This document shows, piece by piece, positions 1 to 64,000 of a stretch of DNA of 64,000 nucleotides. The number at the start of each line of letters is the position of its first letter. Positions within the stretch are counted from its first letter, which is position 1. Made by a program: the position numbers and the translations under genes. Under the pieces are notes generated by a model. That model did no database searches. It worked only from the letters and a program-made list of their open reading frames with translations, and had not been told where the DNA came from. Source of the stretch: Cognatilysobacter segetis (GTDB lineage: Bacteria; Pseudomonadota; Gammaproteobacteria; Xanthomonadales; Xanthomonadaceae); contig NZ_SMRQ01000004.1 in assembly GCF_004359965.1 (NCBI RefSeq), positions 1 through 64,000 of the forward strand, written 5' to 3'.

Positions 1-98
1 CGCGCCACGGCTTCCGCAACTATCCGCTCGAGTGGTGGCATTACACGCTCGACCTCGGCCCGTCGCTGCCACCGCTGCTGGACGTGCCGGTTCGATGA
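1..98 (+). CDS. D-alanyl-D-alanine dipeptidase (VanX/DdpX type), 3' end only
   Basis: The gene enters from the left edge; its frame opens at base 3 and stops at the TGA at 96-98, leaving about 31 residues. These include NYPLEWWHYTL, the tail motif of M15D zinc dipeptidases, in which the Glu-x-x-His element supplies the catalytic Glu and a zinc-binding His. The family hydrolyses D-Ala-D-Ala. The stop overlaps the next start (ATGA), so it is translationally coupled to the D-amino acid oxidoreductase, which could oxidise the D-Ala released. The N-terminus, and so export or cytoplasmic location, is not visible. Confidence 0.8.
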   Translation, partial: RHGFRNYPLEWWHYTLDLGPSLPPLLDVPVR

Positions 99-1345
99 GC
101 GCCACGCGGACCGCATCGGTCGCGGTGGTCGGCGCCGGCATCGTGGGGCTGTCCTGCGCGCACGCGCTGATGCAGCGCGGCTACGACTGCACGGTGGTGG
201 ATGCACGCGGGCCCGGCGAAGCGACGTCGTTCGGCAACGCGGGCTCGATCTCCGTCGGCAACGTGCTGCCGCAGTCCACGCCGGGCATCCTGCGCAAGGG
301 CCTGCGCATGCTCGCCGACCCGCTGTCGCCCCTGAAGCTCGACTGGCCGCGCTGGCCGCACTACGCGCGCTGGCTCGTCGATTTCGTGCGCAATGGGCGG
401 GCCGAGGCGGTGGCGCCGATCATCGACGCGCTGCACGCGCTCAACGCCGCCGCGCGCGACGCCTGGATCGACCTGGCCGCCGACATCGGCGCCGACGACC
501 TGCTCGCGCACACGGGCTACCTGCACGTCTACAGCGAGGATGCGAGCTTCGCCGCCGGCGCCTGGGAACGTGCCCTGATGCAGGAGCGGCGCGTGCGTTT
601 CGACGTGCTGGACGGCGCGGAGCTGCGATCGCTCGAGCCCGGCATCGGCGCGGGCTTCCGGCACGCCGTGTTCCAGCGCGACGCACTCGCCATGCGTGAT
701 CCGGGTCGGTTCTGCACGCGACTGGCCGATGCGCTGGTCGCGCGCGGCATGCGCAGCGTCGTCGCGAACGTGTCGGCCATCGAGCCGACCGCAGGCGGCT
801 ACGTTCTGCGCGGCGACACGGGCGACCTGCGCGCCGACAAGGTGGTGATCGCCGGCGGCGTGTGGAGCAACCGCCTGCTCGCACCGTTCGGGCGGCGCGT
901 CCCGGTCGTGCCCGCACGCGGCTACCACCTGATGTATCCGCCGCAGGAAGCGCCCGTGGTCGGCCGCCCGACGCTCTGGGCCGAACGCTACATGGTGGTG
1001 TCGCCGATGCGCGCGGGCATCCGCATGACCAGCATCAAGGAACTCACCGCGCTCGATACCGCGCCGCGCTTCGGCCTGATCCACCGGCTCGATGGCGAAG
1101 CGCGCAAGCTGTTCCCCGCGCTCGCCGCCGCGCCCGCCTCGGAGTGGGCGGGCCTGCGCCCCTGTACACCGGACTCGCTGCCGGTCATCGACCGCGTCGG
1201 CGACGCCGAGGTGTGGCTCGCCACCGGCCACGGCCACCTCGGCCTGACGCAGGCACCGATCACCGGGCGGCTGGTCGCCGAGAGCATGTCCGGCGTGCCG
1301 ACGTCGCTGCCGCTCGCGCCGTACCGGATCGACCGCTTCCGCTGA
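95..1345 (+). CDS. FAD-dependent D-amino acid dehydrogenase (DadA-like)
   Basis: A 416-aa DAO-family flavoprotein. The N-terminus carries the dinucleotide-binding GxGxxG loop (VVGAGIVGLS, about residues 12-21), and the C-terminus has the second FAD-contacting segment, with GLRPCTPDSLPVID and GHGHLGLT as in DadA and glycine oxidase. The family oxidatively deaminates D-amino acids, classically D-alanine to pyruvate and ammonia, passing electrons to the respiratory chain. The ATG at 95 was chosen because it overlaps the upstream dipeptidase stop; the open frame runs further up but only through dipeptidase coding. Hydroxyproline-type substrates cannot be excluded from sequence. The D-Ala-D-Ala dipeptidase neighbour favours D-Ala. 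Confidence 0.85.
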   Translation: MSATRTASVAVVGAGIVGLSCAHALMQRGYDCTVVDARGPGEATSFGNAGSISVGNVLPQSTPGILRKGLRMLADPLSPLKLDWPRWPHYARWLVDFVRNGRAEAVAPIIDALHALNAAARDAWIDLAADIGADDLLAHTGYLHVYSEDASFAAGAWERALMQERRVRFDVLDGAELRSLEPGIGAGFRHAVFQRDALAMRDPGRFCTRLADALVARGMRSVVANVSAIEPTAGGYVLRGDTGDLRADKVVIAGGVWSNRLLAPFGRRVPVVPARGYHLMYPPQEAPVVGRPTLWAERYMVVSPMRAGIRMTSIKELTALDTAPRFGLIHRLDGEARKLFPALAAAPASEWAGLRPCTPDSLPVIDRVGDAEVWLATGHGHLGLTQAPITGRLVAESMSGVPTSLPLAPYRIDRFR

Positions 1346-1378
1346 CCGGCATCGGGGCGTCCGGCAAGCGCGTGGCGG

Positions 1379-2401
1379 TCATGCGGCCGGGTCGGCCATC
1401 GCCAGCGCGGCGATGCGCCGGGCCAGGTCGTAGGGCTCGGGATCGTTGCGGTTGGTGAGCAGCACGACGGTCAGGCGCCGGCGGGGATAGCGCACGATCA
1501 CGTTGCGGAAGCCGATCGATTCGCCCGAATGCCAGAGCGTCTCGCCGCTCACCCGCCAGCCGTAGCCGTAGCGCACGCCGGGATCGTCGGTATCGGTGGC
1601 GGGCGTGAATGCCAGGCGCCAGCTGGCGGCCTTGAGCAGGCGTTCGTCGTAGAGCGCCGCATCCCATCGCGCGAGATCGTCGATCGAGGAATAGATGCCG
1701 CCGTCGCCCAGCACCGCGCTGGTCGCATCCTGGTCGGTGCGGCGCCATGCGCCCCGCTCGAAGCTGTAGCCGTAGGCGCGATCGGCGACGCCGGATCGGC
1801 GCGCCTCGTAGGCCAGCGTGCGTTCCATGCCCAGCGGCAGGAACACGCGCTCGCGCAGGAAGTCCGCATGGCGCTGGCCGGACGCACGCTCGACGACGAG
1901 CGCGAGCAACGCATAGCCGCTGTTGCTGTAGCGGTACGCGGTTCCGGGCGCGAAATACATCTGCTCGCGCGCCTCGAGCAGGCGCAGCACGTCGAGGTCC
2001 TGCACCTGCTGCGGGTCGGCCGGATCCATCAGCGCCTCGTAATCGAGGAGCCCGGAGGTATGCGTGAGCAGGTGGTGCAGCGTGACCGTGTCGGCGGCCG
2101 CCGGCAGCGTGGGCAGCCACGCCCGCACGCGGTCGTCCAGGCGCAGTCGGCCGCGCTCGGCGAGCAGCAGGATCGCCGCCGCGGTGAACTGCTTGCTCAC
2201 CGACGCCAGCCGGTAGTTCGTGCGCGGCGTGGTCGCCGCGCCGGCCTCGAGGTCCGCCAGCCCATAGGCGCGGCGCACGATCGGCACGCCATCGCGGAGC
2301 ACCAGCAGCGACGCGCCGGGCACGTCGCCGGTGTAGTCGCGCATCAACGCGTAGACCTGCGGGTCGAGCGTCGACGTTCGCACGCCGCAGGCCGTGGTCA
2401 T
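1379..2401 (-). CDS. Serine hydrolase, class C beta-lactamase/DD-peptidase fold (copy A)
   Basis: A 340-aa PF00144-type enzyme. The three active-site elements are present: SVSK (SxxK nucleophile, about residue 70), YSNSGY (YxN) and HSGES in the KTG position near the C-terminus. The family includes DD-peptidases, D-aminopeptidases and esterases. The ATG at 2401 overlaps the stop of the preceding gene (ATGA), so the pair is coupled. From this start there is no signal peptide, but a GTG nine codons upstream (2428) would add a short hydrophobic stretch ending in TTAC, which resembles a lipobox; location is therefore open. It is the last gene of the minus operon and probably acts on D-amino-acid peptides, given its neighbours. 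Confidence 0.8.
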   Translation of the reverse strand: MTTACGVRTSTLDPQVYALMRDYTGDVPGASLLVLRDGVPIVRRAYGLADLEAGAATTPRTNYRLASVSKQFTAAAILLLAERGRLRLDDRVRAWLPTLPAAADTVTLHHLLTHTSGLLDYEALMDPADPQQVQDLDVLRLLEAREQMYFAPGTAYRYSNSGYALLALVVERASGQRHADFLRERVFLPLGMERTLAYEARRSGVADRAYGYSFERGAWRRTDQDATSAVLGDGGIYSSIDDLARWDAALYDERLLKAASWRLAFTPATDTDDPGVRYGYGWRVSGETLWHSGESIGFRNVIVRYPRRRLTVVLLTNRNDPEPYDLARRIAALAMADPAA

Positions 2402-3960
2402 CGGGAAGGCGATCGCGGCGACGGGCACGCGCCGGCGCGCTCGAACGCGAGGTCCTCGAAGTCGTAGCTGAAGTCGGCCTGCGGATCGACCTTGCCCAGG
2501 CGCAGCGCGGGCCCGCCCGAGGTCCCGAAGTCGAGCCAGGCTTCCGCATCGACGCTCGGGTCGTTCCAGTCCACCAGCCAACGGTCGCCGACGCGCTGCA
2601 CGATGCCGTCCAGCATCGGCGACCTGGCGGCGCGAAAGCGCACCCGGTCGCCTTCGTCGCAGAGCGACACGTCGCCGAACCACGGGTCGCGGTAGACCCC
2701 GAGCCGGGACGCGAGCTCCGCCCCGCGTGCCGGGCGGCGGCGAGACGTGTCGGGCGCCTTCTCCGAGGCGCCGCGGCCGGCATCCTCGGCGTCGAGCAGC
2801 GCGGCGTAGTGGCCGACGGTGAGCGCGGGGGCGTGCGCGGTGTAGTGCTTGACCAGCGCCTGCGTGAGCACGGTGCGCGCGGCCTCGCCCTCGCCATTGG
2901 TGAGGATGACGAACCCGACCTTGCGATCCGGCAGCATCGTCACCGCGGAATACATGCCCATCAGCGTGCCGGTATGGGCCACCTTGAACACGCCGTCGAC
3001 GTCGGATAGGCGCCAGCCGTAACCGTAGGCGGAGACGTGGCTGCCGTCCCAGTCGCGCATCCGCGCCGACAGCGGCATCGGCATCTGCGGCGCCCAGACC
3101 GCATTGCGCTGCGCGGTCGACAGCCAGCCCGCCGATGCGCCTTCGGGCGACAGCCACGCGCGCACCCAGGTCAGCATGTCGTCGAGGCTGCAGCGGATGC
3201 CGCCGGCCGCCTCCATCGTGCTGGTGCGCACCTGCGCGCCGTCCGCGCGCACGGGCACGTTGCGATCCCCCTGGCGCATGTGCGGTTGCGCGACGTTGCC
3301 GACCGCATCCGCGTTCCAGTCGCCGACGCGGCAGCGCGTCATGCCCAGCGGTTCGAACACCTCGCGGCGCACGAGCGTCTCGTACGGCGCGCCGCCGGCC
3401 ACGGCCGCGACTTCGCCGGCGACGATGTACAGCAGGTTGTCGTAGGCATAGCGCGACCGGAAGCTGTACTGCGGCTTGAGGTAGCCGAGGCCGTGCAGGA
3501 TGTCGGCGCGCGTGAACGTGTTCGGCTCGGGCCAGAGCATGAGGTCGCCGGCGCCCGCGGGCAGCCCGCTGTTGTGGATGAGCAGGTCGCGCACCTGCAT
3601 CTCGCGCGTCACCCAGGCATCGTGCATGCGGAACTGCGGCAGGTACTTCACCACGGGGTCGTCCCACCGCAGCTTGCCGGCGTCGACCAGCCGCGCGAGC
3701 GTCGCCGCCGTCATCGCCTTGGTGTTGGACGCGATCTTGAACAGCGTCTTCGCGTCGACCTTCGCCCCGCCGCCGGCCACGAGCTCGCCGGCCGTGCGCG
3801 TGTACACGACCTTGCCGTCCTCGACGACGCCGACCGCCAGCCCGGGCAGGCGGTAGCGCGCCATCGTGGCGTCGAAGGCGGCGTCGAAGGCAGGGTCCGC
3901 GGCGTTCGCGGCGCAGGGCAGCCACAGCGCCAGCAAGAGGAGGCATCCAATCTTCTTCAT
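2398..3960 (-). CDS. Exported serine hydrolase, class C beta-lactamase fold with C-terminal DUF3471-like domain (copy B)
   Basis: A 520-aa protein with a clear signal peptide (MKKIGCLLLL... ending in ANA). The catalytic domain has SNTK as the SxxK motif, YDN as YxN and HTG near residue 340. About 150 further residues form a C-terminal beta domain of the kind often attached to PF00144 peptidases. It probably works in the periplasm on D-amino-acid peptides, although esterase activity cannot be ruled out. Its start overlaps the end of lysA (3957-3960) and its stop overlaps copy A, giving three tightly coupled genes. The two hydrolases are only distantly alike, so they are not a recent duplication. 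Confidence 0.82.
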   Translation of the reverse strand: MKKIGCLLLLALWLPCAANAADPAFDAAFDATMARYRLPGLAVGVVEDGKVVYTRTAGELVAGGGAKVDAKTLFKIASNTKAMTAATLARLVDAGKLRWDDPVVKYLPQFRMHDAWVTREMQVRDLLIHNSGLPAGAGDLMLWPEPNTFTRADILHGLGYLKPQYSFRSRYAYDNLLYIVAGEVAAVAGGAPYETLVRREVFEPLGMTRCRVGDWNADAVGNVAQPHMRQGDRNVPVRADGAQVRTSTMEAAGGIRCSLDDMLTWVRAWLSPEGASAGWLSTAQRNAVWAPQMPMPLSARMRDWDGSHVSAYGYGWRLSDVDGVFKVAHTGTLMGMYSAVTMLPDRKVGFVILTNGEGEAARTVLTQALVKHYTAHAPALTVGHYAALLDAEDAGRGASEKAPDTSRRRPARGAELASRLGVYRDPWFGDVSLCDEGDRVRFRAARSPMLDGIVQRVGDRWLVDWNDPSVDAEAWLDFGTSGGPALRLGKVDPQADFSYDFEDLAFERAGACPSPRSPSR

Positions 3961-5225
3961 GCGACGCTCCAGGCGGTCGGCAGGTGTTCGTTCTCGGCCA
4001 TCTGCGCCAGGCTCTGGCGACGCCGCACCACGGCGTAGCGGCCCTCGTCCAGCAGCACTTCGGCCAGCAGCGGGCGCGAGTTGTAGTTCGAACTCATCGA
4101 TGCGCCGTACGCGCCGGCGCCGGCGATCAGCACGAGGTCGCCCGCTTCGCAGCGCGGCAGGTCGCGGTCGCGCGCGAAGGTGTCGCCCGTCTCGCAGACC
4201 GGCCCGACCACGTCGTAGCGCGCGCGTGGTCGCCCACCCTCGTGCAGCACGTGGATGTCGTGCCACGCGTCGTACAGCGCGGGGCGCTGCAGGTCGTTCA
4301 TGGCGGCGTCGAGGACCAGGAATTCGCGCTCTCGCCCCGCCTTGACCCGCACGACCCGCGTCACCAGCACACCGGCCTCGGCGACGAGATAACGGCCCGG
4401 CTCCAGCACGATGCGCCCGTCGAAGCCGTGCAGCTGGCGGCGGATCGCGCCGACGTAATCGGCGGGATCGATCGGCCGGTCCATGCCGGCGCGATAGGCC
4501 ACGCCCAGCCCGCCGCCGACGTCGATGCTCGCGATGCGATGCCCGGCCGCCGCCAGTTCGCGCCAGAACGCCGCCAGGCGGGACATCGCCTGCTCGAACG
4601 GCGCCAGCTCGAGGATCTGCGAGCCGATGTGCGCATGCAGGCCGTCGAGCCGTACGTCGGGCCAGTGCGCGGCATCGGCGAACCAGCGCCGCGCCTCGTC
4701 GATGTCGACCCCGAACTTGTTCTCGGCCTTCCCGGTGGAGATCTTCGCGTGGGTGCGCGCGTCCACGTCGGGATTCACGCGCACCGCGGCATGCGCGACC
4801 ACGCCGCAGGCGCGTGCCACGGCCTGCAGCAGCGACAACTCGTCGGCCGACTCGACGTTGAACTTCCAGACCCCGGCATCGATCGCCGCGGCCATCTCGT
4901 CCGCGGTCTTGCCGACACCGGAAAACACGATGCTCGAGCCGGGAATGCCGGCCCGACGCGCGCGCCACAGCTCACCGGCCGACACGATGTCGGCGCCGAC
5001 GCCGAGTCCGGCCATCAGGTGCAGCACGCCTATGTTCGGGTTCGCCTTGACCGCGAAGCACAGCTGCGCGTCGAGGCCGGCGAGCGCGCGCTGCAGGCCC
5101 TCGACACGGCGACGGATCGCGTCCGCCGAATAGGCGTAGAACGGGGTGGGCACGCAGGCGGACAGCGCGTGCAGGTCGACGCCGTCGAGCGAGGCCGACG
5201 GCATGCAGGTCGGATTTCCGGTCAC
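3957..5225 (-). CDS. lysA: Diaminopimelate decarboxylase, stand-alone
   Basis: A 422-aa PLP enzyme of the fold-III decarboxylase family converting meso-diaminopimelate to L-lysine and CO2. The PLP-lysine motif FAVKANPN is near residue 58, the glycine-rich phosphate loop DVGGGLG near 240, the active-site cysteine in CETGDTF near 340, and a YGASMSSNYN-like C-terminal motif is present. The GTG at 5225 gives the longest plausible protein; an ATG at 5204 (MPSAS) is the alternative. Its place between a TonB receptor and two D-peptide hydrolases, not in a lysine biosynthetic operon, suggests a catabolic use: disposing of diaminopimelate released from peptidoglycan stems. Confidence 0.92.
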   Translation of the reverse strand: MTGNPTCMPSASLDGVDLHALSACVPTPFYAYSADAIRRRVEGLQRALAGLDAQLCFAVKANPNIGVLHLMAGLGVGADIVSAGELWRARRAGIPGSSIVFSGVGKTADEMAAAIDAGVWKFNVESADELSLLQAVARACGVVAHAAVRVNPDVDARTHAKISTGKAENKFGVDIDEARRWFADAAHWPDVRLDGLHAHIGSQILELAPFEQAMSRLAAFWRELAAAGHRIASIDVGGGLGVAYRAGMDRPIDPADYVGAIRRQLHGFDGRIVLEPGRYLVAEAGVLVTRVVRVKAGREREFLVLDAAMNDLQRPALYDAWHDIHVLHEGGRPRARYDVVGPVCETGDTFARDRDLPRCEAGDLVLIAGAGAYGASMSSNYNSRPLLAEVLLDEGRYAVVRRRQSLAQMAENEHLPTAWSVA

Positions 5226-5310
5226 GGCATCGACGTCGGAAGGCGCGGCGGCGGCCCCGGGACCGCGGCCGCCGGGCAGGCCGGCGACCGCGTCCGGGTC
5301 ACGGTGCGTG

Positions 5311-8300
5311 TCAGAAGTTCCAGGTCAGCACCAGCTGCGCATAGCGCGGTGACTGCCACGCGGTGCCGGTGCCGAACGTGGGGCGGTAGACGCCCGGCTG
5401 CCGCTCGTAGCGGCCACGCACGTTCACCACCTGCTGCTGGTTGAGCAGGTTGAACACCGAGAAGCGCACCTTCAGGTCCATGTCCTCGACCGGCAGCGTC
5501 CAGGTCACGTTCGCGCCGAGGTTGTACGTCCACGGCATGCGGCCGAACGCGCCGCGCTCGGAGAACTCGTAAACGCGCTGGCTGTTCGGGCCGGTGCAGT
5601 TCTGCACGCAGATCCAGCCGGTGCCGCCGCCGCTGCCCTCGCTCGTGTAGCTGGCGACGCTGTCCTCGCCCGGCCAGGACGTGCCGAACGCGGTGATCGG
5701 GCCGCCGGAGAGCGCGGTGAACGTGGCGCCGAGCAGCCACTGTTCGCTGACCTTGTAGCTGCCGCGCAGCTTCACCTGGTGCTCGTGGTCGTTGAACAGC
5801 ACGCCGTAGCGCTCGGTGTTGGCCGGATGATCCCAGTGCTGGACCATGCCGGTGTCGCCGTAGTTGGTGTCGGAATTCACCGGGCCTTCGTGGTTGCCCT
5901 CCGACTTCGACCACAGGTACGACGCGTTGAACGCCCACTTGTCGTCCCAGGCGCGGTCGATCTGGAACTCCACCGCCTTGTAGGTACGGCGCGGCTTGGA
6001 GTAGCCGATGATCCGGTTCGTGCCCGCGGTGATGTAGCCCTCCTTCGAGGTATCGATCGTCACCCAGCCGTCCTGCGCGCAGCCCATCGCACGGGTGCCC
6101 CACAGCGTGAGCGTGTCGCCCGGGTTGGCGATCGGGAACAGGTTGCCGTGGCGCACGCCGCAGAGCGCGTTGATGCGAACGTCGTCGACGGCGTTCGTCA
6201 TGTCGCGGTAGGTGGCGTTGACGCCCCAGGACCAGGCGCGGTTGATCATGCTCTGGAAGCCCAGGATGAACTCGTCCTGGTAGACGGCCTTGAGGTCCTG
6301 GTCGACGCTCTGGCGCAGGTCGCCCGCGCTGACGTTGAACTGGTCGTCCACCGGGCCGATCTGCGTGCCCAGGCGGGGCTGCATGTAGGTCGAGCCGGTG
6401 ACCGGGTTGACCTGCTGGGTGAAGCCGTCGAGCACGTAGAACGTGCGCTCGTCGGTCAGGCCGCCGGCGAAGGTGTAGTTGATGTTGTTGGTGATCGGCA
6501 GGTAGTAGCGGCCGGCGTTGCCGAACAGCTTCGTGCTGCCGTCGGCCTTCATGTCCCAGGAGAAGCCGACGCGCGGCGACACCAGGTTGTCCATCTTGAT
6601 GAAGCTGGCGCCGGTGGCGGTCTTGTTGTCGAAGCCGTCCACGCGCACGCCGAGGTTGAGCATGAACGTCGGCGTGATGTTCCAGATGTCCTCGAGGTAC
6701 CACGCGTTCGCGACGGTCTCGAACACGCCGCCATCGACGCGCTTGCGTCCCATGACGATCGCGTTCACGCCGGCAGGCACCGCCGCGCCGTTGTCGAGCA
6801 CGGTGCCGGGCGCACGCGAGTAGATCGTGTAGCGCATGCCGGTCGGACCCGGGTAACCCGTGGTGCGGTCGGTGCTCATCTGCTCGCGGTCGAGGCCGAA
6901 GCGCAGCAGGTGGCTGCCCAGCGTCCATTCGAAGTCGAGGCGGCCGACCTTGCGCTCGTCGTGGTGGTCGACCACCGACGCGGAGGTGCTCGGATGGCAG
7001 CTGACCGGCGGCCGGCCCATCGCGGCGTAGGCGCCGTTGTAGCTGGAGTCGACGATCACCTGCGAGCAGAGCTCGTCGGCGGAGGACGCGACCAGGCTCT
7101 GCGTGCGGTTGAAGCCGTACATCGCCTTGGCGACGAAGTTCTCGCCGAACTGGCCGGTGTAGGTCAGCGAGCCGTTGCGGCCGCCGCTTTCGTTGGTGCT
7201 GTCGCCCACGCGCGCGCCGCGCTCGCCGGTGTCCCAGTTATAGGCGTAGGTGGTGCTCTCGGACTTGCCTTCGTCGGAGAAGGCGAGCAGTTCGAGGCGA
7301 TGGTCGTCGGTGATGTTCCAGTCGAGCTTGGTGCCCCAGAACCCGTTGTTGAACCCGCCGTCGAACCAGTTGGCGCCGTTGTTGTCGGTGTTGCCGGCGT
7401 TGTCGTGGCGCTGTTCGTACATCGCGAACATGAAGAGCTTGTCCTTCACCAGCGGTCCGCTGGCCCAGACGTTGGCCTTCATGAAGCTGTCCTTGTCGCG
7501 GCTGGAGCGGTAGTACACGGGCACGCGCTTGCCGCTGGCATCGAGGTCGTAGAACTCGTGGTCGTCGGCGGGCGCGCGCCAGGCGTTCGGCTCGAACGTC
7601 AGCTCGACGCCACCCTTCACTTCGTTGGTGCCGCGGCGCGTGACCGCGTTGATCACGCCGCCGGTGCTGCGGCCGAACTCCACCGAGTAGCCGCCGGTCT
7701 TGACCTGGAATTCCTGGAAGAACGCGAAGGGCGCGGACGAGAAGCTCTGCCGGCGGTAGAAATCGGTGACGTTCAGTCCGTTGATGAAGACGGAGTTCTC
7801 GGCGATCGACGAGCCGCCGAAGGAGATCCCGCCGAGCGACGAGTTGCCGACGATGACGCCGGGCGCGAGCAGCGCGACGGAGCCGAGGTCCTGCGCGACC
7901 GGCAACCGCGCGATGTCCTCGCGGGTCACGTTCGTGGCGCTTTCGGTCGAGTACACATCCACGCGGTTGACCACCCGCGAGCCCACGACCTGCACGGAGT
8001 CGAGGCTGCGCATGCCGCCTTCGCCGCCGAGGTTGACCGTCGTGGTGCCGCCGAGCGACACGCTGGCCTGCACCGGCGCGCCGACCGCTTGGCCGTTGCG
8101 CACCACCTGCACCGTGTAGTCGCCGACCGGCAACTGAGTGAGGCGGTAGCTGCCGTCGCTGCCCACCGTCACGCTGCGGCTCACCCCGGTAGCGGGGTTG
8201 GTGATCGTGATCTGGTCGCCCGCGCTCGCGCGGCCGGCCACGGCGCCGGTCGCACTCTGTGCCATGACGACGGGCGCCATCGCGCCCAGGCATGCACCCA

Positions 8301-8358
8301 ATGCGACGCAGAGCGCGCCCTTCTTCAACCCCTTCGACAGCGACCGCTTGCCTTTCAT
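5311..8358 (-). CDS. TonB-dependent outer-membrane receptor, Oar-like with N-terminal carboxypeptidase-regulatory domain
   Basis: A 1015-aa receptor. The signal peptide ends in VVMAQS. Residues about 35-115 form a carboxypeptidase-regulatory-like beta-sandwich (GSYRLTQLPVGDYTV). A plug domain follows (DIARLPVAQDLGSVALLAPGV), with the FGRSTGGVINAVTRRG segment typical of Oar proteins, then a large 22-strand barrel ending in WNF, the terminal aromatic signal for outer-membrane insertion. Such receptors import large or peptide-like ligands. It sits 42 bp below the transglutaminase-like gene and 85 bp above lysA, which suggests cell-wall peptides or other peptides as ligand. The substrate is inferred from context only. 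Confidence 0.88.
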   Translation of the reverse strand: MKGKRSLSKGLKKGALCVALGACLGAMAPVVMAQSATGAVAGRASAGDQITITNPATGVSRSVTVGSDGSYRLTQLPVGDYTVQVVRNGQAVGAPVQASVSLGGTTTVNLGGEGGMRSLDSVQVVGSRVVNRVDVYSTESATNVTREDIARLPVAQDLGSVALLAPGVIVGNSSLGGISFGGSSIAENSVFINGLNVTDFYRRQSFSSAPFAFFQEFQVKTGGYSVEFGRSTGGVINAVTRRGTNEVKGGVELTFEPNAWRAPADDHEFYDLDASGKRVPVYYRSSRDKDSFMKANVWASGPLVKDKLFMFAMYEQRHDNAGNTDNNGANWFDGGFNNGFWGTKLDWNITDDHRLELLAFSDEGKSESTTYAYNWDTGERGARVGDSTNESGGRNGSLTYTGQFGENFVAKAMYGFNRTQSLVASSADELCSQVIVDSSYNGAYAAMGRPPVSCHPSTSASVVDHHDERKVGRLDFEWTLGSHLLRFGLDREQMSTDRTTGYPGPTGMRYTIYSRAPGTVLDNGAAVPAGVNAIVMGRKRVDGGVFETVANAWYLEDIWNITPTFMLNLGVRVDGFDNKTATGASFIKMDNLVSPRVGFSWDMKADGSTKLFGNAGRYYLPITNNINYTFAGGLTDERTFYVLDGFTQQVNPVTGSTYMQPRLGTQIGPVDDQFNVSAGDLRQSVDQDLKAVYQDEFILGFQSMINRAWSWGVNATYRDMTNAVDDVRINALCGVRHGNLFPIANPGDTLTLWGTRAMGCAQDGWVTIDTSKEGYITAGTNRIIGYSKPRRTYKAVEFQIDRAWDDKWAFNASYLWSKSEGNHEGPVNSDTNYGDTGMVQHWDHPANTERYGVLFNDHEHQVKLRGSYKVSEQWLLGATFTALSGGPITAFGTSWPGEDSVASYTSEGSGGGTGWICVQNCTGPNSQRVYEFSERGAFGRMPWTYNLGANVTWTLPVEDMDLKVRFSVFNLLNQQQVVNVRGRYERQPGVYRPTFGTGTAWQSPRYAQLVLTWNF

Positions 8359-8400
8359 GTCCCCTCCAGCGCGTGATGTGCGAACCGTGAGCCGCGGGCG

Positions 8401-9912
8401 TCAACCGCCCGGTGTCGACTCCGGCACTACGTGAGCTTCGAACGTGTAGTCCCAGCGGTCGAAGTAGAGGTTTCCTCCCCTCCACTCCACTTCGCCGCGC
8501 TGGGAATCGACGGTTTCCGAACGGAAATGCTGCTTCGGCGGCACGAACGATTGGCCGAAGTCGTCGTTGAACGCGATGCGGTAGGCATCGAGTCCACCGA
8601 AGTAGAACCCTGCGACGGCCGGGTCGGCCGCACCGTCCAGCCGCCCGGTGGTGACGTCCATCGGCACCCATCCGTAGGGCGCGAGATACATCCATCCCCA
8701 GTCGTGCAGGTTGTCGTAGGTGCCGTCGGAAAACACCATGCCCGACTGCCAGCGTGCCGGAATGCCATTGAGCCGCAGCAGCGTCATCAACAGCAGCGTC
8801 TGCTGGCCGCAGTCGGCGTGGCCGGCGCGCAGCGCGTAGTCGCTGATGTTGGTCAGCGTCGAATACTCGCGGGCACCGGCCCACGGGATGCGGTCGACCG
8901 CGTCGAACAGCTTGCGGGCGACGTGGTAGGGGCGGGTCTCGTTGCCGACGACCTGCCTGGAGAACGCGCGCATCGCATCGGTGAACACGATGTGCGGCGC
9001 GCGCTCGCCGAGGTGCGCGGCCAGCCCCTCGCGCGCGATCGTGGCCGCATCGAGCGGCACGACCCGGTCCGGATCGATCGTATTGACCTGTCCGTGCACG
9101 GTCAGCTCGTAGCTGATCGAAAAGCGCGTGGGCTCACCCGCCCGCGCGCGCTGTTCGAGCAGGACCGTGCGCTGCAGCGCCGATTCGGGCGCGATGCGAG
9201 GGGCGCCGGGCTGCGAGCCGAGGAAGCGCAGGCCGTCCTGCTGGCCGGGGATGGCGCGCGGATACGGAATCCAGGCGCGCAGCATCTCGCCCGCAGGCAC
9301 GGCGTCGGGCTCGACCACCAGCGATTGCGTCACGCGCACGCGCCGCGGTGCGACGCTGCGGCGACCCGTGGCACGCGCTTCGCGCACGGCCGCCTCGTGG
9401 TACGCGTTCGCGCGCTCCATCGGTCCTTCGACCGGCGGTTTCACGGGCGGCGCGCGGCGCGCGGCGGCCTGTGGATCGAGCAGGAACAGGTTCGAGACCG
9501 AGCGCGTGAAGTAGTACGGCTCGCCGTCGATGACGAGGTGTTCGAGCCGCCCGCTGGCCTTCCAGGCCTGGAACTCGTCCTCGCGCAGGTCGGGTATGCG
9601 GTCGCGCAGCCGCTGCCGGGCCTGCGCTTCGGTCATCGGGAAATCGAGCCGGATGCGACGCATGCGCTCGCGCTCGAACTCCAGGCGTGCGCGCAGCGAA
9701 GCATCGGTATCGGTGCGCTGCAGGAGACCTTCAATGCGAGCCTGCGCCGCGGCGAACCGGCCGTCGTCGATGTCGCGCACGACGTCGGTGACGGGAGCGT
9801 CCGACTGCGCGCCAGCCGAGGGTGCCGCGGCCGACAGCGCGAGCGCCGCCGCGAGCAGGCACGCCGCCCAGGGCCACGGCGCTGCCTGCGCGCCGGGGCC
9901 ATTTGAACTCAT
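8401..9912 (-). CDS. Exported transglutaminase-like protease-fold protein
   Basis: A 503-aa protein with a signal peptide (hydrophobic AACLLAAALALSAAAP, cleavage near GAQS). The C-terminal half has the transglutaminase-like core: GHADCGQQTLL with the catalytic Cys, then NLHDWGWMYL with the His, then PMDVTTG with the Asp. Bacterial members act as cysteine peptidases or amidases, not cross-linkers. The ATG at 9912 was preferred over 9978 because the predicted promoter (-35 9992-9997, -10 9969-9974) places the transcript start near 9962, inside the longer reading. It heads the minus operon of the peptidoglycan-peptide locus and could trim peptides in the periplasm. Its true substrate is unknown. 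Confidence 0.82.
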   Translation of the reverse strand: MSSNGPGAQAAPWPWAACLLAAALALSAAAPSAGAQSDAPVTDVVRDIDDGRFAAAQARIEGLLQRTDTDASLRARLEFERERMRRIRLDFPMTEAQARQRLRDRIPDLREDEFQAWKASGRLEHLVIDGEPYYFTRSVSNLFLLDPQAAARRAPPVKPPVEGPMERANAYHEAAVREARATGRRSVAPRRVRVTQSLVVEPDAVPAGEMLRAWIPYPRAIPGQQDGLRFLGSQPGAPRIAPESALQRTVLLEQRARAGEPTRFSISYELTVHGQVNTIDPDRVVPLDAATIAREGLAAHLGERAPHIVFTDAMRAFSRQVVGNETRPYHVARKLFDAVDRIPWAGAREYSTLTNISDYALRAGHADCGQQTLLLMTLLRLNGIPARWQSGMVFSDGTYDNLHDWGWMYLAPYGWVPMDVTTGRLDGAADPAVAGFYFGGLDAYRIAFNDDFGQSFVPPKQHFRSETVDSQRGEVEWRGGNLYFDRWDYTFEAHVVPESTPGG

Positions 9913-9968
9913 GGGAAGCGGAAGACGATCCACGCGGGCGACGACCCGTACTGGGGGCACGTGACGGG

Positions 9969-9997
9969 TGTGTAACATGGGGAAAACCGCCGGTCAA
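9969..9997 (-). promoter_or_regulatory. Sigma-70-type promoter of the minus operon
   Basis: On the minus strand TTGACC (9992-9997) is followed after 17 bp by TGTGTA on the plus strand, read as TACACA (9969-9974). Predicted transcription starts near 9962, about 50 bp ahead of the ATG at 9912. Both hexamers are good matches in an otherwise G+C-rich region. Confidence 0.6.
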
Positions 9998-10012
9998 TAA
10001 TTTATTCTTGAC
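9993..10012. promoter_or_regulatory. AT-rich dyad between divergent -35 boxes, candidate operator
   Basis: The halves GTCAA (9993-9997) and TTGAC (10008-10012) are an inverted repeat separated by ten A/T-rich bases, with partial symmetry continuing inward. The dyad overlaps both divergent -35 hexamers, so one bound regulator could control both operons at once. The RpiR/MurR-family protein at 13819 is the only regulator in the locus and is the natural candidate. The pairing is inference. Confidence 0.45.
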
Positions 10013-10036
10013 GGCACCCCTGAAAGAAGTTTTTAT
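10008..10036 (+). promoter_or_regulatory. Sigma-70-type promoter of the plus operon
   Basis: TTGACG (10008-10013), a 17-bp spacer and TTTTAT (10031-10036). Transcription would start near 10043, about 34 bp before the ATG at 10077, with AGGGG at about 10060 as ribosome binding site. The A/T-rich run GAAAGAAGTTTTTATTC crosses the -10 and could also be a regulator contact. Confidence 0.6.
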
Positions 10037-10076
10037 TCCTCCGTCGGACACGGGGTCCTAGGGGTAGCGGTCGCTG

Positions 10077-11234
10077 ATGATCGATTCGGTTTGGCCCTAC
10101 GTCGCACTGCTGCTGCTCGCGGCGGGCCTGGTCCCCGCGCTGGAACGGCGTTTCGGATGGCGCCTGTTCTCGGTGCTTCCGCCCATCGTGCTCACGTACC
10201 TGCTGGTCACCGCGCTGGCGGTGTCGGGCGTCTGGCGATCGGGCGACGACATCGCCGCCGCGCAGCGCACGCTGACCTCGCAGCTGCTGCCGGCGCTGCT
10301 GTTCCTGCTGATGATCGGCTGTGACCTGCGCGCCATCCTCAAGCTCGGCCCGCGCGTGCTCGCCGTGTTCGCCTGTGCGCTGGCGAGCATCCAGATCGCG
10401 ATCGTGCTGGTCTACCTGCTGTTCCGGCAGGCGCTGCCGGCGGAAGGCTGGATGATGCTGTCGGCACTGAGCGCGACCTGGAGCGGCGGCTCGGCGAACC
10501 TGGTCGCGGTCAAGGAATCGGTCGGGCTGCCGGACAACCTGCTGCCGTCGGTACTGCTCGCCGATGCGCTGTGCTACTCGGTCTGGGTGGTCGCGCTGTT
10601 CTCGGCCGCGAGGCTCGCGCCGGCGTTCGACCGCTGGACACGCGCCGATACGCGCGACGTGCTCGTCGAGGCCGAGCTGCCCGCGAAGGGCGGCGCGACG
10701 GCCGGCGACGTGCTGCTCTGGCTCGGCGCGGCGCTGGTGGTGGGCAACGTCTCGATGGCTCTCGCTGCGCGGCTGCCGGCCAACGGCCTGCTGACCTCGA
10801 CCGCCTGGACCGTGCTGGTGGCCACGGTGTTCGGGCTGGTTCTGGCCCGCACGCGCTCCGCGCATTCGCCGGTGCCCGCGCCGCTCGCGAGCGCGATGCT
10901 CGCGCTGCTGGTCGCGGTGCTGGCGTCGCAGAGCAACTTCGAGGGGCTGGCGACCGCGCCGCTGTTCGTCGCCGCCGGCTTCTGCGTGCTGCTGCTGCAC
11001 ATCGCGATCCTCGCGCTGCTCGCGCGGCTGTTCCGCTTCGACCTCTATCTCTGCGGCATCGCCTCGCTCGCCCAGATCGGCGGCGTCGCGACCGCGCCGG
11101 TGCTGGCCGCCACCTATTCGCGCGCGCTGGTGCCGGCCGCCGTGCTGCTCGCCACGCTCGGCCTCGTCATCGGCACCGCGGTCGGGCTGTCGATCGCCGG
11201 CCTGCTGTCCACGCTGTCGCCTTACGGAACCTGA
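10077..11234 (+). CDS. DUF819 family multi-pass membrane protein
   Basis: A 385-aa integral membrane protein with about ten hydrophobic segments and the DUF819 signature LSATWSGGSANLVAVKE (about residues 132-148), in which the GGSAN loop resembles the re-entrant loops of secondary transporters. The family (YjcL-like) is regarded as probable transporters, but no substrate is settled. It is the first gene of the operon and lies two bases before an exported NlpC/P60 endopeptidase and a dipeptide epimerase. A role in carrying L-Ala-D-Glu or another stem-peptide fragment into the cytoplasm is therefore a reasonable but unproven reading. Confidence 0.85.
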   Translation: MIDSVWPYVALLLLAAGLVPALERRFGWRLFSVLPPIVLTYLLVTALAVSGVWRSGDDIAAAQRTLTSQLLPALLFLLMIGCDLRAILKLGPRVLAVFACALASIQIAIVLVYLLFRQALPAEGWMMLSALSATWSGGSANLVAVKESVGLPDNLLPSVLLADALCYSVWVVALFSAARLAPAFDRWTRADTRDVLVEAELPAKGGATAGDVLLWLGAALVVGNVSMALAARLPANGLLTSTAWTVLVATVFGLVLARTRSAHSPVPAPLASAMLALLVAVLASQSNFEGLATAPLFVAAGFCVLLLHIAILALLARLFRFDLYLCGIASLAQIGGVATAPVLAATYSRALVPAAVLLATLGLVIGTAVGLSIAGLLSTLSPYGT

Positions 11235-11236
11235 CC

Positions 11237-12625
11237 ATGCGCCTGCTCGCCCCCCTCGCCGCCGCCCTTCTGCTTGCCCTTGCGCCCGTCCAGGCGCGCG
11301 AGTGGACGGTGCCGGCCGATACCGGCGTGATCGGCGTCGAACGCTCGCAACTCGATCCGCAGTACTGGATCGCGCGGCTCGCGCGGCCCGATCGCGTGGT
11401 GCTCGACGCCGACGCGATCGCGCGCCAGAACGCTCGGCTGTACGCGATCGATCCCAGCATGCACGACCTCGCAGCGCTGCCGGACGCGTTGCCCCGCGCG
11501 ACCGTGGCACCCTGGGTGACGCGCCTTTCGGCGCCGCCGAAGCGGGCGCTGTTCGATGCACAGGGCCGTCCGATGCCCGCCGCCGCGGTTGCCGCCATCG
11601 TGGCCAATGCCGACGTCGCGGGCATCGATGCCACGCGTCCGACGCGGTACGGGCTGGTGGTCCGCCGTGCGCCGCTGCGCGCCTTCCCGACACTGCAGCC
11701 GGCGTTCTCGTCGGCCGACGACCGCGACATCGACCGTTTCCAGGAAAGCGCGCTGTTTCCCGGCGATCCGGTGGCGGTCGCGCACGAGAGCCGCGACGGA
11801 CGCTGGTGGTTCGTGGTGAGCCCGCGCTACGCGGCATGGATCGAGAAGCGCCACGTCGCGATCGGGGACAAGGCCGCGGTGCTCGGTCATGCGCGCAAGG
11901 CGCCCTACCGCGTCGTCACCGGCGGCGAAGTGCATACGGTGTTCACGCCCGAGGCGCCGGCCGTCTCCGAACTCCAGCTCGACATGGGCGTACGCGTTCC
12001 GGTGCTGGCCGACTGGCCGGTCGCGACGCCCGTGAACGGCCAGCAGGGCTATACCGCGCACGTGGTCGAGTTGCCGGTGCGGAAGGCGGACGGCTCGCTC
12101 GGCTTCAGCCCCGCGCTGCTGCCGCGCATCGAACCCAGCAGCGCCGACTACCTGCCGCTCACGCAGGCGAACATCATCCGCCAGGCGTTCCGTGTCCTCG
12201 GCGAGCGCTACGGCTGGGGCCACGACTTCAACGGGCGCGACTGCAGCGGCTTCGTGTCCGAGGTCTACCGCAGCATGGGCGTGGAGCTGCCGCGCAACAC
12301 CAGCGACCAGGCCGTGAGCCCCGCGCTCAACCGCATCGCGCTGACCAAGGACGACAGCCGCGAGCGCCGCCTCGCGCTGGTGCGCGAACTGCAGCCCGGC
12401 GACCTGATCTACATCCCCGGCCACGTGATGATGGCGATCGGCCAGGTCGACGGTGAGCCCTACGTCATCCACGACACCACCGGCCTGAGCTGGCGCGATG
12501 CCGACGGCACGCCGCGCCGCGCCAAGACCAACGGCGTCACCGTGTCGCCGCTGACGCCGCTGATGTTCAACGGCACCGAAAGCTTCGTCGACCGGATCAC
12601 CAACATCCAGCGCATCCGGCCCTGA
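11237..12625 (+). CDS. Exported NlpC/P60 endopeptidase with SH3 domains (YkfC-like)
   Basis: A 462-aa protein with a signal peptide (MRLLAPLAAALLLALAP, cut near VQA/RE), two SH3b-like domains in the middle (about residues 130-300) and a C-terminal NlpC/P60 domain. Catalytic residues are visible: Cys in GRDCSGFVSEVYR and His in IPGHVMMAIG. The architecture matches YkfC-type gamma-D-glutamyl-L-diamino-acid endopeptidases, which cut between D-Glu and meso-DAP and release L-Ala-D-Glu. Here the signal peptide places it in the periplasm, and the next gene encodes the enzyme that uses L-Ala-D-Glu. It also contains the conserved ELPRNTSDQA stretch found after the Cys in this subgroup. Confidence 0.88.
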   Translation: MRLLAPLAAALLLALAPVQAREWTVPADTGVIGVERSQLDPQYWIARLARPDRVVLDADAIARQNARLYAIDPSMHDLAALPDALPRATVAPWVTRLSAPPKRALFDAQGRPMPAAAVAAIVANADVAGIDATRPTRYGLVVRRAPLRAFPTLQPAFSSADDRDIDRFQESALFPGDPVAVAHESRDGRWWFVVSPRYAAWIEKRHVAIGDKAAVLGHARKAPYRVVTGGEVHTVFTPEAPAVSELQLDMGVRVPVLADWPVATPVNGQQGYTAHVVELPVRKADGSLGFSPALLPRIEPSSADYLPLTQANIIRQAFRVLGERYGWGHDFNGRDCSGFVSEVYRSMGVELPRNTSDQAVSPALNRIALTKDDSRERRLALVRELQPGDLIYIPGHVMMAIGQVDGEPYVIHDTTGLSWRDADGTPRRAKTNGVTVSPLTPLMFNGTESFVDRITNIQRIRP

Positions 12626-12686
12626 CCCGGCCCGCGCCGCGCCGCCGGCGCGCGCGCGGCCCCCCGCCCCCATTTCCCGCCTCCGA

Positions 12687-13784
12687 ATGAAAATCACCGA
12701 CATCCGCTTCGGCCTGCTGAGAATCCCGCTGAAAACGCCGTTCAAGACCGCGCTGCGCACGGTCGAGGCGGTCGAGGACATCGTCGTCGAGGTGCACACC
12801 GACACCGGCCACGTCGGCTATGGCGAAGCGCCGGCGACAGCGGTGATCACCGGCGACACGCACGGCTCGATCCTCGAAGCGATCCGCCGCTTCATCGGGC
12901 CGCGGCTGATCGGGCAGGAGATCGCCAACCTCAACCGCGTCACCCACCTGATCCAGACCGCGCTGGAGAAGAACACCAGCGCCAAGGCCGCGGTGGAGAT
13001 CGCCGTCTACGACCTGTTCGGCCAGCTCTACGGCGCGCCGCTCTACCGCATGCTCGGCGGCGGCGACCCGGTGATCACCACCGACATCACCATCAGCGTC
13101 GACTACATCGACAAGATGGTGGCCGACTCGATCAGTGCGGTGGACCGTGGGTTCGAGTCGCTGAAGATCAAGGTCGGCAAGGACATCGGCGTGGACATCG
13201 AGCGCGTCAAGGCGATCTACGCCGCGGTGGAGGGGCGCGCGCTGCTGCGGCTCGACGCGAACCAGGGCTGGACCGCGAAGCAGGCGGTGTACGCGATCAC
13301 CGCGCTCGAGGACGCCGGCGTGCGGCTCGAGCTCGTCGAACAACCGGTCAAGGCGCGCGACCTCGACGGCATGAAGTACGTCACCGAGCACGTGCACACG
13401 CCGATCATGGCCGACGAGAGCGTGTTCGGCCCGACCGAGGTCATCGACCTGATCCGCATGCGCGCGGCCGACATCATCAACATCAAGCTGATGAAGACCG
13501 GCGGCCTCTCCAACGCGATCCGAATCGCCGACATCGCCTCGCTCTACGGCGTGGACTGCATGATCGGCTGCATGCTGGAGTCCAGCATCAGCGTCGCCGC
13601 CGCGGTGCACCTCGCGGTGGCGAAGGCCGACGCGATCACCAAGGTCGACCTCGACGGTCCGTCGCTGTGCGCGTACAACCCGGTCGAGGGCGGCGTGATC
13701 TTCAACGAGTCGGAGATTTCGGTGACCGACGCCCCCGGCCTCGGCATCCGCAGCATCCAGGGCCTGGAACCGATCGCCGCATGA
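12687..13784 (+). CDS. L-Ala-D/L-Glu type dipeptide epimerase (enolase superfamily)
   Basis: A 365-aa enolase-superfamily enzyme of the muconate-lactonizing group. All the expected catalytic and metal residues are recognisable: LKIKVGKD with the acid/base Lys pair (about residue 158), RLDANQGW (Asp), ELVEQPV (Glu), IMADESV (Asp) and INIKLMKTGG with the second catalytic Lys. Homologues YkfB and YcjG convert L-Ala-D-Glu to L-Ala-L-Glu so that ordinary peptidases can finish it. No signal peptide, so cytoplasmic. It follows the NlpC/P60 gene by 61 bp. Epimerases of this fold vary in dipeptide preference, so the substrate is supported mainly by context. Confidence 0.88.
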   Translation: MKITDIRFGLLRIPLKTPFKTALRTVEAVEDIVVEVHTDTGHVGYGEAPATAVITGDTHGSILEAIRRFIGPRLIGQEIANLNRVTHLIQTALEKNTSAKAAVEIAVYDLFGQLYGAPLYRMLGGGDPVITTDITISVDYIDKMVADSISAVDRGFESLKIKVGKDIGVDIERVKAIYAAVEGRALLRLDANQGWTAKQAVYAITALEDAGVRLELVEQPVKARDLDGMKYVTEHVHTPIMADESVFGPTEVIDLIRMRAADIINIKLMKTGGLSNAIRIADIASLYGVDCMIGCMLESSISVAAAVHLAVAKADAITKVDLDGPSLCAYNPVEGGVIFNESEISVTDAPGLGIRSIQGLEPIAA

Positions 13785-13818
13785 GGCGGCCGCCCGCCGC
13801 CATGGAGGCTCCGCACGC

Positions 13819-14664
13819 ATGTCGCCGCTGCTGAGGATCCGCGCCGAGCGCGACCGCATGTCCGCCATCGAGCGGCGCATCGCGGACTTCCTGCTGGAGA
13901 ACGCGCACCTGTTGCGCGACTACTCCTCGCAGCAGCTCGCCAGCGCGCTCGGCATCAGCCAGTCGAGCGTGGTGAAGTTCAGCCAGAAGCTCGGCTTCCG
14001 GGGCTATCCGGACCTCAAGTACTCGATCGTGGAAGCCGCGGCGCGCCCGGAGGGCGAGGACGCGACGACCGTCGCGCCGCCCGCCGCGCATCCGCTCGGC
14101 GCGCTCGCCGATGCGTTGTGGGAGCTGAAGTCCCAGGCCGAGGCGGCCACGCGCGCCATCAATCCGCCGGAGCAGGTCGATGCCGTCGCGCGCGCCATCC
14201 GGCACGCCGGCAAGGTCTACGTGATCGGCCTCGGCGAGGACGGCATCCCGGCGCGTGCGTTCGCGACGCGCCTGTCGATGCTCGGCGTGCTGACGGTGCA
14301 CTACGTCGATGCCGCGCTCATGCAGGCCGGCGTGTCGAACGCGGTCGAGGGCGACGTGCTGCTGGCGTTCTCCGAACACGGCCGCCAGCCCACGCTGTGC
14401 CAGATCGCGCGCCGCATGCGCGAGCACGGCGGGCACGTCGTCACCGTGACGCGCCACACGCCCAATCCGCTGCGGGCCCATGCCGGCGTTGCGTTGCTGG
14501 TCTCGGCGCATGACGGGCGGCGGCACGTCGAGCCGCTGCTGTACCAGTCCGCCGTGCTGCACCTGCTCGACCTGATCTTCGTGCTGCTCTGCGAGTCCAG
14601 CGAGGCCTACCGGCACGCGCTCGACGAGAACCTCGACCACATGCACGATCTGCTCGACAGCTGA
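13819..14664 (+). CDS. RpiR/MurR-family transcriptional regulator (HTH + SIS)
   Basis: A 281-aa regulator. The N-terminal 75 residues form an HTH_6 domain (SSQQLASALGISQSSVVKFSQKLGFRGYPDLK). Residues about 110-240 form a SIS sugar-phosphate-binding domain (KVYVIGLGEDGIPARAF). Family members such as MurR sense amino-sugar phosphates. The gene lies inside the plus operon with a good ribosome binding site (GGAGG at 13803), so it is probably autoregulated. The AT-rich dyad between the divergent promoters (9993-10012) is its most likely target. The ligand is unknown; a muropeptide-derived sugar phosphate would fit. Confidence 0.85.
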   Translation: MSPLLRIRAERDRMSAIERRIADFLLENAHLLRDYSSQQLASALGISQSSVVKFSQKLGFRGYPDLKYSIVEAAARPEGEDATTVAPPAAHPLGALADALWELKSQAEAATRAINPPEQVDAVARAIRHAGKVYVIGLGEDGIPARAFATRLSMLGVLTVHYVDAALMQAGVSNAVEGDVLLAFSEHGRQPTLCQIARRMREHGGHVVTVTRHTPNPLRAHAGVALLVSAHDGRRHVEPLLYQSAVLHLLDLIFVLLCESSEAYRHALDENLDHMHDLLDS

Positions 14665-14677
14665 TCCCCTCCAGGCC

Positions 14678-15478
14678 ATGCCGATGCCCTACGCGCGCCG
14701 TTCGTTCCTGTCCTGCATCGCCGGCGCGTTCGCGCTGGTGCTGACCGCCTGCGCGGGAACGCCGTCGCCGCCGGACGTGCGCGGCTGGACGGAGCTGGAG
14801 CAGATGATCGTCGTCACCACGACCGGCTGGGACGTCGATCGCGGCACGCTGCGCCGGTTCGAGCGCGCGCGCGCCGGGGCCGATTGGACACAGGTCGGCG
14901 CCGCGGCCCCGGTGATGATCGGGCGCGCCGGCAGCGCATGGGGGATCGGGCTGCATCCCGCGCAGGCGGCGGGCCCGCACAAGCGCGAGGGCGACGGTCG
15001 CGCGCCGGCGGGCGTATTCGCACTCGGCACCGCGTTCGGCTATGCCGACCGTGTCGAGACGCGCCTCGGGTATCGCGGCATGACGGCGAGCGACTACTGC
15101 ATCGACGTCCCGGACTCCCCGCTCTACAACCGCATCGTCGACGCACGCGAAGTGGGCGAACAGGGCGTGGCCGGCTCGACCGAGCCCATGCGCCGCGACC
15201 TGCATGCCGACGGCGATGCACGCTACCGCCTCGGCTTCGTGATCGAGCACAACCCGCAGGCCACGCGCGCCGCGGGCAGCTGCATCTTCGCGCACCTGTG
15301 GAAGACGCCGGATACCCCGACCGCGGGCTGCACGGCGATGGCCGAGCCGGTCATGCGGCAGCTGCTCGGCTGGCTCGACGCGGGCCGCCGCCCCGTCTTC
15401 GTGCTGCTGCCCGAGGCCGAGTACCGCCGCGTGCGCACGGACTGGGGCCTGCCCGCGCTGCAGGCCGGCTCGGACTGA
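14678..15478 (+). CDS. YkuD-domain lipoprotein (L,D-transpeptidase/peptidase family)
   Basis: A 266-aa protein with a lipoprotein signal: the lipobox LTAC puts the lipid on Cys25, and RRSFL just before the hydrophobic stretch resembles a twin-arginine motif. The C-terminal part has the YkuD/YafK-type active site, with His in IFAHLWKTP and Cys in AGCTAM (near residue 215). YkuD enzymes exchange or hydrolyse bonds to meso-DAP in stem peptides using that Cys. Its position between the regulator and symporter of a muropeptide locus suggests a peptidase or trimming role. Transpeptidase activity is equally compatible with the sequence. Confidence 0.75.
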   Translation: MPMPYARRSFLSCIAGAFALVLTACAGTPSPPDVRGWTELEQMIVVTTTGWDVDRGTLRRFERARAGADWTQVGAAAPVMIGRAGSAWGIGLHPAQAAGPHKREGDGRAPAGVFALGTAFGYADRVETRLGYRGMTASDYCIDVPDSPLYNRIVDAREVGEQGVAGSTEPMRRDLHADGDARYRLGFVIEHNPQATRAAGSCIFAHLWKTPDTPTAGCTAMAEPVMRQLLGWLDAGRRPVFVLLPEAEYRRVRTDWGLPALQAGSD

Positions 15479-15524
15479 TCCGCACGATCCCCACCCCACC
15501 CGCATCGCGCCTACAGGAACCCAC

Positions 15525-16844
15525 GTGTCCACGACCGCCCGCGTTCTGCTCGGACTCCTCCTCGGCGCCGTCATCGGGCTGGCACTCGCACACTGGGACG
15601 CGTCGACCGCGACGCGCGTGGCCGATGCGGTGCAGCCGATCGGCCGCCTATGGCTCAACGCGCTGCAGATGACGGTGGTGCCGCTGGTGGCCGCGCTGGT
15701 GATCCTCGGCGTGAACACCGCGCGCGACGCGGCGGCATCGGGCCGCACGGCGCGTCGCGCGATCGCCTGCTTCCTCGTGCTGCTAGCCTGCGGCGCCGCG
15801 TTCGCCGCGGTGGCCGCGCCGCTGCTGCTCTCGCTGCTGCCGCGTCCGCAGGGCCTCGCCGCTGCGCTCGCGGGTGCCGACGCCGGCGCGGTCGGCCTCG
15901 CGGTGCCGGCGTCGTTCGGCGAGTGGTTCACGGGGATCATCCCGGCCAATGCGCTGGCGGCCGCGGCGTCCAGCGCGATGCTTCCGCTCGTGGTGTTCGC
16001 ACTGTTCTTCGGGTTCGCGCTCACGCGCATCGAGCATGCGCGCCACGAGCGCCTGCTCGAACTCGTACAGGCGATCGCCGACGTCATGATCGTCATCGTG
16101 CGCTGGGTGCTGTGGGCGGCACCGCTGGGCGTGTTCGCGCTCGTGCTCGCGGTCTGCGCGCGCGTGGGCGGCGGCATGCTGGGCGTGTTCGGCACCTACA
16201 TCGGCCTGCAGGTGGCGCTGTACGTCGCGATGACGCTGCTGCTGTATCCGATCGCCGTGCTGGCCGGCCGCGAGCGGCTGCGGCGCTTCGCGTCGGCGAT
16301 CCTGCCGGCGCAGACGATCGCCGCGAGCACGCAGTCGTCGCTCGCGTCGCTACCGGCGATGCTCGAGAGCGCGAGCCGGCGTCTGGGCTATCCGCTGCCG
16401 GTGACGTCGCTGGTGCTGCCGATGGCGGTGTCGCTGTTCCGCATCACCAGCCCGATGCAGTACGTGGGCGTCGCGGTGTTCATCGCCTGGGCGCACGGCA
16501 TCGACCTCAGCGCGGCGCAGCTGGTGACGGGCGCGGCGCTCGCGGTCGTGATCAGCATGGGTTCGGTCGGCCTGCCCGGCCAGGTGAGCTTCATGGCGAC
16601 CAACATGCCGGTCACCCAGGCGATGGGCCTGCCGATCGAACCGCTCGGCGTACTGCTCGCGCTGGATACGATCCCCGACGTGTTCGCCACGGTCGGCAAC
16701 GTCACCGCGGACCTCGCGGCGACGAGCATCGTGGCTGGCGGGCAGCGCACGGACGCGGACGACAGCGGAACGGCTGCGGGAACGTCGATCGAGGCCGGTT
16801 CGCCCCAGCGAACGCCCGCCGGCGAGGCCGCGTCGCCGGATTAA
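15525..16844 (+). CDS. SDF-family dicarboxylate/amino acid:cation symporter (GltP/DctA type)
   Basis: A 439-aa membrane protein starting at GTG. It shows the hallmarks of the glutamate transporter family: eight hydrophobic segments, the serine-rich re-entrant hairpin AASTQSSLASLPAM (about residue 268), and the second hairpin region GSVGLPGQVSF. The last 35 residues are a polar tail. The family takes up glutamate, aspartate, C4-dicarboxylates or neutral amino acids with Na+ or H+. As the last gene of the plus operon it could recover glutamate or alanine released outside the cytoplasm from stem peptides. The exact substrate cannot be read from sequence. Confidence 0.85.
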   Translation: MSTTARVLLGLLLGAVIGLALAHWDASTATRVADAVQPIGRLWLNALQMTVVPLVAALVILGVNTARDAAASGRTARRAIACFLVLLACGAAFAAVAAPLLLSLLPRPQGLAAALAGADAGAVGLAVPASFGEWFTGIIPANALAAAASSAMLPLVVFALFFGFALTRIEHARHERLLELVQAIADVMIVIVRWVLWAAPLGVFALVLAVCARVGGGMLGVFGTYIGLQVALYVAMTLLLYPIAVLAGRERLRRFASAILPAQTIAASTQSSLASLPAMLESASRRLGYPLPVTSLVLPMAVSLFRITSPMQYVGVAVFIAWAHGIDLSAAQLVTGAALAVVISMGSVGLPGQVSFMATNMPVTQAMGLPIEPLGVLLALDTIPDVFATVGNVTADLAATSIVAGGQRTDADDSGTAAGTSIEAGSPQRTPAGEAASPD

Positions 16845-16987
16845 CGCCGCCCGCGCGCCGACGCGCCGCGCCGTTGTCCATGCCGCGGGGCGGGCGCATG
16901 CTTCCGCGCGGGCTCGACCCGCCCACCGCGCCGGCGATCGCATCCGCCGGCGCGTCCATTTCCGACCTGCCTCGCCCGGGGAATCCG

Positions 16988-17467
16988 ATGAAGCCGTCCA
17001 CCCTCCTCATGCTGCTCGCCCTCACCGCCACGGGCCCGGTCGCCGCGGCGACCGCCGGCAAGTCGAGCCCCGGGCCGGGCGCGGCGTCGGCGCTGCCGAA
17101 GGTGGTCGTCTACAAGGATCCGTCCTGCGGCTGCTGCGGCAACTGGGTCGAGCACATGCGCAAGCACGGGTTCGCGGTGGAGGTGCACGACAGCGCCGAC
17201 ATGACGGCGGTGAAGCGCTCGCTGGGCGTGCCGGCCGGCAAGGCCAGCTGCCACACCGCGCGCGTCGGCGGGCTCGTCGTGGAGGGTCACGTGCCGGCGA
17301 CGGACGTGATCCGGCTGCTGGCCAAGCCCGACGGCGCGGTCGGCCTCACCGCGCCGGGCATGCCGCTCGGTTCGCCGGGCATGGAGATGCCGGACGGCCG
17401 CAGTCAGCCGTACGTGGTGGAGCGCATCGACCGCGACGGATCCACGTCGCCGTTCGCCAGGCACTGA
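16988..17467 (+). CDS. DUF411 periplasmic metal-binding protein
   Basis: A 159-aa protein with a signal peptide (MKPSTLLMLLALTATG). The DUF411 core carries YKDPSCGCCGNW, a CxCC metal-binding motif, followed by a conserved SCHTARVGGLVVEGHVPA segment with a further Cys and His. The family occurs in copper and other metal resistance loci and probably binds copper. It stands alone 143 bp after the symporter gene and is not obviously part of the muropeptide operon. A small hairpin (GAGGCG/CGCCTC, 17466-17480) overlaps its stop codon. Confidence 0.82.
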   Translation: MKPSTLLMLLALTATGPVAAATAGKSSPGPGAASALPKVVVYKDPSCGCCGNWVEHMRKHGFAVEVHDSADMTAVKRSLGVPAGKASCHTARVGGLVVEGHVPATDVIRLLAKPDGAVGLTAPGMPLGSPGMEMPDGRSQPYVVERIDRDGSTSPFARH

Positions 17468-17672
17468 GGCGCGACGCCTCGCGGGCGCGTCGCGGTCCTC
17501 GGCGATGCGACGGCATCGGTCGCCACCGATCGTCGCGATGGCCGCATGGTCGTAGCGCCCGCATCGGTGTGCTGCATCGACGCCCGCGTCCGGTGCGCGT
17601 AACGGCCGCCGGAACGCGCAGTCCGAAACATCGCGCCGCGACGCGGCAGGACGCTCCCGTCGCCGCCCTGCC

Positions 17673-18170
17673 TCAGATGACGCGTGACGCCGCGCGCTGC
17701 CTGTCGAGTTCCTCGACCGCCTTCTCGTAGCCGTCGGCCGCGGCGCGTTCGAGATAGCGCAGCGCGCGTGGGCGGTCGACTTCGACGCCCCCGCCGCCGT
17801 CGTACATGTAGAACAGCATCAGCAGCGCGTGCGGGTGGCCCTGCTCCGCGCCCGCTTCATACCACTGACGTGCGCGCCCGAAGTCCTGCGGCACGCCATC
17901 GCCGTCATGGAACATCTCGGCGAGCAGGACCTGCGAGCTGTCGACGCCCACCACGGCGGCCACGCTGCACCAGCGCAGCGCCTTGCCGAAATCCTGCGGC
18001 GCGTCGATCCCGTACTTGTGGCGATAGCAGAGCGCATGCATCGCGTCGCGGCGGCCATCGAGCGCGAGCGCCTCGACGTCCGCGAGCGGCGCGTTCGACA
18101 GATCGGCCGTGGCCGCCCGGGCCGCGGACGCCAGCAGCATGGCGGCGAAGAGCGAAAGCGGTTTCGTCAT
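17673..18170 (-). CDS. Exported Sel1-repeat protein
   Basis: A 165-aa protein with a signal peptide (MTKPLSLFAAMLLASAARA). Sel1-like helical repeats follow, recognisable by QVLLAEMFHDGDGVPQDFGRARQWYEAGAEQG and by a shorter match before and after it. SLR repeats make protein-protein contacts and often occur in periplasmic scaffolds. No catalytic motif is present. It is 66 bp downstream of a VOC gene on the same strand and may share its transcript. No specific function can be assigned. Confidence 0.8.
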   Translation of the reverse strand: MTKPLSLFAAMLLASAARAATADLSNAPLADVEALALDGRRDAMHALCYRHKYGIDAPQDFGKALRWCSVAAVVGVDSSQVLLAEMFHDGDGVPQDFGRARQWYEAGAEQGHPHALLMLFYMYDGGGGVEVDRPRALRYLERAAADGYEKAVEELDRQRAASRVI

Positions 18171-18236
18171 GTTCCGGATACCGGTTCACCGAGGTGGCGG
18201 CCGCGTCGTCGACGGCCTCGGACGGATCGTCTTCGC

Positions 18237-18617
18237 TCACCCGCCCGCCGGCGGCTCCCACAGCTCGACCTTGTTGCCTTCGGGGTCCAGGACCCAGGCG
18301 AACCGGCCGTAGTCGGATGCGTCGGGGCCATCCACCACGGTGCAGCCGTCGGCACGGAGCCGTTGCAGCAGCGCGTCGAGGTCGTCGACGCGGTAATTGA
18401 CCATGAAGGCCGCGGTGCTCGGCTCGAAGTGCGGCGTGTCGGCCGCGAACAGGCTCCACGCGGTCGTGCCCGACGGATTCTCCGGCGTACCCCAGCGCAG
18501 CGCGGCGCCGCCCCAGGGCTGGACGTCCAGGCCGAGGGCGTCGCGATACCACGCGGCCAGCGCCGCCGGATCCCGCGCCTTGAAGAACACACCGCCGATG
18601 CCCGTCACGCGTGCCAT
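18237..18617 (-). CDS. VOC-family (glyoxalase/bleomycin-resistance fold) protein
   Basis: A 126-aa single-domain VOC protein. It has the paired beta-alpha-beta modules: GIGGVFFKARDPAALAAWYRDALGL at the N-terminus and a C-terminal half with WVLDPEGNKVELWEP, in which the final Glu is a usual metal ligand. The ATG at 18617 is preceded by GGAGGC and was preferred over the long open frame upstream. VOC proteins include lyases, dioxygenases and antibiotic-binding proteins, so substrate is unknown. It is transcribed away from the ECF42 operon that begins 364 bp to the right. Confidence 0.82.
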   Translation of the reverse strand: MARVTGIGGVFFKARDPAALAAWYRDALGLDVQPWGGAALRWGTPENPSGTTAWSLFAADTPHFEPSTAAFMVNYRVDDLDALLQRLRADGCTVVDGPDASDYGRFAWVLDPEGNKVELWEPPAGG

Positions 18618-18981
18618 GGCCCCGCCTCCCGTCGTTGAGCCGCGGGCGAAGGCCCGAGCGGCGTGCGCCGCCAACCGACGCGCGATCGATTGTCGACGCT
18701 CGCGATGCACCGCGCCACGCCGGTGGCTCGCCCCGCTGCGCCCGGTGCGCGACGTCGATGGCGACGTCAATGGCGACCTCATCGCGATCAGCGGACCTGC
18801 GCGCGACCGTTCGATCCGAAGCGCCGGCCCCAGGACCAGCAGGTCGAACGCGGGACGGCAATGGACGCGCGGCCCGCCGCTACCGTTCGTCGGCCGGCAC
18901 TGCGTCGATGTCGAAATCCGACCGCTACGTTCGTCGTATGCCATGAAGGTGCGGCAGTCCGCCGGCCGACGGGAGATTCCG
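18618..18981. other. Intergenic region between divergent VOC gene and ECF42 operon
   Basis: This 364-bp gap holds the ribosome binding site of the leftward VOC gene at its left end and the ECF42-type promoter at 18909-18935 near its right end. A second TGTCGA at 18691 has no fitting -10 element at the right spacing. I see no coding region or hairpin of note in the rest. Confidence 0.5.
18909..18935 (+). promoter_or_regulatory. ECF42-type autoregulated promoter
   Basis: TGTCGA (18909-18914), exactly 17 bp, then CGTC (18932-18935). As I recall, this matches the motif reported for ECF42 sigma factors (TGTCGA at -35, CG[A/T]C at -10). Transcription would begin near 18942, about 40 bp before the YCII gene start at 18982 and just at the alternative ATG at 18943, which supports the shorter start. 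The sigma factor itself is the fourth gene of the operon, so this is likely self-activation. Confidence 0.6.
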
Positions 18982-19404
18982 ATGCGCGTCATGGTGATGG
19001 TCAAGGCCACCCCCTCCTCCGAAGCCGGCACGATGCCGTCGACGGCGCTGATGGAGGCGATGGGCCGCTTCAACGAAGAGCTGGTCAAGGCCGGCGTGAT
19101 GCTGGCGGGCGAAGGCCTGAAGCCGTCGTCGCAGGGCGCGCGCGTGCGGTTTTCGGGCACGTCGCGCACGGTGCTGGACGGCCCGTTCGCCGAGACGCGC
19201 GAACTGGTCGCCGGCTTCTGGCTCTGGCAGGTGCGTTCGATGGACGAGGCGATCGAATGGGTGCGCCGTTGCCCCAACCCGATGCCCGAGGCGTCGGAGA
19301 TCGAGATCCGCCCGGTGTTCGAGGCCGAGGACTTCGGCGCCGAGTTCACGCCCGAGCTGCGCGAGCAGGAAGCACGCCTGCGCGACCAGCTGGTGCGGGG
19401 CTGA
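18982..19404 (+). CDS. YCII-related DGPF-motif protein (copy 1)
   Basis: A 140-aa YCII-family protein with the family motif VLDGPFAETRE (about residues 60-70) on a small ferredoxin-like fold (MRVMVMVKATPSS at the N-terminus). DGPF proteins are the standard genomic companions of ECF41/ECF42 sigma factors. Their biochemical role is unknown, although some YCII homologues are small-molecule enzymes. It is the first gene of a tight five-gene operon. The ATG at 18982 has GGGAGA eight bases upstream. It is not recognisably membrane-bound or exported. Confidence 0.85.
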   Translation: MRVMVMVKATPSSEAGTMPSTALMEAMGRFNEELVKAGVMLAGEGLKPSSQGARVRFSGTSRTVLDGPFAETRELVAGFWLWQVRSMDEAIEWVRRCPNPMPEASEIEIRPVFEAEDFGAEFTPELREQEARLRDQLVRG

Positions 19405-19414
19405 GGAGGCCGCC

Positions 19415-19843
19415 ATGCAACTGATCGCCTACCTCGCCTTCGACGGCGACTGCCGCGCCGCCTTCGAGTTCTACCGCGACGCCTTCGGCGGCGAACTCGT
19501 CACCCTCATGACCGTCGGCGAGTCCCCGATGGCCGCCGAACTGCCACCCGCGTCGCACGACCGCATCATGCATGCGCATCTCCGGATCGGCGACGCCGCG
19601 CTGATGGGTGCCGATACCCAGCCCGGCTGCGGCGACGGCAGCCCCGGCGCGGGCGGGTGCCTCAACGTGATGCTCGATACCGTCGAGGCGGCCGAGCGCG
19701 TGTGGGCGAAACTGTCCGAGGGCGCCGACATCCGCATGCCGTTGGCGCCGTCCTCCTGGGCCACCCGCTTCGGCATGCTCAACGACCGCTTCGGCAAGGC
19801 CTGGATGGTCAACGGCCCCGCCGCGCAAGGAGACGCCGCATGA
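19415..19843 (+). CDS. VOC protein, PhnB-like
   Basis: A 142-aa protein of the PhnB/3-demethylubiquinone-methyltransferase-like VOC subgroup. The N-terminal LAFDGDCRAAFEFYRDAFGGEL and the HDRIMHAHLRIGDAALMGAD segment are typical of that subgroup. The latter contains the usual metal-site His. No reaction is known for most PhnB-like proteins. It starts ten bases after the YCII stop with a GGAGG site and overlaps the next gene by four bases (ATGA at 19840-19843), so it is an integral operon member. Confidence 0.85.
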   Translation: MQLIAYLAFDGDCRAAFEFYRDAFGGELVTLMTVGESPMAAELPPASHDRIMHAHLRIGDAALMGADTQPGCGDGSPGAGGCLNVMLDTVEAAERVWAKLSEGADIRMPLAPSSWATRFGMLNDRFGKAWMVNGPAAQGDAA

Positions 19844-20253
19844 TCCGCCACGTGTTCCTGAGCCTGCCCGTCGCCGACCTCGATCGCGCGAAGGCCTTCT
19901 TCGCCGCGCTCGGGCTCGGCTTCGATCCCCGCTTCGGCGGCGCGGACGGCGCCTGTGTCCTGCTCAACGAACGCATCGCCGTGATGCTGCTGCCGCGCGC
20001 CACCTTCGAGCGCTACGCGCACAAGCCGGTGCCCGATCCGATGACGACCACGCAGCACCTGATCGCGATCACCCTCGATTCGCGCGAGGCGGTCGACGAC
20101 CTGCACGACCGCGCCGTCGCCGCGGGTGCGGCGTCGAGCAACGAACGCGACGACTACGGCTTCATGTACCAGCGTGGCTTCCATGATCCCGACGGCCATC
20201 CCTGGGCGCTGACGTGGATGGACCCGTCGCGGATGCCGGCGGGCAGCGCCTGA
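19840..20253 (+). CDS. VOC-family protein (second in ECF42 operon)
   Basis: A 137-aa VOC protein with the glyoxalase-like opening MIRHVFLSLPVADLDRAKAFFAALGL and the C-terminal DPDGHPWALTWMDPS. It is distinct from its upstream neighbour, with which it overlaps by four bases. In ECF42 operons VOC and YCII proteins recur without known chemistry. They may act on the same small molecule, possibly an oxidised or electrophilic compound. Only the fold is certain here. Confidence 0.84.
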   Translation: MIRHVFLSLPVADLDRAKAFFAALGLGFDPRFGGADGACVLLNERIAVMLLPRATFERYAHKPVPDPMTTTQHLIAITLDSREAVDDLHDRAVAAGAASSNERDDYGFMYQRGFHDPDGHPWALTWMDPSRMPAGSA

Positions 20254-20260
20254 CCGGACC

Positions 20261-21511
20261 ATGGGCGACGATCCGAAGCGCCTGCTCGACACGCTGTGGC
20301 GGATGGACTCGCCGCGGCTGGTCGCCCGCGTCGCCCGCATGACCGGCGACCTGGGCAGCGCCGAGGAACTGGTGCAGGACATGCTGGTCCAGGCGCTGCA
20401 GCGGTGGCCCGTCGACGGCGTGCCGTCCAACCCCGCCGCGTGGCTGATGACGGCCGCGCGGCATCGCGCCATCGATCACCTGCGCCAGCGCGCGCGGCAC
20501 GGCGAGCGGGGCCGCGAATACGCGGCGTCGCTGGACGAGGCGACGGGAGGTCCCGACGTGAATGCGGACGACGACATCGGCGACGACCTGCTGCGCCTCA
20601 TGTTCGTGGCCTGCCATCCCGTGCTGCCGGTGGAATCGCGCATCGTGCTCACGCTGCGCCTGCTGGGTGGCCTCACCGTCGAGGAGATCGCGCGCGCGTT
20701 CCTGACGCGCGAGGCGACGGTGTCGCAGCGCATCGTGCGCGCGAAGCAGAAGCTGCGCGAGGCGCACGTGCCGTTCGAGGCGCCGCGCCGCGAGGAACTG
20801 GGCGAACGCCTCGACGCCGTGCTGCAGGTGATCTACCTCGTCTTCAACGAAGGCTATGCCGCGACCGCGGGCGACGACCTGGTGCGGCCCGCTCTCTGCG
20901 AGGACGCGATGCGGCTGGGTCGCGTGCTGGCGGGGCTCGTGCCGCACGAGGCCGAGGTGCACGGGCTGGTCGCGCTGATGGAACTGCAGGCGTCGCGGTT
21001 GCGCGCGCGCACCGATGCGGCGGGCGCGGCCGTGCTGCTCGCGGACCAGGACCGCACGCGCTGGGACCGCACGCTGATCCTGCACGGGCTCGCGGCGCTC
21101 GACCGCGCGCTCGCGCGCGGCGGTGCGGACGCGCCGTACACGCTGCAGGCCGCGATCGCCGCATGCCATGCGCGGGCCACCACCGCCGCATCGACCGACT
21201 GGCCGCGCATCGCCGCGCTGTACGCGCGCCTGCACGCGGTGACCGGTTCGCCCGTCGTCGAGCTCAACCGCGCGGTGGCCGAGTCCATGGCCTTCGGCCC
21301 GGCACCGGCACTGGCGCGGGTCGATCGTCTCGCCGCCGACGGTGCGCTGGAGGACTACGCCATGCTGCCGGCCGTGCGTGGCGACCTGCTGGATCGGCTG
21401 GGCCGCCGCGAGGAGGCGCGCGACGCGTTCGAGCGCGCGGCGTCGCTTAGTCGGAATGCCCGCGAACGGCAGGTGCTGCTCGATCGCGCGGCACGCTGCA
21501 CGGCGGCGTGA
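20261..21511 (+). CDS. ECF sigma factor, ECF42 group, with C-terminal extension
   Basis: A 416-aa RNA polymerase sigma factor. Region 2 (residues about 10-80) contains NPAAWLMTAARHRAIDHLR, and region 4 (about 110-170) LTVEEIARAFLTREATVSQRIVRAKQKLRE. An extension of about 230 residues follows (from YLVFNEGYAA to the end) that is TPR-like and helical; this is the ECF42/DUF6596 arrangement. No anti-sigma factor gene is nearby, as expected, because the C-terminal extension regulates activity in this group. It starts seven bases after the VOC stop and transcribes its own operon if the motif at 18909 is used. Confidence 0.9.
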   Translation: MGDDPKRLLDTLWRMDSPRLVARVARMTGDLGSAEELVQDMLVQALQRWPVDGVPSNPAAWLMTAARHRAIDHLRQRARHGERGREYAASLDEATGGPDVNADDDIGDDLLRLMFVACHPVLPVESRIVLTLRLLGGLTVEEIARAFLTREATVSQRIVRAKQKLREAHVPFEAPRREELGERLDAVLQVIYLVFNEGYAATAGDDLVRPALCEDAMRLGRVLAGLVPHEAEVHGLVALMELQASRLRARTDAAGAAVLLADQDRTRWDRTLILHGLAALDRALARGGADAPYTLQAAIAACHARATTAASTDWPRIAALYARLHAVTGSPVVELNRAVAESMAFGPAPALARVDRLAADGALEDYAMLPAVRGDLLDRLGRREEARDAFERAASLSRNARERQVLLDRAARCTAA

Positions 21512-21561
21512 CAGCCGTGCCGCGCTCGCGCACGATGCCGGCTCGCCGACCGGAGATCCGC

Positions 21562-21969
21562 ATGCAGTTCCTGCTGCTCGTGTACATCGACGACGCGCGC
21601 CTGGCGGAGTGGCCCGAGGCCGAATTCGACCTGCAGATGCGCGACTGCTTCGCCAAGTTCGATGCGCTGAAGGCCGCCGGCGGCCTGCTCGCCTCGCAAC
21701 AGCTCGAGCCGCCGTCGACGGCGCGCGCGGTGCGACGACGCGACGGCGGCCTGCGCGTCAGCGACGGTCCCTTCGCCGAGACGAAGGAGTACCTCGCCGG
21801 CTTCAACCTGATCGAGGCGGAGGACATGGAGGCCGCGGTCCGCATCGCCGAGTCGCTGCCGTGGACGCGCGTGGGCACCGTCGAGGTACGCGCCGTGCGC
21901 GACATGGACGCCGTGCGCGACATGGACGCCGTGCGGCGTCGCGTCGGATCCCCTGTCCCGTCGGAATGA
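21562..21969 (+). CDS. YCII-related DGPF-motif protein (copy 2)
   Basis: A 135-aa YCII protein with VSDGPFAETKEYLAGF near residue 75. It resembles copy 1 in fold and motif but not closely in sequence, so both were probably kept as functional pairs and not made by recent duplication. The ATG at 21562 follows GGAG; the longer frame from 21508 would overlap the sigma gene stop and lacks a site. The last residues come from an 18-bp tandem duplication (RDMDAV twice), which lengthens the C-terminus beyond the conserved fold. Confidence 0.85.
   Translation: MQFLLLVYIDDARLAEWPEAEFDLQMRDCFAKFDALKAAGGLLASQQLEPPSTARAVRRRDGGLRVSDGPFAETKEYLAGFNLIEAEDMEAAVRIAESLPWTRVGTVEVRAVRDMDAVRDMDAVRRRVGSPVPSE
21892..21935 (+). 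repeat. 18-bp tandem repeat in the 3' end of YCII copy 2
   Basis: The unit GCCGTGCGCGACATGGAC occurs twice head to tail (21892-21909 and 21910-21927), with a further eight matching bases. It keeps the reading frame and encodes two copies of AVRDMD at the protein's end. It probably reflects recent slippage. Confidence 0.85.
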
Positions 21970-22256
21970 CGTCGGCGATGGCACCGCGCATGCGGTGGGC
22001 GACGGCGTGCGCGCGACGTCACCGCGTCCATGGCGCGTGCCTCGCAGTGTCGCCTTCGGCCCATGCCGCACGTGGCAACGGGGCCGCGCAACGCACCGAC
22101 GGCCCCGGCGTTGACACGCATTCCGGCGCGCCCGTATCGCGGGTTCATCCATCGCGCGTCGTCGCTGAACAGTGGATGCGTGGCGCCGTTTTGTTTAATC
22201 CGAATACATCGAAAGCGGCCGATGCTGGCGTCGCGATCCCCGCACCAGGACCTTCC

Positions 22257-22784
22257 ATGAAGCACATCGTCGCCCTCGGCTCCGCCCTCCTCCTCGCGGC
22301 GACCGCCGCGTTCGCCGCGCCTGCCGCGGCGCAGTCCTACGGCCGCGACCACGACGGCCGCCGCGATCACGCCTACGACCGCGATCGTGATCACGACCGC
22401 GACCGCGACCGCGACCGCGACCGCGGATACGACCACAACCGGGATCGCGACCACGATCGCGATCGGCGCGCCTACGGCGATCATCGCTGGGACGGGCGCA
22501 ACGACGCGCGTCGCTACGATGACGGGCGCCGCTATGCCGCGCCGCGCCAGTACGTCGCGCCGTACCGCTATGTCGCGCCGCGCGGCTACCAGCCGTACCG
22601 CTGGTCCGTCGGCAACCGCCTGCCGCGCGGCTATTACGGCGACGCGTACTACGTCGATCATTCGCGCTACGGCCTGCGCATGCCGCCGCGCGGCTACCGC
22701 TGGGTGCGCGTGGACCACGACGTGTACCTCGTGCAGGTGGCGTCCGGCATGATCGCCAACGTGCTGTTCGGCATCTTCCGCTGA
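22257..22784 (+). CDS. RcnB-like periplasmic protein with Arg/Asp repeats
   Basis: A 175-aa protein with a signal peptide ending near APAAAQS. Residues 27-75 are almost purely Asp, Arg and His (DRDRDRDRD repeats). A Tyr/Arg/Pro-rich middle follows, then a C-terminal RcnB core with LPRGYYGDAYYVDHSRYGL and PPRGYRWVRVDHDVYLVQVASGMI. RcnB in E. coli takes part in nickel/cobalt homeostasis, but most homologues are uncharacterised. The His/Asp-rich part could bind metal. The gene stands alone between the ECF42 operon and a Nudix gene, with a terminator-like hairpin after it. Confidence 0.8.
   Translation: MKHIVALGSALLLAATAAFAAPAAAQSYGRDHDGRRDHAYDRDRDHDRDRDRDRDRGYDHNRDRDHDRDRRAYGDHRWDGRNDARRYDDGRRYAAPRQYVAPYRYVAPRGYQPYRWSVGNRLPRGYYGDAYYVDHSRYGLRMPPRGYRWVRVDHDVYLVQVASGMIANVLFGIFR
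22395..22424 (+). repeat. Hexanucleotide tandem repeat (GACCGC)5 in the RcnB-like gene
   Basis: Five perfect copies of GACCGC encode alternating Asp-Arg. The length is a multiple of three, so copy-number changes would alter the Asp/Arg tract length without breaking the frame. Confidence 0.9.
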
Positions 22785-22805
22785 CGCATCGCGTCGACGC
22801 GCTTC

Positions 22806-22831
22806 GAAGGCCGGCCCTCGCGCCGGCCTTC
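22806..22831 (+). terminator. Terminator-like hairpin after the RcnB-like gene
   Basis: Ten-base-pair perfect stem GAAGGCCGGC / GCCGGCCTTC with a six-base loop, 22 bp after the stop codon. No T-run follows, so termination efficiency is uncertain. Confidence 0.55.
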
Positions 22832-22910
22832 GTCGCATGCGGGCCCGGCGATGCCGCATGAGCGCATCGCGTGGCACAGTCGAGTTCCATTCCTGCCGCC
22901 CGGGCCGCCC

Positions 22911-23417
22911 ATGCCGACGCCGCCGTACATCGCCGACCTGCGTGCGAAAGTGGGCCATGCGCTGCTGTTCGTCCCCACCGTCACGGTGATCGCGCGCGAC
23001 GACCGTGACCGCCTCCTGCTCGTGCACGATCGCGACGCGCGCCAATGGACGCTGCCGGGCGGAATCGTGGAGCCCGACGAAACGCCGGCCGACGCCGCCG
23101 TTCGCGAGGTCTGGGAGGAGACCGGCGCCCGCATCGCGCTCACGCGCCTGCTCGGCGTCGTCGGCGGGCCGGGCTGTCGCGGACGCTACCGGAACGGCGA
23201 CCAGCTCGGCTGGGTGAGCTCGGTTTTCGGGGCGCGCGTGCCGGCTGACTGCCATTTCGAGGCGGACGGCGCGGAGATCGTCGAGGCGCGCCTGTGGCAT
23301 GCGTCGGAGCTCGACGGCCTCGAGGTCAGCACGCATGTCGCGCGCTTCCTCCGCGCGGAAGCGGGTGCCGCGGACGGCGCGTATTTCGAACCGCCGCAGT
23401 GGTGCCCGCCGGACTGA
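22911..23417 (+). CDS. Nudix hydrolase
   Basis: A 168-aa protein carrying the complete Nudix box: PGGIVEPDETPADAAVREV, continuing WEETGA (about residues 50-75). The REVWEE core holds the metal-binding glutamates. The family hydrolyses nucleoside diphosphates linked to another group, such as mutagenic nucleotides or ADP-sugars. No subgroup marker allows a substrate call. The ATG at 22911 was chosen because the protein begins just before the conserved fold; a start at 22851 is possible. It is convergent with the DUF2894 gene. Confidence 0.85.
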   Translation: MPTPPYIADLRAKVGHALLFVPTVTVIARDDRDRLLLVHDRDARQWTLPGGIVEPDETPADAAVREVWEETGARIALTRLLGVVGGPGCRGRYRNGDQLGWVSSVFGARVPADCHFEADGAEIVEARLWHASELDGLEVSTHVARFLRAEAGAADGAYFEPPQWCPPD

Positions 23418-23439
23418 CGCGCGCGCCGCGGCGGCGCGG

Positions 23440-24048
23440 TCACCCGCCGGCCGCGGTCCGCCGTCGCCGGCGACGCGGCGCGCCGGACGGGTCCGGAACC
23501 GCGGCGCCCGGCGTCATCGCCTCCAACCGCGCCAGCGTGTCGACGTAGCCCATGAACGCGGCGAGGTACTCGGGCGCGTCGTCGCACATGCGCAACAGCG
23601 CGCGATGCACGAGATGGGCGGAGTTGAGCGGGCCCGCGTTCTGCGGTGCCTCCTCCAGCGCCTGCCGCACCTGGCTCTCGGTGCGCACCCGGGCGCTCAG
23701 CCGACGGATCGCCTCCAGTGACGCACCGTCCTCGGCCTGCGCGGCGCCCGGCGTCGCGTCGTGCCGGTCCGCGTGGGTCGCAAGATGCGCAAGCAATCCG
23801 CGCAGCCCGCCCGACGCCGGTGCGGTAGTCGCTTCGTGCGGCCCCGTTCGCGGTTGCGCGTCGGCGTTCGAGGCATATGCGTCGACGAGCGCGGTGAGCC
23901 GCGCCTCGAGCAGGTCGCGCACGCCGCCGGACGACGCGGACGCACGCTGCTCCAGTGCGACGATGCGCGCATAGCCGAGCGGATCGACGTCCGCAATGCC
24001 GCGTTCGCGCCAGTCGGCGAGCCGCTGCCGCACCTCGTCCGCCTTCAT
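23440..24048 (-). CDS. DUF2894 family protein, last gene of the DUF3348-DUF802-OmpA operon
   Basis: A 202-aa protein. The N-terminus MKADEVRQRLADWRERGIADVDPLGYARI and the C-terminal NSAHLVHRALLRMCDDAPEYLAAFMGYVDTLARLE are typical of DUF2894. The tail ends in a strongly basic RRRRRR run. There is no signal peptide or membrane segment, so it is probably cytoplasmic. Its start overlaps the OmpA-family gene (24045-24048). Function is unknown; the fixed linkage to a MotAB-like pair suggests an effector or accessory protein of that complex. Confidence 0.78.
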   Translation of the reverse strand: MKADEVRQRLADWRERGIADVDPLGYARIVALEQRASASSGGVRDLLEARLTALVDAYASNADAQPRTGPHEATTAPASGGLRGLLAHLATHADRHDATPGAAQAEDGASLEAIRRLSARVRTESQVRQALEEAPQNAGPLNSAHLVHRALLRMCDDAPEYLAAFMGYVDTLARLEAMTPGAAVPDPSGAPRRRRRRTAAGG

Positions 24049-24686
24049 CGCGCCGGTGCCGTCGATCGCGCGGGCCGCGGCATCGGTGCGATCTCGACAC
24101 GGCGGTTGCGCGCGCGCCCGGCTTCGCTGTCGTTCGGGCCGACGGGTTGCTGCGCACCGAACGCGGCGGCGAACACGGCATCGGGCGGCACGCCATCGGC
24201 GATCAGCGCGCGCGTCACGGTCAGCGCGCGCTGGGCGGAGAGTTCCCAGTTGTCGGCGAACGGGCCGCTGCCGTTGCGCACGGTGCGGTTGTCGGTGAAG
24301 CCGCTCACCATCAGCACTTCGTCGCGACTGCGCAGGTAGGAGGCGAGCGGCCCGGCGAGGCTCTTCAGGAGCGCGCGGCCGTCGGGCTGCAGGCGGTCGG
24401 AATTGAAGTCGAACAGCACGTTGCCGCGGATGCCGATGCGGCCGTCGACGAGCGTGACGCGCCCGGACGCCAGCGGCACGGCGAGCGCCTGCTCCAGTGT
24501 CTGCATGCGCCGGGCTTCTTGCTCGCGACGCCGCACCTCCTCGTCCAGGCGCTGCGACAGCTGCATCTGCATCGCGAGCGCACCGACGAGGATCAGCACG
24601 AACACGCCCAGCAGCACGGACATCAGGTCGCCGAAGGCCGCCCAGATCGGTGCCGAGGCGTCGCTGTCGTCGAACTCGACGCTCAT
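24045..24686 (-). CDS. MotB/ZorB-like OmpA-family inner-membrane protein
   Basis: A 213-aa protein. Residues 1-13 are cytoplasmic. One transmembrane helix follows (about 15-38), containing GDLMSVLLGVFVLILV, with Asp20 in the position of the ion-carrying Asp of MotB and ZorB plug helices. A short coiled coil (about 42-70) leads to an OmpA-like peptidoglycan-binding domain (about 85-205) with FDFNSDRL, SGFTDNR and NDSEAGRARNRRVEI. Overlap with the DUF802 gene is four bases. This is the architecture of the stator subunit that anchors an ion-driven motor to the cell wall. Confidence 0.85.
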   Translation of the reverse strand: MSVEFDDSDASAPIWAAFGDLMSVLLGVFVLILVGALAMQMQLSQRLDEEVRRREQEARRMQTLEQALAVPLASGRVTLVDGRIGIRGNVLFDFNSDRLQPDGRALLKSLAGPLASYLRSRDEVLMVSGFTDNRTVRNGSGPFADNWELSAQRALTVTRALIADGVPPDAVFAAAFGAQQPVGPNDSEAGRARNRRVEIAPMPRPARSTAPAR

Positions 24687-26623
24687 GCCGACTCCGTGCC
24701 GGCCGTCGCGCGCTGGCGCGCCAGCTGCTGCAGCTCGCCGATGACCTGCTTCTGCGCGAGCACGCTCAGGTCGACGACTTCGCGCGCCTGCGCGACGTAG
24801 TACGCCAGTTGCTCGTCGCTGCGCGCGAGCGACTGGGCCAGCGCGCTTTCCAGCGCCTCAAGGCGCGCCGCCATCCGCTCGTTCGTCGCGCTGAAGCGCT
24901 CGATCGCGCCGCCGAACACGTCGCCGAGGCTCGCCACCTCGACGGCGCCGGCGACGATGCGGTCGGCGGTGGCGTCCAGCCGCCCGGCCTGTGCGTCGAC
25001 CTGCGCGGTGAAGCGCATCGCGACGCGCTCGAGCGCATCAGCCGACGTGCCGATGAGCGCGTCCACCGCGGCGCGCTGTTCTGCCGAGGCGTGGTTCACC
25101 GCGCCGAGCAGCGTGTCGACGGTGGCGAGCAGCCGCCCGCGCTCCTCCAGCATCACGTTGTCGCGCGCCAGGCTGTCGGACAGGTTCTGGCGCAGCTCGC
25201 CGATCACTGCCGCGGCGGCCCGGGGCGCTTCGGCCGCGTCGCGCACCAGCTGGCCGACTTCGTCGAGCAGCGCGCGCGCGTGGTCGCGGGTCTGCGCGTC
25301 CAGCGTGGCCTGCAGTTCGGCATGCGAGCGCTGCACGGCATCGACCAGCGACGCGGCCTGCTGCCCGAAGTCCGTCGCGGCCGCGTGGAGCGCCTGCCGG
25401 TGCAGCGCGGCGTGCGTCTCACCCGCCGCCACCTGCCGCGACAGCGCCTCGGTCCAGGCCGTGCTCGCGCGTTCGCTCGCGCCGTCGAAGCGCGTCGCCA
25501 CAGTGTCGACCAGGCGCGCCGCGTCGCGTTCAAACGTCGCGCTGACGCCTTCGAGCGCCGTGCGCAGGTGCGCCACCAGGGCGTCGTTCGACACGCGCTG
25601 CGCATCGACCGCGCCCGTCCACAGGCCGGCCATGTCGCGCGTCGTCGACTGCAGCGTCGCGGTGACGTCGTCGACCTGACGCTGCATCGACTCGCCGACG
25701 CGCTCGTGCAGCGACGCCGCGTGTTGCGCGAGCGCGGCCATCGTCGATTCCACCACCGGCTGCAGCGTCGCGCTGGCTGCGCGCGCGCCGTCCTCGACGC
25801 TGCGGCGCAGCGACGCTTCGACCGACGCGGCCAACCGCAGATGGACGGCTTCGGCGCGCTCGAAGAAGGCGGCCTGCTGCGACGACTGGTGTTCGCCGGT
25901 GAGGCGCGCCTGCTGCTCCATCGACTCGACCGTGGCCTTGAGCTGTTCGACCAGCGCGGGCACCGCGTCCGCCTGGCGTTGCAGCAGGCGGAACGCTTCC
26001 TCGCGCTGGTGCGCGATCGAGAAGCCGCGCAGCGAGGTCGCGGCGACGGCATCGAGCGCGTGCACGGCGAGCGCGCGCTCGCGTCGGCACAGGGCGGACA
26101 GCAGCCCGAGCATCGCCGAAGCCGCCACGCCGGCGATCGACGTACCGAACGCGAATGCGAGGCCCTTGACCGGTGCAGCGAGCGAGGTGCGTACCGCGTC
26201 GAGGTCGGTCGCGCTTTCGAGCGCGATGCCGGTGCCGCGCAGCGTGGTCATCATGCCGAGCAGGGTGCCGAGCATGCCCAGCAGCACCAGCAGGCCGACG
26301 AGGTACGGCGTGATCGCGGGCGCGGGCGACGGCGCGCGTTCGCCTTCGATGCGCAGCCGGACGCCCGGGCGCAGCGACGGCGGCAGCCGGTCGAGCCACG
26401 CGGCGAGATCCGCGACGGGTCCATCGGTCGCGACGACGACGCCGTGCAGCGCCTCGGTGGCGTGCTGGTAGCGCCGCAGTTCGAGCCCGCCGGCGAGGTA
26501 GCAGGCGGCGATCAGCAGCACCACCGCCATCGCGAGCGGGTTCGTGCCGAGGTAGCCGGCGCCGATCCATCCCGGCACGACGAGGCCGGCGAGGAAGACG
26601 GCGGGTTTGAGCAGCTTAGTCAT
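24683..26623 (-). CDS. DUF802 protein: MotA/TolQ-like membrane part with a very long coiled-coil tail
   Basis: A 646-aa protein. Four hydrophobic helices are visible at about 7-25, 30-47, 106-127 and 154-179. The third carries GMLGTLLGMMTTL, the fourth AFAFGTSIAGVAASAMLGLL, which are the two signature helices of the MotA/TolQ/ExbB family. From about residue 190 to 640 the protein is almost entirely Ala/Arg/Glu/Gln-rich heptad-like helix, a cytoplasmic tail of some 450 residues. A long tail on a MotA-like core is the ZorA pattern. The gene overlaps its neighbours at both ends, which strongly suggests co-assembly with the OmpA protein at 24045. Confidence 0.82.
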   Translation of the reverse strand: MTKLLKPAVFLAGLVVPGWIGAGYLGTNPLAMAVVLLIAACYLAGGLELRRYQHATEALHGVVVATDGPVADLAAWLDRLPPSLRPGVRLRIEGERAPSPAPAITPYLVGLLVLLGMLGTLLGMMTTLRGTGIALESATDLDAVRTSLAAPVKGLAFAFGTSIAGVAASAMLGLLSALCRRERALAVHALDAVAATSLRGFSIAHQREEAFRLLQRQADAVPALVEQLKATVESMEQQARLTGEHQSSQQAAFFERAEAVHLRLAASVEASLRRSVEDGARAASATLQPVVESTMAALAQHAASLHERVGESMQRQVDDVTATLQSTTRDMAGLWTGAVDAQRVSNDALVAHLRTALEGVSATFERDAARLVDTVATRFDGASERASTAWTEALSRQVAAGETHAALHRQALHAAATDFGQQAASLVDAVQRSHAELQATLDAQTRDHARALLDEVGQLVRDAAEAPRAAAAVIGELRQNLSDSLARDNVMLEERGRLLATVDTLLGAVNHASAEQRAAVDALIGTSADALERVAMRFTAQVDAQAGRLDATADRIVAGAVEVASLGDVFGGAIERFSATNERMAARLEALESALAQSLARSDEQLAYYVAQAREVVDLSVLAQKQVIGELQQLARQRATAGTESA

Positions 26624-27278
26624 GGCGGTCCGGAAGGGTCGTGCGAAGGGCCGCGTCGAGGCCGCGGAGGGGCTGCAGGCGGAGTTCGAGCTCGGCCAGC
26701 AGCAGGCATTTCATGTCGTGCCGGAGCGCCGCCGGCGGCGCGGGCGGCGCGGCCGTGGAGCGGCGTTCGACGTGGCGCGCGAACAGGTCGGGAATCGCGC
26801 CGAGCAGCGACCGCTCGCGCGCACCCAGCGCGCGCTCCATCGCCGCGTCGAGCGCGACCAGCCGCGCGAGACGGGGCGCCTCCCGGGCCAGGCGATCGCG
26901 CAGGCGCTTGCGCGACAGCCCGACCTCGCCCTCCATCACCTGCTGCAGCGCGACGTAGCGCTGGCGGAAGAAGGCGGCGTCGTGCGTGGCATCGCCGTTC
27001 GCGAACGCGCGATCGCCCTCGAGCGCGGCAGTCACCGCGTCGCGAACGCGCGCGGCCTCGTCGACGGACTCCGTAGCGGCGGCGCCGGGCATGGCGACCA
27101 TGCCCGCGGTCGCGGCCGTCTCGAGCGCCGCCGACAGCGCGACGGCCTGCGGCCAGTCGATCCAGGCGGCGAGCCGGGCGGCGGGGGGCGGGGCCGGGGG
27201 CGCGTCGGTGCCGTCGAGGCGCGCGAGCAGGCCGATCAGGCCCGGGCTGTGGGCCTGCGCCCCTGCGATTCGTTCCAC
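26616..27278 (-). CDS. DUF3348 family protein, first gene of the operon
   Basis: A 220-aa protein starting at GTG. It has the DUF3348 features: a Pro/Ala-rich N-terminal third containing the WIDWPQAVALSAAL segment and a helical core with FFRQRYVALQQVMEGEVGLSRKRLRDRLA (about residues 105-133). No membrane segment or signal peptide. The C-terminus overlaps the DUF802 gene by eight bases. DUF3348, DUF802, OmpA and DUF2894 occur together in other proteobacteria as far as I know, with no assigned role. Confidence 0.78.
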   Translation of the reverse strand: MERIAGAQAHSPGLIGLLARLDGTDAPPAPPPAARLAAWIDWPQAVALSAALETAATAGMVAMPGAAATESVDEAARVRDAVTAALEGDRAFANGDATHDAAFFRQRYVALQQVMEGEVGLSRKRLRDRLAREAPRLARLVALDAAMERALGARERSLLGAIPDLFARHVERRSTAAPPAPPAALRHDMKCLLLAELELRLQPLRGLDAALRTTLPDRHD

Positions 27279-27302
27279 TGCGTCGATACGGCCAAAACGG
27301 GG

Positions 27303-27308
27303 ATTTTA
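27303..27308 (-). promoter_or_regulatory. -10 element of the DUF3348 operon
   Basis: ATTTTA on the plus strand reads TAAAAT on the minus strand, a near-perfect -10, about 25 bp ahead of the GTG at 27278. No good -35 hexamer is seen at 17 bp, as for most promoters here. Confidence 0.45.
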
Positions 27309-27576
27309 CCCGCCCCGTGGACGCGGGTCGCCCGGCGCCGCCGGCTGCGGGTCGACTGCGTCCGATCAAGGGCGACGCGGGCCCGGGCCGCGCGGCGCGT
27401 TGCCGAGCGCCGGATGGCCGCGGCCGCGCCTCGACATGACGCGCTGGAATCGGCTCGCGTCGGCCTGTGGCGTAAGCCCGACGTGGGGCTAACTGATTCA
27501 CCCGATCGCCACCCGGCGAGGACGATGCTGCGCTCGCATCGTTGTCTCCGATGCAACCGGTCCAGCCGGCTCGTGA

Positions 27577-27625
27577 GGGATGGCGCTCTGGCGACGCTCC
27601 GCCAGGGCGCCTTTTCGCCGGCCAT
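27577..27625 (+). terminator. Nested hairpin with T-run, possible attenuator or small-RNA terminator
   Basis: The inner stem GGCGCTCTGGCG (27582-27593) pairs with CGCCAGGGCGCC (27600-27611) with one G-U-type mismatch and a six-base loop, then TTTT (27612-27615). Outer bases GGATGG and CCATCC can extend it. No plus-strand gene ends just upstream, so it is either a leader element of the gene at 27719 or the end of an unannotated RNA. Confidence 0.5.
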
Positions 27626-27718
27626 CCCTGCACCCCGCGTCGCCCACGGCTGCATGCGTCGGGCGCGCGTCCCGCGCGTCGATGTCCGTCGCGCCCCACC
27701 CGACCTACCGGTACTCCC

Positions 27719-28003
27719 ATGCAGATCCGAGTTTACGAACGATCCGACGGCGCCCTCATGGTCGCGTCCACTGGCGTGGACGGCCTGCCCGTCGCCAAGA
27801 GCTGCGGCGACCTCTCGCACGTCGGCACCTGCGAGGTCGACACCGGTTCGCTCTCGCCGTGGGTGGTCGACAAGCTCCGCAACGACGACATGTGCGCCGT
27901 GATCGGACGCGACGCGATCGCCGTCCGCCAGGCGCTCGGCCAGATCAGGCCGCCGCCGGATCCCAGCACCGTCGACGAACGCTGGCTGCATCCGATCGGG
28001 TGA
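27719..28003 (+). CDS. Small hypothetical protein
   Basis: A 94-aa protein I do not recognise. It begins MQIRVYERSDGALMVASTG, is mixed alpha/beta, has three cysteines (in KSCGDL, GTCEVD and DMCAVIG) and lacks a signal peptide or membrane helix. The ATG at 27719 was chosen because the sequence before it in this frame has the composition of non-coding DNA. Codon use (G/C third positions) fits a real gene. The structured hairpin lies about 100 bp upstream. Confidence 0.55.
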   Translation: MQIRVYERSDGALMVASTGVDGLPVAKSCGDLSHVGTCEVDTGSLSPWVVDKLRNDDMCAVIGRDAIAVRQALGQIRPPPDPSTVDERWLHPIG

Positions 28004-28404
28004 GGTACGGGGTCGCGGGCCGGCCTTCGCCACCACTCGTCATCGAGCCGTCGAGCGTCCCTGATGTCGTACGCGCGCTCCTCGGGCCGGTCGTCGTGGA
28101 CTGCGGCGCGGCGTACGCCGGAGTGTCCGTGCAGGCCGAACGCACGCCGCTGCGGACCCTGCGCAACGACCGATCCCGCACCGATGTGGCTCGCACGCTC
28201 GGCCACGTCGTTAGACAGCGGCGCACCGTCCGCGGCACCGCTGCGCTGCGAGCTCATGGGCATCGACTTTGCCGGGCATTGAAACGATCACCGGGCCACC
28301 ACAGTCGCTGCCGTGCGATGAACGCGCTTCGCCTTCGCGCGACGCATGCACGCGTCCTACAGGCCCGGCGTGACAGCCTCGGAGTCCCCGAGCCGGAGCC
28401 CCGC
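28004..28404. other. 401-bp gap without a recognisable gene
   Basis: Several short open frames cross this stretch, but none has a plausible start site, protein-like composition or a family motif. No hairpin or promoter of note was seen. Its third-position bias is weak compared with flanking genes. Confidence 0.4.
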
Positions 28405-28719
28405 ATGGTCCGTAATCCCAGGACACTGATGGTGTGCAGCCTGCTCGCGCTGGCGACCGGAATGGCGCTGGGCAGCCGGCTTGCGCCGGGCGCGAGCGAC
28501 GCTGCGGCCGACGGTTGGATGACCCCCGCGCTGGCCGACCGCCTCGCCGCCTGGCAGGGACATCGCTGGGCGCGACCGGCCGTCGCGGTCGACGGACCGG
28601 CCGGCAATGCAATTACCGTCGATATCGATACGGCGCCCGAGGCCGCGGGCCTCGAAGGCGGTCGCCACCCGCGGATGCCACGCATGTCGCGCGACACCAT
28701 GGCGCGCGCCGCGCGTTGA
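28405..28719 (+). CDS. Small membrane-anchored or exported hypothetical protein
   Basis: A 104-aa protein I do not recognise. The N-terminus MVRNPRTLMVCSLLALATGMALGSRLA is a signal peptide or anchor helix; the remainder is polar with a C-terminal basic stretch (MPRMSRDTMARAAR). GGAG lies seven bases before the ATG at 28405. It has no close operon partner. Confidence 0.5.
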   Translation: MVRNPRTLMVCSLLALATGMALGSRLAPGASDAAADGWMTPALADRLAAWQGHRWARPAVAVDGPAGNAITVDIDTAPEAAGLEGGRHPRMPRMSRDTMARAAR

Positions 28720-28781
28720 AGGCGCGATCCGACGCTGACCGCGTTCCGCTCGCCTTGCGCCCGCCGTGCTCGCGCGTGCGG

Positions 28782-29522
28782 TCAGACGCGCACGTCCTGC
28801 GCGGTCGGGAACACGGCCGGACCGGGCGCGGTCGACTGCAGCATCGACGCCAGCGCATCGCGCAGCGACGCGTCGATGCGCATCCCCTCGTCCTCCGGCG
28901 ACACGGCGGCCTCGCATTCGCGGCGCCACTGCGGCACCACCACGTCACGCACGTGCGCGTAGCGCGCCAGCAGCAGGTCGCCGTACTGCCGCACCAGCCG
29001 CATGTGCGCGACCGCGACGTCCCACGAACTGACCAGCATCGCGAGGTGGCCGAGGCGCCGCGCCATGGCGTCCGCGGGCAGGCCGCCCTCGAGCGCGAAG
29101 GCGCCCAGCGCCTCGCGCCCGCGCTCGGCGATGTCCGACAGGCGCATGCGCTGGCGCATCACGTGGGCGATCGCCTCGTCGAGCTCGCGCAGGTGCTCGG
29201 CCACGTCGCGGGCGCGGCGCTCGGCCAGCTGCAGGCGGATGCGGATGTGCTCGTGGGCCTGGCGCGCACGCGCCTGCGCCGGCATGTCGCGGCCCAGCAG
29301 GCGGCCGACGATGCCGGCCCGGCGCGCGGCGTTACGCGCCTGCGCCACCTCCAGCGCCTGCACGATCCCGGCGAGTTCCTCCAGCAGCGCGGAGGTGCTG
29401 CGCCGCTCGATCAGTGCGGTCGCCCGGTCGAGGTCGACCTGGCCGATGATTTCGCGATCGATCCGGCCGACGGGCTCGTCGGGCAGGTCCAGGCGGGCGG
29501 GTGTCTCGAACGGTTGGGACAC
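28782..29522 (-). CDS. Helical hypothetical protein, weakly TelA-like
   Basis: A 246-aa protein from a GTG start with CAGGAG upstream. It is rich in Arg, Ala and Leu heptads (about residues 35-190), without signal peptide or membrane segment. The layout (RIDREIIGQVDLDRATALIERRS and then a long coiled region) faintly recalls the TelA/KlaA toxic-anion-resistance family, but I see no decisive motif. It is convergent with the small gene at 28405 and lies 208 bp downstream of the hybrid kinase on the same strand. Confidence 0.6.
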   Translation of the reverse strand: MSQPFETPARLDLPDEPVGRIDREIIGQVDLDRATALIERRSTSALLEELAGIVQALEVAQARNAARRAGIVGRLLGRDMPAQARARQAHEHIRIRLQLAERRARDVAEHLRELDEAIAHVMRQRMRLSDIAERGREALGAFALEGGLPADAMARRLGHLAMLVSSWDVAVAHMRLVRQYGDLLLARYAHVRDVVVPQWRRECEAAVSPEDEGMRIDASLRDALASMLQSTAPGPAVFPTAQDVRV

Positions 29523-29730
29523 GGCGGCTCCTGCTTACTCGCCTGATCGCCGGCGACCGGTCCCCGACCGGTGGACGCCGGACGCGCGATTTCGTGACCG
29601 CGCGCACGAATCGAGTGTACTCCGCGACCGGCTGTCGCGTCGGCCCCGGCGCACCGTCCCATGCTGCGGCCGACGACCGGAGCGTGCCGGGGCGGGCGTC
29701 GCCTTTCGACGGATCGACGCGGCGACGCGC

Positions 29731-32700
29731 TCAGGCCGCCGGCACGACCGCGTCCGCGCCGCGCACGACCGCGGCCTGCACGGCCTCCACGCTCACCGGC
29801 TTGGTCAGGTGCAGGTCGAAGCCCGCTTCGGCGGACTGGCGCTTGTCGCGCTCGCCCGCCCAGCCGCTGACCGCGACGATCAGCACCGCATCGCCGCCCG
29901 GAAGCGCACGCATCCGCCGGGCCAGCTCGAAGCCGTCCATGCCCGGCATGCCGAGGTCGAGGAAGGCGACCTCGGGACGCCAGGCCTCCGCGATGCGAAG
30001 CCCTTCGGCGCCGCCGAAGGCGGCACGCGCATCGTGGCCCTCGAGCTCGAGCATCATCGCCAGCGTGGCGGCCGCGTCCTGGTTGTCGTCGACCACCAGC
30101 ACGCGGCGGCGCGGCACCGACTCGGCCGCGGGCGGCGGTTGCGCCTCCAGCGACGGCACGTCGCCCACATCGACGGCGAGCGGCAGGCGCACCGTAAACG
30201 TGCTGCCGCGCCCGAGCCCGGCGCTCGCGGCCTCGATGCTGCCGCCGTGCATCTCGACCAGCCGGCGCGCCAGCGCGAGGCCGATGCCGAGCCCGCCCTG
30301 CGCGCGGTCGAGCGTGCGGTTGACCTGCGCGAACATGCCGAACACCTCGCCCAGCGCGTCCGGGGGAATGCCGAGGCCGGTGTCCGTCACGACGACGCAG
30401 GCGACGCCATCGCCCGGTTCCACGCGCAGCGTGATGTCGCCGCCGTCGGGCGTGTACTTGGCCGCGTTGGTGAGCAGGTTGCCGATCACCTGCGCGACGC
30501 GCGTGGCATCGGCATCGACCCACAGCGGCGCGTCGCGCATCTGCACGTGCAGGCGATGCCGCGCGGCTTCCAGCTGCGGGCGTGCCGATTCCACCGCGGC
30601 GCGCGCGGCGTCCTGCAGCGCGATGCGGTCGCGCTGCAGCACCACCTTGCCGCTGGTGATGCGCGAGACGTCGAGCAGGTCGTCGATCAGCCGCACCATG
30701 TGGCCGAGCTGGCGTTCCATCATCCGCCGCGTGCGACGCGCGGTGTCGGCATCGTCGGTGAGGTCGAGCACGTGCAGGCCCGTGCGCACCGGCGACAACG
30801 GATTGCGCAGCTCGTGCGCGAGCGTGGCGAGGAATTCGTCCTTCCGGCGGTCCGCCTCGCGCAGCGCTTCCTCCGCCTGCCGGCGCTCGGTCACGTCCAT
30901 CAGCGCGCCGATGTAGCCGAGGAATTCGCTGCCGGCACCGAAGCGCGGGCGGGCGGTGACGTGCAGCCAGCGGTAGGCACCGTCCCAGCGCAGCGCGCGG
31001 TATTCCGCGGCGAAGGCGCGGTAGTCGTGGGCGGCCTCGTCGAACGCCGCGGCGTAGCCGGCGAGGTCGTCGGGATGCACGACCTCCTTCCAGCCGAAGT
31101 CGAGTTCCGCTTCGGGCAGGCGTCCGGTGAACTCGGTCCAGCGACGGCTCACGTAGCTGCAGCGGCCGTCGGACTCCGCCACCCAGATCATCATCGGCGC
31201 GGTGTCGGCGAGCTGGCGGAAGCGCGCTTCCGACTCGCGCACCGCGGCGATCGACTTGGCGCGCTCGATCGCCGGCCACAGGCGACCGATGACCTCGCGC
31301 AGCAGGTGCAGTTCGTCGTCGCGCCACGCGCGCGGCGTGCTCGCCGAGGCCGTGAGCGTGCCGGCGATGCGGCCCTCGATCACGTACGACGCCGCCGCCA
31401 GCGCGACCGTGCCGAACGGCAGGTAGTTCAGCGCGAACGGCGCGGTGAGCGGATCGGTGCGCAGGTCGCGGATGGCGACCGCCTCACCGGAGGCGAGCCG
31501 GAGGCCGAAGTCGCTGGTGAAGAATTCGCGCGCGTCGAACGAGCCGGACACGCGCGGGGCGCGGTCGGTCCACTCGTGCAGCGTGCGGACGCGCGCGTTC
31601 TCGAGGTCGATGTCCGACAGCGTGCAGCGCATCAGCCCGAGATGTTCGCCGAGCAGCCGCAGGCCGGTGGCGGCGACCTCGTCCGCGCTGGTGGCCTGCG
31701 CGACGCGCCGATCCACCTCGGCGAGGAACGCGGCGGCGGCGGCCGCGCGCTTCTGCTCGGTGACGTCGGTGTTGGTCTGCATGACCGACTGCGGCCGGCC
31801 GGCCGCGTCGCGCGTCAGCACCCAGCGCGAATGGATGACGCGCGGCTCGCCGTCCTTGCGGTAGTGCAGCAGGTCCCCGTCCCAGCGGTCGGACACGAGC
31901 AGCTCGCGCGTGATCTCGCGCAGCGGCATCGGGAACTCCGTGCGCAGCAGCTCCGCGGCATTGCGGTCGATCGCTTCCTCGCGCGTGTAGCCGTAGAGCC
32001 GCACGGAACCGTCGTTCCAGTAATGGATGCGGCCGTCGAGGTGGCGGATCAGGATCGCGTCGCTGGTGAGGTCGAGCAGGCGCGCCTGCTCGGCGAGGCG
32101 GCGCTGGTCGCCGCGCCGTCCGGTGACGTCCGTGATCGTGCCGACCATCGTCGACGGCCGCCCGTCCGCATCGGCCATCGCGCGTCCACGGGCCTCGAGC
32201 CAGAGCGTCGTGCCGTCGGGGCGCTGGATGCGGAACTCGCTTTCGAACAGCGCCTGCCGCTCCAGCGCGCTGAGGAACGCGGCGCGCACGCGCGGGACGT
32301 CGGCGGCATCCAGCAGTTCCACGATCCCCGCGCGCGTGGGCTGCACGTCGCCGGGGCCGAGCCCGGTGATCTGCGCGCATTCGGGCGAGAACGCCATCGC
32401 GCCGGTGCGCAGGTCGATCTTCCACAGGCCGGTATTGGACGCGTCGAGCGCGAGGCGCAGGCGGGCCTCGCTCAGCACCAGCGCGCGCTGGGCGCGGCGC
32501 TCGTCCGCGAACACCGCGAGCACCACGGTCGAGACGGTGCTGACGGCGAGGAACATCTGCAGGTCGAGGTAGCGCGCATGCGGCGCCGCCGTGCCGAACG
32601 GGCCGAGCCCGAGCGTCGTGCTCCAGAGCGCGATGCCCGCCAGCAGCAGGCAGGCCAGCGTGGCGCCGCGCAGGCGAAGCGACAGCGACGCCCACATCAG

Positions 32701-33405
32701 CGGGCAGTAGACGACGAACGCGTAGGTGCGCTGCCCGTCGCTGAAGAACACGAACATGCCGATGAACGCGAGCAGCGCGAGGCACACGCCGAGCTCGAGC
32801 CACCAGCGCACCGGCCGCGCCAGCCCCGCACGCGCCCAGGCGAGGACGACGCTGCCCACCACGAGCACGCCGACGATGTCCCCCAGCCACCACTGCACCC
32901 AGCCGAGACGGATGCTGGTCGCGTCCAGCCCGTGGGCCTGGCCGATCGCCAGCATGCCGACCGTGGCGCCGATCAGGCCCGTCACCGCGCCGGCCACGAT
33001 GAACAGCAGGAAGTCGCTGAAGGTCTCGATGCGGGCGTTGAAGCGCGTGCGCGACAGCAGCCGGGCACCCGCCACCGTGGCGAGCGCGTTGGCCATGGCG
33101 ATCGTCACGACGACCCAGGCCGGATGCGCGGAATGGTTGACTGCGGCTGCGGCGAGGTAGCCCAGCACGATCCCCGGCCAGTACCGGGTCCCCGCCAGGA
33201 CGAGCACCGCCAGCGCGACGCCTGCGGCCGGCCAGACCGGCGAACCCGCCGCGTGCGCGCTGCTCCAGCGCAGCCCGAGCAGCGCCAGCGCACCGTAGGC
33301 TCCGGCGAGCGCGAACATTCCCGGCAGGCTCCGCCACGCGACAGGCCGGCGAGCCACGTCGTGGCCGGCGGGCGAAGGCGCGGTGTGCGGGTCGGCTGGG
33401 GCCAT
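29731..33405 (-). CDS. MASE1-PAS-PAS-GAF-PAS hybrid sensor histidine kinase
   Basis: A 1224-aa membrane kinase. Residues about 25-300 form a MASE1-type sensor of eight hydrophobic helices. Then come a PAS (about 310-430), a second PAS (440-560), a GAF (570-720) and a third PAS (735-850). The HisKA H-box FLATLAHELRNPLSP puts the phosphorylated His near 864. HATPase boxes are NLLTNAAKYTP, DTGLGIPP and GGLGIGLALA. The C-terminal receiver (from about 1099) has VVDDNQ, the phospho-Asp in FLDLGMPGMDG and the Lys in LTKP. The ATG at 33405 was chosen where the conserved domain begins. No partner regulator is adjacent, so output is unknown. Confidence 0.9.
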   Translation of the reverse strand: MAPADPHTAPSPAGHDVARRPVAWRSLPGMFALAGAYGALALLGLRWSSAHAAGSPVWPAAGVALAVLVLAGTRYWPGIVLGYLAAAAVNHSAHPAWVVVTIAMANALATVAGARLLSRTRFNARIETFSDFLLFIVAGAVTGLIGATVGMLAIGQAHGLDATSIRLGWVQWWLGDIVGVLVVGSVVLAWARAGLARPVRWWLELGVCLALLAFIGMFVFFSDGQRTYAFVVYCPLMWASLSLRLRGATLACLLLAGIALWSTTLGLGPFGTAAPHARYLDLQMFLAVSTVSTVVLAVFADERRAQRALVLSEARLRLALDASNTGLWKIDLRTGAMAFSPECAQITGLGPGDVQPTRAGIVELLDAADVPRVRAAFLSALERQALFESEFRIQRPDGTTLWLEARGRAMADADGRPSTMVGTITDVTGRRGDQRRLAEQARLLDLTSDAILIRHLDGRIHYWNDGSVRLYGYTREEAIDRNAAELLRTEFPMPLREITRELLVSDRWDGDLLHYRKDGEPRVIHSRWVLTRDAAGRPQSVMQTNTDVTEQKRAAAAAAFLAEVDRRVAQATSADEVAATGLRLLGEHLGLMRCTLSDIDLENARVRTLHEWTDRAPRVSGSFDAREFFTSDFGLRLASGEAVAIRDLRTDPLTAPFALNYLPFGTVALAAASYVIEGRIAGTLTASASTPRAWRDDELHLLREVIGRLWPAIERAKSIAAVRESEARFRQLADTAPMMIWVAESDGRCSYVSRRWTEFTGRLPEAELDFGWKEVVHPDDLAGYAAAFDEAAHDYRAFAAEYRALRWDGAYRWLHVTARPRFGAGSEFLGYIGALMDVTERRQAEEALREADRRKDEFLATLAHELRNPLSPVRTGLHVLDLTDDADTARRTRRMMERQLGHMVRLIDDLLDVSRITSGKVVLQRDRIALQDAARAAVESARPQLEAARHRLHVQMRDAPLWVDADATRVAQVIGNLLTNAAKYTPDGGDITLRVEPGDGVACVVVTDTGLGIPPDALGEVFGMFAQVNRTLDRAQGGLGIGLALARRLVEMHGGSIEAASAGLGRGSTFTVRLPLAVDVGDVPSLEAQPPPAAESVPRRRVLVVDDNQDAAATLAMMLELEGHDARAAFGGAEGLRIAEAWRPEVAFLDLGMPGMDGFELARRMRALPGGDAVLIVAVSGWAGERDKRQSAEAGFDLHLTKPVSVEAVQAAVVRGADAVVPAA

Positions 33406-33482
33406 TCGGAGTCGGCCGGATTGGAACGTTCCTAACGTTAGCAGAGGCCGCGCACCGCACCGGGACGCAGCGCACCGAGCCG

Positions 33483-33488
33483 TACAAT
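33483..33488 (+). promoter_or_regulatory. -10 element giving a leaderless queD transcript
   Basis: TACAAT ends eight bases before the ATG at 33496, so transcription would start at or next to that codon. This also favours 33496 over the ATG at 33487, which overlaps the element. No -35 consensus is seen at 17 bp. Confidence 0.5.
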
Positions 33489-33495
33489 GGGCGCG

Positions 33496-33855
33496 ATGGA
33501 TATCTTCAAGGTCTTCACCCTCGAGGCGGCGCACCGGCTGCCCAACGTCCCGCCCGGGCACAAGTGCGCGCGGCTGCACGGCCATTCGTTCCGGATCGAG
33601 ATCCACGTCTCCGGCGAACCGGGCGCGGACACCGGTTGGGTGATGGACTTCGCCGACCTCAAGGCCGCGTTCCGCCCGCTCTACGACCGCCTCGATCACC
33701 ACTATCTCAACGAGATCGAAGGCCTCGAGAACCCGACCAGCGAGCGCCTGGCGGCCTGGATCTGGGAGCGCCTGCTGCCGGCCCTGCCGCAACTGTCCGA
33801 AGTGACGGTGCACGAGACCTGCACGTCCGGCTGCCGGTACCGCGGCCCCGCCTGA
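33496..33855 (+). CDS. queD: 6-carboxy-5,6,7,8-tetrahydropterin synthase
   Basis: A 119-aa QueD, the second step of queuosine/7-deazaguanine synthesis (7,8-dihydroneopterin triphosphate to 6-carboxytetrahydropterin). It is collinear with E. coli Que[27 protein letters not shown] carries two of the zinc-ligating His residues and the catalytic Cys, then [16 protein letters not shown] with the catalytic His, [12 protein letters not shown] and HETCTSGC. No other queuosine genes are in the window. Transcription is probably leaderless from 33496. Confidence 0.93.
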
Positions 33856-33934
33856 GACGCGCCCGGGCTCCGGCGCCCGACCGGCCACGGCCGCTCACCT
33901 CCCTGACCCGCCCACAACGGCCGACGAGCGGTTG

Positions 33935-33967
33935 TTGCAGCGCAGCATCGACACGCCTATGCTGCAA
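33935..33967 (+). promoter_or_regulatory. Phasin promoter with overlapping inverted repeat
   Basis: TTGCAG (33935-33940), 17 bp and TATGCT (33958-33963) form a good sigma-70 promoter. The same bases build an inverted repeat, TTGCAGC (33935-33941) with GCTGCAA (33961-33967), plus an inner GCAGCAT/ATGCTGC pairing. Such a dyad over the promoter is a likely repressor site; TGC/GCA-rich sites are used by PhaR on phasin promoters in other bacteria. No PhaR gene is present here. Confidence 0.5.
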
Positions 33968-34012
33968 CGCACCATCCCTGCTGTATCGGCTTCGAGCCGA
34001 GGAGAGTCCGCC

Positions 34013-34459
34013 ATGTACGCACAGTTCAACGAGCAGTTCGCCGCGGCCACCCGCCAGTTCGCCGACACGGCTGCCCGCATCAACCGCCTGACCCTCGAGA
34101 ACGCCGAGGCCATCGTCGGCCTGCAGCTGGCCGCCCTCGAGGAGCGCACCTCGGCCACCTTCGCTTTCCTCGGCGAGGCTGCCCAGGTCCGCGATCTCGA
34201 CGGCGCCAAGAACCTCCTCCCCCGCGGTGCACAGGTCGCCCGCGAGAACGTGGAGCGCGCCCTGACCACCGGCCAGGACGTCGTCAACCGCAACGTCAAG
34301 GTGCTCGAGTCGGTCGCGCAGATCGCCAAGGGCCAGTTCGAGGCCGCCGCGCGCAGCGCGAACGACACCGTCAAGCAGGCGCAGGAGCAGTTCACGCAGG
34401 CCGCCAAGGGCACCGCCCAGGCGACTGAGCAGGCGGTCAACGGCAAGACCGCGAAGTAA
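34013..34459 (+). CDS. Phasin-family protein
   Basis: A 148-aa phasin (PF09361 type). It opens with MYAQFNEQFAAATRQFADTAARINRLTLENAEAIVGLQL, the family signature, and is amphipathic alpha-helix throughout, ending in an Ala/Thr-rich tail. Phasins coat polyhydroxyalkanoate granules, but many bacteria without PHA synthesis carry homologues of unknown role. No PHA synthase or depolymerase lies in this window. GGAGAG precedes the ATG at 34013, and a textbook terminator ends the unit, so it is monocistronic and probably well expressed. Confidence 0.9.
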   Translation: MYAQFNEQFAAATRQFADTAARINRLTLENAEAIVGLQLAALEERTSATFAFLGEAAQVRDLDGAKNLLPRGAQVARENVERALTTGQDVVNRNVKVLESVAQIAKGQFEAAARSANDTVKQAQEQFTQAAKGTAQATEQAVNGKTAK

Positions 34460-34491
34460 GTTTTCTCTCTCTCCAGTTCGCTGGAACCGAA

Positions 34492-34520
34492 CCCGGCAGC
34501 CACGGCTGCCGGGTTTTTTT
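34492..34520 (+). terminator. Rho-independent terminator of the phasin gene
   Basis: Nine-base-pair perfect stem CCCGGCAGC / GCTGCCGGG, four-base loop, then seven T residues (34514-34520). It is the clearest intrinsic terminator in the window. Confidence 0.92.
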
Positions 34521-34551
34521 GTGCCCGCGACCCGGCATCGCCTCCCAACGA

Positions 34552-34578
34552 CGAAGCCCCCGCAGTGCGGGGGCTTCG
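34552..34578 (-). terminator. Terminator hairpin of the RND efflux operon
   Basis: Twelve-base-pair perfect stem CGAAGCCCCCGC / GCGGGGGCTTCG with a three-base loop, 17 bp after the RND stop on the minus strand. Only a weak T-rich stretch follows. Confidence 0.7.
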
Positions 34579-34594
34579 AGGTCATCCGCGCGGG

Positions 34595-37500
34595 TCAGAG
34601 CGGGATGCGGTGGTGCGCGTCGTTCGGATCGAGCTTCGGCGGATCGTCGAGCGTGTCGCCGAGCACGCGCCGCACGATCACGTAGAACACCGGGATCAGC
34701 AGCAGGCCGAGGAACGTCGCGAAGGCCATGCCGCCGATGACGCCGGTGCCGATGGCATGCCGCGAGTTCGCGCCCGCGCCGCTCGAGATCGCCAGCGGCA
34801 CCACGCCCATGATGAAGGCGAACGAGGTCATCAGGATCGGGCGCAGTCGCAGCTTCGAGGCTTCCACGACCGCCTGGCGCAGCGGCTTGCCCGCCTGTCG
34901 CTCGGCGATCGCGAACTCGATGATCAGGATCGCGTTCTTGGCCGCGAGGCCGATCACCGTGATCAGGCCGATCTTGAAGTAGATGTCGTTGGGCAGGTTG
35001 CGCAGCATCGAGAACACGATCGCGCCGAGCACGCCCAGCGGCACCACCAGCAACACGGCCACCGGCACCGACCAGCTCTCGTAGAGCGCGGCCAGGCACA
35101 GGAACACCACGACGATCGACAGGATCATCAGCATCGTGGTCTGGCTGCCCGACAGGATTTCCTGGTGCGACTGGCCGGCCCAGTCGTAGCCGAAGCCCGG
35201 CCGCAGGTCGTTCTCGACGATGCGCTGCATCGCCGCCATCGCCTCGCCCGAGCTCTTGCCCGGCGCCTGCGAGCCGACGATCTCCACCGCCGCGAAGCCG
35301 TTGTAGCGCGTCAGCGACGGCTGCGCGACGGTCCACTTCGCATGCACCACGTTGCTCAGCGGGATCATCGTCGGCGTGCCGTCGGGCGACGTCGCGTCCG
35401 GCGCCGGGGTGTAGAAGTGCGACAGCGACTCCGGCCCGGTGCGGTACGGCGCATCGGCCTGCATGGTGACGCGCTTCACGCGCCCGCCCTGCACGTAGTC
35501 GTTGACGTAGATCGGCGCCAGCATCAACTGGATCGAGTTGTAGATGTCGCCGACCGACAGCCCCATCGCCTGCGCCTGGACGCGGTCCACGTCCAGCTTG
35601 AGCTGCGGCGACGGCTCGAGCGTGTTCGGGCGCACGCCTACCAGCGTCTTGTCCTCCGACGCCTTGGCCAGCAGAGTGCCCATCGCCTGCTGCAGCGCGT
35701 CGCGGCCCTGGCCGCTGCGGTCCTGCAGGTACATGTCGAAGCCGCCGAACGCGCCGAGGCCGTTCACGGTGGGCAGGTTGATGACGAAGATCTGCGCGTC
35801 GCGGATCGGGAACAGGCGCATGTTCGCCTGCTGGATGAACTCGGTCGCCGTCGTCTTGCGCTCGTTCCACGGCTTGAGCTTGATGAACGCCATGCCGACG
35901 TTCTCGCCCTGGCCGATGAAGCTGAAGCCGGCCACCTGCATCATCCCCTCGTAGCCGTCGATCTTGTTGACCTGCTGGCGCACCTGCTCGAACACCGCCT
36001 CGGTGCGACGCAGCGTCGCGCCCGGCGGCAGCTGCACCACGGCCAGCGCGTAGCCCTGGTCCTCTTCCGGCAGGAACGAGCCCGGCATCTTCCAGAACAG
36101 GAAGCCCGTCAGCAGCGCGAGCGCCGCGAACACCGCCATCCAGCGCGGCGCGTGCTGCACGGCACTGCCGATGTGGCGCACGTAGAGCGTGCTCATCCGC
36201 TGGTAGCCGCGGTTGAAGCCGCGGAAGATCGGGTTGCGTGCGTCCTCGTGCTTGCTCGGCTTGAGCAGGTTGGCGCACAGCGCGGGCGTGAAGCCGAGCG
36301 CGAGGAACGCCGAGAACAGCATCGCCATCGCGATGGTCAGCGCGAACTGCTTGTACACCGCGCCGGCCGAGCCCGACTGCAGCGCCGACGGCACGAACAC
36401 CGCGGCCAGCACCAGCGTGATCGCGATGACCGCGCCGGTGATCTGCTGCATGGCCTTGTAGGTCGCCTCGCGCGGCGGCAGGCCTTCCTCGGTCATGATG
36501 CGTTCGACGTTCTCGATCACCACGATCGCGTCGTCGACCACGATGCCGATCGCGAGCACCATGCCGAACAGCGAGAGCTGGTTGATCGTGAAACCCAGCA
36601 CCTTCATGCCGAGGAACGTACCCAGCAACGCCACCGGGATCACCAGCGTCGGGATCAGCGTGGCGCGCAGGTTCTGCAGGAACAGCAGCATCACGAGGAA
36701 CACCAGCACCATCGCCTCGGCGAGCGTCTGGATCACCTCGTCGACCGACACGCGCACGAAGTCGGAGCTGTCGTAGGGCGAGAACCACTTCACACCCTGC
36801 GGGAAGCTCGGCTGCAGCTCGTCCATGCGCTTCTTGACCGCGGCGGCGACCGCCAGCGCGTTCTCGCCCGGCGCCAGCTGCACGGCGAAGCCGGCGGCCG
36901 GCGAACCGTCCCACTTGAGGTCGAAGCCGTGCGCCGAGCCCTGCACCTGCACGCGCGCGACGTCGCGCAGGCGCACGCTGGCGCCGTTCGCGTCGCTGCG
37001 CAGCAGGATGTTCTCGAACTCCTGCGGCGTGGAGAAGCGGCCCTCGGCCGCGACCGTCGCGGTGAACATCTGCGACTCGGGCGACGGCTCGCCGCCGACC
37101 TGGCCGGCCGAGAACTGCACGTTCTGCGCGCGGACCGCGGCCAGCACGTCACTGGCCGACAGGCCGTACGCCTGCAACTTGTCCGGGTTGAGCCAGATGT
37201 GCATCGCGTACTCGCCGCCGAACAGCTGCGTACCGCCGACGCCGGGCACGCGCGAGATCTGGTCGAGCACGGTGGAGGCGAGCAGGTCGGACAGCTGGTC
37301 CTTGCCGATCGCCGGATCCGACGAGCGCAGCGCGACCACCATCAGGAAGCCGGAGTTCGCCTTCGCCACGGTGATGCCGTTGCGGGTGACGTCGGCCGGC
37401 AGGCGCGGCGTGGCCTGCGCGACCTTGTTCTGCACCTGCATCTGCGCGATGTCGGGATCGGTGCCGGGCTTGAACGTCAGGTTCACCGAGGCCGAACCCT

Positions 37501-37750
37501 GGCTGGACGACGCGCTGAAGTAGTCGAGCCCGTCGATGCCGCTGAGCTGCTGCTCGATGATCTGCGTCACCGCCCGCTCGACCGTCTCGGCGTTCGCGCC
37601 CGGATAGCTGGCGTTGATGCCCACCTGCGGCGGCGCGATGTTCGGGTAGGACTCGATGCCGAGCGTCCGGATCGACAGGAAACCGGCGATCACGATCATG
37701 ATCGCGATCACCCAGGCGAACACCGGGTGGTTGATGAAGTAGCGGGACAT
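34595..37750 (-). CDS. RND multidrug efflux pump inner-membrane subunit (AcrB/MexB type)
   Basis: A 1051-aa HAE1-type RND transporter. It has twelve membrane helices with two large periplasmic loops after TM1 and TM7. The proton-relay region GIVVDDAIVVIENVERIM in TM4 contains the paired Asp residues. The opening MSRYFINHPVFAWVIAIMI and the ESYPNIAPPQV segment are standard. The family exports drugs, dyes and solvents from periplasm and membrane by proton antiport, with an adaptor and TolC-like channel. The adaptor gene lies six bases upstream; no outer-membrane channel gene is in the operon, so one is presumably shared from elsewhere. Confidence 0.94.
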   Translation of the reverse strand: MSRYFINHPVFAWVIAIMIVIAGFLSIRTLGIESYPNIAPPQVGINASYPGANAETVERAVTQIIEQQLSGIDGLDYFSASSSQGSASVNLTFKPGTDPDIAQMQVQNKVAQATPRLPADVTRNGITVAKANSGFLMVVALRSSDPAIGKDQLSDLLASTVLDQISRVPGVGGTQLFGGEYAMHIWLNPDKLQAYGLSASDVLAAVRAQNVQFSAGQVGGEPSPESQMFTATVAAEGRFSTPQEFENILLRSDANGASVRLRDVARVQVQGSAHGFDLKWDGSPAAGFAVQLAPGENALAVAAAVKKRMDELQPSFPQGVKWFSPYDSSDFVRVSVDEVIQTLAEAMVLVFLVMLLFLQNLRATLIPTLVIPVALLGTFLGMKVLGFTINQLSLFGMVLAIGIVVDDAIVVIENVERIMTEEGLPPREATYKAMQQITGAVIAITLVLAAVFVPSALQSGSAGAVYKQFALTIAMAMLFSAFLALGFTPALCANLLKPSKHEDARNPIFRGFNRGYQRMSTLYVRHIGSAVQHAPRWMAVFAALALLTGFLFWKMPGSFLPEEDQGYALAVVQLPPGATLRRTEAVFEQVRQQVNKIDGYEGMMQVAGFSFIGQGENVGMAFIKLKPWNERKTTATEFIQQANMRLFPIRDAQIFVINLPTVNGLGAFGGFDMYLQDRSGQGRDALQQAMGTLLAKASEDKTLVGVRPNTLEPSPQLKLDVDRVQAQAMGLSVGDIYNSIQLMLAPIYVNDYVQGGRVKRVTMQADAPYRTGPESLSHFYTPAPDATSPDGTPTMIPLSNVVHAKWTVAQPSLTRYNGFAAVEIVGSQAPGKSSGEAMAAMQRIVENDLRPGFGYDWAGQSHQEILSGSQTTMLMILSIVVVFLCLAALYESWSVPVAVLLVVPLGVLGAIVFSMLRNLPNDIYFKIGLITVIGLAAKNAILIIEFAIAERQAGKPLRQAVVEASKLRLRPILMTSFAFIMGVVPLAISSGAGANSRHAIGTGVIGGMAFATFLGLLLIPVFYVIVRRVLGDTLDDPPKLDPNDAHHRIPL

Positions 37751-37756
37751 GGCGGA

Positions 37757-38935
37757 TCAGCCCTTCGGCGCGGCGGCCGGCGCGGTCGCGGGCGCGGGCG
37801 CGTCCGGCGTCCACGGCGTCGCCTTCACCGGGGCGCCCGGCTGCGCCTTCTGGATGCCCGAGACGATCACGCGATCGCCCGGCACCAGGCCCTTCTCGAT
37901 GATCCACTTGCCGTCCTGTTGGCGGTCGGCCGTGACGTCCTTGCGCGCGGCCTTGCCGTCCTTGCCAACGACGAGCACGTACGCGCCCTGCGCGTCGCGC
38001 AACACCGCGGCCTGCGGCACGAGGTAGACCGACGGCTGCAGGCCGAGCGTCGCGCGCACCGTCACGTAGGTGCCGGGCAGCAGCCGGTGCTCGGGATTGG
38101 GCAGCTTCGCGCGCAGCGAGACGGCGCCGGTGGCCGGATCGACCACGCTGCCTTCGAAGTCGAGCGCACCGCGCGGGCCGTACGTGCTGCCGTCGGGCAG
38201 CACCACCTGCACGTCGCGGTCGGCGGGCTCGCCCTGCGACTGCGCGCGGCGCAGCTGGTCGAGCTCGGCAATCGAGATCGAGAAGTTCGCGTAGAGCGGA
38301 TCGATCTGGTCGACCGTGGTCAGCAGCGTCGGCGTGCCCTGCCCGACCAGCGCGCCCTCGGTCACCTGCGCGCGGCCCGCGCGCCCGGCGATGGGCGAGC
38401 GCACGGTCGCGTAGCCCAGGCTGATGCGCGAGCTCGACAGCGCGGCGCGCGCCTGCGCCACCGCGGCCGACGCGCTGCGCTCGGCGGCGATCGCGTTGTC
38501 GAGGTCGTTGCGCGAGATGAACTTGCCCGGCGCGAGCTGCCGCGCGCGTGCCGCGGTGGCGCGCGCGTTCGCGTACTGCGCCTCGGCCGCGGCCAGGGCG
38601 GCCTGCGTCTGCCCGGTCTGCGCGCGCAGTTCGGTCGGATCGATCACGAACAGCGCCTGGCCTTCGCCCACGTCGCTGCCTTCCTCGTAGACCCGGCGCT
38701 GCACGATGCCGGGCACGCGGGCGCGCACCTCGGCGGTGCGGAACGGCGCGAGCCGGCCGACCAGGTCCTTGCGCAACGGGAACGCCTGCGGGCGGACCTC
38801 GACCACGCCGACCTCGGCGGGCGGCATCGCGCCGCCGGGGCCCATGCCCTGCGCGGGCGCATCGCCCTTGCCGCAGGCGGTCAGCGCAAGGGCCAGGACG
38901 CCGGTCGCGGCGAGAAGGCGCGGGGTGCGGATCAT
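37757..38935 (-). CDS. RND efflux periplasmic adaptor lipoprotein (AcrA type)
   Basis: A 392-aa membrane fusion protein. The lipobox LTAC places the lipid at about Cys21. Then come the barrel-sandwich hybrid (RVYEEGSDVGEGQALFVID), an alpha-hairpin with coiled coils (about residues 95-160), and the C-terminal beta-barrel (GALVGQGTPTLLTTVDQIDPLYANFSI). It joins the RND pump to the outer-membrane channel. The ATG at 38935 was chosen because the signal peptide starts there; a start at 38965 would add a non-conserved stretch. It is the first gene of the operon. Confidence 0.92.
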   Translation of the reverse strand: MIRTPRLLAATGVLALALTACGKGDAPAQGMGPGGAMPPAEVGVVEVRPQAFPLRKDLVGRLAPFRTAEVRARVPGIVQRRVYEEGSDVGEGQALFVIDPTELRAQTGQTQAALAAAEAQYANARATAARARQLAPGKFISRNDLDNAIAAERSASAAVAQARAALSSSRISLGYATVRSPIAGRAGRAQVTEGALVGQGTPTLLTTVDQIDPLYANFSISIAELDQLRRAQSQGEPADRDVQVVLPDGSTYGPRGALDFEGSVVDPATGAVSLRAKLPNPEHRLLPGTYVTVRATLGLQPSVYLVPQAAVLRDAQGAYVLVVGKDGKAARKDVTADRQQDGKWIIEKGLVPGDRVIVSGIQKAQPGAPVKATPWTPDAPAPATAPAAAPKG

Positions 38936-38988
38936 CGGGTAGCTCCGGGTGTGGGACGGGCGCATCGCCGCGGCCGTCGTAATTTGTG

Positions 38989-39002
38989 CACTGCGCAGTG
39001 TA
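38989..39002 (-). promoter_or_regulatory. Palindrome and -10 element upstream of the efflux operon
   Basis: The twelve-base perfect palindrome CACTGCGCAGTG (38989-39000) overlaps a minus-strand -10, TACACT (38997-39002), about 60 bp before the adaptor start. TetR-type repressors of RND pumps usually bind palindromes in this position. No such regulator is encoded in the window. Confidence 0.55.
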
Positions 39003-39142
39003 GCTATTCGAAGACGGCCGGAACGGGCGGAAAGTCATGCCGGCGACGGGCGGCGCCTCCATCGCCGATCGCGCACCACGGTGTTGCATGCATGAAGGGG
39101 AATAACGCGCGATCGCGTGGCGGACGGCCGCCGTCGACCCGC

Positions 39143-39148
39143 TAGACT
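39143..39148 (+). promoter_or_regulatory. -10 element giving a leaderless msrC transcript
   Basis: TAGACT ends seven bases before the ATG at 39155, so the message would begin at or within a base of the start codon. No -35 consensus and no ribosome binding site are seen. Confidence 0.5.
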
Positions 39149-39154
39149 CGGCGC

Positions 39155-39643
39155 ATGACCTTCATCGCCTCCACGCTCAGCGGCAGCAAGCCCGAGCAGT
39201 ACGCGCAACTGCTCGAGCAGGTGCACGGCCTGCTGCACGGCGAGCGCGACCGCATCGCCAACGCCGCGAACCTGTCCGCGCTCGTCTACCACGCGCTGCC
39301 CGCCCTCAACTGGGTCGGCTTCTATCTCTACGACGGCACCGAACTGGTGGTCGGCCCGTTCCAGGGCCTGCCGGCCTGCGTGCGCATTCCGCTCGACAAG
39401 GGCGTGTGCGGCGCCGCGGCGAGCACGCGCCAGACGCAGCGCGTGGCCGACGTGCATGCGTTCCCGGGCCACATCGCCTGCGATTCGGCGTCGCGCTCGG
39501 AAGTCGTGGTGCCGTTGATCGCGGCCGACGGTTCGCTGATTGGCGTGTTCGACCTCGACAGTCCGGAGCCCGACCGCTTCGACGCCGACGACCAGCGCGG
39601 CCTCGAGGCGATCGCGCAGGCGTTCGTCGAATCGCTGGGCTGA
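39155..39643 (+). CDS. msrC: Free methionine-(R)-sulfoxide reductase (GAF-domain fRMsr)
   Basis: A 162-aa GAF-domain enzyme that reduces free methionine-R-sulfoxide with thioredoxin. It keeps the family elements: NWVGFYLYDG, GPFQGLPACVRIPLDKGVCG with two of the redox cysteines, and HIACDSASRSEVVVPL with the third. The protein covers exactly the family length. It probably starts as a leaderless message. The TfoX-C gene begins two bases after its stop, so the two are co-transcribed. Confidence 0.9.
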   Translation: MTFIASTLSGSKPEQYAQLLEQVHGLLHGERDRIANAANLSALVYHALPALNWVGFYLYDGTELVVGPFQGLPACVRIPLDKGVCGAAASTRQTQRVADVHAFPGHIACDSASRSEVVVPLIAADGSLIGVFDLDSPEPDRFDADDQRGLEAIAQAFVESLG

Positions 39644-39645
39644 CG

Positions 39646-40011
39646 ATGGACGCCGCGCCGAAACCGCTCGCGATCGGCGGCAAGTCCGCCGCCTGGCTGC
39701 GCCAGGTCGGTATCCGCACGTGGGACGACGTGCACGCGGTCGGTGCGCTCGAGGCGTTCATGCGCGTCAAGCGCGCCGGCTTCAAGCCGAGCCTCAACCT
39801 GCTGTACGCGCTGGAAGGCGTGCTGGTGGGCTGCCACTGGCAGCAGGTCGCGGTGGACCGCCGGGCGGAACTCGCGGCGCAGGCGCAGGCCGCGACCGCG
39901 CTGCTGCCGTGGTCGCGACGCGGTCCGCCGCCGTCGGCGGTGACGACGACGCTGGGCGAGGCGCACGAAGCCGCGACGGTCGACGACGTGCCGGACGCCT
40001 TGTCGTTCTGA
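39646..40011 (+). CDS. TfoX C-terminal domain protein
   Basis: A 121-aa protein consisting of a TfoX_C domain (about residues 8-85: GGKSAAWLRQVGIRTWDDVHAVGALEAFMRVKRAGFKPSLNLLYAL) and a short variable tail. It lacks the TfoX N-terminal half, as in many stand-alone homologues. Helix-hairpin-helix-like features suggest DNA or protein contact. Whether it has any tie to competence is unknown. Coupled to msrC. Confidence 0.82.
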   Translation: MDAAPKPLAIGGKSAAWLRQVGIRTWDDVHAVGALEAFMRVKRAGFKPSLNLLYALEGVLVGCHWQQVAVDRRAELAAQAQAATALLPWSRRGPPPSAVTTTLGEAHEAATVDDVPDALSF

Positions 40012-40178
40012 GCGGCGCACCGCGCGTGTGCGGGAACGGCGCATCGGGCGTCGTCGTGGTGGATCCGTTCGAACATCGTTGCGCTGCGAATTCCGCTCGC
40101 GGCTTCGCCACGCCCTGTCGCCGCGTGGCGCGCGCGGTCGCCGCGCCCGCCCGGCCTGCGCGCATCGGCGCTTTGCCG

Positions 40179-40184
40179 TAGACT
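40179..40184 (+). promoter_or_regulatory. -10 element of the cobalamin riboswitch/btuB transcript
   Basis: TAGACT lies a few bases before the start of the riboswitch, as expected for its promoter. The -35 region is unconvincing. Confidence 0.45.
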
Positions 40185-40194
40185 CCGCCCCGCT

Positions 40195-40390
40195 TTCGGG
40201 TGACCCGCCGCCGCCAGGCGTCGGGTTGAAACGGGAAGCCGGTGACGCGCCATGCGCCAGCCCGGCACTGCCCCCGCAACGGTAAGCGAGTAAAGCCGCG
40301 GCATCGGCCACTGTGATTCGTCACGGGAAGGCGCCACCGGTGGGATGCGATGCATCCGCTCGCGAGTCCGGAGACCGGCCCGGAAGCCTG
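40195..40390 (+). promoter_or_regulatory. Cobalamin (vitamin B12) riboswitch
   Basis: The leader of btuB has the AdoCbl-class conserved parts in order: GGGAAGCCGGTGA (40233-40245), ACTGCCCCCGCAACGGTAAGC (40267-40287), the CCACTG element (40308-40313), GGGAAGGCG (40325-40333) and the B12 box CGAGTCCGGAGACCGGCC (40363-40380). Boundaries are estimated from pairing. B12 binding would hide the btuB ribosome site and reduce uptake when the vitamin is plentiful. Confidence 0.93.
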
Positions 40391-40515
40391 ACTGGTTGCG
40401 ATGCGGAGGGCGTCGCGCGGCCCGTGGCGCGCGTGCGCCATCGTTCCGCTTCGTCCTCTCCAAGCGACTTCCTTCCCTAGCACGGCGTGGGGCCGTGCCC
40501 GCTGGAGATGTATCG

Positions 40516-42345
40516 ATGACGTTCCGCCTTCTTTCCGTGGCCGTTCTGGCCGCGCTCGCCCTGCCCGCTTCCGCCGACGAAACCGACACGCTCGACCAGG
40601 TCGTCGTCACCGCCACGCGTACGCCCGTCGCCGTGCGCGACGTGCTCGCCGCCGTCGAGGTGATCGACCGCGACGAGATCGAGCGCAGCCAGGCTCGCTC
40701 GCTGCCCGACCTGCTGCGCGGCCGCGCCGGTATCTCGATCGGCAACCAGGGCGGGCTCGGCAAGCTCACCACGCTGTTCGTGCGCGGCAGCGAATCCGAC
40801 CACGTGCTGGTGCTCGTGGACGGCGTGCGCATGGGCTCGGCGACCTCCGGCCTGGTTTCGTTCCAGGATCTTCCGGTCGACCTGATCGACCGCATCGAGA
40901 TCGTGCGCGGCCCGCGTTCCAGCCTTTACGGCAGCGAGGCGATCGGCGGCGTCATCCAGATCTTCACGCGCCGCGACGCCGGTGCGCCGACCCCGCGGTT
41001 CTCGATCGGCGCGGGCAGCGACGACACGTACGAAGCCAGCGCCGGCATCGGCGGCCGCGCCGGGCGGGGCTGGTTCGGCGCCGACGTCTCGCGCCAGCAG
41101 ACCCGCGGCCGCAATGCCTGCCGCGGCGCGGGTGCGCCGGTCTTCGCCGGCTGCTTCACCGACGAGCCCGATCGCGACGGCTACACGCGCGACGCCGTGT
41201 CGCTGCGCGGCGGCGCCGACCTCGGCGACACGCTCAAGCTCGACGCACGCGTGCTGCGCAGCGAAGGCGACAACGAGTACGACGGCTTCTACAACCGTTC
41301 GACCACCGTGCAGCAGGTGCTCGCTGGCGGCATCGCGTGGACGCCGTCGCAGGCGGCGGCGCTGCGCCTGCAGGCCGGTCGCGATCGCGACGCGTCGGAC
41401 AATTACGCCGGCGATACGTTCGCCGGGGATTTCGCCAGCGATCGCGACACCGCCTCGCTGCAGGGCGACTTCACCCTCGCCGCGGGCCAGCGCCTGAGCA
41501 CCGGCGTCGAGTGGCAGCGCGACACCGTGCGCGGCGCGACGCCGTACGCGATGACCTCGCGCCGCGACCGCGCGGCGTTCCTGCAGTACCAGGGCGACTT
41601 CGGCGCGTTCGACGCGCAGGCCAGCGCGCGCCACGACGACAACGACCAGTTCGGTGGCCATGCCACCGGCAACCTCGCCTTCGGCTACGACCTCTCGCGC
41701 GCGTGGCGCCTCACGCTGGGCGGCGGGACGGCGTTCAAGGCCCCGACGTTCAACGAGCTCTACTACCCGTGCTGCAGCAATCCGCTGCTGCGGCCGGAGC
41801 GCTCGCGCAGCGTCGAAGCGGGCCTCGCCTGGAAGGGCGCGACGTCGAACCTGCGCCTGGACGTCTACCAGACGCACGTGGACGATCTCATCGCCTTCGA
41901 CAGCGTCACCTTCGCGCCCGCGAACATCGAACGCGCGCGCCTGCGCGGTGCCGAGCTCAGCGGCGATACGACGCTCGCCGGCTGGATCGCGAACGCGAGC
42001 CTCAGCATCGTCGATGCGAAGAACCGCACGCAGCCGGGTTCGACGCTTGAGCTGCCGCGGCGTTCGCGCGGCAGCGCGCGCATCGACCTCGACCGCGCGT
42101 TCGGTGCGTTCCGTCTCGGACTCACCGCAGCCGGCGAAGGCGCGCGTTACGACGACTTCGCGAACGCGCACCGCCTGGGGGCGTTCGCGACCGTCGACCT
42201 GCGCGGCGAGTACGCACTCGCGCCGGCCTGGACGCTGCAGGCACGCGTGCAGAACCTGTTCGATCGCCGCTACGAAACGGTCGAGTACTACAACCAGCCC
42301 GGCCGCGGCGTATTCGTGACACTGCGCTACGCGCCCGCGCGCTGA
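40516..42345 (+). CDS. btuB: TonB-dependent vitamin B12 receptor
   Basis: A 609-aa outer-membrane receptor. Signal peptide MTFRLLSVAVLAALALPASA; TonB box-like DQVVVTATR at about residue 27; plug domain with LPDLLRGRAGISI and RIEIVRGPRSSLYGSEAIGGVIQI; a 22-strand barrel ending in the BtuB-like VFVTLRYAPAR. The cobalamin riboswitch in its leader independently identifies the substrate. The ATG at 40516 follows GCTGGAG. It is not followed by other B12 genes here. Confidence 0.93.
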   Translation: MTFRLLSVAVLAALALPASADETDTLDQVVVTATRTPVAVRDVLAAVEVIDRDEIERSQARSLPDLLRGRAGISIGNQGGLGKLTTLFVRGSESDHVLVLVDGVRMGSATSGLVSFQDLPVDLIDRIEIVRGPRSSLYGSEAIGGVIQIFTRRDAGAPTPRFSIGAGSDDTYEASAGIGGRAGRGWFGADVSRQQTRGRNACRGAGAPVFAGCFTDEPDRDGYTRDAVSLRGGADLGDTLKLDARVLRSEGDNEYDGFYNRSTTVQQVLAGGIAWTPSQAAALRLQAGRDRDASDNYAGDTFAGDFASDRDTASLQGDFTLAAGQRLSTGVEWQRDTVRGATPYAMTSRRDRAAFLQYQGDFGAFDAQASARHDDNDQFGGHATGNLAFGYDLSRAWRLTLGGGTAFKAPTFNELYYPCCSNPLLRPERSRSVEAGLAWKGATSNLRLDVYQTHVDDLIAFDSVTFAPANIERARLRGAELSGDTTLAGWIANASLSIVDAKNRTQPGSTLELPRRSRGSARIDLDRAFGAFRLGLTAAGEGARYDDFANAHRLGAFATVDLRGEYALAPAWTLQARVQNLFDRRYETVEYYNQPGRGVFVTLRYAPAR

Positions 42346-42355
42346 GCCGTCGACA

Positions 42356-42381
42356 CGACCGCCGGCCCGCGCCGGCGGTCG
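42356..42381. terminator. Bidirectional terminator hairpin between btuB and the convergent gene
   Basis: Eleven-base-pair perfect stem CGACCGCCGGC / GCCGGCGGTCG, four-base loop, sitting between two convergent stop codons. No long T-run on either side. Confidence 0.65.
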
Positions 42382-42384
42382 CGT

Positions 42385-42882
42385 TCAGTGCCGGCCCGGC
42401 GCCGGCACCGTCTGCGCGAACCGCGCGTAATCGACCGGCACGCCGATCATGTCCGGCCGCACTGCGCGCAGCGTGCAGACCAGCTCCTCGTAGCTCGTGG
42501 CGAGCTGCCGGAACATCGCCGCGTACGCACTGCGGCCGGTGTCCGCGATGCCGAGGTAGGCACTCCGGCCGATGTCCATGAAGTAGCGCACGTTGACGCG
42601 GCGCCGTTCGGCGAGCGAGGGAAACAGGCCCGCGATCAGCAGGCAACGGTCGCCGACCTCGCGCAGCGACTCCTCGCGCACCGAACCGGACTGCGCCTGC
42701 GCGTGCAGCCAGTCGAGCGCCTGCGTGCGCGCCAGCAGGTGGCCGTCGCCCTGGTGCCGCAGCAGCACGAACACGAGGTAGCTCTCGCGCGATTCGTCGA
42801 GCACGAAACCCGCGCGCTCGCCCGCCTCGTGCACCAGCGCCTGCCACAACTCGGCGGACGCGCCCTGTCGCATCTGGACCAT
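42385..42882 (-). CDS. Conserved hypothetical protein
   Basis: A 165-aa soluble, mostly helical protein I do not recognise. Notable stretches are SYLVFVLLRHQGDGHLLAR and RRVNVRYFMDIGRSAYLGIADTGRSAYAAMFRQLATSY. No signal peptide, membrane helix or metal motif. The start at 42882 has AGGGG seven bases upstream. It is convergent with btuB and 112 bp downstream of the GtrA gene, so possibly in that transcript. Confidence 0.7.
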   Translation of the reverse strand: MVQMRQGASAELWQALVHEAGERAGFVLDESRESYLVFVLLRHQGDGHLLARTQALDWLHAQAQSGSVREESLREVGDRCLLIAGLFPSLAERRRVNVRYFMDIGRSAYLGIADTGRSAYAAMFRQLATSYEELVCTLRAVRPDMIGVPVDYARFAQTVPAPGRH

Positions 42883-42994
42883 CGCCCCTGGCCTCCGTAC
42901 CGCGGCCCCTCGCCACGGTTATCGGCCCGCAAGCGGCCGACTGGCGTCAGGTGTAGCGCGGCGGCGATGAACGGCGATTCAAGGCGGCGACGCC

Positions 42995-43378
42995 TCAGCG
43001 TCGATAGACCCAGTGACGCGACAGCAGGAAGCCGACGACCCCCAGGATGAATTCGACCGCGGGCTTGGCGAGCCAGGCCCAGTGCAGGCCGACCACCTGG
43101 TCGATGACGCCGAGCGACCAGGTGCTGACGATCGTGGTGGCGATCCACATCACGGTGAAGCGCGTGAACTGGGTGCCGCCGATGGCCACGTCGTGGTCGC
43201 CGAAGGTGAAACGCCCGTTCATCCAGAAGCCCAGCGAGGCGCCAGCGATGCGACCCAGCACGTTGGCCGGCTCGATCGCCATGCCGGCATGGCTCAGCGC
43301 GACCACCACCGCCCAGTCGACCAGCCATTGCACGAGGCCGATCGTCAGGTAGGCGCGGCTCTGGCGGCTCAGGCTCAT
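42995..43378 (-). CDS. GtrA-family membrane protein
   Basis: A 127-aa four-helix membrane protein of the GtrA family (VLGRIAGASLGFWMNGRFTFG is the central motif). GtrA proteins flip undecaprenyl-phosphate-linked sugars such as glucose across the inner membrane for later transfer to surface glycans. Its start overlaps the end of the large membrane protein gene (43375-43378), so the two likely form a flippase/transferase unit. ATG at 43378 was chosen for this coupling. Confidence 0.85.
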   Translation of the reverse strand: MSLSRQSRAYLTIGLVQWLVDWAVVVALSHAGMAIEPANVLGRIAGASLGFWMNGRFTFGDHDVAIGGTQFTRFTVMWIATTIVSTWSLGVIDQVVGLHWAWLAKPAVEFILGVVGFLLSRHWVYRR

Positions 43379-45366
43379 GGGGTGCGGGGCGGTCGAAGGG
43401 CCCAGCACTCTACCGGGCCGACGGTCAGAAGAATGTAAGCACCCGCGCGCACCAGGCCCGCGCGGCGCGCCGGCGTGGCATCGGGTGCGCGTAGCAGCAC
43501 GACGTCGATGGCCTGGTCACGCAGCAGCTGCGCCCACGCGGCGCCGCTCGGGTCGGCATCCGCGACGATCGCCGCCGCGTGCAGGCGCGGCGCGTACCAC
43601 GCGGTCGTGCGACCGCGCCCCGCGAGCTCGGCATGCGCGGCGCCGCCGAGATCGAGCACGACGGCCTCCGGCGCGATCTCCCGCAGCCGCGCGATGGCGA
43701 GGCGCTCGGGCGCGTAGCGCTGCAACAGCGGCGCGTCGCGGCCGCCGGCGGCCAGCGCGCGCTTGATGCCGCCGGTGTGCAGCGTCCACCCGCTGTTGGC
43801 CTGGAAGGCCAGGTCGGCGATGCAGACCACCGCGAGCAGCGCGATCGCACGGCGCGCGGGATACAGCGCGGCGACGGTCGCGACCGCCGGCGGCAGCAGC
43901 AGGACCAGGCCGGGCACCACGTAGCGCGCATAGGGGAGCACCGCCATCGGCACCGCGATCGCCACCAGCGCGCAGAGCGTGGGCACGCGCGTGCGGCGCG
44001 GGCCGAGCCCGGCGATCGCGACGCCCGCGAAGGCCACCAGCAGAAGCCCGAGGCCGCCGTTCCAGCCCTCCAGGTGCCGGGCCGTGAGGAACGTCATCGA
44101 CCAGGGCACCGGCATGCCCGGCACTGCGCGCCAGCGCGTGTCGACAAAATCGACCGGCGCGAAGCACGGCGAACGGAAAACGCTGTTGAGCAGCGGCAGC
44201 AGCGGGTTGCCGCAGCGGGTCCAGGCATAGGCGTAGCTCGAGCCGCCGACCGCGGCGACGAGCGCCAGCGCCACCGCCACGCGGCCCGGCCGCAGGCCGT
44301 CCGAACGCAGGAACGCGACGCTGGCCAGCAGCGCGGCCGCCGGCAGGTGGATCGCCTTCAGGCCGAGCAGCACGCCGGCGAGCAACGCCACCGCGATCCA
44401 CGAGCGCGCACCCGGCCGCAGCGCGATCGTGAGCAGCGCCAGCATCGGGGCGGTCGCCGGAAGTTCCGTCTGCATGCCCCCGACCAGCAGCGCGACCGAC
44501 GGCAGCGTCGCGAACAGGGCGACCGCCAGCCAGCGGAAGGCCGGCGCGGTGCCGAGCGTGCCCGTCGCGCGCGCCACCAGCGCGGCAGAGGCGACGAGCC
44601 ACGCCGCGTCCAGCGCGCCGCGCGCCTCGCCGCGCGCGAGCACCTGCACCATGCCCTGCAGCACGTCGCCCGCCCACGGCGCCAGCGCCCAGACCTGCTG
44701 CGACGCATCGAGCGCATAGCGGCCGTTGCGCAGCAACTGCCACGGCAGGCCCAAGTGGTAGGCGAGGTCGTCGTACTGCAGCGTCGGCAGCCACGCGCCC
44801 GCCGAGGCGAGGCCCAGCGCCAGCACCGACATGGCCGCGATGCGCGGCGACGCGTCCACGGCGCCGACCCACCGACGGCGCGCGTCACGCAGGCAGGCGC
44901 CCAGCACGCGGCGGCGCGCGAGCGCGACCACCGCCAGCATCGGCGCATACACCTCAATGCGGTGCACGGGCCAAGGCAGCAGCCACCCGACCACGCCGGC
45001 GATCACCGCGCACCCGACGACGAACGCGGCGGCCGCGTCATCCACGACCCACGTGCCGATCGCGATCGCGGCGGCCGCCAGCAGCGCGGTCGCGAGCATC
45101 GGCCCCGGCCCGGCCATCACGCCCAGCGCAATCGCCCCGACCAGCGCGATCGCATCGGCCATGCGCAGCCGCGGCGCGCGCGCGAGCAGCCCCGCGAGCG
45201 CGGCCCACAGCGCGGCGAGCAGCAGCATTTCGCCGATGCGCGGCGCCGGCAGCGCGGTCCACATGCGATGGACGACCAGGCCGGCGACGCAGGCGAGCAG
45301 GCCCGCCTCGACGAGGCGGCGCTGCAGGCGGACGCCGGGCGTCGGGGATTCGGAAGGGGTCGGCAC
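43375..45366 (-). CDS. Large multi-pass membrane protein, GT-C glycosyltransferase-like
   Basis: A 663-aa protein from a GTG start. It has about fourteen hydrophobic helices in residues 20-510 and a soluble C-terminal part. The QYDDLAYHLGLPWQLL segment after the fifth or sixth helix has the acidic pair characteristic of GT-C enzymes such as PMT/ArnT-type transferases, which use polyprenyl-phosphate sugars. Overlap with GtrA supports the reading that it transfers a sugar GtrA has flipped. The acceptor is unknown; lipopolysaccharide, protein or other glycan are all possible. Confidence 0.7.
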   Translation of the reverse strand: MPTPSESPTPGVRLQRRLVEAGLLACVAGLVVHRMWTALPAPRIGEMLLLAALWAALAGLLARAPRLRMADAIALVGAIALGVMAGPGPMLATALLAAAAIAIGTWVVDDAAAAFVVGCAVIAGVVGWLLPWPVHRIEVYAPMLAVVALARRRVLGACLRDARRRWVGAVDASPRIAAMSVLALGLASAGAWLPTLQYDDLAYHLGLPWQLLRNGRYALDASQQVWALAPWAGDVLQGMVQVLARGEARGALDAAWLVASAALVARATGTLGTAPAFRWLAVALFATLPSVALLVGGMQTELPATAPMLALLTIALRPGARSWIAVALLAGVLLGLKAIHLPAAALLASVAFLRSDGLRPGRVAVALALVAAVGGSSYAYAWTRCGNPLLPLLNSVFRSPCFAPVDFVDTRWRAVPGMPVPWSMTFLTARHLEGWNGGLGLLLVAFAGVAIAGLGPRRTRVPTLCALVAIAVPMAVLPYARYVVPGLVLLLPPAVATVAALYPARRAIALLAVVCIADLAFQANSGWTLHTGGIKRALAAGGRDAPLLQRYAPERLAIARLREIAPEAVVLDLGGAAHAELAGRGRTTAWYAPRLHAAAIVADADPSGAAWAQLLRDQAIDVVLLRAPDATPARRAGLVRAGAYILLTVGPVECWALRPPRTP

Positions 45367-45444
45367 GCGCGCATCCTAGTGGCTCGACCGCGCGCCGGCA
45401 TCCCGCCGCGCGCGTCGCGCACGCGGGCGATGCCACGCGACCCG

Positions 45445-45450
45445 TAGAAT
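45445..45450 (+). promoter_or_regulatory. -10 element of glmU
   Basis: TAGAAT, 30 bp before the ATG at 45481. A start near 45457 gives a leader of about 24 bases. The -35 region is not a consensus match. Confidence 0.45.
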
Positions 45451-45480
45451 CCCGGCGTCCCTCGCCAGCCGGATCCGCCC

Positions 45481-46851
45481 ATGACCGCACCCCTGCACGT
45501 CGTCATCCTCGCCGCGGGCGAAGGCACGCGCATGCGGTCCGCGCGGCCGAAGGTGCTGCAGACCGTGGCGGGGATCCCGATGCTGCAGCACGTGATCGAC
45601 ACCGCGCGCACGCTCGAGCCCGCCGGCATCCACGTGGTCTACGGCCACCACGGCGAGCAGGTGCGCGACGCGTTCATCGGCCAGCACGACCTCGACTGGG
45701 TCGAGCAGGCCGAGCGCCTAGGCACGGGCCACGCGGTGCTGCAGGCGATGCCGCAGGTGGAACAGGACGCGCGCGTGCTGGTGCTCTACGGCGACGTGCC
45801 GCTGATCCGCACCGAGACGCTGGAGCGCCTGCTCGAGGCCGAAGGCCGCATCGCGATGCTGGCCGCCGACCTCGACGATCCCACCGGCTACGGCCGCGTG
45901 ATCCGCGACGCCGCCGGCCGCGTGGCGCGCATCGTCGAGCAGAAGGACGCGAACGACGACGAGCGCGAGATCTCGCTGGTCAACACCGGGATCCTCGTCG
46001 CCGACGCCGCGCCGCTGCAGCGTTGGCTCGCGCATCTGTCGAACGACAACGCGCAGGGCGAGTACTACCTGACCGACGTGTTCGCCTCGGCGTCGGACGA
46101 ATTCAACCCGGCCGAGATCGTGCTGGTCGACGATCCGCAGGAAACCGAAGGCGCCAACGACCGCTGGCAGCTCGCGCAGCTCGAGCGCGCCCTGCAGCGT
46201 CGCTGCGCGCAGGCGCTGTGCGCCGCCGGCGCGCGGCTGGTCGATCCCGAACGTTTCGACCAGCGCGGCACGGTGCGCGTGGGCATGGACGTGGAGATCG
46301 ACGTCGACGTGATCCTGGAAGGCGAGATCGAGCTCGGCGACGGCGTGCGTATCGGCCCGTTCTGCCGGCTCAAGGACGTCAGGCTCGGACCCGGCACGGA
46401 AGTGCGCGCGCACTGCGACCTCGACGGCGTGGTCGTCGAGGGCGCCGCGCAGATCGGGCCGTTCGCGCGGTTGCGGCCGGGCACGGTGCTGGCCGACGGC
46501 GTGCACATCGGCAACTTCGTCGAGACCAAGGCGACGACGATGGGCGTGTCGAGCAAGGCCAACCACCTCGCCTACCTCGGCGATGCGGTCATCGGCACCA
46601 AGGTGAACGTCGGCGCCGGCACCATCACCTGCAACTACGACGGCGCGAACAAGCACCGCACGACGATCGAGGACGGCGCCTTCATCGGTTCCAACAGTTC
46701 GCTGGTCGCGCCGGTGACCGTCGGGCGCGATGCCACCATCGGCGCGGGCTCGGTGATCACCAAGGACGCGCCGTCGGGCGAGCTCACCCTCGGCCGCGCG
46801 CGCCAGGCGACGCTCGAAGGCTGGCAGCGCCCGGTCAAGGCGCCGAAGTAG
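45481..46851 (+). CDS. glmU: Bifunctional GlcN-1-P acetyltransferase / GlcNAc-1-P uridyltransferase
   Basis: A 456-aa enzyme that makes UDP-GlcNAc, the precursor of peptidoglycan and LPS. The N-terminal pyrophosphorylase has [18 protein letters not shown] (nucleotide loop), YGDVPLI and the GEYYLTD motif. The C-terminal left-handed beta-helix (about 250-456) has hexapeptide repeats and [15 protein letters not shown], which includes the catalytic His region. Length and order match E. coli GlmU. glmS is about 13.5 kb away on the same strand. Confidence 0.97.
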
Positions 46852-46857
46852 CGCCGC

Positions 46858-46875
46858 CGGGCCGCGCGCGGCCCG
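46858..46875. terminator. Hairpin between glmU and the universal stress gene
   Basis: Seven-base-pair perfect stem CGGGCCG / CGGCCCG around CGCG, between two convergent stops. No T-run. Confidence 0.5.
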
Positions 46876-46881
46876 ACCGCA

Positions 46882-47715
46882 TCAGTGCCGCATCAGCAGC
46901 GGCAGGTCGGCATGCGCGAGCACGTGCCGCGTGACGCCGCCGAGCACCCATTCGGAAAAGCGCGCGTGGCCGTACGCGCCCATCACGAGCAGGTCGGCGT
47001 CCTCGCGCCGTGCCGCCGCGAGCAGCGCCGCACCGGTGGGCTCGCCACCGTCGCCGATGTCGCCGAGCGCGCGCACCTCGGCGTCGGGACGATGGCGCTC
47101 GAGCCAGTCCTCCAGGCAGAACGAGCGCCGCATCGACAACGGGCGTTGGCGCTCGCCGGTCAGCACCACCACGCGATGCGCGCGCGTGACGAATGGCAGC
47201 GCGCCGTGCAGCGCGCGCGCCGCGCCGGGCCGGCCATTCCAGGCCACGACCAGCGTCCCGAAGACGCGGCCCGCGTCGCCGCCGGCCGGCAGCACCAGCG
47301 TGGGCAGGCGCGTGGCGATCGTGATGCGGCCGACACCGCCGACGTGCGTCCACGGATCGTCGTCGGACGCATCGAGCCGCGCGACCACGAGGTCGTGGCA
47401 GCCGGCGACGTATTCGAGCGCCTGCGCGGCGTCGCCGGCCGACGCGAGCCAGACGGGATTGCGCGCACCCATCGATGCGGCCCATGCGCTGAACGCCTCG
47501 GCATGGCCCTCGGCCTCGCGCACCTGCCGCTCGGCCTCCATGGCCGCCGCGGCGGCGAGCATGCCGGGGTCGTAGGTGGTGACCGGCGGCATGCCGATCG
47601 GCACCACGTGCACGGCGGTCAGCGCGCCGCGAAAGGTGGCGGCGATGCGCGCGGCGGCCTCGACCGCGGCGTCCCAGTGGCCCAGGGTCTGCGCCCGCAC
47701 GAGCACGTCGGTCAT
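46882..47715 (-). CDS. Universal stress protein, tandem UspA-like
   Basis: A 277-aa protein of two Usp halves. The second half has the ATP-binding signature GAYGHARFSEWVLGGVTR near the C-terminus; the first half (about residues 1-140) is a degenerate copy, its ATP loop not conserved. Usp proteins rise under starvation, stress or oxygen limitation. The ATG at 47715 was chosen over a GTG at 47727 because GGAGA lies just upstream. An ANR/FNR-type box is 58 bp upstream, in line with anaerobic induction seen for many such genes. Confidence 0.87.
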   Translation of the reverse strand: MTDVLVRAQTLGHWDAAVEAAARIAATFRGALTAVHVVPIGMPPVTTYDPGMLAAAAAMEAERQVREAEGHAEAFSAWAASMGARNPVWLASAGDAAQALEYVAGCHDLVVARLDASDDDPWTHVGGVGRITIATRLPTLVLPAGGDAGRVFGTLVVAWNGRPGAARALHGALPFVTRAHRVVVLTGERQRPLSMRRSFCLEDWLERHRPDAEVRALGDIGDGGEPTGAALLAAARREDADLLVMGAYGHARFSEWVLGGVTRHVLAHADLPLLMRH

Positions 47716-47772
47716 GGTCGTCTCCACGTCGGTCGATGGCGGCTACGTTGCCCAGCATGTCGACCCCGGCAT

Positions 47773-47786
47773 TTGACCGGAATCAA
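47773..47786. promoter_or_regulatory. ANR/FNR-type box between usp and DUF1003 genes
   Basis: TTGACCGGAATCAA matches the FNR/ANR consensus TTGAT-N4-ATCAA with one substitution (C for T). It lies 58-71 bp before the usp start and about 90 bp before the DUF1003 start. It could act on either. Confidence 0.65.
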
Positions 47787-47840
47787 GCCGCCACGCCCTG
47801 CCGACGAGCGGTGCGCACGCGGGGCGTCGCGACGCTCTTG

Positions 47841-47846
47841 TACGCT
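47841..47846 (+). promoter_or_regulatory. -10 element of the DUF1003 gene
   Basis: TACGCT, 30 bp before the ATG at 47876. The preceding ANR/FNR-type box is centred about 73 bp upstream of the likely start point. Confidence 0.35.
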
Positions 47847-47875
47847 GTCGCTGCCTTCCGGACCGGGACGCTGCC

Positions 47876-48436
47876 ATGGCGAACCACACCCACGACTCCG
47901 CGGCGCACCGCTGGTTCGGTCGCCGCTACGAAGAGCTGAAATCCGCGGAGCGCGAAGCGGTGGAACATGCCGCCCACCGACGCCTGCTCAGCGCCGACAC
48001 CAACGCGCAATTCAACGAGAGCCTCACGTTCGGCGAGCGCCTCGCAGACCGCGTCGCGCGCTTCGGCGGCTCGTGGACCTTCATCCTGCTGTTCGCCGGC
48101 ACGCTGCTGGCGTGGGCGTTGCTCAACGTGGCGTGGCTGCGCCATCCGTTCGACCCGTACCCCTTCATCTTCCTCACCCTGCTGCTGTCGATGCTCGCCG
48201 CGGTGCAGGCCCCGGTGATCATGATGAGCCAGAACCGGCAGGCCGCGAAGGACCGGCTCGACGCCGCGCACGATTACGCGGTGAACCTCAAGGCCGAGAT
48301 GGAAATCATGGCGCTGCACGACAAGCTCGATGCACTGCGCACCGAGCAGTTGCAGGTGCTGATCGAGAAGCAGAACGACCAGCTGCAGCTGGTGCAGCGG
48401 CTGCTGGAACGCATCGAGCGCGACGCCGCGTCGTAA
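47876..48436 (+). CDS. DUF1003 family membrane protein
   Basis: A 186-aa protein with the DUF1003 layout: a soluble N-terminal 55 residues (FGERLADRVARFGGSWTFI), two adjacent transmembrane helices (about 66-115), the conserved QAPVIMMSQNRQAAKDRLDAAHDYAVNLKAE segment, and a C-terminal coiled coil (QLQVLIEKQNDQLQLVQRLLERI). The biochemical role of the family is unknown; it is found near the inner membrane. Divergent from the stress protein with an ANR/FNR-type box between. Confidence 0.88.
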   Translation: MANHTHDSAAHRWFGRRYEELKSAEREAVEHAAHRRLLSADTNAQFNESLTFGERLADRVARFGGSWTFILLFAGTLLAWALLNVAWLRHPFDPYPFIFLTLLLSMLAAVQAPVIMMSQNRQAAKDRLDAAHDYAVNLKAEMEIMALHDKLDALRTEQLQVLIEKQNDQLQLVQRLLERIERDAAS

Positions 48437-48442
48437 GGCGGT

Positions 48443-49426
48443 TCAGCGGCCACCGGCCTCCACGTCGATGCGCTGGAACTGCGCGCGATCGCCCAGCGGC
48501 TGGTCGGTGATCACCACCGTCGCGCCGGGTTGCAGCAGGTCCTCGACGCGACGCGCGATCTCGGCGGGCACGCCGATGCGGCCCGTGGCGATCGCCTGCT
48601 TCACCTGACCTTCGTCCTGCGTGCCCGGGGTGAGGTCGATCGACATCCATCGCCGCGCCGGACGATCCGGCAACACCGGGTTGACGCCTTCGGCCGCGCC
48701 GTCGAGCAGCACGTAGGCGTGGGTGCCGAGCACGAGGCCCGGCTCGACGCGCAGCGCCGCCTGGCCGATGCGCACACCGTTGCGCGTCACCACGAGTCGC
48801 GCATCCGACAGGCTCAGCACGACACTGACCGGACCGCCCGGCGACAGCTCGGGCGTCCAGAAGTCGCCGCTCGCCGCGGGGGCATCGCTCGACGGCAGGC
48901 CGCGCAGCACCTCGCCCGCCGCGGCGATGCCGGGCTGCGCCTGCCGGTCGGTGACGATCACCGTGTCGCCGGTGCGCGTGGCATTGAACAGGGCCTTCGC
49001 GAACGCCTCCGGCAGGCGGATGCAGCCGTGCGAGGCGGGCCGTCCCGGCACCACGCCGGCATGCAGCGCCACGCCGTCCCATGTCAGCCGCTGCATGAAG
49101 GGCATGGGCGCGCTGTCGTAGAGGTTGGAGTAGTGCTCCACCTCCTTCTGCAGGATGGTGAACAGGCCCACCGGCGTTTCGTGGCCGGGCTTGCCGCTGC
49201 TGATGCTCGACGCGCCGATGCGCACGCCGTTGCGGTACACGTGCAGCTGCTGCAGCGGCAGGCTGACCACGATGAGCAACGGCCCGGCGGGTGCGATCGC
49301 GGGCTGCCAGACGTACTCGCCCGGGCGCGGCTTCCACGTCGCCGGCACCACGGCCGATGCGCTCGACACCGCCAGCGCCAGCAGCAGGAGGAGGATGCAA
49401 CGCAACGGCAGGTGCCAGCTCATCAT
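48443..49426 (-). CDS. L,D-transpeptidase with a second, degenerate YkuD lobe
   Basis: A 327-aa exported enzyme (signal peptide ending SSASA). The N-terminal lobe (about 50-165) is a complete YkuD domain with HAGVVPGRPASHGCIRLP, holding the catalytic His and Cys, and a sequence around VVSLPLQQLHVYRNGVRIG. A second lobe (about 195-320) repeats the pattern: VVLSLSDARLVVTRNGVRIG lines up with the first, and GATVVITDQP mirrors DTVIVTDRQ, but the catalytic SHGC is replaced. One catalytic and one non-catalytic copy suggests an internal duplication. YkuD enzymes cross-link or edit DAP-containing stems. The neighbour across the gap carries an ANR/FNR-type box. Confidence 0.85.
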   Translation of the reverse strand: MMSWHLPLRCILLLLLALAVSSASAVVPATWKPRPGEYVWQPAIAPAGPLLIVVSLPLQQLHVYRNGVRIGASSISSGKPGHETPVGLFTILQKEVEHYSNLYDSAPMPFMQRLTWDGVALHAGVVPGRPASHGCIRLPEAFAKALFNATRTGDTVIVTDRQAQPGIAAAGEVLRGLPSSDAPAASGDFWTPELSPGGPVSVVLSLSDARLVVTRNGVRIGQAALRVEPGLVLGTHAYVLLDGAAEGVNPVLPDRPARRWMSIDLTPGTQDEGQVKQAIATGRIGVPAEIARRVEDLLQPGATVVITDQPLGDRAQFQRIDVEAGGR

Positions 49427-49479
49427 CGACAGCGATCCGGGATACGACGCGCATGCTGCGCCGGAATCCGCGCGGGAGC

Positions 49480-49493
49480 TTGACCTGGATCAA
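49480..49493. promoter_or_regulatory. ANR/FNR-type box upstream of the beta-CASP hydrolase gene
   Basis: TTGACCTGGATCAA, a one-substitution match to TTGAT-N4-ATCAA. A TAGCGT -10 (49515-49520) lies downstream so that the box centre is about 41 bp from the likely start near 49527, the class II activation geometry. It also lies 54 bp from the divergent L,D-transpeptidase start. Confidence 0.72.
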
Positions 49494-49544
49494 ACGACGC
49501 GACGGTGCGCGGCGTAGCGTCGGGTCATCGAACGGAGCCCGCCC

Positions 49545-50918
49545 ATGCCGCCTGCCACCGCCCCGACCCTGCGCTTTCTGGGTGCCACCGGCACCGTCAC
49601 CGGCTCGCGCTACCTGATCGAGAGCCATGGCACGCGCATCCTCGTCGACTGCGGGCTGTTCCAGGGCTTCAAGGTGCTGCGCGAGCGCAACTGGAAGGCG
49701 TTCCCGGTGCCGGCCGACACCATCGCCGCCGTCGTGCTGACGCATGCGCACCTCGACCATTCGGGCTACCTGCCGCGGCTGCTGCGCGAGGGCTTCCGCG
49801 GCAAGGTCTTCTGCACGCGCGCCACGCGCGACCTCTGCGGCCTGCTGCTGCCCGACAGCGGACGGCTGCTGGAGGAAGAGGCGCGCTTCGCGGCAATGAA
49901 GGGCTATTCCCGCCACACACGCCCCGAACCGCTGTACACGGAGGACGAGGCACGCGCCGCGCTGCGCCACCTGCATCCGGTCGACAACGACGAGGCGACC
50001 GCGTTGCCCGGCGGCAGCACGGTGCGCTTCCGTCGCGCCGGCCACATCCTCGGCGCCGCGCAGCTGGACATCGAGATCGACGGTCGCCGCGTGCACGTCA
50101 CCGGCGACCTCGGCCGACCGGTGGACGCGCTGATGTGGCCGCCCGCACCGCCCACGCCCTGCGACATGCTGGTCTGCGAGTCGACCTACGGCGACCGTAC
50201 GCACCCCAAGCTGGATCCGCAGGCCGAGCTCGGCGAAGTCGTGCGGCGCGTGGCCGGTCGCGGCGGCGTCATCGTGGTGCCGGCGTTCGCAGTGGGACGC
50301 GCGCAGGAGCTGCTTCTGCATCTGGCGCGGCTGCGCCAGCGCGGCGAAATCCCGGCGCTGCCGGTCTACCTCAACAGCCCGATGGCGGCGAGCGCGACGG
50401 CGCTCTACGAGGCGCATGTCGGCGAGCACCGCCTGTCGAAGGCCGAATGCCACGACGCCTTCGATGCGGTCACGGTGGTGTCGAGCGCCGAGGACTCCAA
50501 GGCGCTCAACCGGCGCCGCGGCCCGATGATCATCATTTCCGCCAGCGGCATGCTCACCGGCGGCCGCGTGCTGCACCACGTCGAGGCCTTCGGGCCGGAC
50601 CGTCGCAACGCGATCGTGCTGTCGGGCTACCAGGCCGGTGGCACGCGCGGCGCCGCGCTGCGCGACGGCCGGCGCAGCCTGCGCATGTTCGGCCGCGACG
50701 TGCTGATCGAGGCGGAGGTCGTGCAGCTGGAAGGGTTCTCCGCGCATGCCGATGCGGACGAGATCCTCGGCTGGCTGAAGGCGCTGCCGACGCCGCCGCA
50801 GACGCTCTACGTCACGCACGGTGAACCCGCCGCGGCGGATACCTTGCGTGCGCGCATCCGCCACGAGCTCGGCTGGAACGCGCGCGTGCCCGACCACGAG
50901 GAGGAGGTCGCGCTATGA
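49545..50918 (+). CDS. Metallo-beta-lactamase fold, beta-CASP RNA-hydrolase family
   Basis: A 457-aa protein. The N-terminus has GATGTVTGSRYLI and the zinc motif THAHLDHSGYLP (HxHxDH). The His in GHILGAAQL and the Asp in VTGDLGRP complete the di-zinc site. The beta-CASP insert has SASGMLTGGRVLHH and FSAHADADEI. The family covers CPSF73-like and RNase J-like nucleases; bacterial single-copy forms of this type are sometimes found in anaerobically induced gene sets. The ANR/FNR box and -10 upstream fit that. The next gene overlaps by four bases. Confidence 0.88.
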   Translation: MPPATAPTLRFLGATGTVTGSRYLIESHGTRILVDCGLFQGFKVLRERNWKAFPVPADTIAAVVLTHAHLDHSGYLPRLLREGFRGKVFCTRATRDLCGLLLPDSGRLLEEEARFAAMKGYSRHTRPEPLYTEDEARAALRHLHPVDNDEATALPGGSTVRFRRAGHILGAAQLDIEIDGRRVHVTGDLGRPVDALMWPPAPPTPCDMLVCESTYGDRTHPKLDPQAELGEVVRRVAGRGGVIVVPAFAVGRAQELLLHLARLRQRGEIPALPVYLNSPMAASATALYEAHVGEHRLSKAECHDAFDAVTVVSSAEDSKALNRRRGPMIIISASGMLTGGRVLHHVEAFGPDRRNAIVLSGYQAGGTRGAALRDGRRSLRMFGRDVLIEAEVVQLEGFSAHADADEILGWLKALPTPPQTLYVTHGEPAAADTLRARIRHELGWNARVPDHEEEVAL

Positions 50919-51268
50919 ACGCCGTCCTGTCCGGCCACCACCACCCGCTGCCGCTGCCGGGCGCGCAGCACCACGCGCCGCACGTCGGCCATCCGTTCCT
51001 CGTCGACGCGGGCAAGGCCGCGCTGGTGAACCTCGTGTTCGTGGCGCTGCTGGAGACGTTCGGCGGCGGCGGGCTGCAGCGTTCGGTGCATCCGCAGTAC
51101 TGGGGCACGCTGGCCGCGGCCGCCTGCATCGTCGCCGCCTGCACCATGCATTGGCAGGCCGAGCGGCTGCGGCACGACTACGTGCTCGTCGGCATGACCT
51201 TCATCGTGCAGGTCGTGCTCGCGCTCGCGTGGAACCTCGGCGTCCTGTGGGTGCTGCTGCACCGTTGA
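50915..51268 (+). CDS. Small membrane protein of unknown function
   Basis: A 117-aa protein with a His-rich N-terminus (GHHHPLPLPGAQHHAPHVGH) and about three hydrophobic helices (residues 34-54, 67-82, 90-113). Its start overlaps the hydrolase stop (ATGA). The His-rich head could bind metal, but I know no family for it. Co-transcription with an ANR/FNR-regulated gene suggests an oxygen-limitation role. Confidence 0.68.
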   Translation: MNAVLSGHHHPLPLPGAQHHAPHVGHPFLVDAGKAALVNLVFVALLETFGGGGLQRSVHPQYWGTLAAAACIVAACTMHWQAERLRHDYVLVGMTFIVQVVLALAWNLGVLWVLLHR

Positions 51269-51301
51269 GCCGGCGTGTGAAGCCGCGCGCCGCCGCAGCG
51301 G

Positions 51302-51307
51302 TAGAGT
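51302..51307 (+). promoter_or_regulatory. -10 element of the ygiD-like gene
   Basis: TAGAGT lies 30 bp before the ATG at 51337, with GCAGGAG nearer the start codon. A separate transcript for this gene is therefore likely. Confidence 0.4.
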
Positions 51308-51336
51308 CGGCGCACGCATCGTCGCAGGAGTCCGCC

Positions 51337-52200
51337 ATGTCATCGACCCGCGAAGCCGCAGCCGCCTTCCTCGGCCATGGCAGCCCGATGAACACGCTCG
51401 AGCGCAACCGCTATACCGACTGCTGGCGCGCGGTCGGTGCGTCGCTGCCGAAGCCGCGCGCGATCCTCATGGTGTCCGCTCACTGGTACGTCAACGCGAC
51501 CGCCGTCACCGCGATGGCGAAGCCGCGCACGATCCACGACTTCTACGGCTTCCCGCAGGCGCTGTTCGACGTGCGCTATCCCGCGCCGGGCCTGCCGGAA
51601 CTCGCGGAGGAAGTGGCCGAGGCCGCGCGGCCCGACACGATCGGCGCCGACCACGACAGCTGGGGCCTCGACCATGGCACGTGGTCGGTGCTGGTGCATG
51701 CGTATCCCGACGCGGACGTGCCGGTCGTGCAGCTCTCGATCAACGCGCTCAAGCCGGCCGAATACCACGTCGAGCTCGGCGCGCGCCTCGCGGCGCTGCG
51801 CCACCGCGGCGTGATGCTGATGGGCAGCGGCAACGTCGTGCACAACCTGCGCGCGATGACGCGCGATCGGCCCGACGCCGGCTTCGACTGGGCGCGCCGC
51901 TTCGACGAGCACGCGCGCGAGGTCATGACCACACGCCCGGGCGACGCCGCGGAACTGGTGCGCCATCCCGACTTCCGACAGGCCGCGCCCACGCCGGAAC
52001 ACTTCCTGCCGCTGCTCTACATCGCCGGGTTCGCCGCGGCGACGGGCGTGAACCCGACGGCGCTGATCGACGGCTACACGTTCGGCTCGCTGTCGATGAC
52101 GAGCTACGGCGTCGGCGTGCCCTGCCCGCCGTCGTCCGACGGCCTGCCGGGCGCCGCGCCGCTGGGCAGCGCACTGCCGGCCGAAGACAGCAACGTCTGA
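51337..52200 (+). CDS. ygiD: 4,5-DOPA dioxygenase extradiol-family protein
   Basis: A 287-aa protein of the LigB/DODA extradiol dioxygenase superfamily. Metal-site motifs are GHGSPMN at the N-terminus, VSAHWYV near residue 50, DHDSWGLDHGTWSVL and MGSGNVVHNL near residue 170. E. coli YgiD cleaves DOPA in vitro; the physiological aromatic substrate is not known. GCAGGAG precedes the ATG at 51337. It starts 68 bp after the small membrane protein gene. Confidence 0.88.
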   Translation: MSSTREAAAAFLGHGSPMNTLERNRYTDCWRAVGASLPKPRAILMVSAHWYVNATAVTAMAKPRTIHDFYGFPQALFDVRYPAPGLPELAEEVAEAARPDTIGADHDSWGLDHGTWSVLVHAYPDADVPVVQLSINALKPAEYHVELGARLAALRHRGVMLMGSGNVVHNLRAMTRDRPDAGFDWARRFDEHAREVMTTRPGDAAELVRHPDFRQAAPTPEHFLPLLYIAGFAAATGVNPTALIDGYTFGSLSMTSYGVGVPCPPSSDGLPGAAPLGSALPAEDSNV

Positions 52201-52203
52201 CGG

Positions 52204-52827
52204 ATGACGCCGTCCACGTTCGTCGCCGCGATCGACTTCGTCGGCACGTTCGCGTTCGCGGTGAGTGGCGCGACCGCGGGCGTGCGCCGCGGGCTCGACC
52301 TGTTCGGCGTGCTGGTGCTCGCCTTCGCCGCGGGCACCGCCGGCGGCATCGCGCGCGACGCGCTGCTCGGGGCCACGCCGCCGGTGGCACTGGTGGACGC
52401 ACGCTACCTCGGCGTCTGCACGCTGGCGGGGCTTGTCACGTTCTTCCGCCACGACGTTGTCGAGCGCCTGCGCAATCCGCTGCAGCTGTCGGACGCGGTG
52501 GGCCTCGGGCTGTTCGCGGTGATCGGCGCGCGCAAGGCGCTGGACCATGGCGTCGGGCCCGTGGGCGCGGTGCTGCTGGGCGTGCTCACCGGCGTCGGCG
52601 GCGGCGTGGTGCGCGACGTGCTGGTGACGCAGGTCCCCGGGATCCTGCAGCGCGAGCTGTACGCCGTCGCGGCGCTGCTCGGCGCGTCGCTGGTGGTCGC
52701 GGGCGATCTGCTGCATCTGCCGCCCCAGCCGGTGGCCGTCGCCGGCGCGGTCGCGTGCTTCGCCCTGCGCTTTCTCGCCATGCGTCGCGGCTGGCAGTTG
52801 CCGGTGGCGAAGGCGCGGCGCGGGTGA
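52204..52827 (+). CDS. TRIC-family cation channel protein (YicG/UPF0126 type)
   Basis: A 207-aa membrane protein with two three-helix repeats. Both glycine hinge motifs are present: GTAGGIARDALLG (about residue 45) and GVGGGVVRDVL (about 130), typical of trimeric intracellular cation channel homologues, which conduct K+. The start is three bases after the ygiD stop. Its link to the preceding gene is positional only. A final transmembrane helix precedes a short basic tail. Confidence 0.88.
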   Translation: MTPSTFVAAIDFVGTFAFAVSGATAGVRRGLDLFGVLVLAFAAGTAGGIARDALLGATPPVALVDARYLGVCTLAGLVTFFRHDVVERLRNPLQLSDAVGLGLFAVIGARKALDHGVGPVGAVLLGVLTGVGGGVVRDVLVTQVPGILQRELYAVAALLGASLVVAGDLLHLPPQPVAVAGAVACFALRFLAMRRGWQLPVAKARRG

Positions 52828-52870
52828 GCGCGGTCGGCGCCGCGTATCGCCGCCATGTTCCGTCGGCGCA

Positions 52871-54211
<1,341 letters not shown>

Positions 54212-54212
54212 G

Positions 54213-55542
<1,330 letters not shown>

Positions 55543-55618
55543 CAGCGCATCGCTTCGCGGAATGCCGCGCCATGGGCGGCGCGGCGGTGACGACTGGACA
55601 TGGTGTTCCCCGCGGACA

Positions 55619-56842
55619 TCAGGCGCTGCGCGTGGCGATCGCCGGCGGCACCGACGAGGCGCGCGAGGCCGGCCCGTATACCGCCAGTATGCCCAAGCCC
55701 CAGAGCGTGAGCATGCCGTAGCCGAGGTAGGCCAACGGCAGGCGCGGCAGCTCCAGCGTGCTCACCAGCACCTGGTTGAGCGCGAGGGCGAGCGCGATGC
55801 CGATCACCACGCCGATGGTGGTGATCATCGCGTTCTCGACGAGGAAGTAGCGCAGGATGTCGAAGCGGGTGGCGCCCAGCGCGCGGCGCACGCCGATCTG
55901 CTTGCGACGCTGCGTCACCCACAGGCTGGCGAGGCCGACGATGCCGCTGCCGGTGACGAGCAGCAGGCCGACGGTGACCGCGATCAGCATGCCGGCGATG
56001 GACTTCTCGCCCTGGTAGCGGCGGGCGCGGATCTCGTCGGCGCTCCGGTTGGCGACCAGCACGCGGTCGTTGCGCAGCTTGGTGAGCGCATCCTCGGCGG
56101 CCCGCATCACCCGCGCGCGCTGCCCCGGCTGCGTCCGCACCACGTAGGTGCCGACCCCCACCATGTGCCGCACGGGCAGCACGAAGCTGTTCCAGGCATC
56201 GTCATTGCTCTGCGCGAACGGCGAGATCAGGCGATCGATCACGCCCACCACGCGCATCGGCGCGGCATCGGTCCCAGCGCCCAGGCTGACCTCGCGGCCG
56301 ACGTAGGTCGTCGCGTCCGGCCACAGCTTCTTGGCCATCTGCTGCGTCAGGATCACGCTGTCCGCGCGGAGCTGGCCCTTTTCCGGATCCACCGTGCGCA
56401 CGTCGTCGGCGGTGAAGTCGCGCCCTTCGACGATCCTGACGCCGAGCGACTTCGTCAGCGAATCCGGGGTGAAGTACGTCGCGCCCCCGATACCGGAATT
56501 GGGATCCTGCGGCGTCGTGGTGAGGCCGAGGTTCCAGCCGTTCTGCGTCATCGGGAACTGGTTGATCCACGCGGCGTCGAGCACGCCCGGGATCGCGCGC
56601 AGCACGTCGACGTCGCGCTTCTGCATCGCCTCCTTGTCGGGGATGTCGCCGATCGGGCCGAGCGTCATGAAGAACGTGTTCGCCTCGTCGACGCCGCTGG
56701 GGCGGTTCGCGCGGTCGATGCGGTCGTCCACGATGTAGAGCGCGTTGGCGATGATGGCGAGCGTGAGTGCGATCTGCGCGGCGATCAGCACGGCGCCGGT
56801 CTTGCTGCGCAGCAGCGCGGACAGGATGGGACGGATTTCCAT
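55619..56842 (-). CDS. ABC exporter permease, MacB/FtsX type (second permease)
   Basis: A 407-aa permease with one N-terminal helix (about 20-38), a large periplasmic domain and three C-terminal helices ending in the FtsX domain. WVTQRRKQIGVRRALGATRFDILRYFL is the coupling segment characteristic of this type. The ATG at 56842 was chosen because GGAG lies five bases upstream; a GTG at 56854 would overlap the previous gene stop. It pairs with the permease gene just upstream, so the complex is probably a heterodimer. Confidence 0.88.
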   Translation of the reverse strand: MEIRPILSALLRSKTGAVLIAAQIALTLAIIANALYIVDDRIDRANRPSGVDEANTFFMTLGPIGDIPDKEAMQKRDVDVLRAIPGVLDAAWINQFPMTQNGWNLGLTTTPQDPNSGIGGATYFTPDSLTKSLGVRIVEGRDFTADDVRTVDPEKGQLRADSVILTQQMAKKLWPDATTYVGREVSLGAGTDAAPMRVVGVIDRLISPFAQSNDDAWNSFVLPVRHMVGVGTYVVRTQPGQRARVMRAAEDALTKLRNDRVLVANRSADEIRARRYQGEKSIAGMLIAVTVGLLLVTGSGIVGLASLWVTQRRKQIGVRRALGATRFDILRYFLVENAMITTIGVVIGIALALALNQVLVSTLELPRLPLAYLGYGMLTLWGLGILAVYGPASRASSVPPAIATRSA

Positions 56843-56854
56843 GGCGTTCTCCAC

Positions 56855-58165
56855 TTACTGCGACTTGAGCTGGACGGCCGGACGCACCTGGCAGGCGCGC
56901 CAGGTCGGCAGCAGGCCGGCGAGGAGGCTGGCGAGCAGCGACAGCACGATCGCGGTGGCGAACATGGTCGCGTCCACGTGCGCGATCGCCTTGACGCGCT
57001 CGTTCTGGCTGGCCATCAGCGCGAGCACGCCGAAGGTGAGCGCGAGACCGAGCGCACCGCCGACCGCGCCGATGACGCCGGATTCGGTGAGGTACTGCTT
57101 GAAGATCTCCGCCCGCGGCGCACCCAGCGCGCGGCGCACGCCGATCTCGCCGCTGCGCGCGGTGAACTTGGCGAGCAGAAGTCCGATCACGTTGACCAGA
57201 CACACGAGCAGGAAGCCGAACGCGAGCCACGTCTGCAGGCGGCTGTCGTCGCCCACCACTTCCTGGTACTCCAGCCAGCCCATCACGTCGTAGAGTCGAT
57301 TGTTGAGCGGGCGCTCGAAGCGGCCGAGCTTCTTCTGCTCGTTCACGTAGTCGTCGAGGTACTGCGCGAACGCCGCACGGTCGCCGGGCTTCGCGAGCTC
57401 GACCCAGAACTGGAACCAGACGCACTCGGAGTTCATCAGCCCCTTGTAGCCGGGCTCGATCTCGCCGTTCACGTTGCAGTTGATGCTGCCCTGCGGGTCC
57501 ATCTCCTGCGCGATCGCGGTGTTGAACGGCAGGAAGATGTCCTCGAACTCGAAGCTGTTGCCGCCGACGAGGCGGTAGAACTTGGGCAGCGGCTCCCAGC
57601 GGTCGATCACGCCGGCGATGCGGAACTCGCGGTTGTCCAGGCGCACGCTGCGACCGACGGCGTTGGCGGTACCGAACAGCCGGTCGGCCAGCTTCTTCGA
57701 AACGACGGCGACGTTCCCGCCGCGCGCGTCGTCGCTGGCCGACCACGCGCCACCCTGCACGAACGGCACGTCGAACATCGAGAAGAAGTCGTTGTTGACG
57801 GCCACGCCCTGGATCGGTGCGGGCCGGTCGCCGGGCTTGCCCGACGTGACCGCGCCGGCGATACCCAGAAGCGTCGTCGAATGCGGTGCCTTGCCCGATG
57901 CCCGCAGCGCCATCGCGTCGCGGTACGTGAGCTGGTCCGGCGGATCCTTGCTGGGGTTCGGCTGCTGCAGCGGTGCGTTGTCGAGCAGCGGCACGAACAG
58001 GCGGTCGGACTTCTGCGGAATCGGGTCACCGCTCATGGCATGCAGCAGCGTGAGCGAGGACATGCTCGCCGCGACACCGACGGCGAGCGTCAGCACCATC
58101 AGCGCGGTGAGCACGGGATTGCGCCGCAGGTTGCGGACGCCGAGCTTGAGGTAGTAGGCGAGCAT
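56855..58165 (-). CDS. ABC exporter permease, MacB/FtsX type (first permease)
   Basis: A 436-aa permease with the same layout as its neighbour: one N-terminal helix, a periplasmic MacB-type core, and three C-terminal helices with FTARSGEIGVRRALGAPRAEIFKQYL as the coupling segment. The two permeases share the scheme but are well diverged. MacB-type exporters work as tripartite pumps with a periplasmic adaptor; substrate may be peptide, antibiotic or siderophore. Intergenic spacing to the ATPase gene is 10 bp. Confidence 0.9.
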   Translation of the reverse strand: MLAYYLKLGVRNLRRNPVLTALMVLTLAVGVAASMSSLTLLHAMSGDPIPQKSDRLFVPLLDNAPLQQPNPSKDPPDQLTYRDAMALRASGKAPHSTTLLGIAGAVTSGKPGDRPAPIQGVAVNNDFFSMFDVPFVQGGAWSASDDARGGNVAVVSKKLADRLFGTANAVGRSVRLDNREFRIAGVIDRWEPLPKFYRLVGGNSFEFEDIFLPFNTAIAQEMDPQGSINCNVNGEIEPGYKGLMNSECVWFQFWVELAKPGDRAAFAQYLDDYVNEQKKLGRFERPLNNRLYDVMGWLEYQEVVGDDSRLQTWLAFGFLLVCLVNVIGLLLAKFTARSGEIGVRRALGAPRAEIFKQYLTESGVIGAVGGALGLALTFGVLALMASQNERVKAIAHVDATMFATAIVLSLLASLLAGLLPTWRACQVRPAVQLKSQ

Positions 58166-58175
58166 GGCGGCGGCC

Positions 58176-58895
58176 TCAGGCGGACGTGGACGCGACCGGG
58201 TGGGTGACCGCGTTCAGCGCGGTCGCGGCGCTGATGTCGGTGACCACGCCGTCCATGATGTGGATGTTGCGCTGCGCGCGCGCGGCGAGCTCCGGGTCGT
58301 GGGTGACCATCACGATGGTCGTGCCCTGCGCGTTGATCTCCTCCAGCAGCTCCATCACCCCGCGCGCCATCTGCGAATCGAGGTTGCCGGTGGGCTCGTC
58401 GGCGAGCAGCAGGCGCGGGCTGCCGGCGAGCGCGCGGGCGATCGCGACGCGCTGCTGCTGGCCGCCGGAGAGTTCCGCCGGGAAATGCTTCATGCGCGAG
58501 GACAGCCCGACCTGCGACAGCGCCTCCTCGATGCGGCGCTTGCGGTCGGCCGCGCCGAGGCCGCGGTAGCGCAGCGGCACGTCGACGTTGTCGAACAGGT
58601 TGAGGTCGGGGATCAGGTTGAAGCCCTGGAAGATGAAGCCGATCTTCTCGTTGCGCAGCTTCGAGCGCTGGTTGTCGTTGAGCCCGCGCGTGTCCACGCC
58701 GTCGAGCAGGTACTCGCCGCCGGTGAAGTCCTCCAGCAGGCCCGCGATGTTGAGGAACGTGGTCTTGCCCGAGCCGGACGGCCCGGTGACGGCCACGAAC
58801 TCGCCCTCTCGGACGTGGATGTCGAGGCCGCGCAACGCGTGGGTCTCGATCATGTGGGTGCGGTAGACCTTGCTGAGTCGGGTCATGCGGAGCAT
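58176..58895 (-). CDS. ABC exporter ATPase (LolD/MacB type)
   Basis: A 239-aa ATPase with Walker A GPSGSGKTTF (about residue 40), Q-loop GFIFQGFN, the signature LSGGQQQRVAIARAL, Walker B LLLADEPTGNLD and the H-loop His in MVTHDPE. This is the LolD/MacB subgroup, in which the ATPase is a separate protein. It lies between the adaptor and first permease genes. An alternative ATG at 58886 would shorten it by three residues. Confidence 0.94.
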   Translation of the reverse strand: MLRMTRLSKVYRTHMIETHALRGLDIHVREGEFVAVTGPSGSGKTTFLNIAGLLEDFTGGEYLLDGVDTRGLNDNQRSKLRNEKIGFIFQGFNLIPDLNLFDNVDVPLRYRGLGAADRKRRIEEALSQVGLSSRMKHFPAELSGGQQQRVAIARALAGSPRLLLADEPTGNLDSQMARGVMELLEEINAQGTTIVMVTHDPELAARAQRNIHIMDGVVTDISAATALNAVTHPVASTSA

Positions 58896-58931
58896 GTCGG
58901 TGTCCTTGGCGGCGGGATATGTGGAAAGGAA

Positions 58932-60206
58932 CTACTGGGAGAGGGTGACTTTCTCGGCGTCGCCGAAAAGGTCGCTGCCGGCGACGACGATGCGGTCGCC
59001 CGGCTTGGCGCCGTCGAGGAGCTCGACGGACGAAATGCTGGTCGCGCCGACACGCACGGGGCGCTTCACCGCGCTGCTGCCGTCGACGAAATAGGCGTAG
59101 CGGCCGCCGCCCTGGTCGACGAACGAACCCCGCTCCACCATCAGCACGTTGGGGCGTTCCTCGATCAGCACGCGCGCGGTGACGCGCTGGTTCTGGCGCA
59201 GGCCCGGCGGCTGCCGGCCCTCGGCGAAGCGCACGCGCGCGAGCACCTGGCGGTTCACCACTTCCGGCGAGATCGACGAGATCGTCGCGTTGGCCGTGGC
59301 CGCGCCCACCTGCACCTGCGCGGTCATGCCCAGGCCGAGGTCCTCGGCGTACGTTTCGGGCACCTCGAGCTCGACCTCGAGCTTCGACAGGTCCACCACC
59401 GTGAGCAGCGCGGCGTTGGCGGGGACCACCGCGCGGTCGGCGACCAGCGTGGTGCCGATCACGCCGTCGATCGGCGCGCGCACGTTCAGCTCGTCGACGC
59501 GGCGCTCCATCTCCGCCACGACCAGGCGCTGCCGCTGCGCGTCCTCGGCGCTGGTCTGCACGCTGAAGCCGGCGCTGGTGCCGGTGAGCTGCGCGGCCTT
59601 GACCGCGTTGCGCCACCGGATCTGCGCGGTCTTGAGCGCGTCCTGCGCGCGCAGGTAGTCGATCTCGGCCAGCGCGCCGCCCCTGAAGCCGCGCTCGATG
59701 CGCTGCAGGTCGCGCTCGGCCGACTGCAGCGCGATCTGCGCCTCGTCGGCTTCCTTGCGCGCGTCGAGCCGCGAGCGCGAGGCGGCGATCCGCGCGGTGC
59801 CGGTCTGCGATTCGAGCTGCTGCAGCGTGGAACGCTCGCGCGCGAGTTCGCTTTCCAGCTCCGGCGACACGAGGCGCGCCAGCACGTCGCCCTTCTTCAC
59901 CCGGTCGCCGGCGTGCTTCTCGAACACGACGGTCGATGCGACCGGCGCGTACAGCGTCGGGCTGACGGCGGCGACGACGCGGCCGTTGACCGAGGCGTCG
60001 CGTACCAGCGTGCCGCGCGTGACCTCGGCGATGCGCAGGCGCTGGGCGTCGACCGAGCGCGAGCCGGTGAAGCGGGCGGCCACGCCGAAGGCGAGCACCA
60101 GTGCCACCGCGGCGGCGCCGCCGACGATCAGCAGTCGGCGCCGGCCGCGGCCGGGCTCGGCGGTGGAAACCTGGACGTCCTGGGCGGAGGTGTCGCGGAT
60201 GGCCAT
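58932..60206 (-). CDS. ABC exporter periplasmic adaptor (MacA/HlyD type)
   Basis: A 424-aa protein. N-terminal anchor helix ([22 protein letters not shown]), barrel-sandwich hybrid (about 65-105 and 225-290), alpha-hairpin with coiled coils (about 105-200), and beta-barrel/membrane-proximal domains. These form the link between MacB-type permease and an outer-membrane channel. The ATG at 60206 was chosen because a sigma-54 promoter (60242-60259) puts the transcript start near 60233, which would exclude the longer start at 60251. It is the first gene of the exporter operon. Confidence 0.9.
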
Positions 60207-60241
60207 GGGGGTCTGCGGTGACGGTCTGTTGCAGCAGCCGT

Positions 60242-60259
60242 AAGCACGCATCGTGCCAA
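60242..60259 (-). promoter_or_regulatory. Sigma-54 promoter of the exporter operon
   Basis: On the minus strand TTGGCACG, four bases, then GTGCTT: the -24/-12 pattern TGGCACG-N4-TTGCT with a single mismatch and correct spacing. Transcription would start near 60233, about 27 bp before the adaptor ATG. An NtrC-family regulator gene lies at the end of the same operon. Confidence 0.78.
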
Positions 60260-60306
60260 TCGCAGGTGATTGATTCCAAAGGGCTGAACCGCGGCCGACG
60301 GCGTCC

Positions 60307-60335
60307 GCGGACAGCGTCCGGCGTCCGCTGTCCGC
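60307..60335. promoter_or_regulatory. Inverted repeat, candidate activator site for the sigma-54 promoter
   Basis: GCGGACAGCG (60307-60316) and CGCTGTCCGC (60326-60335) are exact inverted copies nine bases apart, 74-102 bp upstream of the predicted start near 60233. This is the usual position of the upstream activating sequence of NtrC-type regulators. Confidence 0.55.
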
Positions 60336-60348
60336 CCCCCCGGACCGC

Positions 60349-60354
60349 TACACT
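60349..60354 (+). promoter_or_regulatory. -10 element of glmS
   Basis: TACACT, 29 bp before the ATG at 60383, so a leader of about 22 bases. The -35 position overlaps the dyad of the divergent sigma-54 promoter, so the activator might also affect glmS. Confidence 0.45.
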
Positions 60355-60382
60355 GTGCGCCTCGTTCGAGGAGCAGTCCCCC

Positions 60383-62212
<1,830 letters not shown>

Positions 62213-62239
62213 CGGCCGCTTCCGAGCGCAGGTGGAACG

Positions 62240-62262
62240 GCGGCGCGATGCCGTCGCGCCGC
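62240..62262 (+). terminator. Hairpin after glmS
   Basis: Nine-base-pair perfect stem GCGGCGCGA / TCGCGCCGC with a five-base loop, 28 bp after the glmS stop. No T-run. Confidence 0.5.
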
Positions 62263-62433
62263 ATCTGTAACTGAACGAATCGCCGCCCTGCCGGTGCCTC
62301 GCCGGCACCGGCAGTCCGATGCGCGTAGGATGGGCACCTTGCCGCACCTCGTGCGTTGCGCCCGGCTCCGGCCGCCCGTGTCGCTCCCTCCACGCGTTAC
62401 CGCATTCGCGGACGCCCCTTCGGGAGCAGCGGC

Positions 62434-63081
62434 ATGCCCGGTTTCTCTACCCGTCAGCTCGATCTGGATGTCTGTGGCGATGCCTATCGCCTGCAGGTGC
62501 TGAGCGATCGCCAGCAGTTCGCCGATCCCGATGGCCATGCCGAGCGCGCAGGCGTGTCGTCCGCGCAATGGCCGCTCTTCGGCCAGCTATGGCCCGCCGG
62601 CCTGCGGCTGGCCGAGGTGATGCACGACTTCGACATCGAGGGCAAGCGGATCCTCGAGCTCGGCTGCGGCATCGGGCTCGCGAGCCTGGTGCTCAAGCGA
62701 CGCGGCGCCGATGTCGTCGCATCCGACATGCATCCGCTCGCCGAATCCTTCCTCGCCTACAACGCCGCGCTCAACGGCCTGCCGATGCTGCATTTCCGCC
62801 GCGTCGACTGGGCCAGCCGCGTGCCGGCGCTCGGCCTGTTCGACGTGGTGATCGCGAGCGACGTCATCTACGAACAGGCCCAGGTGGCCATGCTCGCCGA
62901 TGCCATCGCGACCTATGCGGGCGACACCGCCGAGGTGGTCGTCACCGACCCGGGGCGCGGCCATGCCGCGCGACTGACCACGGCGCTCGCGCTGCACGGT
63001 TTCGAGCGCGCCGCACCCGCGGCACGCGCGGCCGGCGCGCCGCATGCGCTGCAGTTCCGGCGCCTGGCGGTGGCCGCATGA
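62434..63081 (+). CDS. Class I SAM-dependent methyltransferase
   Basis: A 215-aa protein of the lysine-methyltransferase (METTL-like) subgroup. SAM motif I is ILELGCGIGLASLVLKRRGADVVASDMHP (about residue 72-100), and FDVVIASDVIYE (about 137) is the post-motif of this group with the usual Asp and Tyr. Proteins or small molecules may be the acceptor. The ATG at 62434 follows GGGAG. It overlaps the YkgJ gene (63078-63081) by four bases. Confidence 0.83.
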   Translation: MPGFSTRQLDLDVCGDAYRLQVLSDRQQFADPDGHAERAGVSSAQWPLFGQLWPAGLRLAEVMHDFDIEGKRILELGCGIGLASLVLKRRGADVVASDMHPLAESFLAYNAALNGLPMLHFRRVDWASRVPALGLFDVVIASDVIYEQAQVAMLADAIATYAGDTAEVVVTDPGRGHAARLTTALALHGFERAAPAARAAGAPHALQFRRLAVAA

Positions 63082-63407
63082 ACGCGGTCGCCGTTCCGGT
63101 CGCACCGGAAGAAATCCACGATTGCGCGCATTGCGACGCCGTCTGCTGCCGGCTCACCGTCGTGCTGTTGCCCGGCGACGACATTCCCGAGCGCTTCACC
63201 GACGTGACCGAGAACGGCCTGCCGGTGATGGCGCGCGACGAGGACGGCTGGTGCGTCGCGATCGACAGCAGCCGCATGTGCTGCTCGATCTACGAGACGC
63301 GGCCGCAGATCTGCCGCCGGTTCACGATGGGCGGCCCGTACTGCCAGGCCGTGCGCGAGGACTACCGCCGTTTCTATCCCCGCGAAATTCCCCTGACACT
63401 CGCCTGA
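63078..63407 (+). CDS. YkgJ-family cysteine-cluster protein
   Basis: A 109-aa protein with the CxxCxxxCC-type cluster DCAHCDAVCCRL and further cysteines in GWCVAI, RMCCSIYETRPQICRRF and YCQAVREDY. The cluster most likely binds zinc or an Fe-S centre. The family is uncharacterised. Coupled to the methyltransferase gene, with which it may share a substrate protein, and followed nine bases later by a 64-aa reading frame with a strong ribosome site. Confidence 0.86.
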   Translation: MNAVAVPVAPEEIHDCAHCDAVCCRLTVVLLPGDDIPERFTDVTENGLPVMARDEDGWCVAIDSSRMCCSIYETRPQICRRFTMGGPYCQAVREDYRRFYPREIPLTLA

Positions 63408-63416
63408 GGAGGCCCC

Positions 63417-63611
63417 ATGAGCAAGTCCACGATGCGTTTTCCCTCGGGCGGCTCGCCCGGCCGTCGTCCGGAATCGTCGCGCGAACTGACCAGCGAGCGC
63501 ATCGCGCACGACATGGACGCGTTCGCCGCGGCTGGTGGCAAGGTCGAAGTGCTCGGCACGACGGTCACACTCAAGCGTCTGGCCGACCCGGCGGCGCCGG
63601 CGAAGGGCTGA
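63417..63611 (+). CDS. Small hypothetical protein
   Basis: A 64-aa protein (MSKSTMRFPSGGSPGRRPESSRELTSERIAHDMDAFAAAGGKVEVLGTTVTLKRL...). I do not recognise it. GAGGAGG lies six bases before the ATG, the best ribosome site of the three genes, and the short distance to ykgJ puts it in the same transcript. Small, basic at the N-terminus, no membrane helix. Confidence 0.65.
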   Translation: MSKSTMRFPSGGSPGRRPESSRELTSERIAHDMDAFAAAGGKVEVLGTTVTLKRLADPAAPAKG

Positions 63612-63619
63612 GCCGCAAT

Positions 63620-63641
63620 CCGGGGCCGTCCACGGCCCCGG
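63620..63641. terminator. Hairpin between convergent genes at the right edge
   Basis: CCGGGGCCGT and ACGGCCCCGG are exact inverted copies around two bases; nine base pairs with a four-base loop can form. Between two convergent stops. Confidence 0.55.
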
Positions 63642-63644
63642 CGA

Positions 63645-64000
63645 TCACATCGCCGCGCTGCTGGTCGCGAGCGCGCCGCGGAAGCCGGGGTCCAGCGAAT
63701 CGCGCACGTCGCGTTCGACGAGCGCCAGCACGGTTTCCACGCCGTCCGGCGTGCCCAGGAGATCGCGCGGGCTGGCGCCCAGTTCCGCATGCGGGGTGTT
63801 GAGGAAGCGCTGCACGCGCTCGGCCGCCCCGAACACGTCGCCGAGCGCGCGATGCAGGCGCACCAGCCGCAACGCACGCTGGCCTTCCGGCGAGTCGGGG
63901 TCGAGCGTCGCTTGGTTGCCGAGCAGCTGGTCGATGAGCTCCGCGTCCGTCGACAGGATGAACTGCAACAGCTGCCCGTCCAGCTCGAGCGTGCGACTGG
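63645..64000 (-). CDS. MbcA/ParS/Xre antitoxin-like protein (DUF2384), 5' end missing
   Basis: The frame runs off the right edge; about 117 C-terminal residues are visible. DVFGAAERVQRFLNTPHAELGASPRDLL and TPDGVETVLALVERDV are the toxin-binding domain motif of Xre/MbcA/ParS antitoxins. Such antitoxins neutralise RES-domain NAD-degrading toxins. The true start is outside the window, so the frame is open through 64000 (a TTG at 63968 is not the likely start). The toxin gene would usually lie downstream, but here the next gene is convergent. Confidence 0.68.
   Translation of the reverse strand, partial: SRTLELDGQLLQFILSTDAELIDQLLGNQATLDPDSPEGQRALRLVRLHRALGDVFGAAERVQRFLNTPHAELGASPRDLLGTPDGVETVLALVERDVRDSLDPGFRGALATSSAAM

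Follow-up and report, generated by a model that had tools for sequence, protein, structure and literature searches.

A conserved locus in Cognatilysobacter segetis with a predicted role in the utilisation of peptidoglycan stem peptides

Gene content and layout

We analysed a stretch of 64,000 nucleotides from Cognatilysobacter segetis (the window), which starts at the end of a contig (C4:1). The locus consists of 11 genes in two divergent units, plus a FAD-dependent oxidoreductase behind a VanX-type gene that is truncated at the contig edge (Table 1). Profile scans with Pfam and NCBIfam found all of the genes that the first-pass annotation had described as back-to-back operons, with intact frames and the layout it gave; only the tail of the VanX gene lies in the window. 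The same gene order recurs across the family, so the arrangement is far beyond chance.

Table 1. Features of the locus, with positions in the window and supporting profile scores or sequences.
Feature	Position	Strand	Evidence
VanX/DdpX-like D-Ala-D-Ala dipeptidase (Peptidase_M15), C-terminal end	3..98	+	ends EWWHYTLDLGPSLPPLLDVPVR, then stop
FAD-dependent D-amino-acid oxidoreductase (DAO family)	95..1345	+	PF01266 216.6 bits
S12/beta-lactamase-fold hydrolase a	1379..2401	-	PF00144 244.7 bits
S12/beta-lactamase-fold hydrolase b + DUF3471	2398..3960	-	PF00144 223.8 bits
Stand-alone diaminopimelate decarboxylase LysA	3957..5225	-	TIGR01048 460.8 bits
TonB-type outer-membrane receptor, CarboxypepD_reg domain	5311..8358	-	PF25183 105.2 bits, PF13620 37.4 bits
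Transglutaminase-like protein (Transglut_core)	8401..9921	-	PF01841 55 bits
Conserved box 1, predicted regulatory	9992..10012		GGTCAATAATTTATTCTTGAC, in divergent intergenic region
Conserved box 2, predicted regulatory	10026..10038		GAAGTTTTTATTC in window; column profile
DUF819 membrane transporter (CPA/AT fold)	10077..11234	+	PF05684 234 bits
SH3_6 + NlpC/P60 endopeptidase	11237..12625	+	PF12913 66 bits, PF00877 49 bits
L-Ala-D/L-Glu epimerase (MR/MLE)	12687..13784	+	PF13378 180.3 bits, PF02746 63.5 bits
RpiR/MurR-type regulator	13819..14664	+	PF01418 72.8 bits, PF01380 55.1 bits
Divergent YkuD-fold protein	14678..15478	+	PF03734 21.6 bits, cut-off 23.4
SDF-family (GltP/DctA-like) amino-acid/dicarboxylate symporter	15525..16844	+	PF00375 258.2 bits

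VanX/DdpX proteins carry the motifs SxHxxGxxxD and EWWH. The tail in the window (frame 3 translation RHGFRNYPLEWWHYTLDLGPSLPPLLDVPVR, then stop) includes EWWHYT, and another contig carries the N-terminal portion of such a gene (C20:48442-48855), which continues up to the last base but one. This second M15 piece scores 73.3 bits against PF01427 (cut-off 27), carries SGHSRGLTLD, and looks like a lipoprotein from its N-terminus. Between them, the two pieces have the Peptidase_M15 score and both motifs, and we infer that they are one gene. Because the N-terminal part runs off the end of C20, the organism probably has an intact dipeptidase gene.

Predicted enzymes and transporters

The solved protein nearest to the epimerase in a PDB sequence search was 1jpm (336.5 bits, E = 1.9e-99; the next scored 282.3 bits), the L-Ala-D/L-Glu epimerase of Bacillus subtilis. 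When aligned with 1jpm, 12 of the 12 residues checked are invariant in 81/81 sequences, and R24 and D321/D323 are kept. The epimerase is below the NCBIfam cut-offs for NF041118 (259.3 vs. 500 bits) and for PRK15129 (113.3 vs. 343 bits), a model of the E. coli type of L-Ala-D/L-Glu epimerase, and the DgcA model gives 163.5 bits (cut-off 400). As NF041118 and PRK15129 are lineage-specific models, these missed cut-offs weaken the assignment in part only. By sequence, the protein groups with the L-Ala-D/L-Glu epimerase, as the first-pass annotation had expected, and it would convert L-Ala-D-Glu to L-Ala-L-Glu.

The NlpC/P60 protein is of the YkfC/3m1u type: it bears an SH3b domain and a Cys-His-His site (C336 and H396 in 79/79 sequences, H412 in 78/79), and its nearest solved relative is 3m1u, a putative gamma-D-glutamyl-L-diamino acid endopeptidase (118.4 bits by profile). 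Its NCBIfam score is 23 (cut-off 186). Its N-terminus, judged by eye, indicates export, and its relatives suggest that it is a gamma-D-Glu-mDAP endopeptidase. It adjoins the epimerase, as in ykfABC-type clusters, and the two are found in 78/80 (NlpC) and 80/80 (epimerase) related loci. The breakdown of stem peptides proposed earlier fits the enzymes, and for these two it agrees with their solved relatives and active-site residues.

Several proteins may act on D-Ala. The best NCBIfam model for the oxidoreductase is the D-amino acid dehydrogenase PRK00711 (212.1 bits); its cut-off of 383 is missed, so we class the protein as DAO family only and not as DadA. We propose that this flavoenzyme turns D-Ala to pyruvate. 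S12 hydrolase a has all of the SxxK, YxN, and HxG motifs, and its best NCBIfam match is D-aminopeptidase (134.7 bits, cut-off 443). S12 hydrolase b appears to be exported from the look of its N-terminus, overlaps its neighbouring genes by 4 bases, and scores narrowly under the cut-off for DUF3471 (27.8 vs. 29.3 bits) and 90 bits for AmpH (cut-off 266).

The YkuD-fold protein just misses its Pfam cut-off (Table 1) and had no solved relative at E 0.1; a homologue within a fusion protein (locus L143, discussed below) passes PF03734 with 31.3 bits. H206 and C218 are invariant in 76/76 sequences, and the N-terminus looks like that of a lipoprotein. The S66 LD-carboxypeptidase of ykfABC-type clusters (ykfA) had no match in this genome, and the same model matches 6 of 14 control genomes. 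We propose that the YkuD lipoprotein is an LD-carboxypeptidase. The transglutaminase-like protein also appears to be exported (by its N-terminus); its C371/H406/D422 triad is invariant in 76/76 sequences, and its AF2 model (pLDDT 84.8) has 3isr as its best Foldseek match (E = 1.3e-12). These two proteins are candidate wall-peptide hydrolases in a genome without the usual LD-carboxypeptidase. LysA is above the equivalog cut-off of 297.9 and is a diaminopimelate decarboxylase. The genome has a second gene for this activity, a bifunctional aspartate kinase/DAP decarboxylase (AK/DAPDC) on contig C9, and the LysA of the locus is an extra (redundant) one.

We know of no substrate for DUF819 proteins. 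The DUF819 protein of the locus passes its gathering score (cut-off 27), and its AF2 model (pLDDT 81.5) matches the CPA/AT fold, with SeCitS (5a1s) as the best Foldseek match (TM 0.70, 14% identity). Besides its position here with the epimerase and NlpC/P60, DUF819 elsewhere adjoins genes for D-glutamate catabolism (DgcA/DgcN), a DUF819 of another kind adjoins S9 peptidases in 4 of the 6 loci examined, and in Neisseria DUF819 lies next to an M15 peptidase (PMC12671195). Together, these four contexts point towards the import of small peptides, which at this locus would be L-Ala-D-Glu or other small stem peptides. A DUF819 gene is present in 46/80 related loci and 6/20 genera; in 31 of the 34 loci without a visible DUF819 its slot is plainly empty, and it therefore cannot be the sole route in. 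The SDF symporter scores 118.2 bits for GltP (cut-off 638), and an amino-acid permease occupies its slot in 7/80 loci (one cluster representative scanned).

The locus could instead scavenge D-/L-dipeptides or peptides more broadly, with wall peptides as one substrate and the epimerase and S12 hydrolases as generalists. S12, SDF, and DUF819 are broad families, the other kind of DUF819 lies beside S9 peptidases, and several dipeptide epimerases have specificities other than L-Ala-D/L-Glu. This seems very unlikely to us given the closeness of the epimerase to 1jpm, with R24 and D321/D323 kept, and given that VanX, the SH3_6-NlpC/P60 protein, LysA, and an amidase in some loci jointly indicate wall peptides.

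Conservation and regulation

Of the first 5 relatives compared, 4 have both units with an unchanged gene order. In a sample of 20 epimerase-bearing genera, each represented by one genome, the genes for NlpC, epimerase, RpiR, YkuD, TonB receptor, and transglutaminase are each in 18-20 genera, and all six occur together in 16/20 genera and 65/80 loci. The gene order is conserved among relatives. Genera with the locus include Lysobacter, Luteimonas, Pseudoxanthomonas, Dyella, Rhodanobacter, Luteibacter, and Frateuria, among others. With this spread it is a lineage-wide trait; the first-pass annotation had linked it to predation, but it is not peculiar to predators. Within the window's own genus, the epimerase has a match in 2 of 8 genomes examined and none in the other 6, one of them assembled as a single contig, which makes the trait dispensable.

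The variable parts of the locus are DUF819, S12, LysA (45/80 loci, 7/20 genera), VanX, M19, and SDF. Recurrent extras among the 80 loci, counted by clusters with one representative scanned per cluster, are an M19 dipeptidase (33), a second DAO (31), and Amidase_2 (9), and these appear to be wall-peptide enzymes too. The joining of the pathway to a receptor, LysA, and DUF819 had been singled out earlier; the receptor holds (70/80 loci and 19/20 genera), and DUF819 and LysA are optional.

The RpiR protein has the HTH_6 and SIS domains and is present in 80/80 loci. Both divergent units share a conserved two-box element (73/73 intergenic regions). The box 1 pattern GTCAATAA is in 73/73 regions; within 3 mismatches of GTCAATAATTTATTC it is a unique site in the genome, with 1 match in the window against 0 expected. 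Box 2 sits 33 bp past the start of box 1, has A, A, T, and C at offsets 34, 35, 43, and 45 in 73/73, and in other loci is often a palindrome (GAATA-N3-TATTC). RpiR probably controls both units through this element.

Perhaps only the NlpC-epimerase-YkuD-RpiR core is a functional unit, and TonB, transglutaminase, S12, and SDF are neighbours with other roles. The identity of the TonB receptor is often 45-50% vs. 81-93% for the epimerase. Loci L070 and L081, as well as the relative L043, have the plus-strand unit without the TonB-transglutaminase half. Outside the taxonomic order there is a reduced DUF819-NlpC-epimerase-YkuD cluster. Among the loci from outside the order, L142 has no TonB or transglutaminase match, and in L143 and L144 the TonB matches are weak (26-27%) and some kb off. 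We nevertheless consider a core-only unit unlikely, as the TonB and transglutaminase genes keep their divergent position relative to the core in 18-19 of the 20 genera and have the two-box element in common with it, and in L143 a single protein beside the epimerase fuses transglutaminase and YkuD domains.

Proposed function and comparison with known systems

We propose, with a probability of about 0.8, that the locus serves to utilise peptidoglycan stem peptides. Outside the cytoplasm, D-Ala residues would be removed by VanX, an S12 hydrolase, and the YkuD lipoprotein, and NlpC/P60 would cleave the gamma-D-Glu/mDAP bond to give L-Ala-D-Glu and mDAP. L-Ala-D-Glu would cross the inner membrane, probably via DUF819, and free amino acids would probably enter via the SDF symporter. 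In the cytoplasm, the epimerase would form L-Ala-L-Glu for an ordinary dipeptidase coded elsewhere, LysA would convert mDAP to L-Lys, and the DAO flavoenzyme would yield pyruvate. The least certain step is that the TonB receptor, whose cargo may be wall-peptide fragments, and the transglutaminase-like protein import and open larger fragments; TonB receptors are numerous in this family. To call the pathway complete, as was done at first, goes too far: the window's locus genes include no L-Ala-L-Glu dipeptidase (an M19 dipeptidase-like cluster is in 33/80 related loci, with one member scanned), and the YkuD role, the TonB and DUF819 cargoes, and the transglutaminase step are predictions.

A second possibility is recycling: the locus would process wall peptides of the growing cell itself, not foreign wall, and the TonB receptor would only recapture lost fragments. 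The genome encodes Mpl and a permease of the AmpG type, which makes a return of muropeptides to the cell probable; the YkuD protein could stand in for the missing S66 LD-carboxypeptidase; and, to our knowledge, many of the genera with the locus are not predators. However, the key cutting enzyme seems to be exported and would act before import, the receptor is retained in 70/80 loci and 19/20 genera, and LysA and the DAO flavoenzyme would degrade building blocks and not give them back. Also, Mpl and the AmpG-type permease are coded elsewhere in the genome, so recycling genes exist separately from the locus. On balance, recycling is possible and is clearly the less probable account, and we prefer the utilisation of stem peptides. 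More tentatively, and with some doubt, the locus might be to wall peptides what polysaccharide utilisation loci are to polysaccharides, with an outer-membrane receptor of its own; DUF819 would import L-Ala-gamma-D-Glu, and the transglutaminase-like protein would represent a new class of hydrolases of wall peptides.

The murein-peptide cluster of B. subtilis (ykfABCD/dpp) likewise has an L-Ala-D/L-Glu epimerase beside an NlpC/P60 gamma-D-Glu-diamino-acid endopeptidase. In contrast, the NlpC/P60 of the window belongs to the SH3_6/3m1u type and appears to be exported, its genome lacks an S66 LdcA, the locus lacks an ABC dipeptide importer, and the additional parts here are a TonB receptor, a transglutaminase-like protein, LysA, VanX, RpiR, DUF819, and SDF. 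Escherichia coli also has an epimerase for the murein dipeptide (ycjG) and a VanX-type D-Ala-D-Ala dipeptidase (ddpX), but the window's epimerase scores only 113 bits on PRK15129 (cut-off 343), and we know of no joined ycjG/ddpX locus with receptor and operator in E. coli. The D-glutamate pathway DgcN-DgcA (PMC10845958) likewise has a racemase of the enolase superfamily that acts on a D-Glu compound, and in L056, L057, and L060 its neighbours include DUF819 and S12; the window's epimerase is on a different branch (163.5 bits, cut-off 400), and none of the window genes scanned is a DgcN. The Neisseria pair resembles our locus in having DUF819 beside an M15 peptidase, but it is inserted in a methylcitrate cluster (PMC12671195). 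CitS and GltS are CPA/AT transporters (PMC8396727), and DUF819 has the same fold class at 14% identity. Next to these systems, the chemistry of the locus is known and the arrangement is new. The gene set is conserved widely, its members are probably regulated together, and it makes a definite prediction about nutrition.

Gene content and enzymes of the locus

The source assembly is 2.94 Mb in 133 contigs, and the window starts at base 1 of its contig, C4. Genes were called by codon statistics and reading frames were checked besides. On the + strand, the last 31 codons of a VanX gene precede a single gene for a FAD D-amino-acid oxidoreductase (DAO). The − strand unit has five genes, for a transglutaminase-like protein (TGase), a TonB receptor, LysA and two S12/beta-lactamase-fold hydrolases (S12b and S12a), with overlaps of 4 bases among the last three. 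The divergent + strand unit has six, for DUF819, NlpC/P60, an epimerase, an RpiR regulator, a YkuD lipoprotein and an SDF symporter. The first-pass annotation had these genes and their layout right. Its reading of them as a complete pathway for peptidoglycan stem peptides largely stands, except for the word "complete"; we found no support for a predator's motive and have dropped that explanation.

The VanX gene leaves C4 at the contig start, and an M15 gene leaves another contig, C20, at its end (profile positions 5-137 of 199). The M15 gene on C20 is the sole PF01427 match in the genome. We read the two pieces as one gene split by an assembly gap. A scan of the frames in the last 12.9 kb of C20 gave only DUF2752, M15 and Fer2_BFD and, besides M15, nothing tied to the pathway. 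At the other end, the locus is directly followed by a gene for a DUF411 protein, which has no match in the neighborhoods of five relatives or in 80 related loci (see below).

The best PDB match of the epimerase is 1jpm, an L-Ala-D/L-Glu epimerase (336.5 bits), followed by 3jva, a dipeptide epimerase (282.3 bits). Twelve residues are identical in all 81 sequences (the window and 80 related loci), and we take these to be in or near the sites for catalysis, metal binding and dipeptide binding. The score falls below the NCBIfam equivalog cut-offs, so the epimerase is assigned by its closeness and its residues and not by that model. Across the 80 loci it is 81-93% conserved (neighbors, mostly 43-87%), which is a strong constraint and unusual for a catabolic enzyme. 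NlpC/P60 is closest to 3m1u (88.2 bits by single sequence and 118.4 bits by profile), a putative gamma-D-glutamyl-L-diamino acid endopeptidase according to its PDB entry. Residues C336 and H396 of the NlpC/P60 protein are invariant (79/79 sequences), and H412 is nearly so (78/79). LysA scores over its cut-off. It looks redundant for biosynthesis, because the genome also holds a bifunctional aspartate kinase/DAPDC (1347.8 bits, cut-off 802). The genome further encodes Mpl (585.1 bits, cut-off 388.7) and a TIGR00901 permease (437.2 bits, cut-off 350), which is presumably of the AmpG family.

A profile search of the genome gave no match to Peptidase_S66, which makes the divergent YkuD lipoprotein a candidate LD-carboxypeptidase. 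The YkuD profile had no relative among solved structures at E 0.1. The transglutaminase-like protein keeps Cys-His-Asp in 76/76 sequences, and its model (pLDDT 84.8) is closest to 3isr, an uncharacterised Cytophaga cysteine protease, and then to TgpA. As pseudomurein endoisopeptidases rank much lower (E 0.014 and 0.085), a role as a wall hydrolase is only a suggestion from the model. Outside the order, one locus (L143) encodes a single 708-aa protein with both a Transglut_core domain (57.1 bits) and a YkuD domain (31.3 bits, which is over its cut-off), and its gene adjoins the epimerase. This natural fusion ties the two activities together.

Conservation among relatives

Of five relatives found via DUF819, four have both units in the same order (L041, L042 and L044 in the family, and L051 in a different family of the same order). 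In the fifth, L043, only the + strand unit is present, even though the sequence fetched reached 13.8 kb upstream. When GTDB genomes were searched with a six-sequence epimerase alignment, at least 553 relatives were found, and the best 80 loci were taken with 10-kb flanks (some shorter). These are, we presume, from Xanthomonadaceae/Lysobacteraceae or Rhodanobacteraceae, except for a Steroidobacter and a few unassigned MAGs. The epimerase and RpiR are present in all 80, NlpC in 78, TGase and YkuD in 75 each, TonB in 70 and SDF in 62; all six core genes (these without SDF) occur together in 65. The other genes are less frequent by tblastn, with clusters of called genes giving different counts for some: S12b 47 (clusters, 39 plus 6), DUF819 46, LysA 45, VanX 29 (28), S12a 14 (11) and window-type DAO 4.

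Because the best 80 are the most similar loci, we also took 20 kb from one genome per genus for 20 genera in the family that have an epimerase among the best-scoring matches listed (matches occur in 38 of the 54 genera); at least five of the 20 assemblies are among the 80 as well. Here, the epimerase and RpiR are found in 20, NlpC and TonB in 19, TGase and YkuD in 18, S12b in 16, SDF in 14 (an amino-acid permease in 4), VanX in 8, LysA in 7, DUF819 in 6 and a dipeptidase-like M19 gene in 3, and the core six are complete in 16. In related loci, the amino-acid permease replaces SDF, not DUF819. The epimerase profile matches 215 of 297 genomes in a sample of the family (198 of those at E 1e-145 or better, by hand count) but only two of the eight examined from the window's own genus (G000 to G007), namely the window's genome and G006. 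Thus, the trait is common in the family but dispensable; its patchy presence in the window's genus may stem from acquisition by transfer or from repeated loss.

Some loci have additional features. At the S12b position, L102 encodes an 876-aa natural fusion of an M19 dipeptidase and an S12 hydrolase, and six more S12b-type proteins in related loci have 812-896 aa. A second, different TonB receptor lies beside the locus in L070, L081, L125, L133, L154, L156 and L158, most of which have an Amidase_2 gene; the usual TonB-transglutaminase pair is absent from L070, L081, L125 and L154.

Reduced forms occur outside the order, in three genomes of one gammaproteobacterial family (f14). L142 has DUF819-NlpC-epimerase-YkuD, ordered as in the window, with an epimerase that is 61% identical. 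In L143, NlpC and the epimerase are accompanied by the transglutaminase-YkuD fusion, and VanX-like and amidase-like genes are close by. In L144, an epimerase-NlpC pair lies beside YkuD.

Coordinates of features in the window and in the fetched loci of relatives
Feature	Sequence	Position	Strand
Box 1	window	9993-10007	
Box 2	window	10026-10038	
DUF411 protein	window	16988-17467	+
M19-S12 fusion	L102	3-2630	
Transglutaminase-YkuD fusion	L143	7576-9699	-
Gene with X-Tfes_XVIPCD domain	L045	8244-9365	
AT-rich palindrome	L142	8915	
AT-rich palindrome	L144	11765	

The intergenic element

In 72 of the 80 loci, a TGase gene was called and is separated from DUF819 or NlpC by 20-500 bases. We compared these 72 intergenic regions and that of the window, or 73 in all. 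GTCAATAA is present in 73/73, where it forms part of a nearly invariant block, GTCAATAA(T)TTAT(K)C. Another block, whose commonest form is GAAT-N5-ATTC, starts 33 bases past the start of the first, and a third, TGTGTAACATG-like block lies ~14-25 bases before it. The columns between the blocks are far less conserved. The natural reading of this alignment is a putative operator shared by both units, and RpiR is the natural candidate to bind it, as it is present in 80/80 loci. Elsewhere in the genome, there is no other site within 3 mismatches of box 1. Promoter elements could be behind part of the conservation of the boxes. On a sigma-70 reading, only 15/73 regions have TTGA where a + strand −35 would have to be. 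AT-rich palindromes that resemble the boxes (AATAAAATATT and GAATTATTTATTC) are located close to where the reduced clusters in L142 and L144 start; these genomes are AT-richer, and the palindromes may be due to chance.

DUF819 and what is new

Relatives have at least two kinds of DUF819. The window's kind (~230-257 bits) is in this locus, and a commoner kind (~350-457 bits) is elsewhere, adjoining an S9 peptidase in four of the six loci read (L046-L049 of L045-L050). In L045, a gene with an X-Tfes_XVIPCD domain, which we take to mark a family of bacterial-killing type IV effectors, is near a DUF819 of the commoner kind. L056, L057 and L060 have more copies, clustered with DgcA-type racemases (343-423 bits; cut-off, 400); in L056 and L060, the cluster also includes DgcN, which scores slightly under its cut-off of 480 (430 and 449 bits). 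A further copy, in L141, neighbors a second epimerase-like gene, and an M19 dipeptidase gene is close by. Excerpts of two papers describe an M15-DUF819 gene pair in Neisseria (PMC12671195) and a CPA/AT fold for the DUF819 family (PMC8396727), and our model agrees with this fold (SeCitS, TM 0.70). We infer that DUF819 transports small peptides or D-Glu compounds, and in the window L-Ala-D-Glu.

Against import by DUF819, 31/80 loci plainly lack it. A replacement transporter in its slot was rejected: the TGase-to-NlpC gap is 206-595 bases in 31 of the 34 DUF819-less loci, which is too short for a permease. (Of the other three, L115 ends before the slot, and L125 and L140 show no TGase by which to delimit the gap.) By Fisher tests, DUF819 is strongly associated with the absence of VanX (26/34 loci without DUF819 have VanX vs 2/46 with) and with the presence of the M19 cluster (2/34 vs 31/46, a soft count of absences because M19 genes often reach the end of the 10-kb flank). 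On an epimerase+RpiR tree, the DUF819 state changes at least eight times, with only five supported independent pairs, so a link between DUF819 and other parts beyond ancestry is unsupported, which also counts against the proposed import.

In a sample of the phylum, DUF819 is found in 37/398 genomes at E <= 0.001 (33 over cut-off). It is closely linked to an epimerase in G000, in G055 and twice in G402, and in no other genome among the epimerase matches listed, which reach down to ~84 bits, so that a lower-scoring epimerase-like gene close to DUF819 may have escaped the search. Therefore, linkage to the epimerase belongs to certain kinds of DUF819 and not to the whole family.

In the open-access literature (PMC, as excerpts; subscription papers were outside our scope), we found no description of this locus. 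The excerpt of PMC9143381 concerns a different Xanthomonas protein; PMC3605383 concerns plant epimerases, and the terms operon, cluster and DUF are absent from its text; and in PMC6090828, dipeptide epimerase occurs once, in a table. The chemistry is already known. What is new is the joined, widely conserved and probably coregulated arrangement with an outer-membrane receptor, together with the role that we propose for DUF819.
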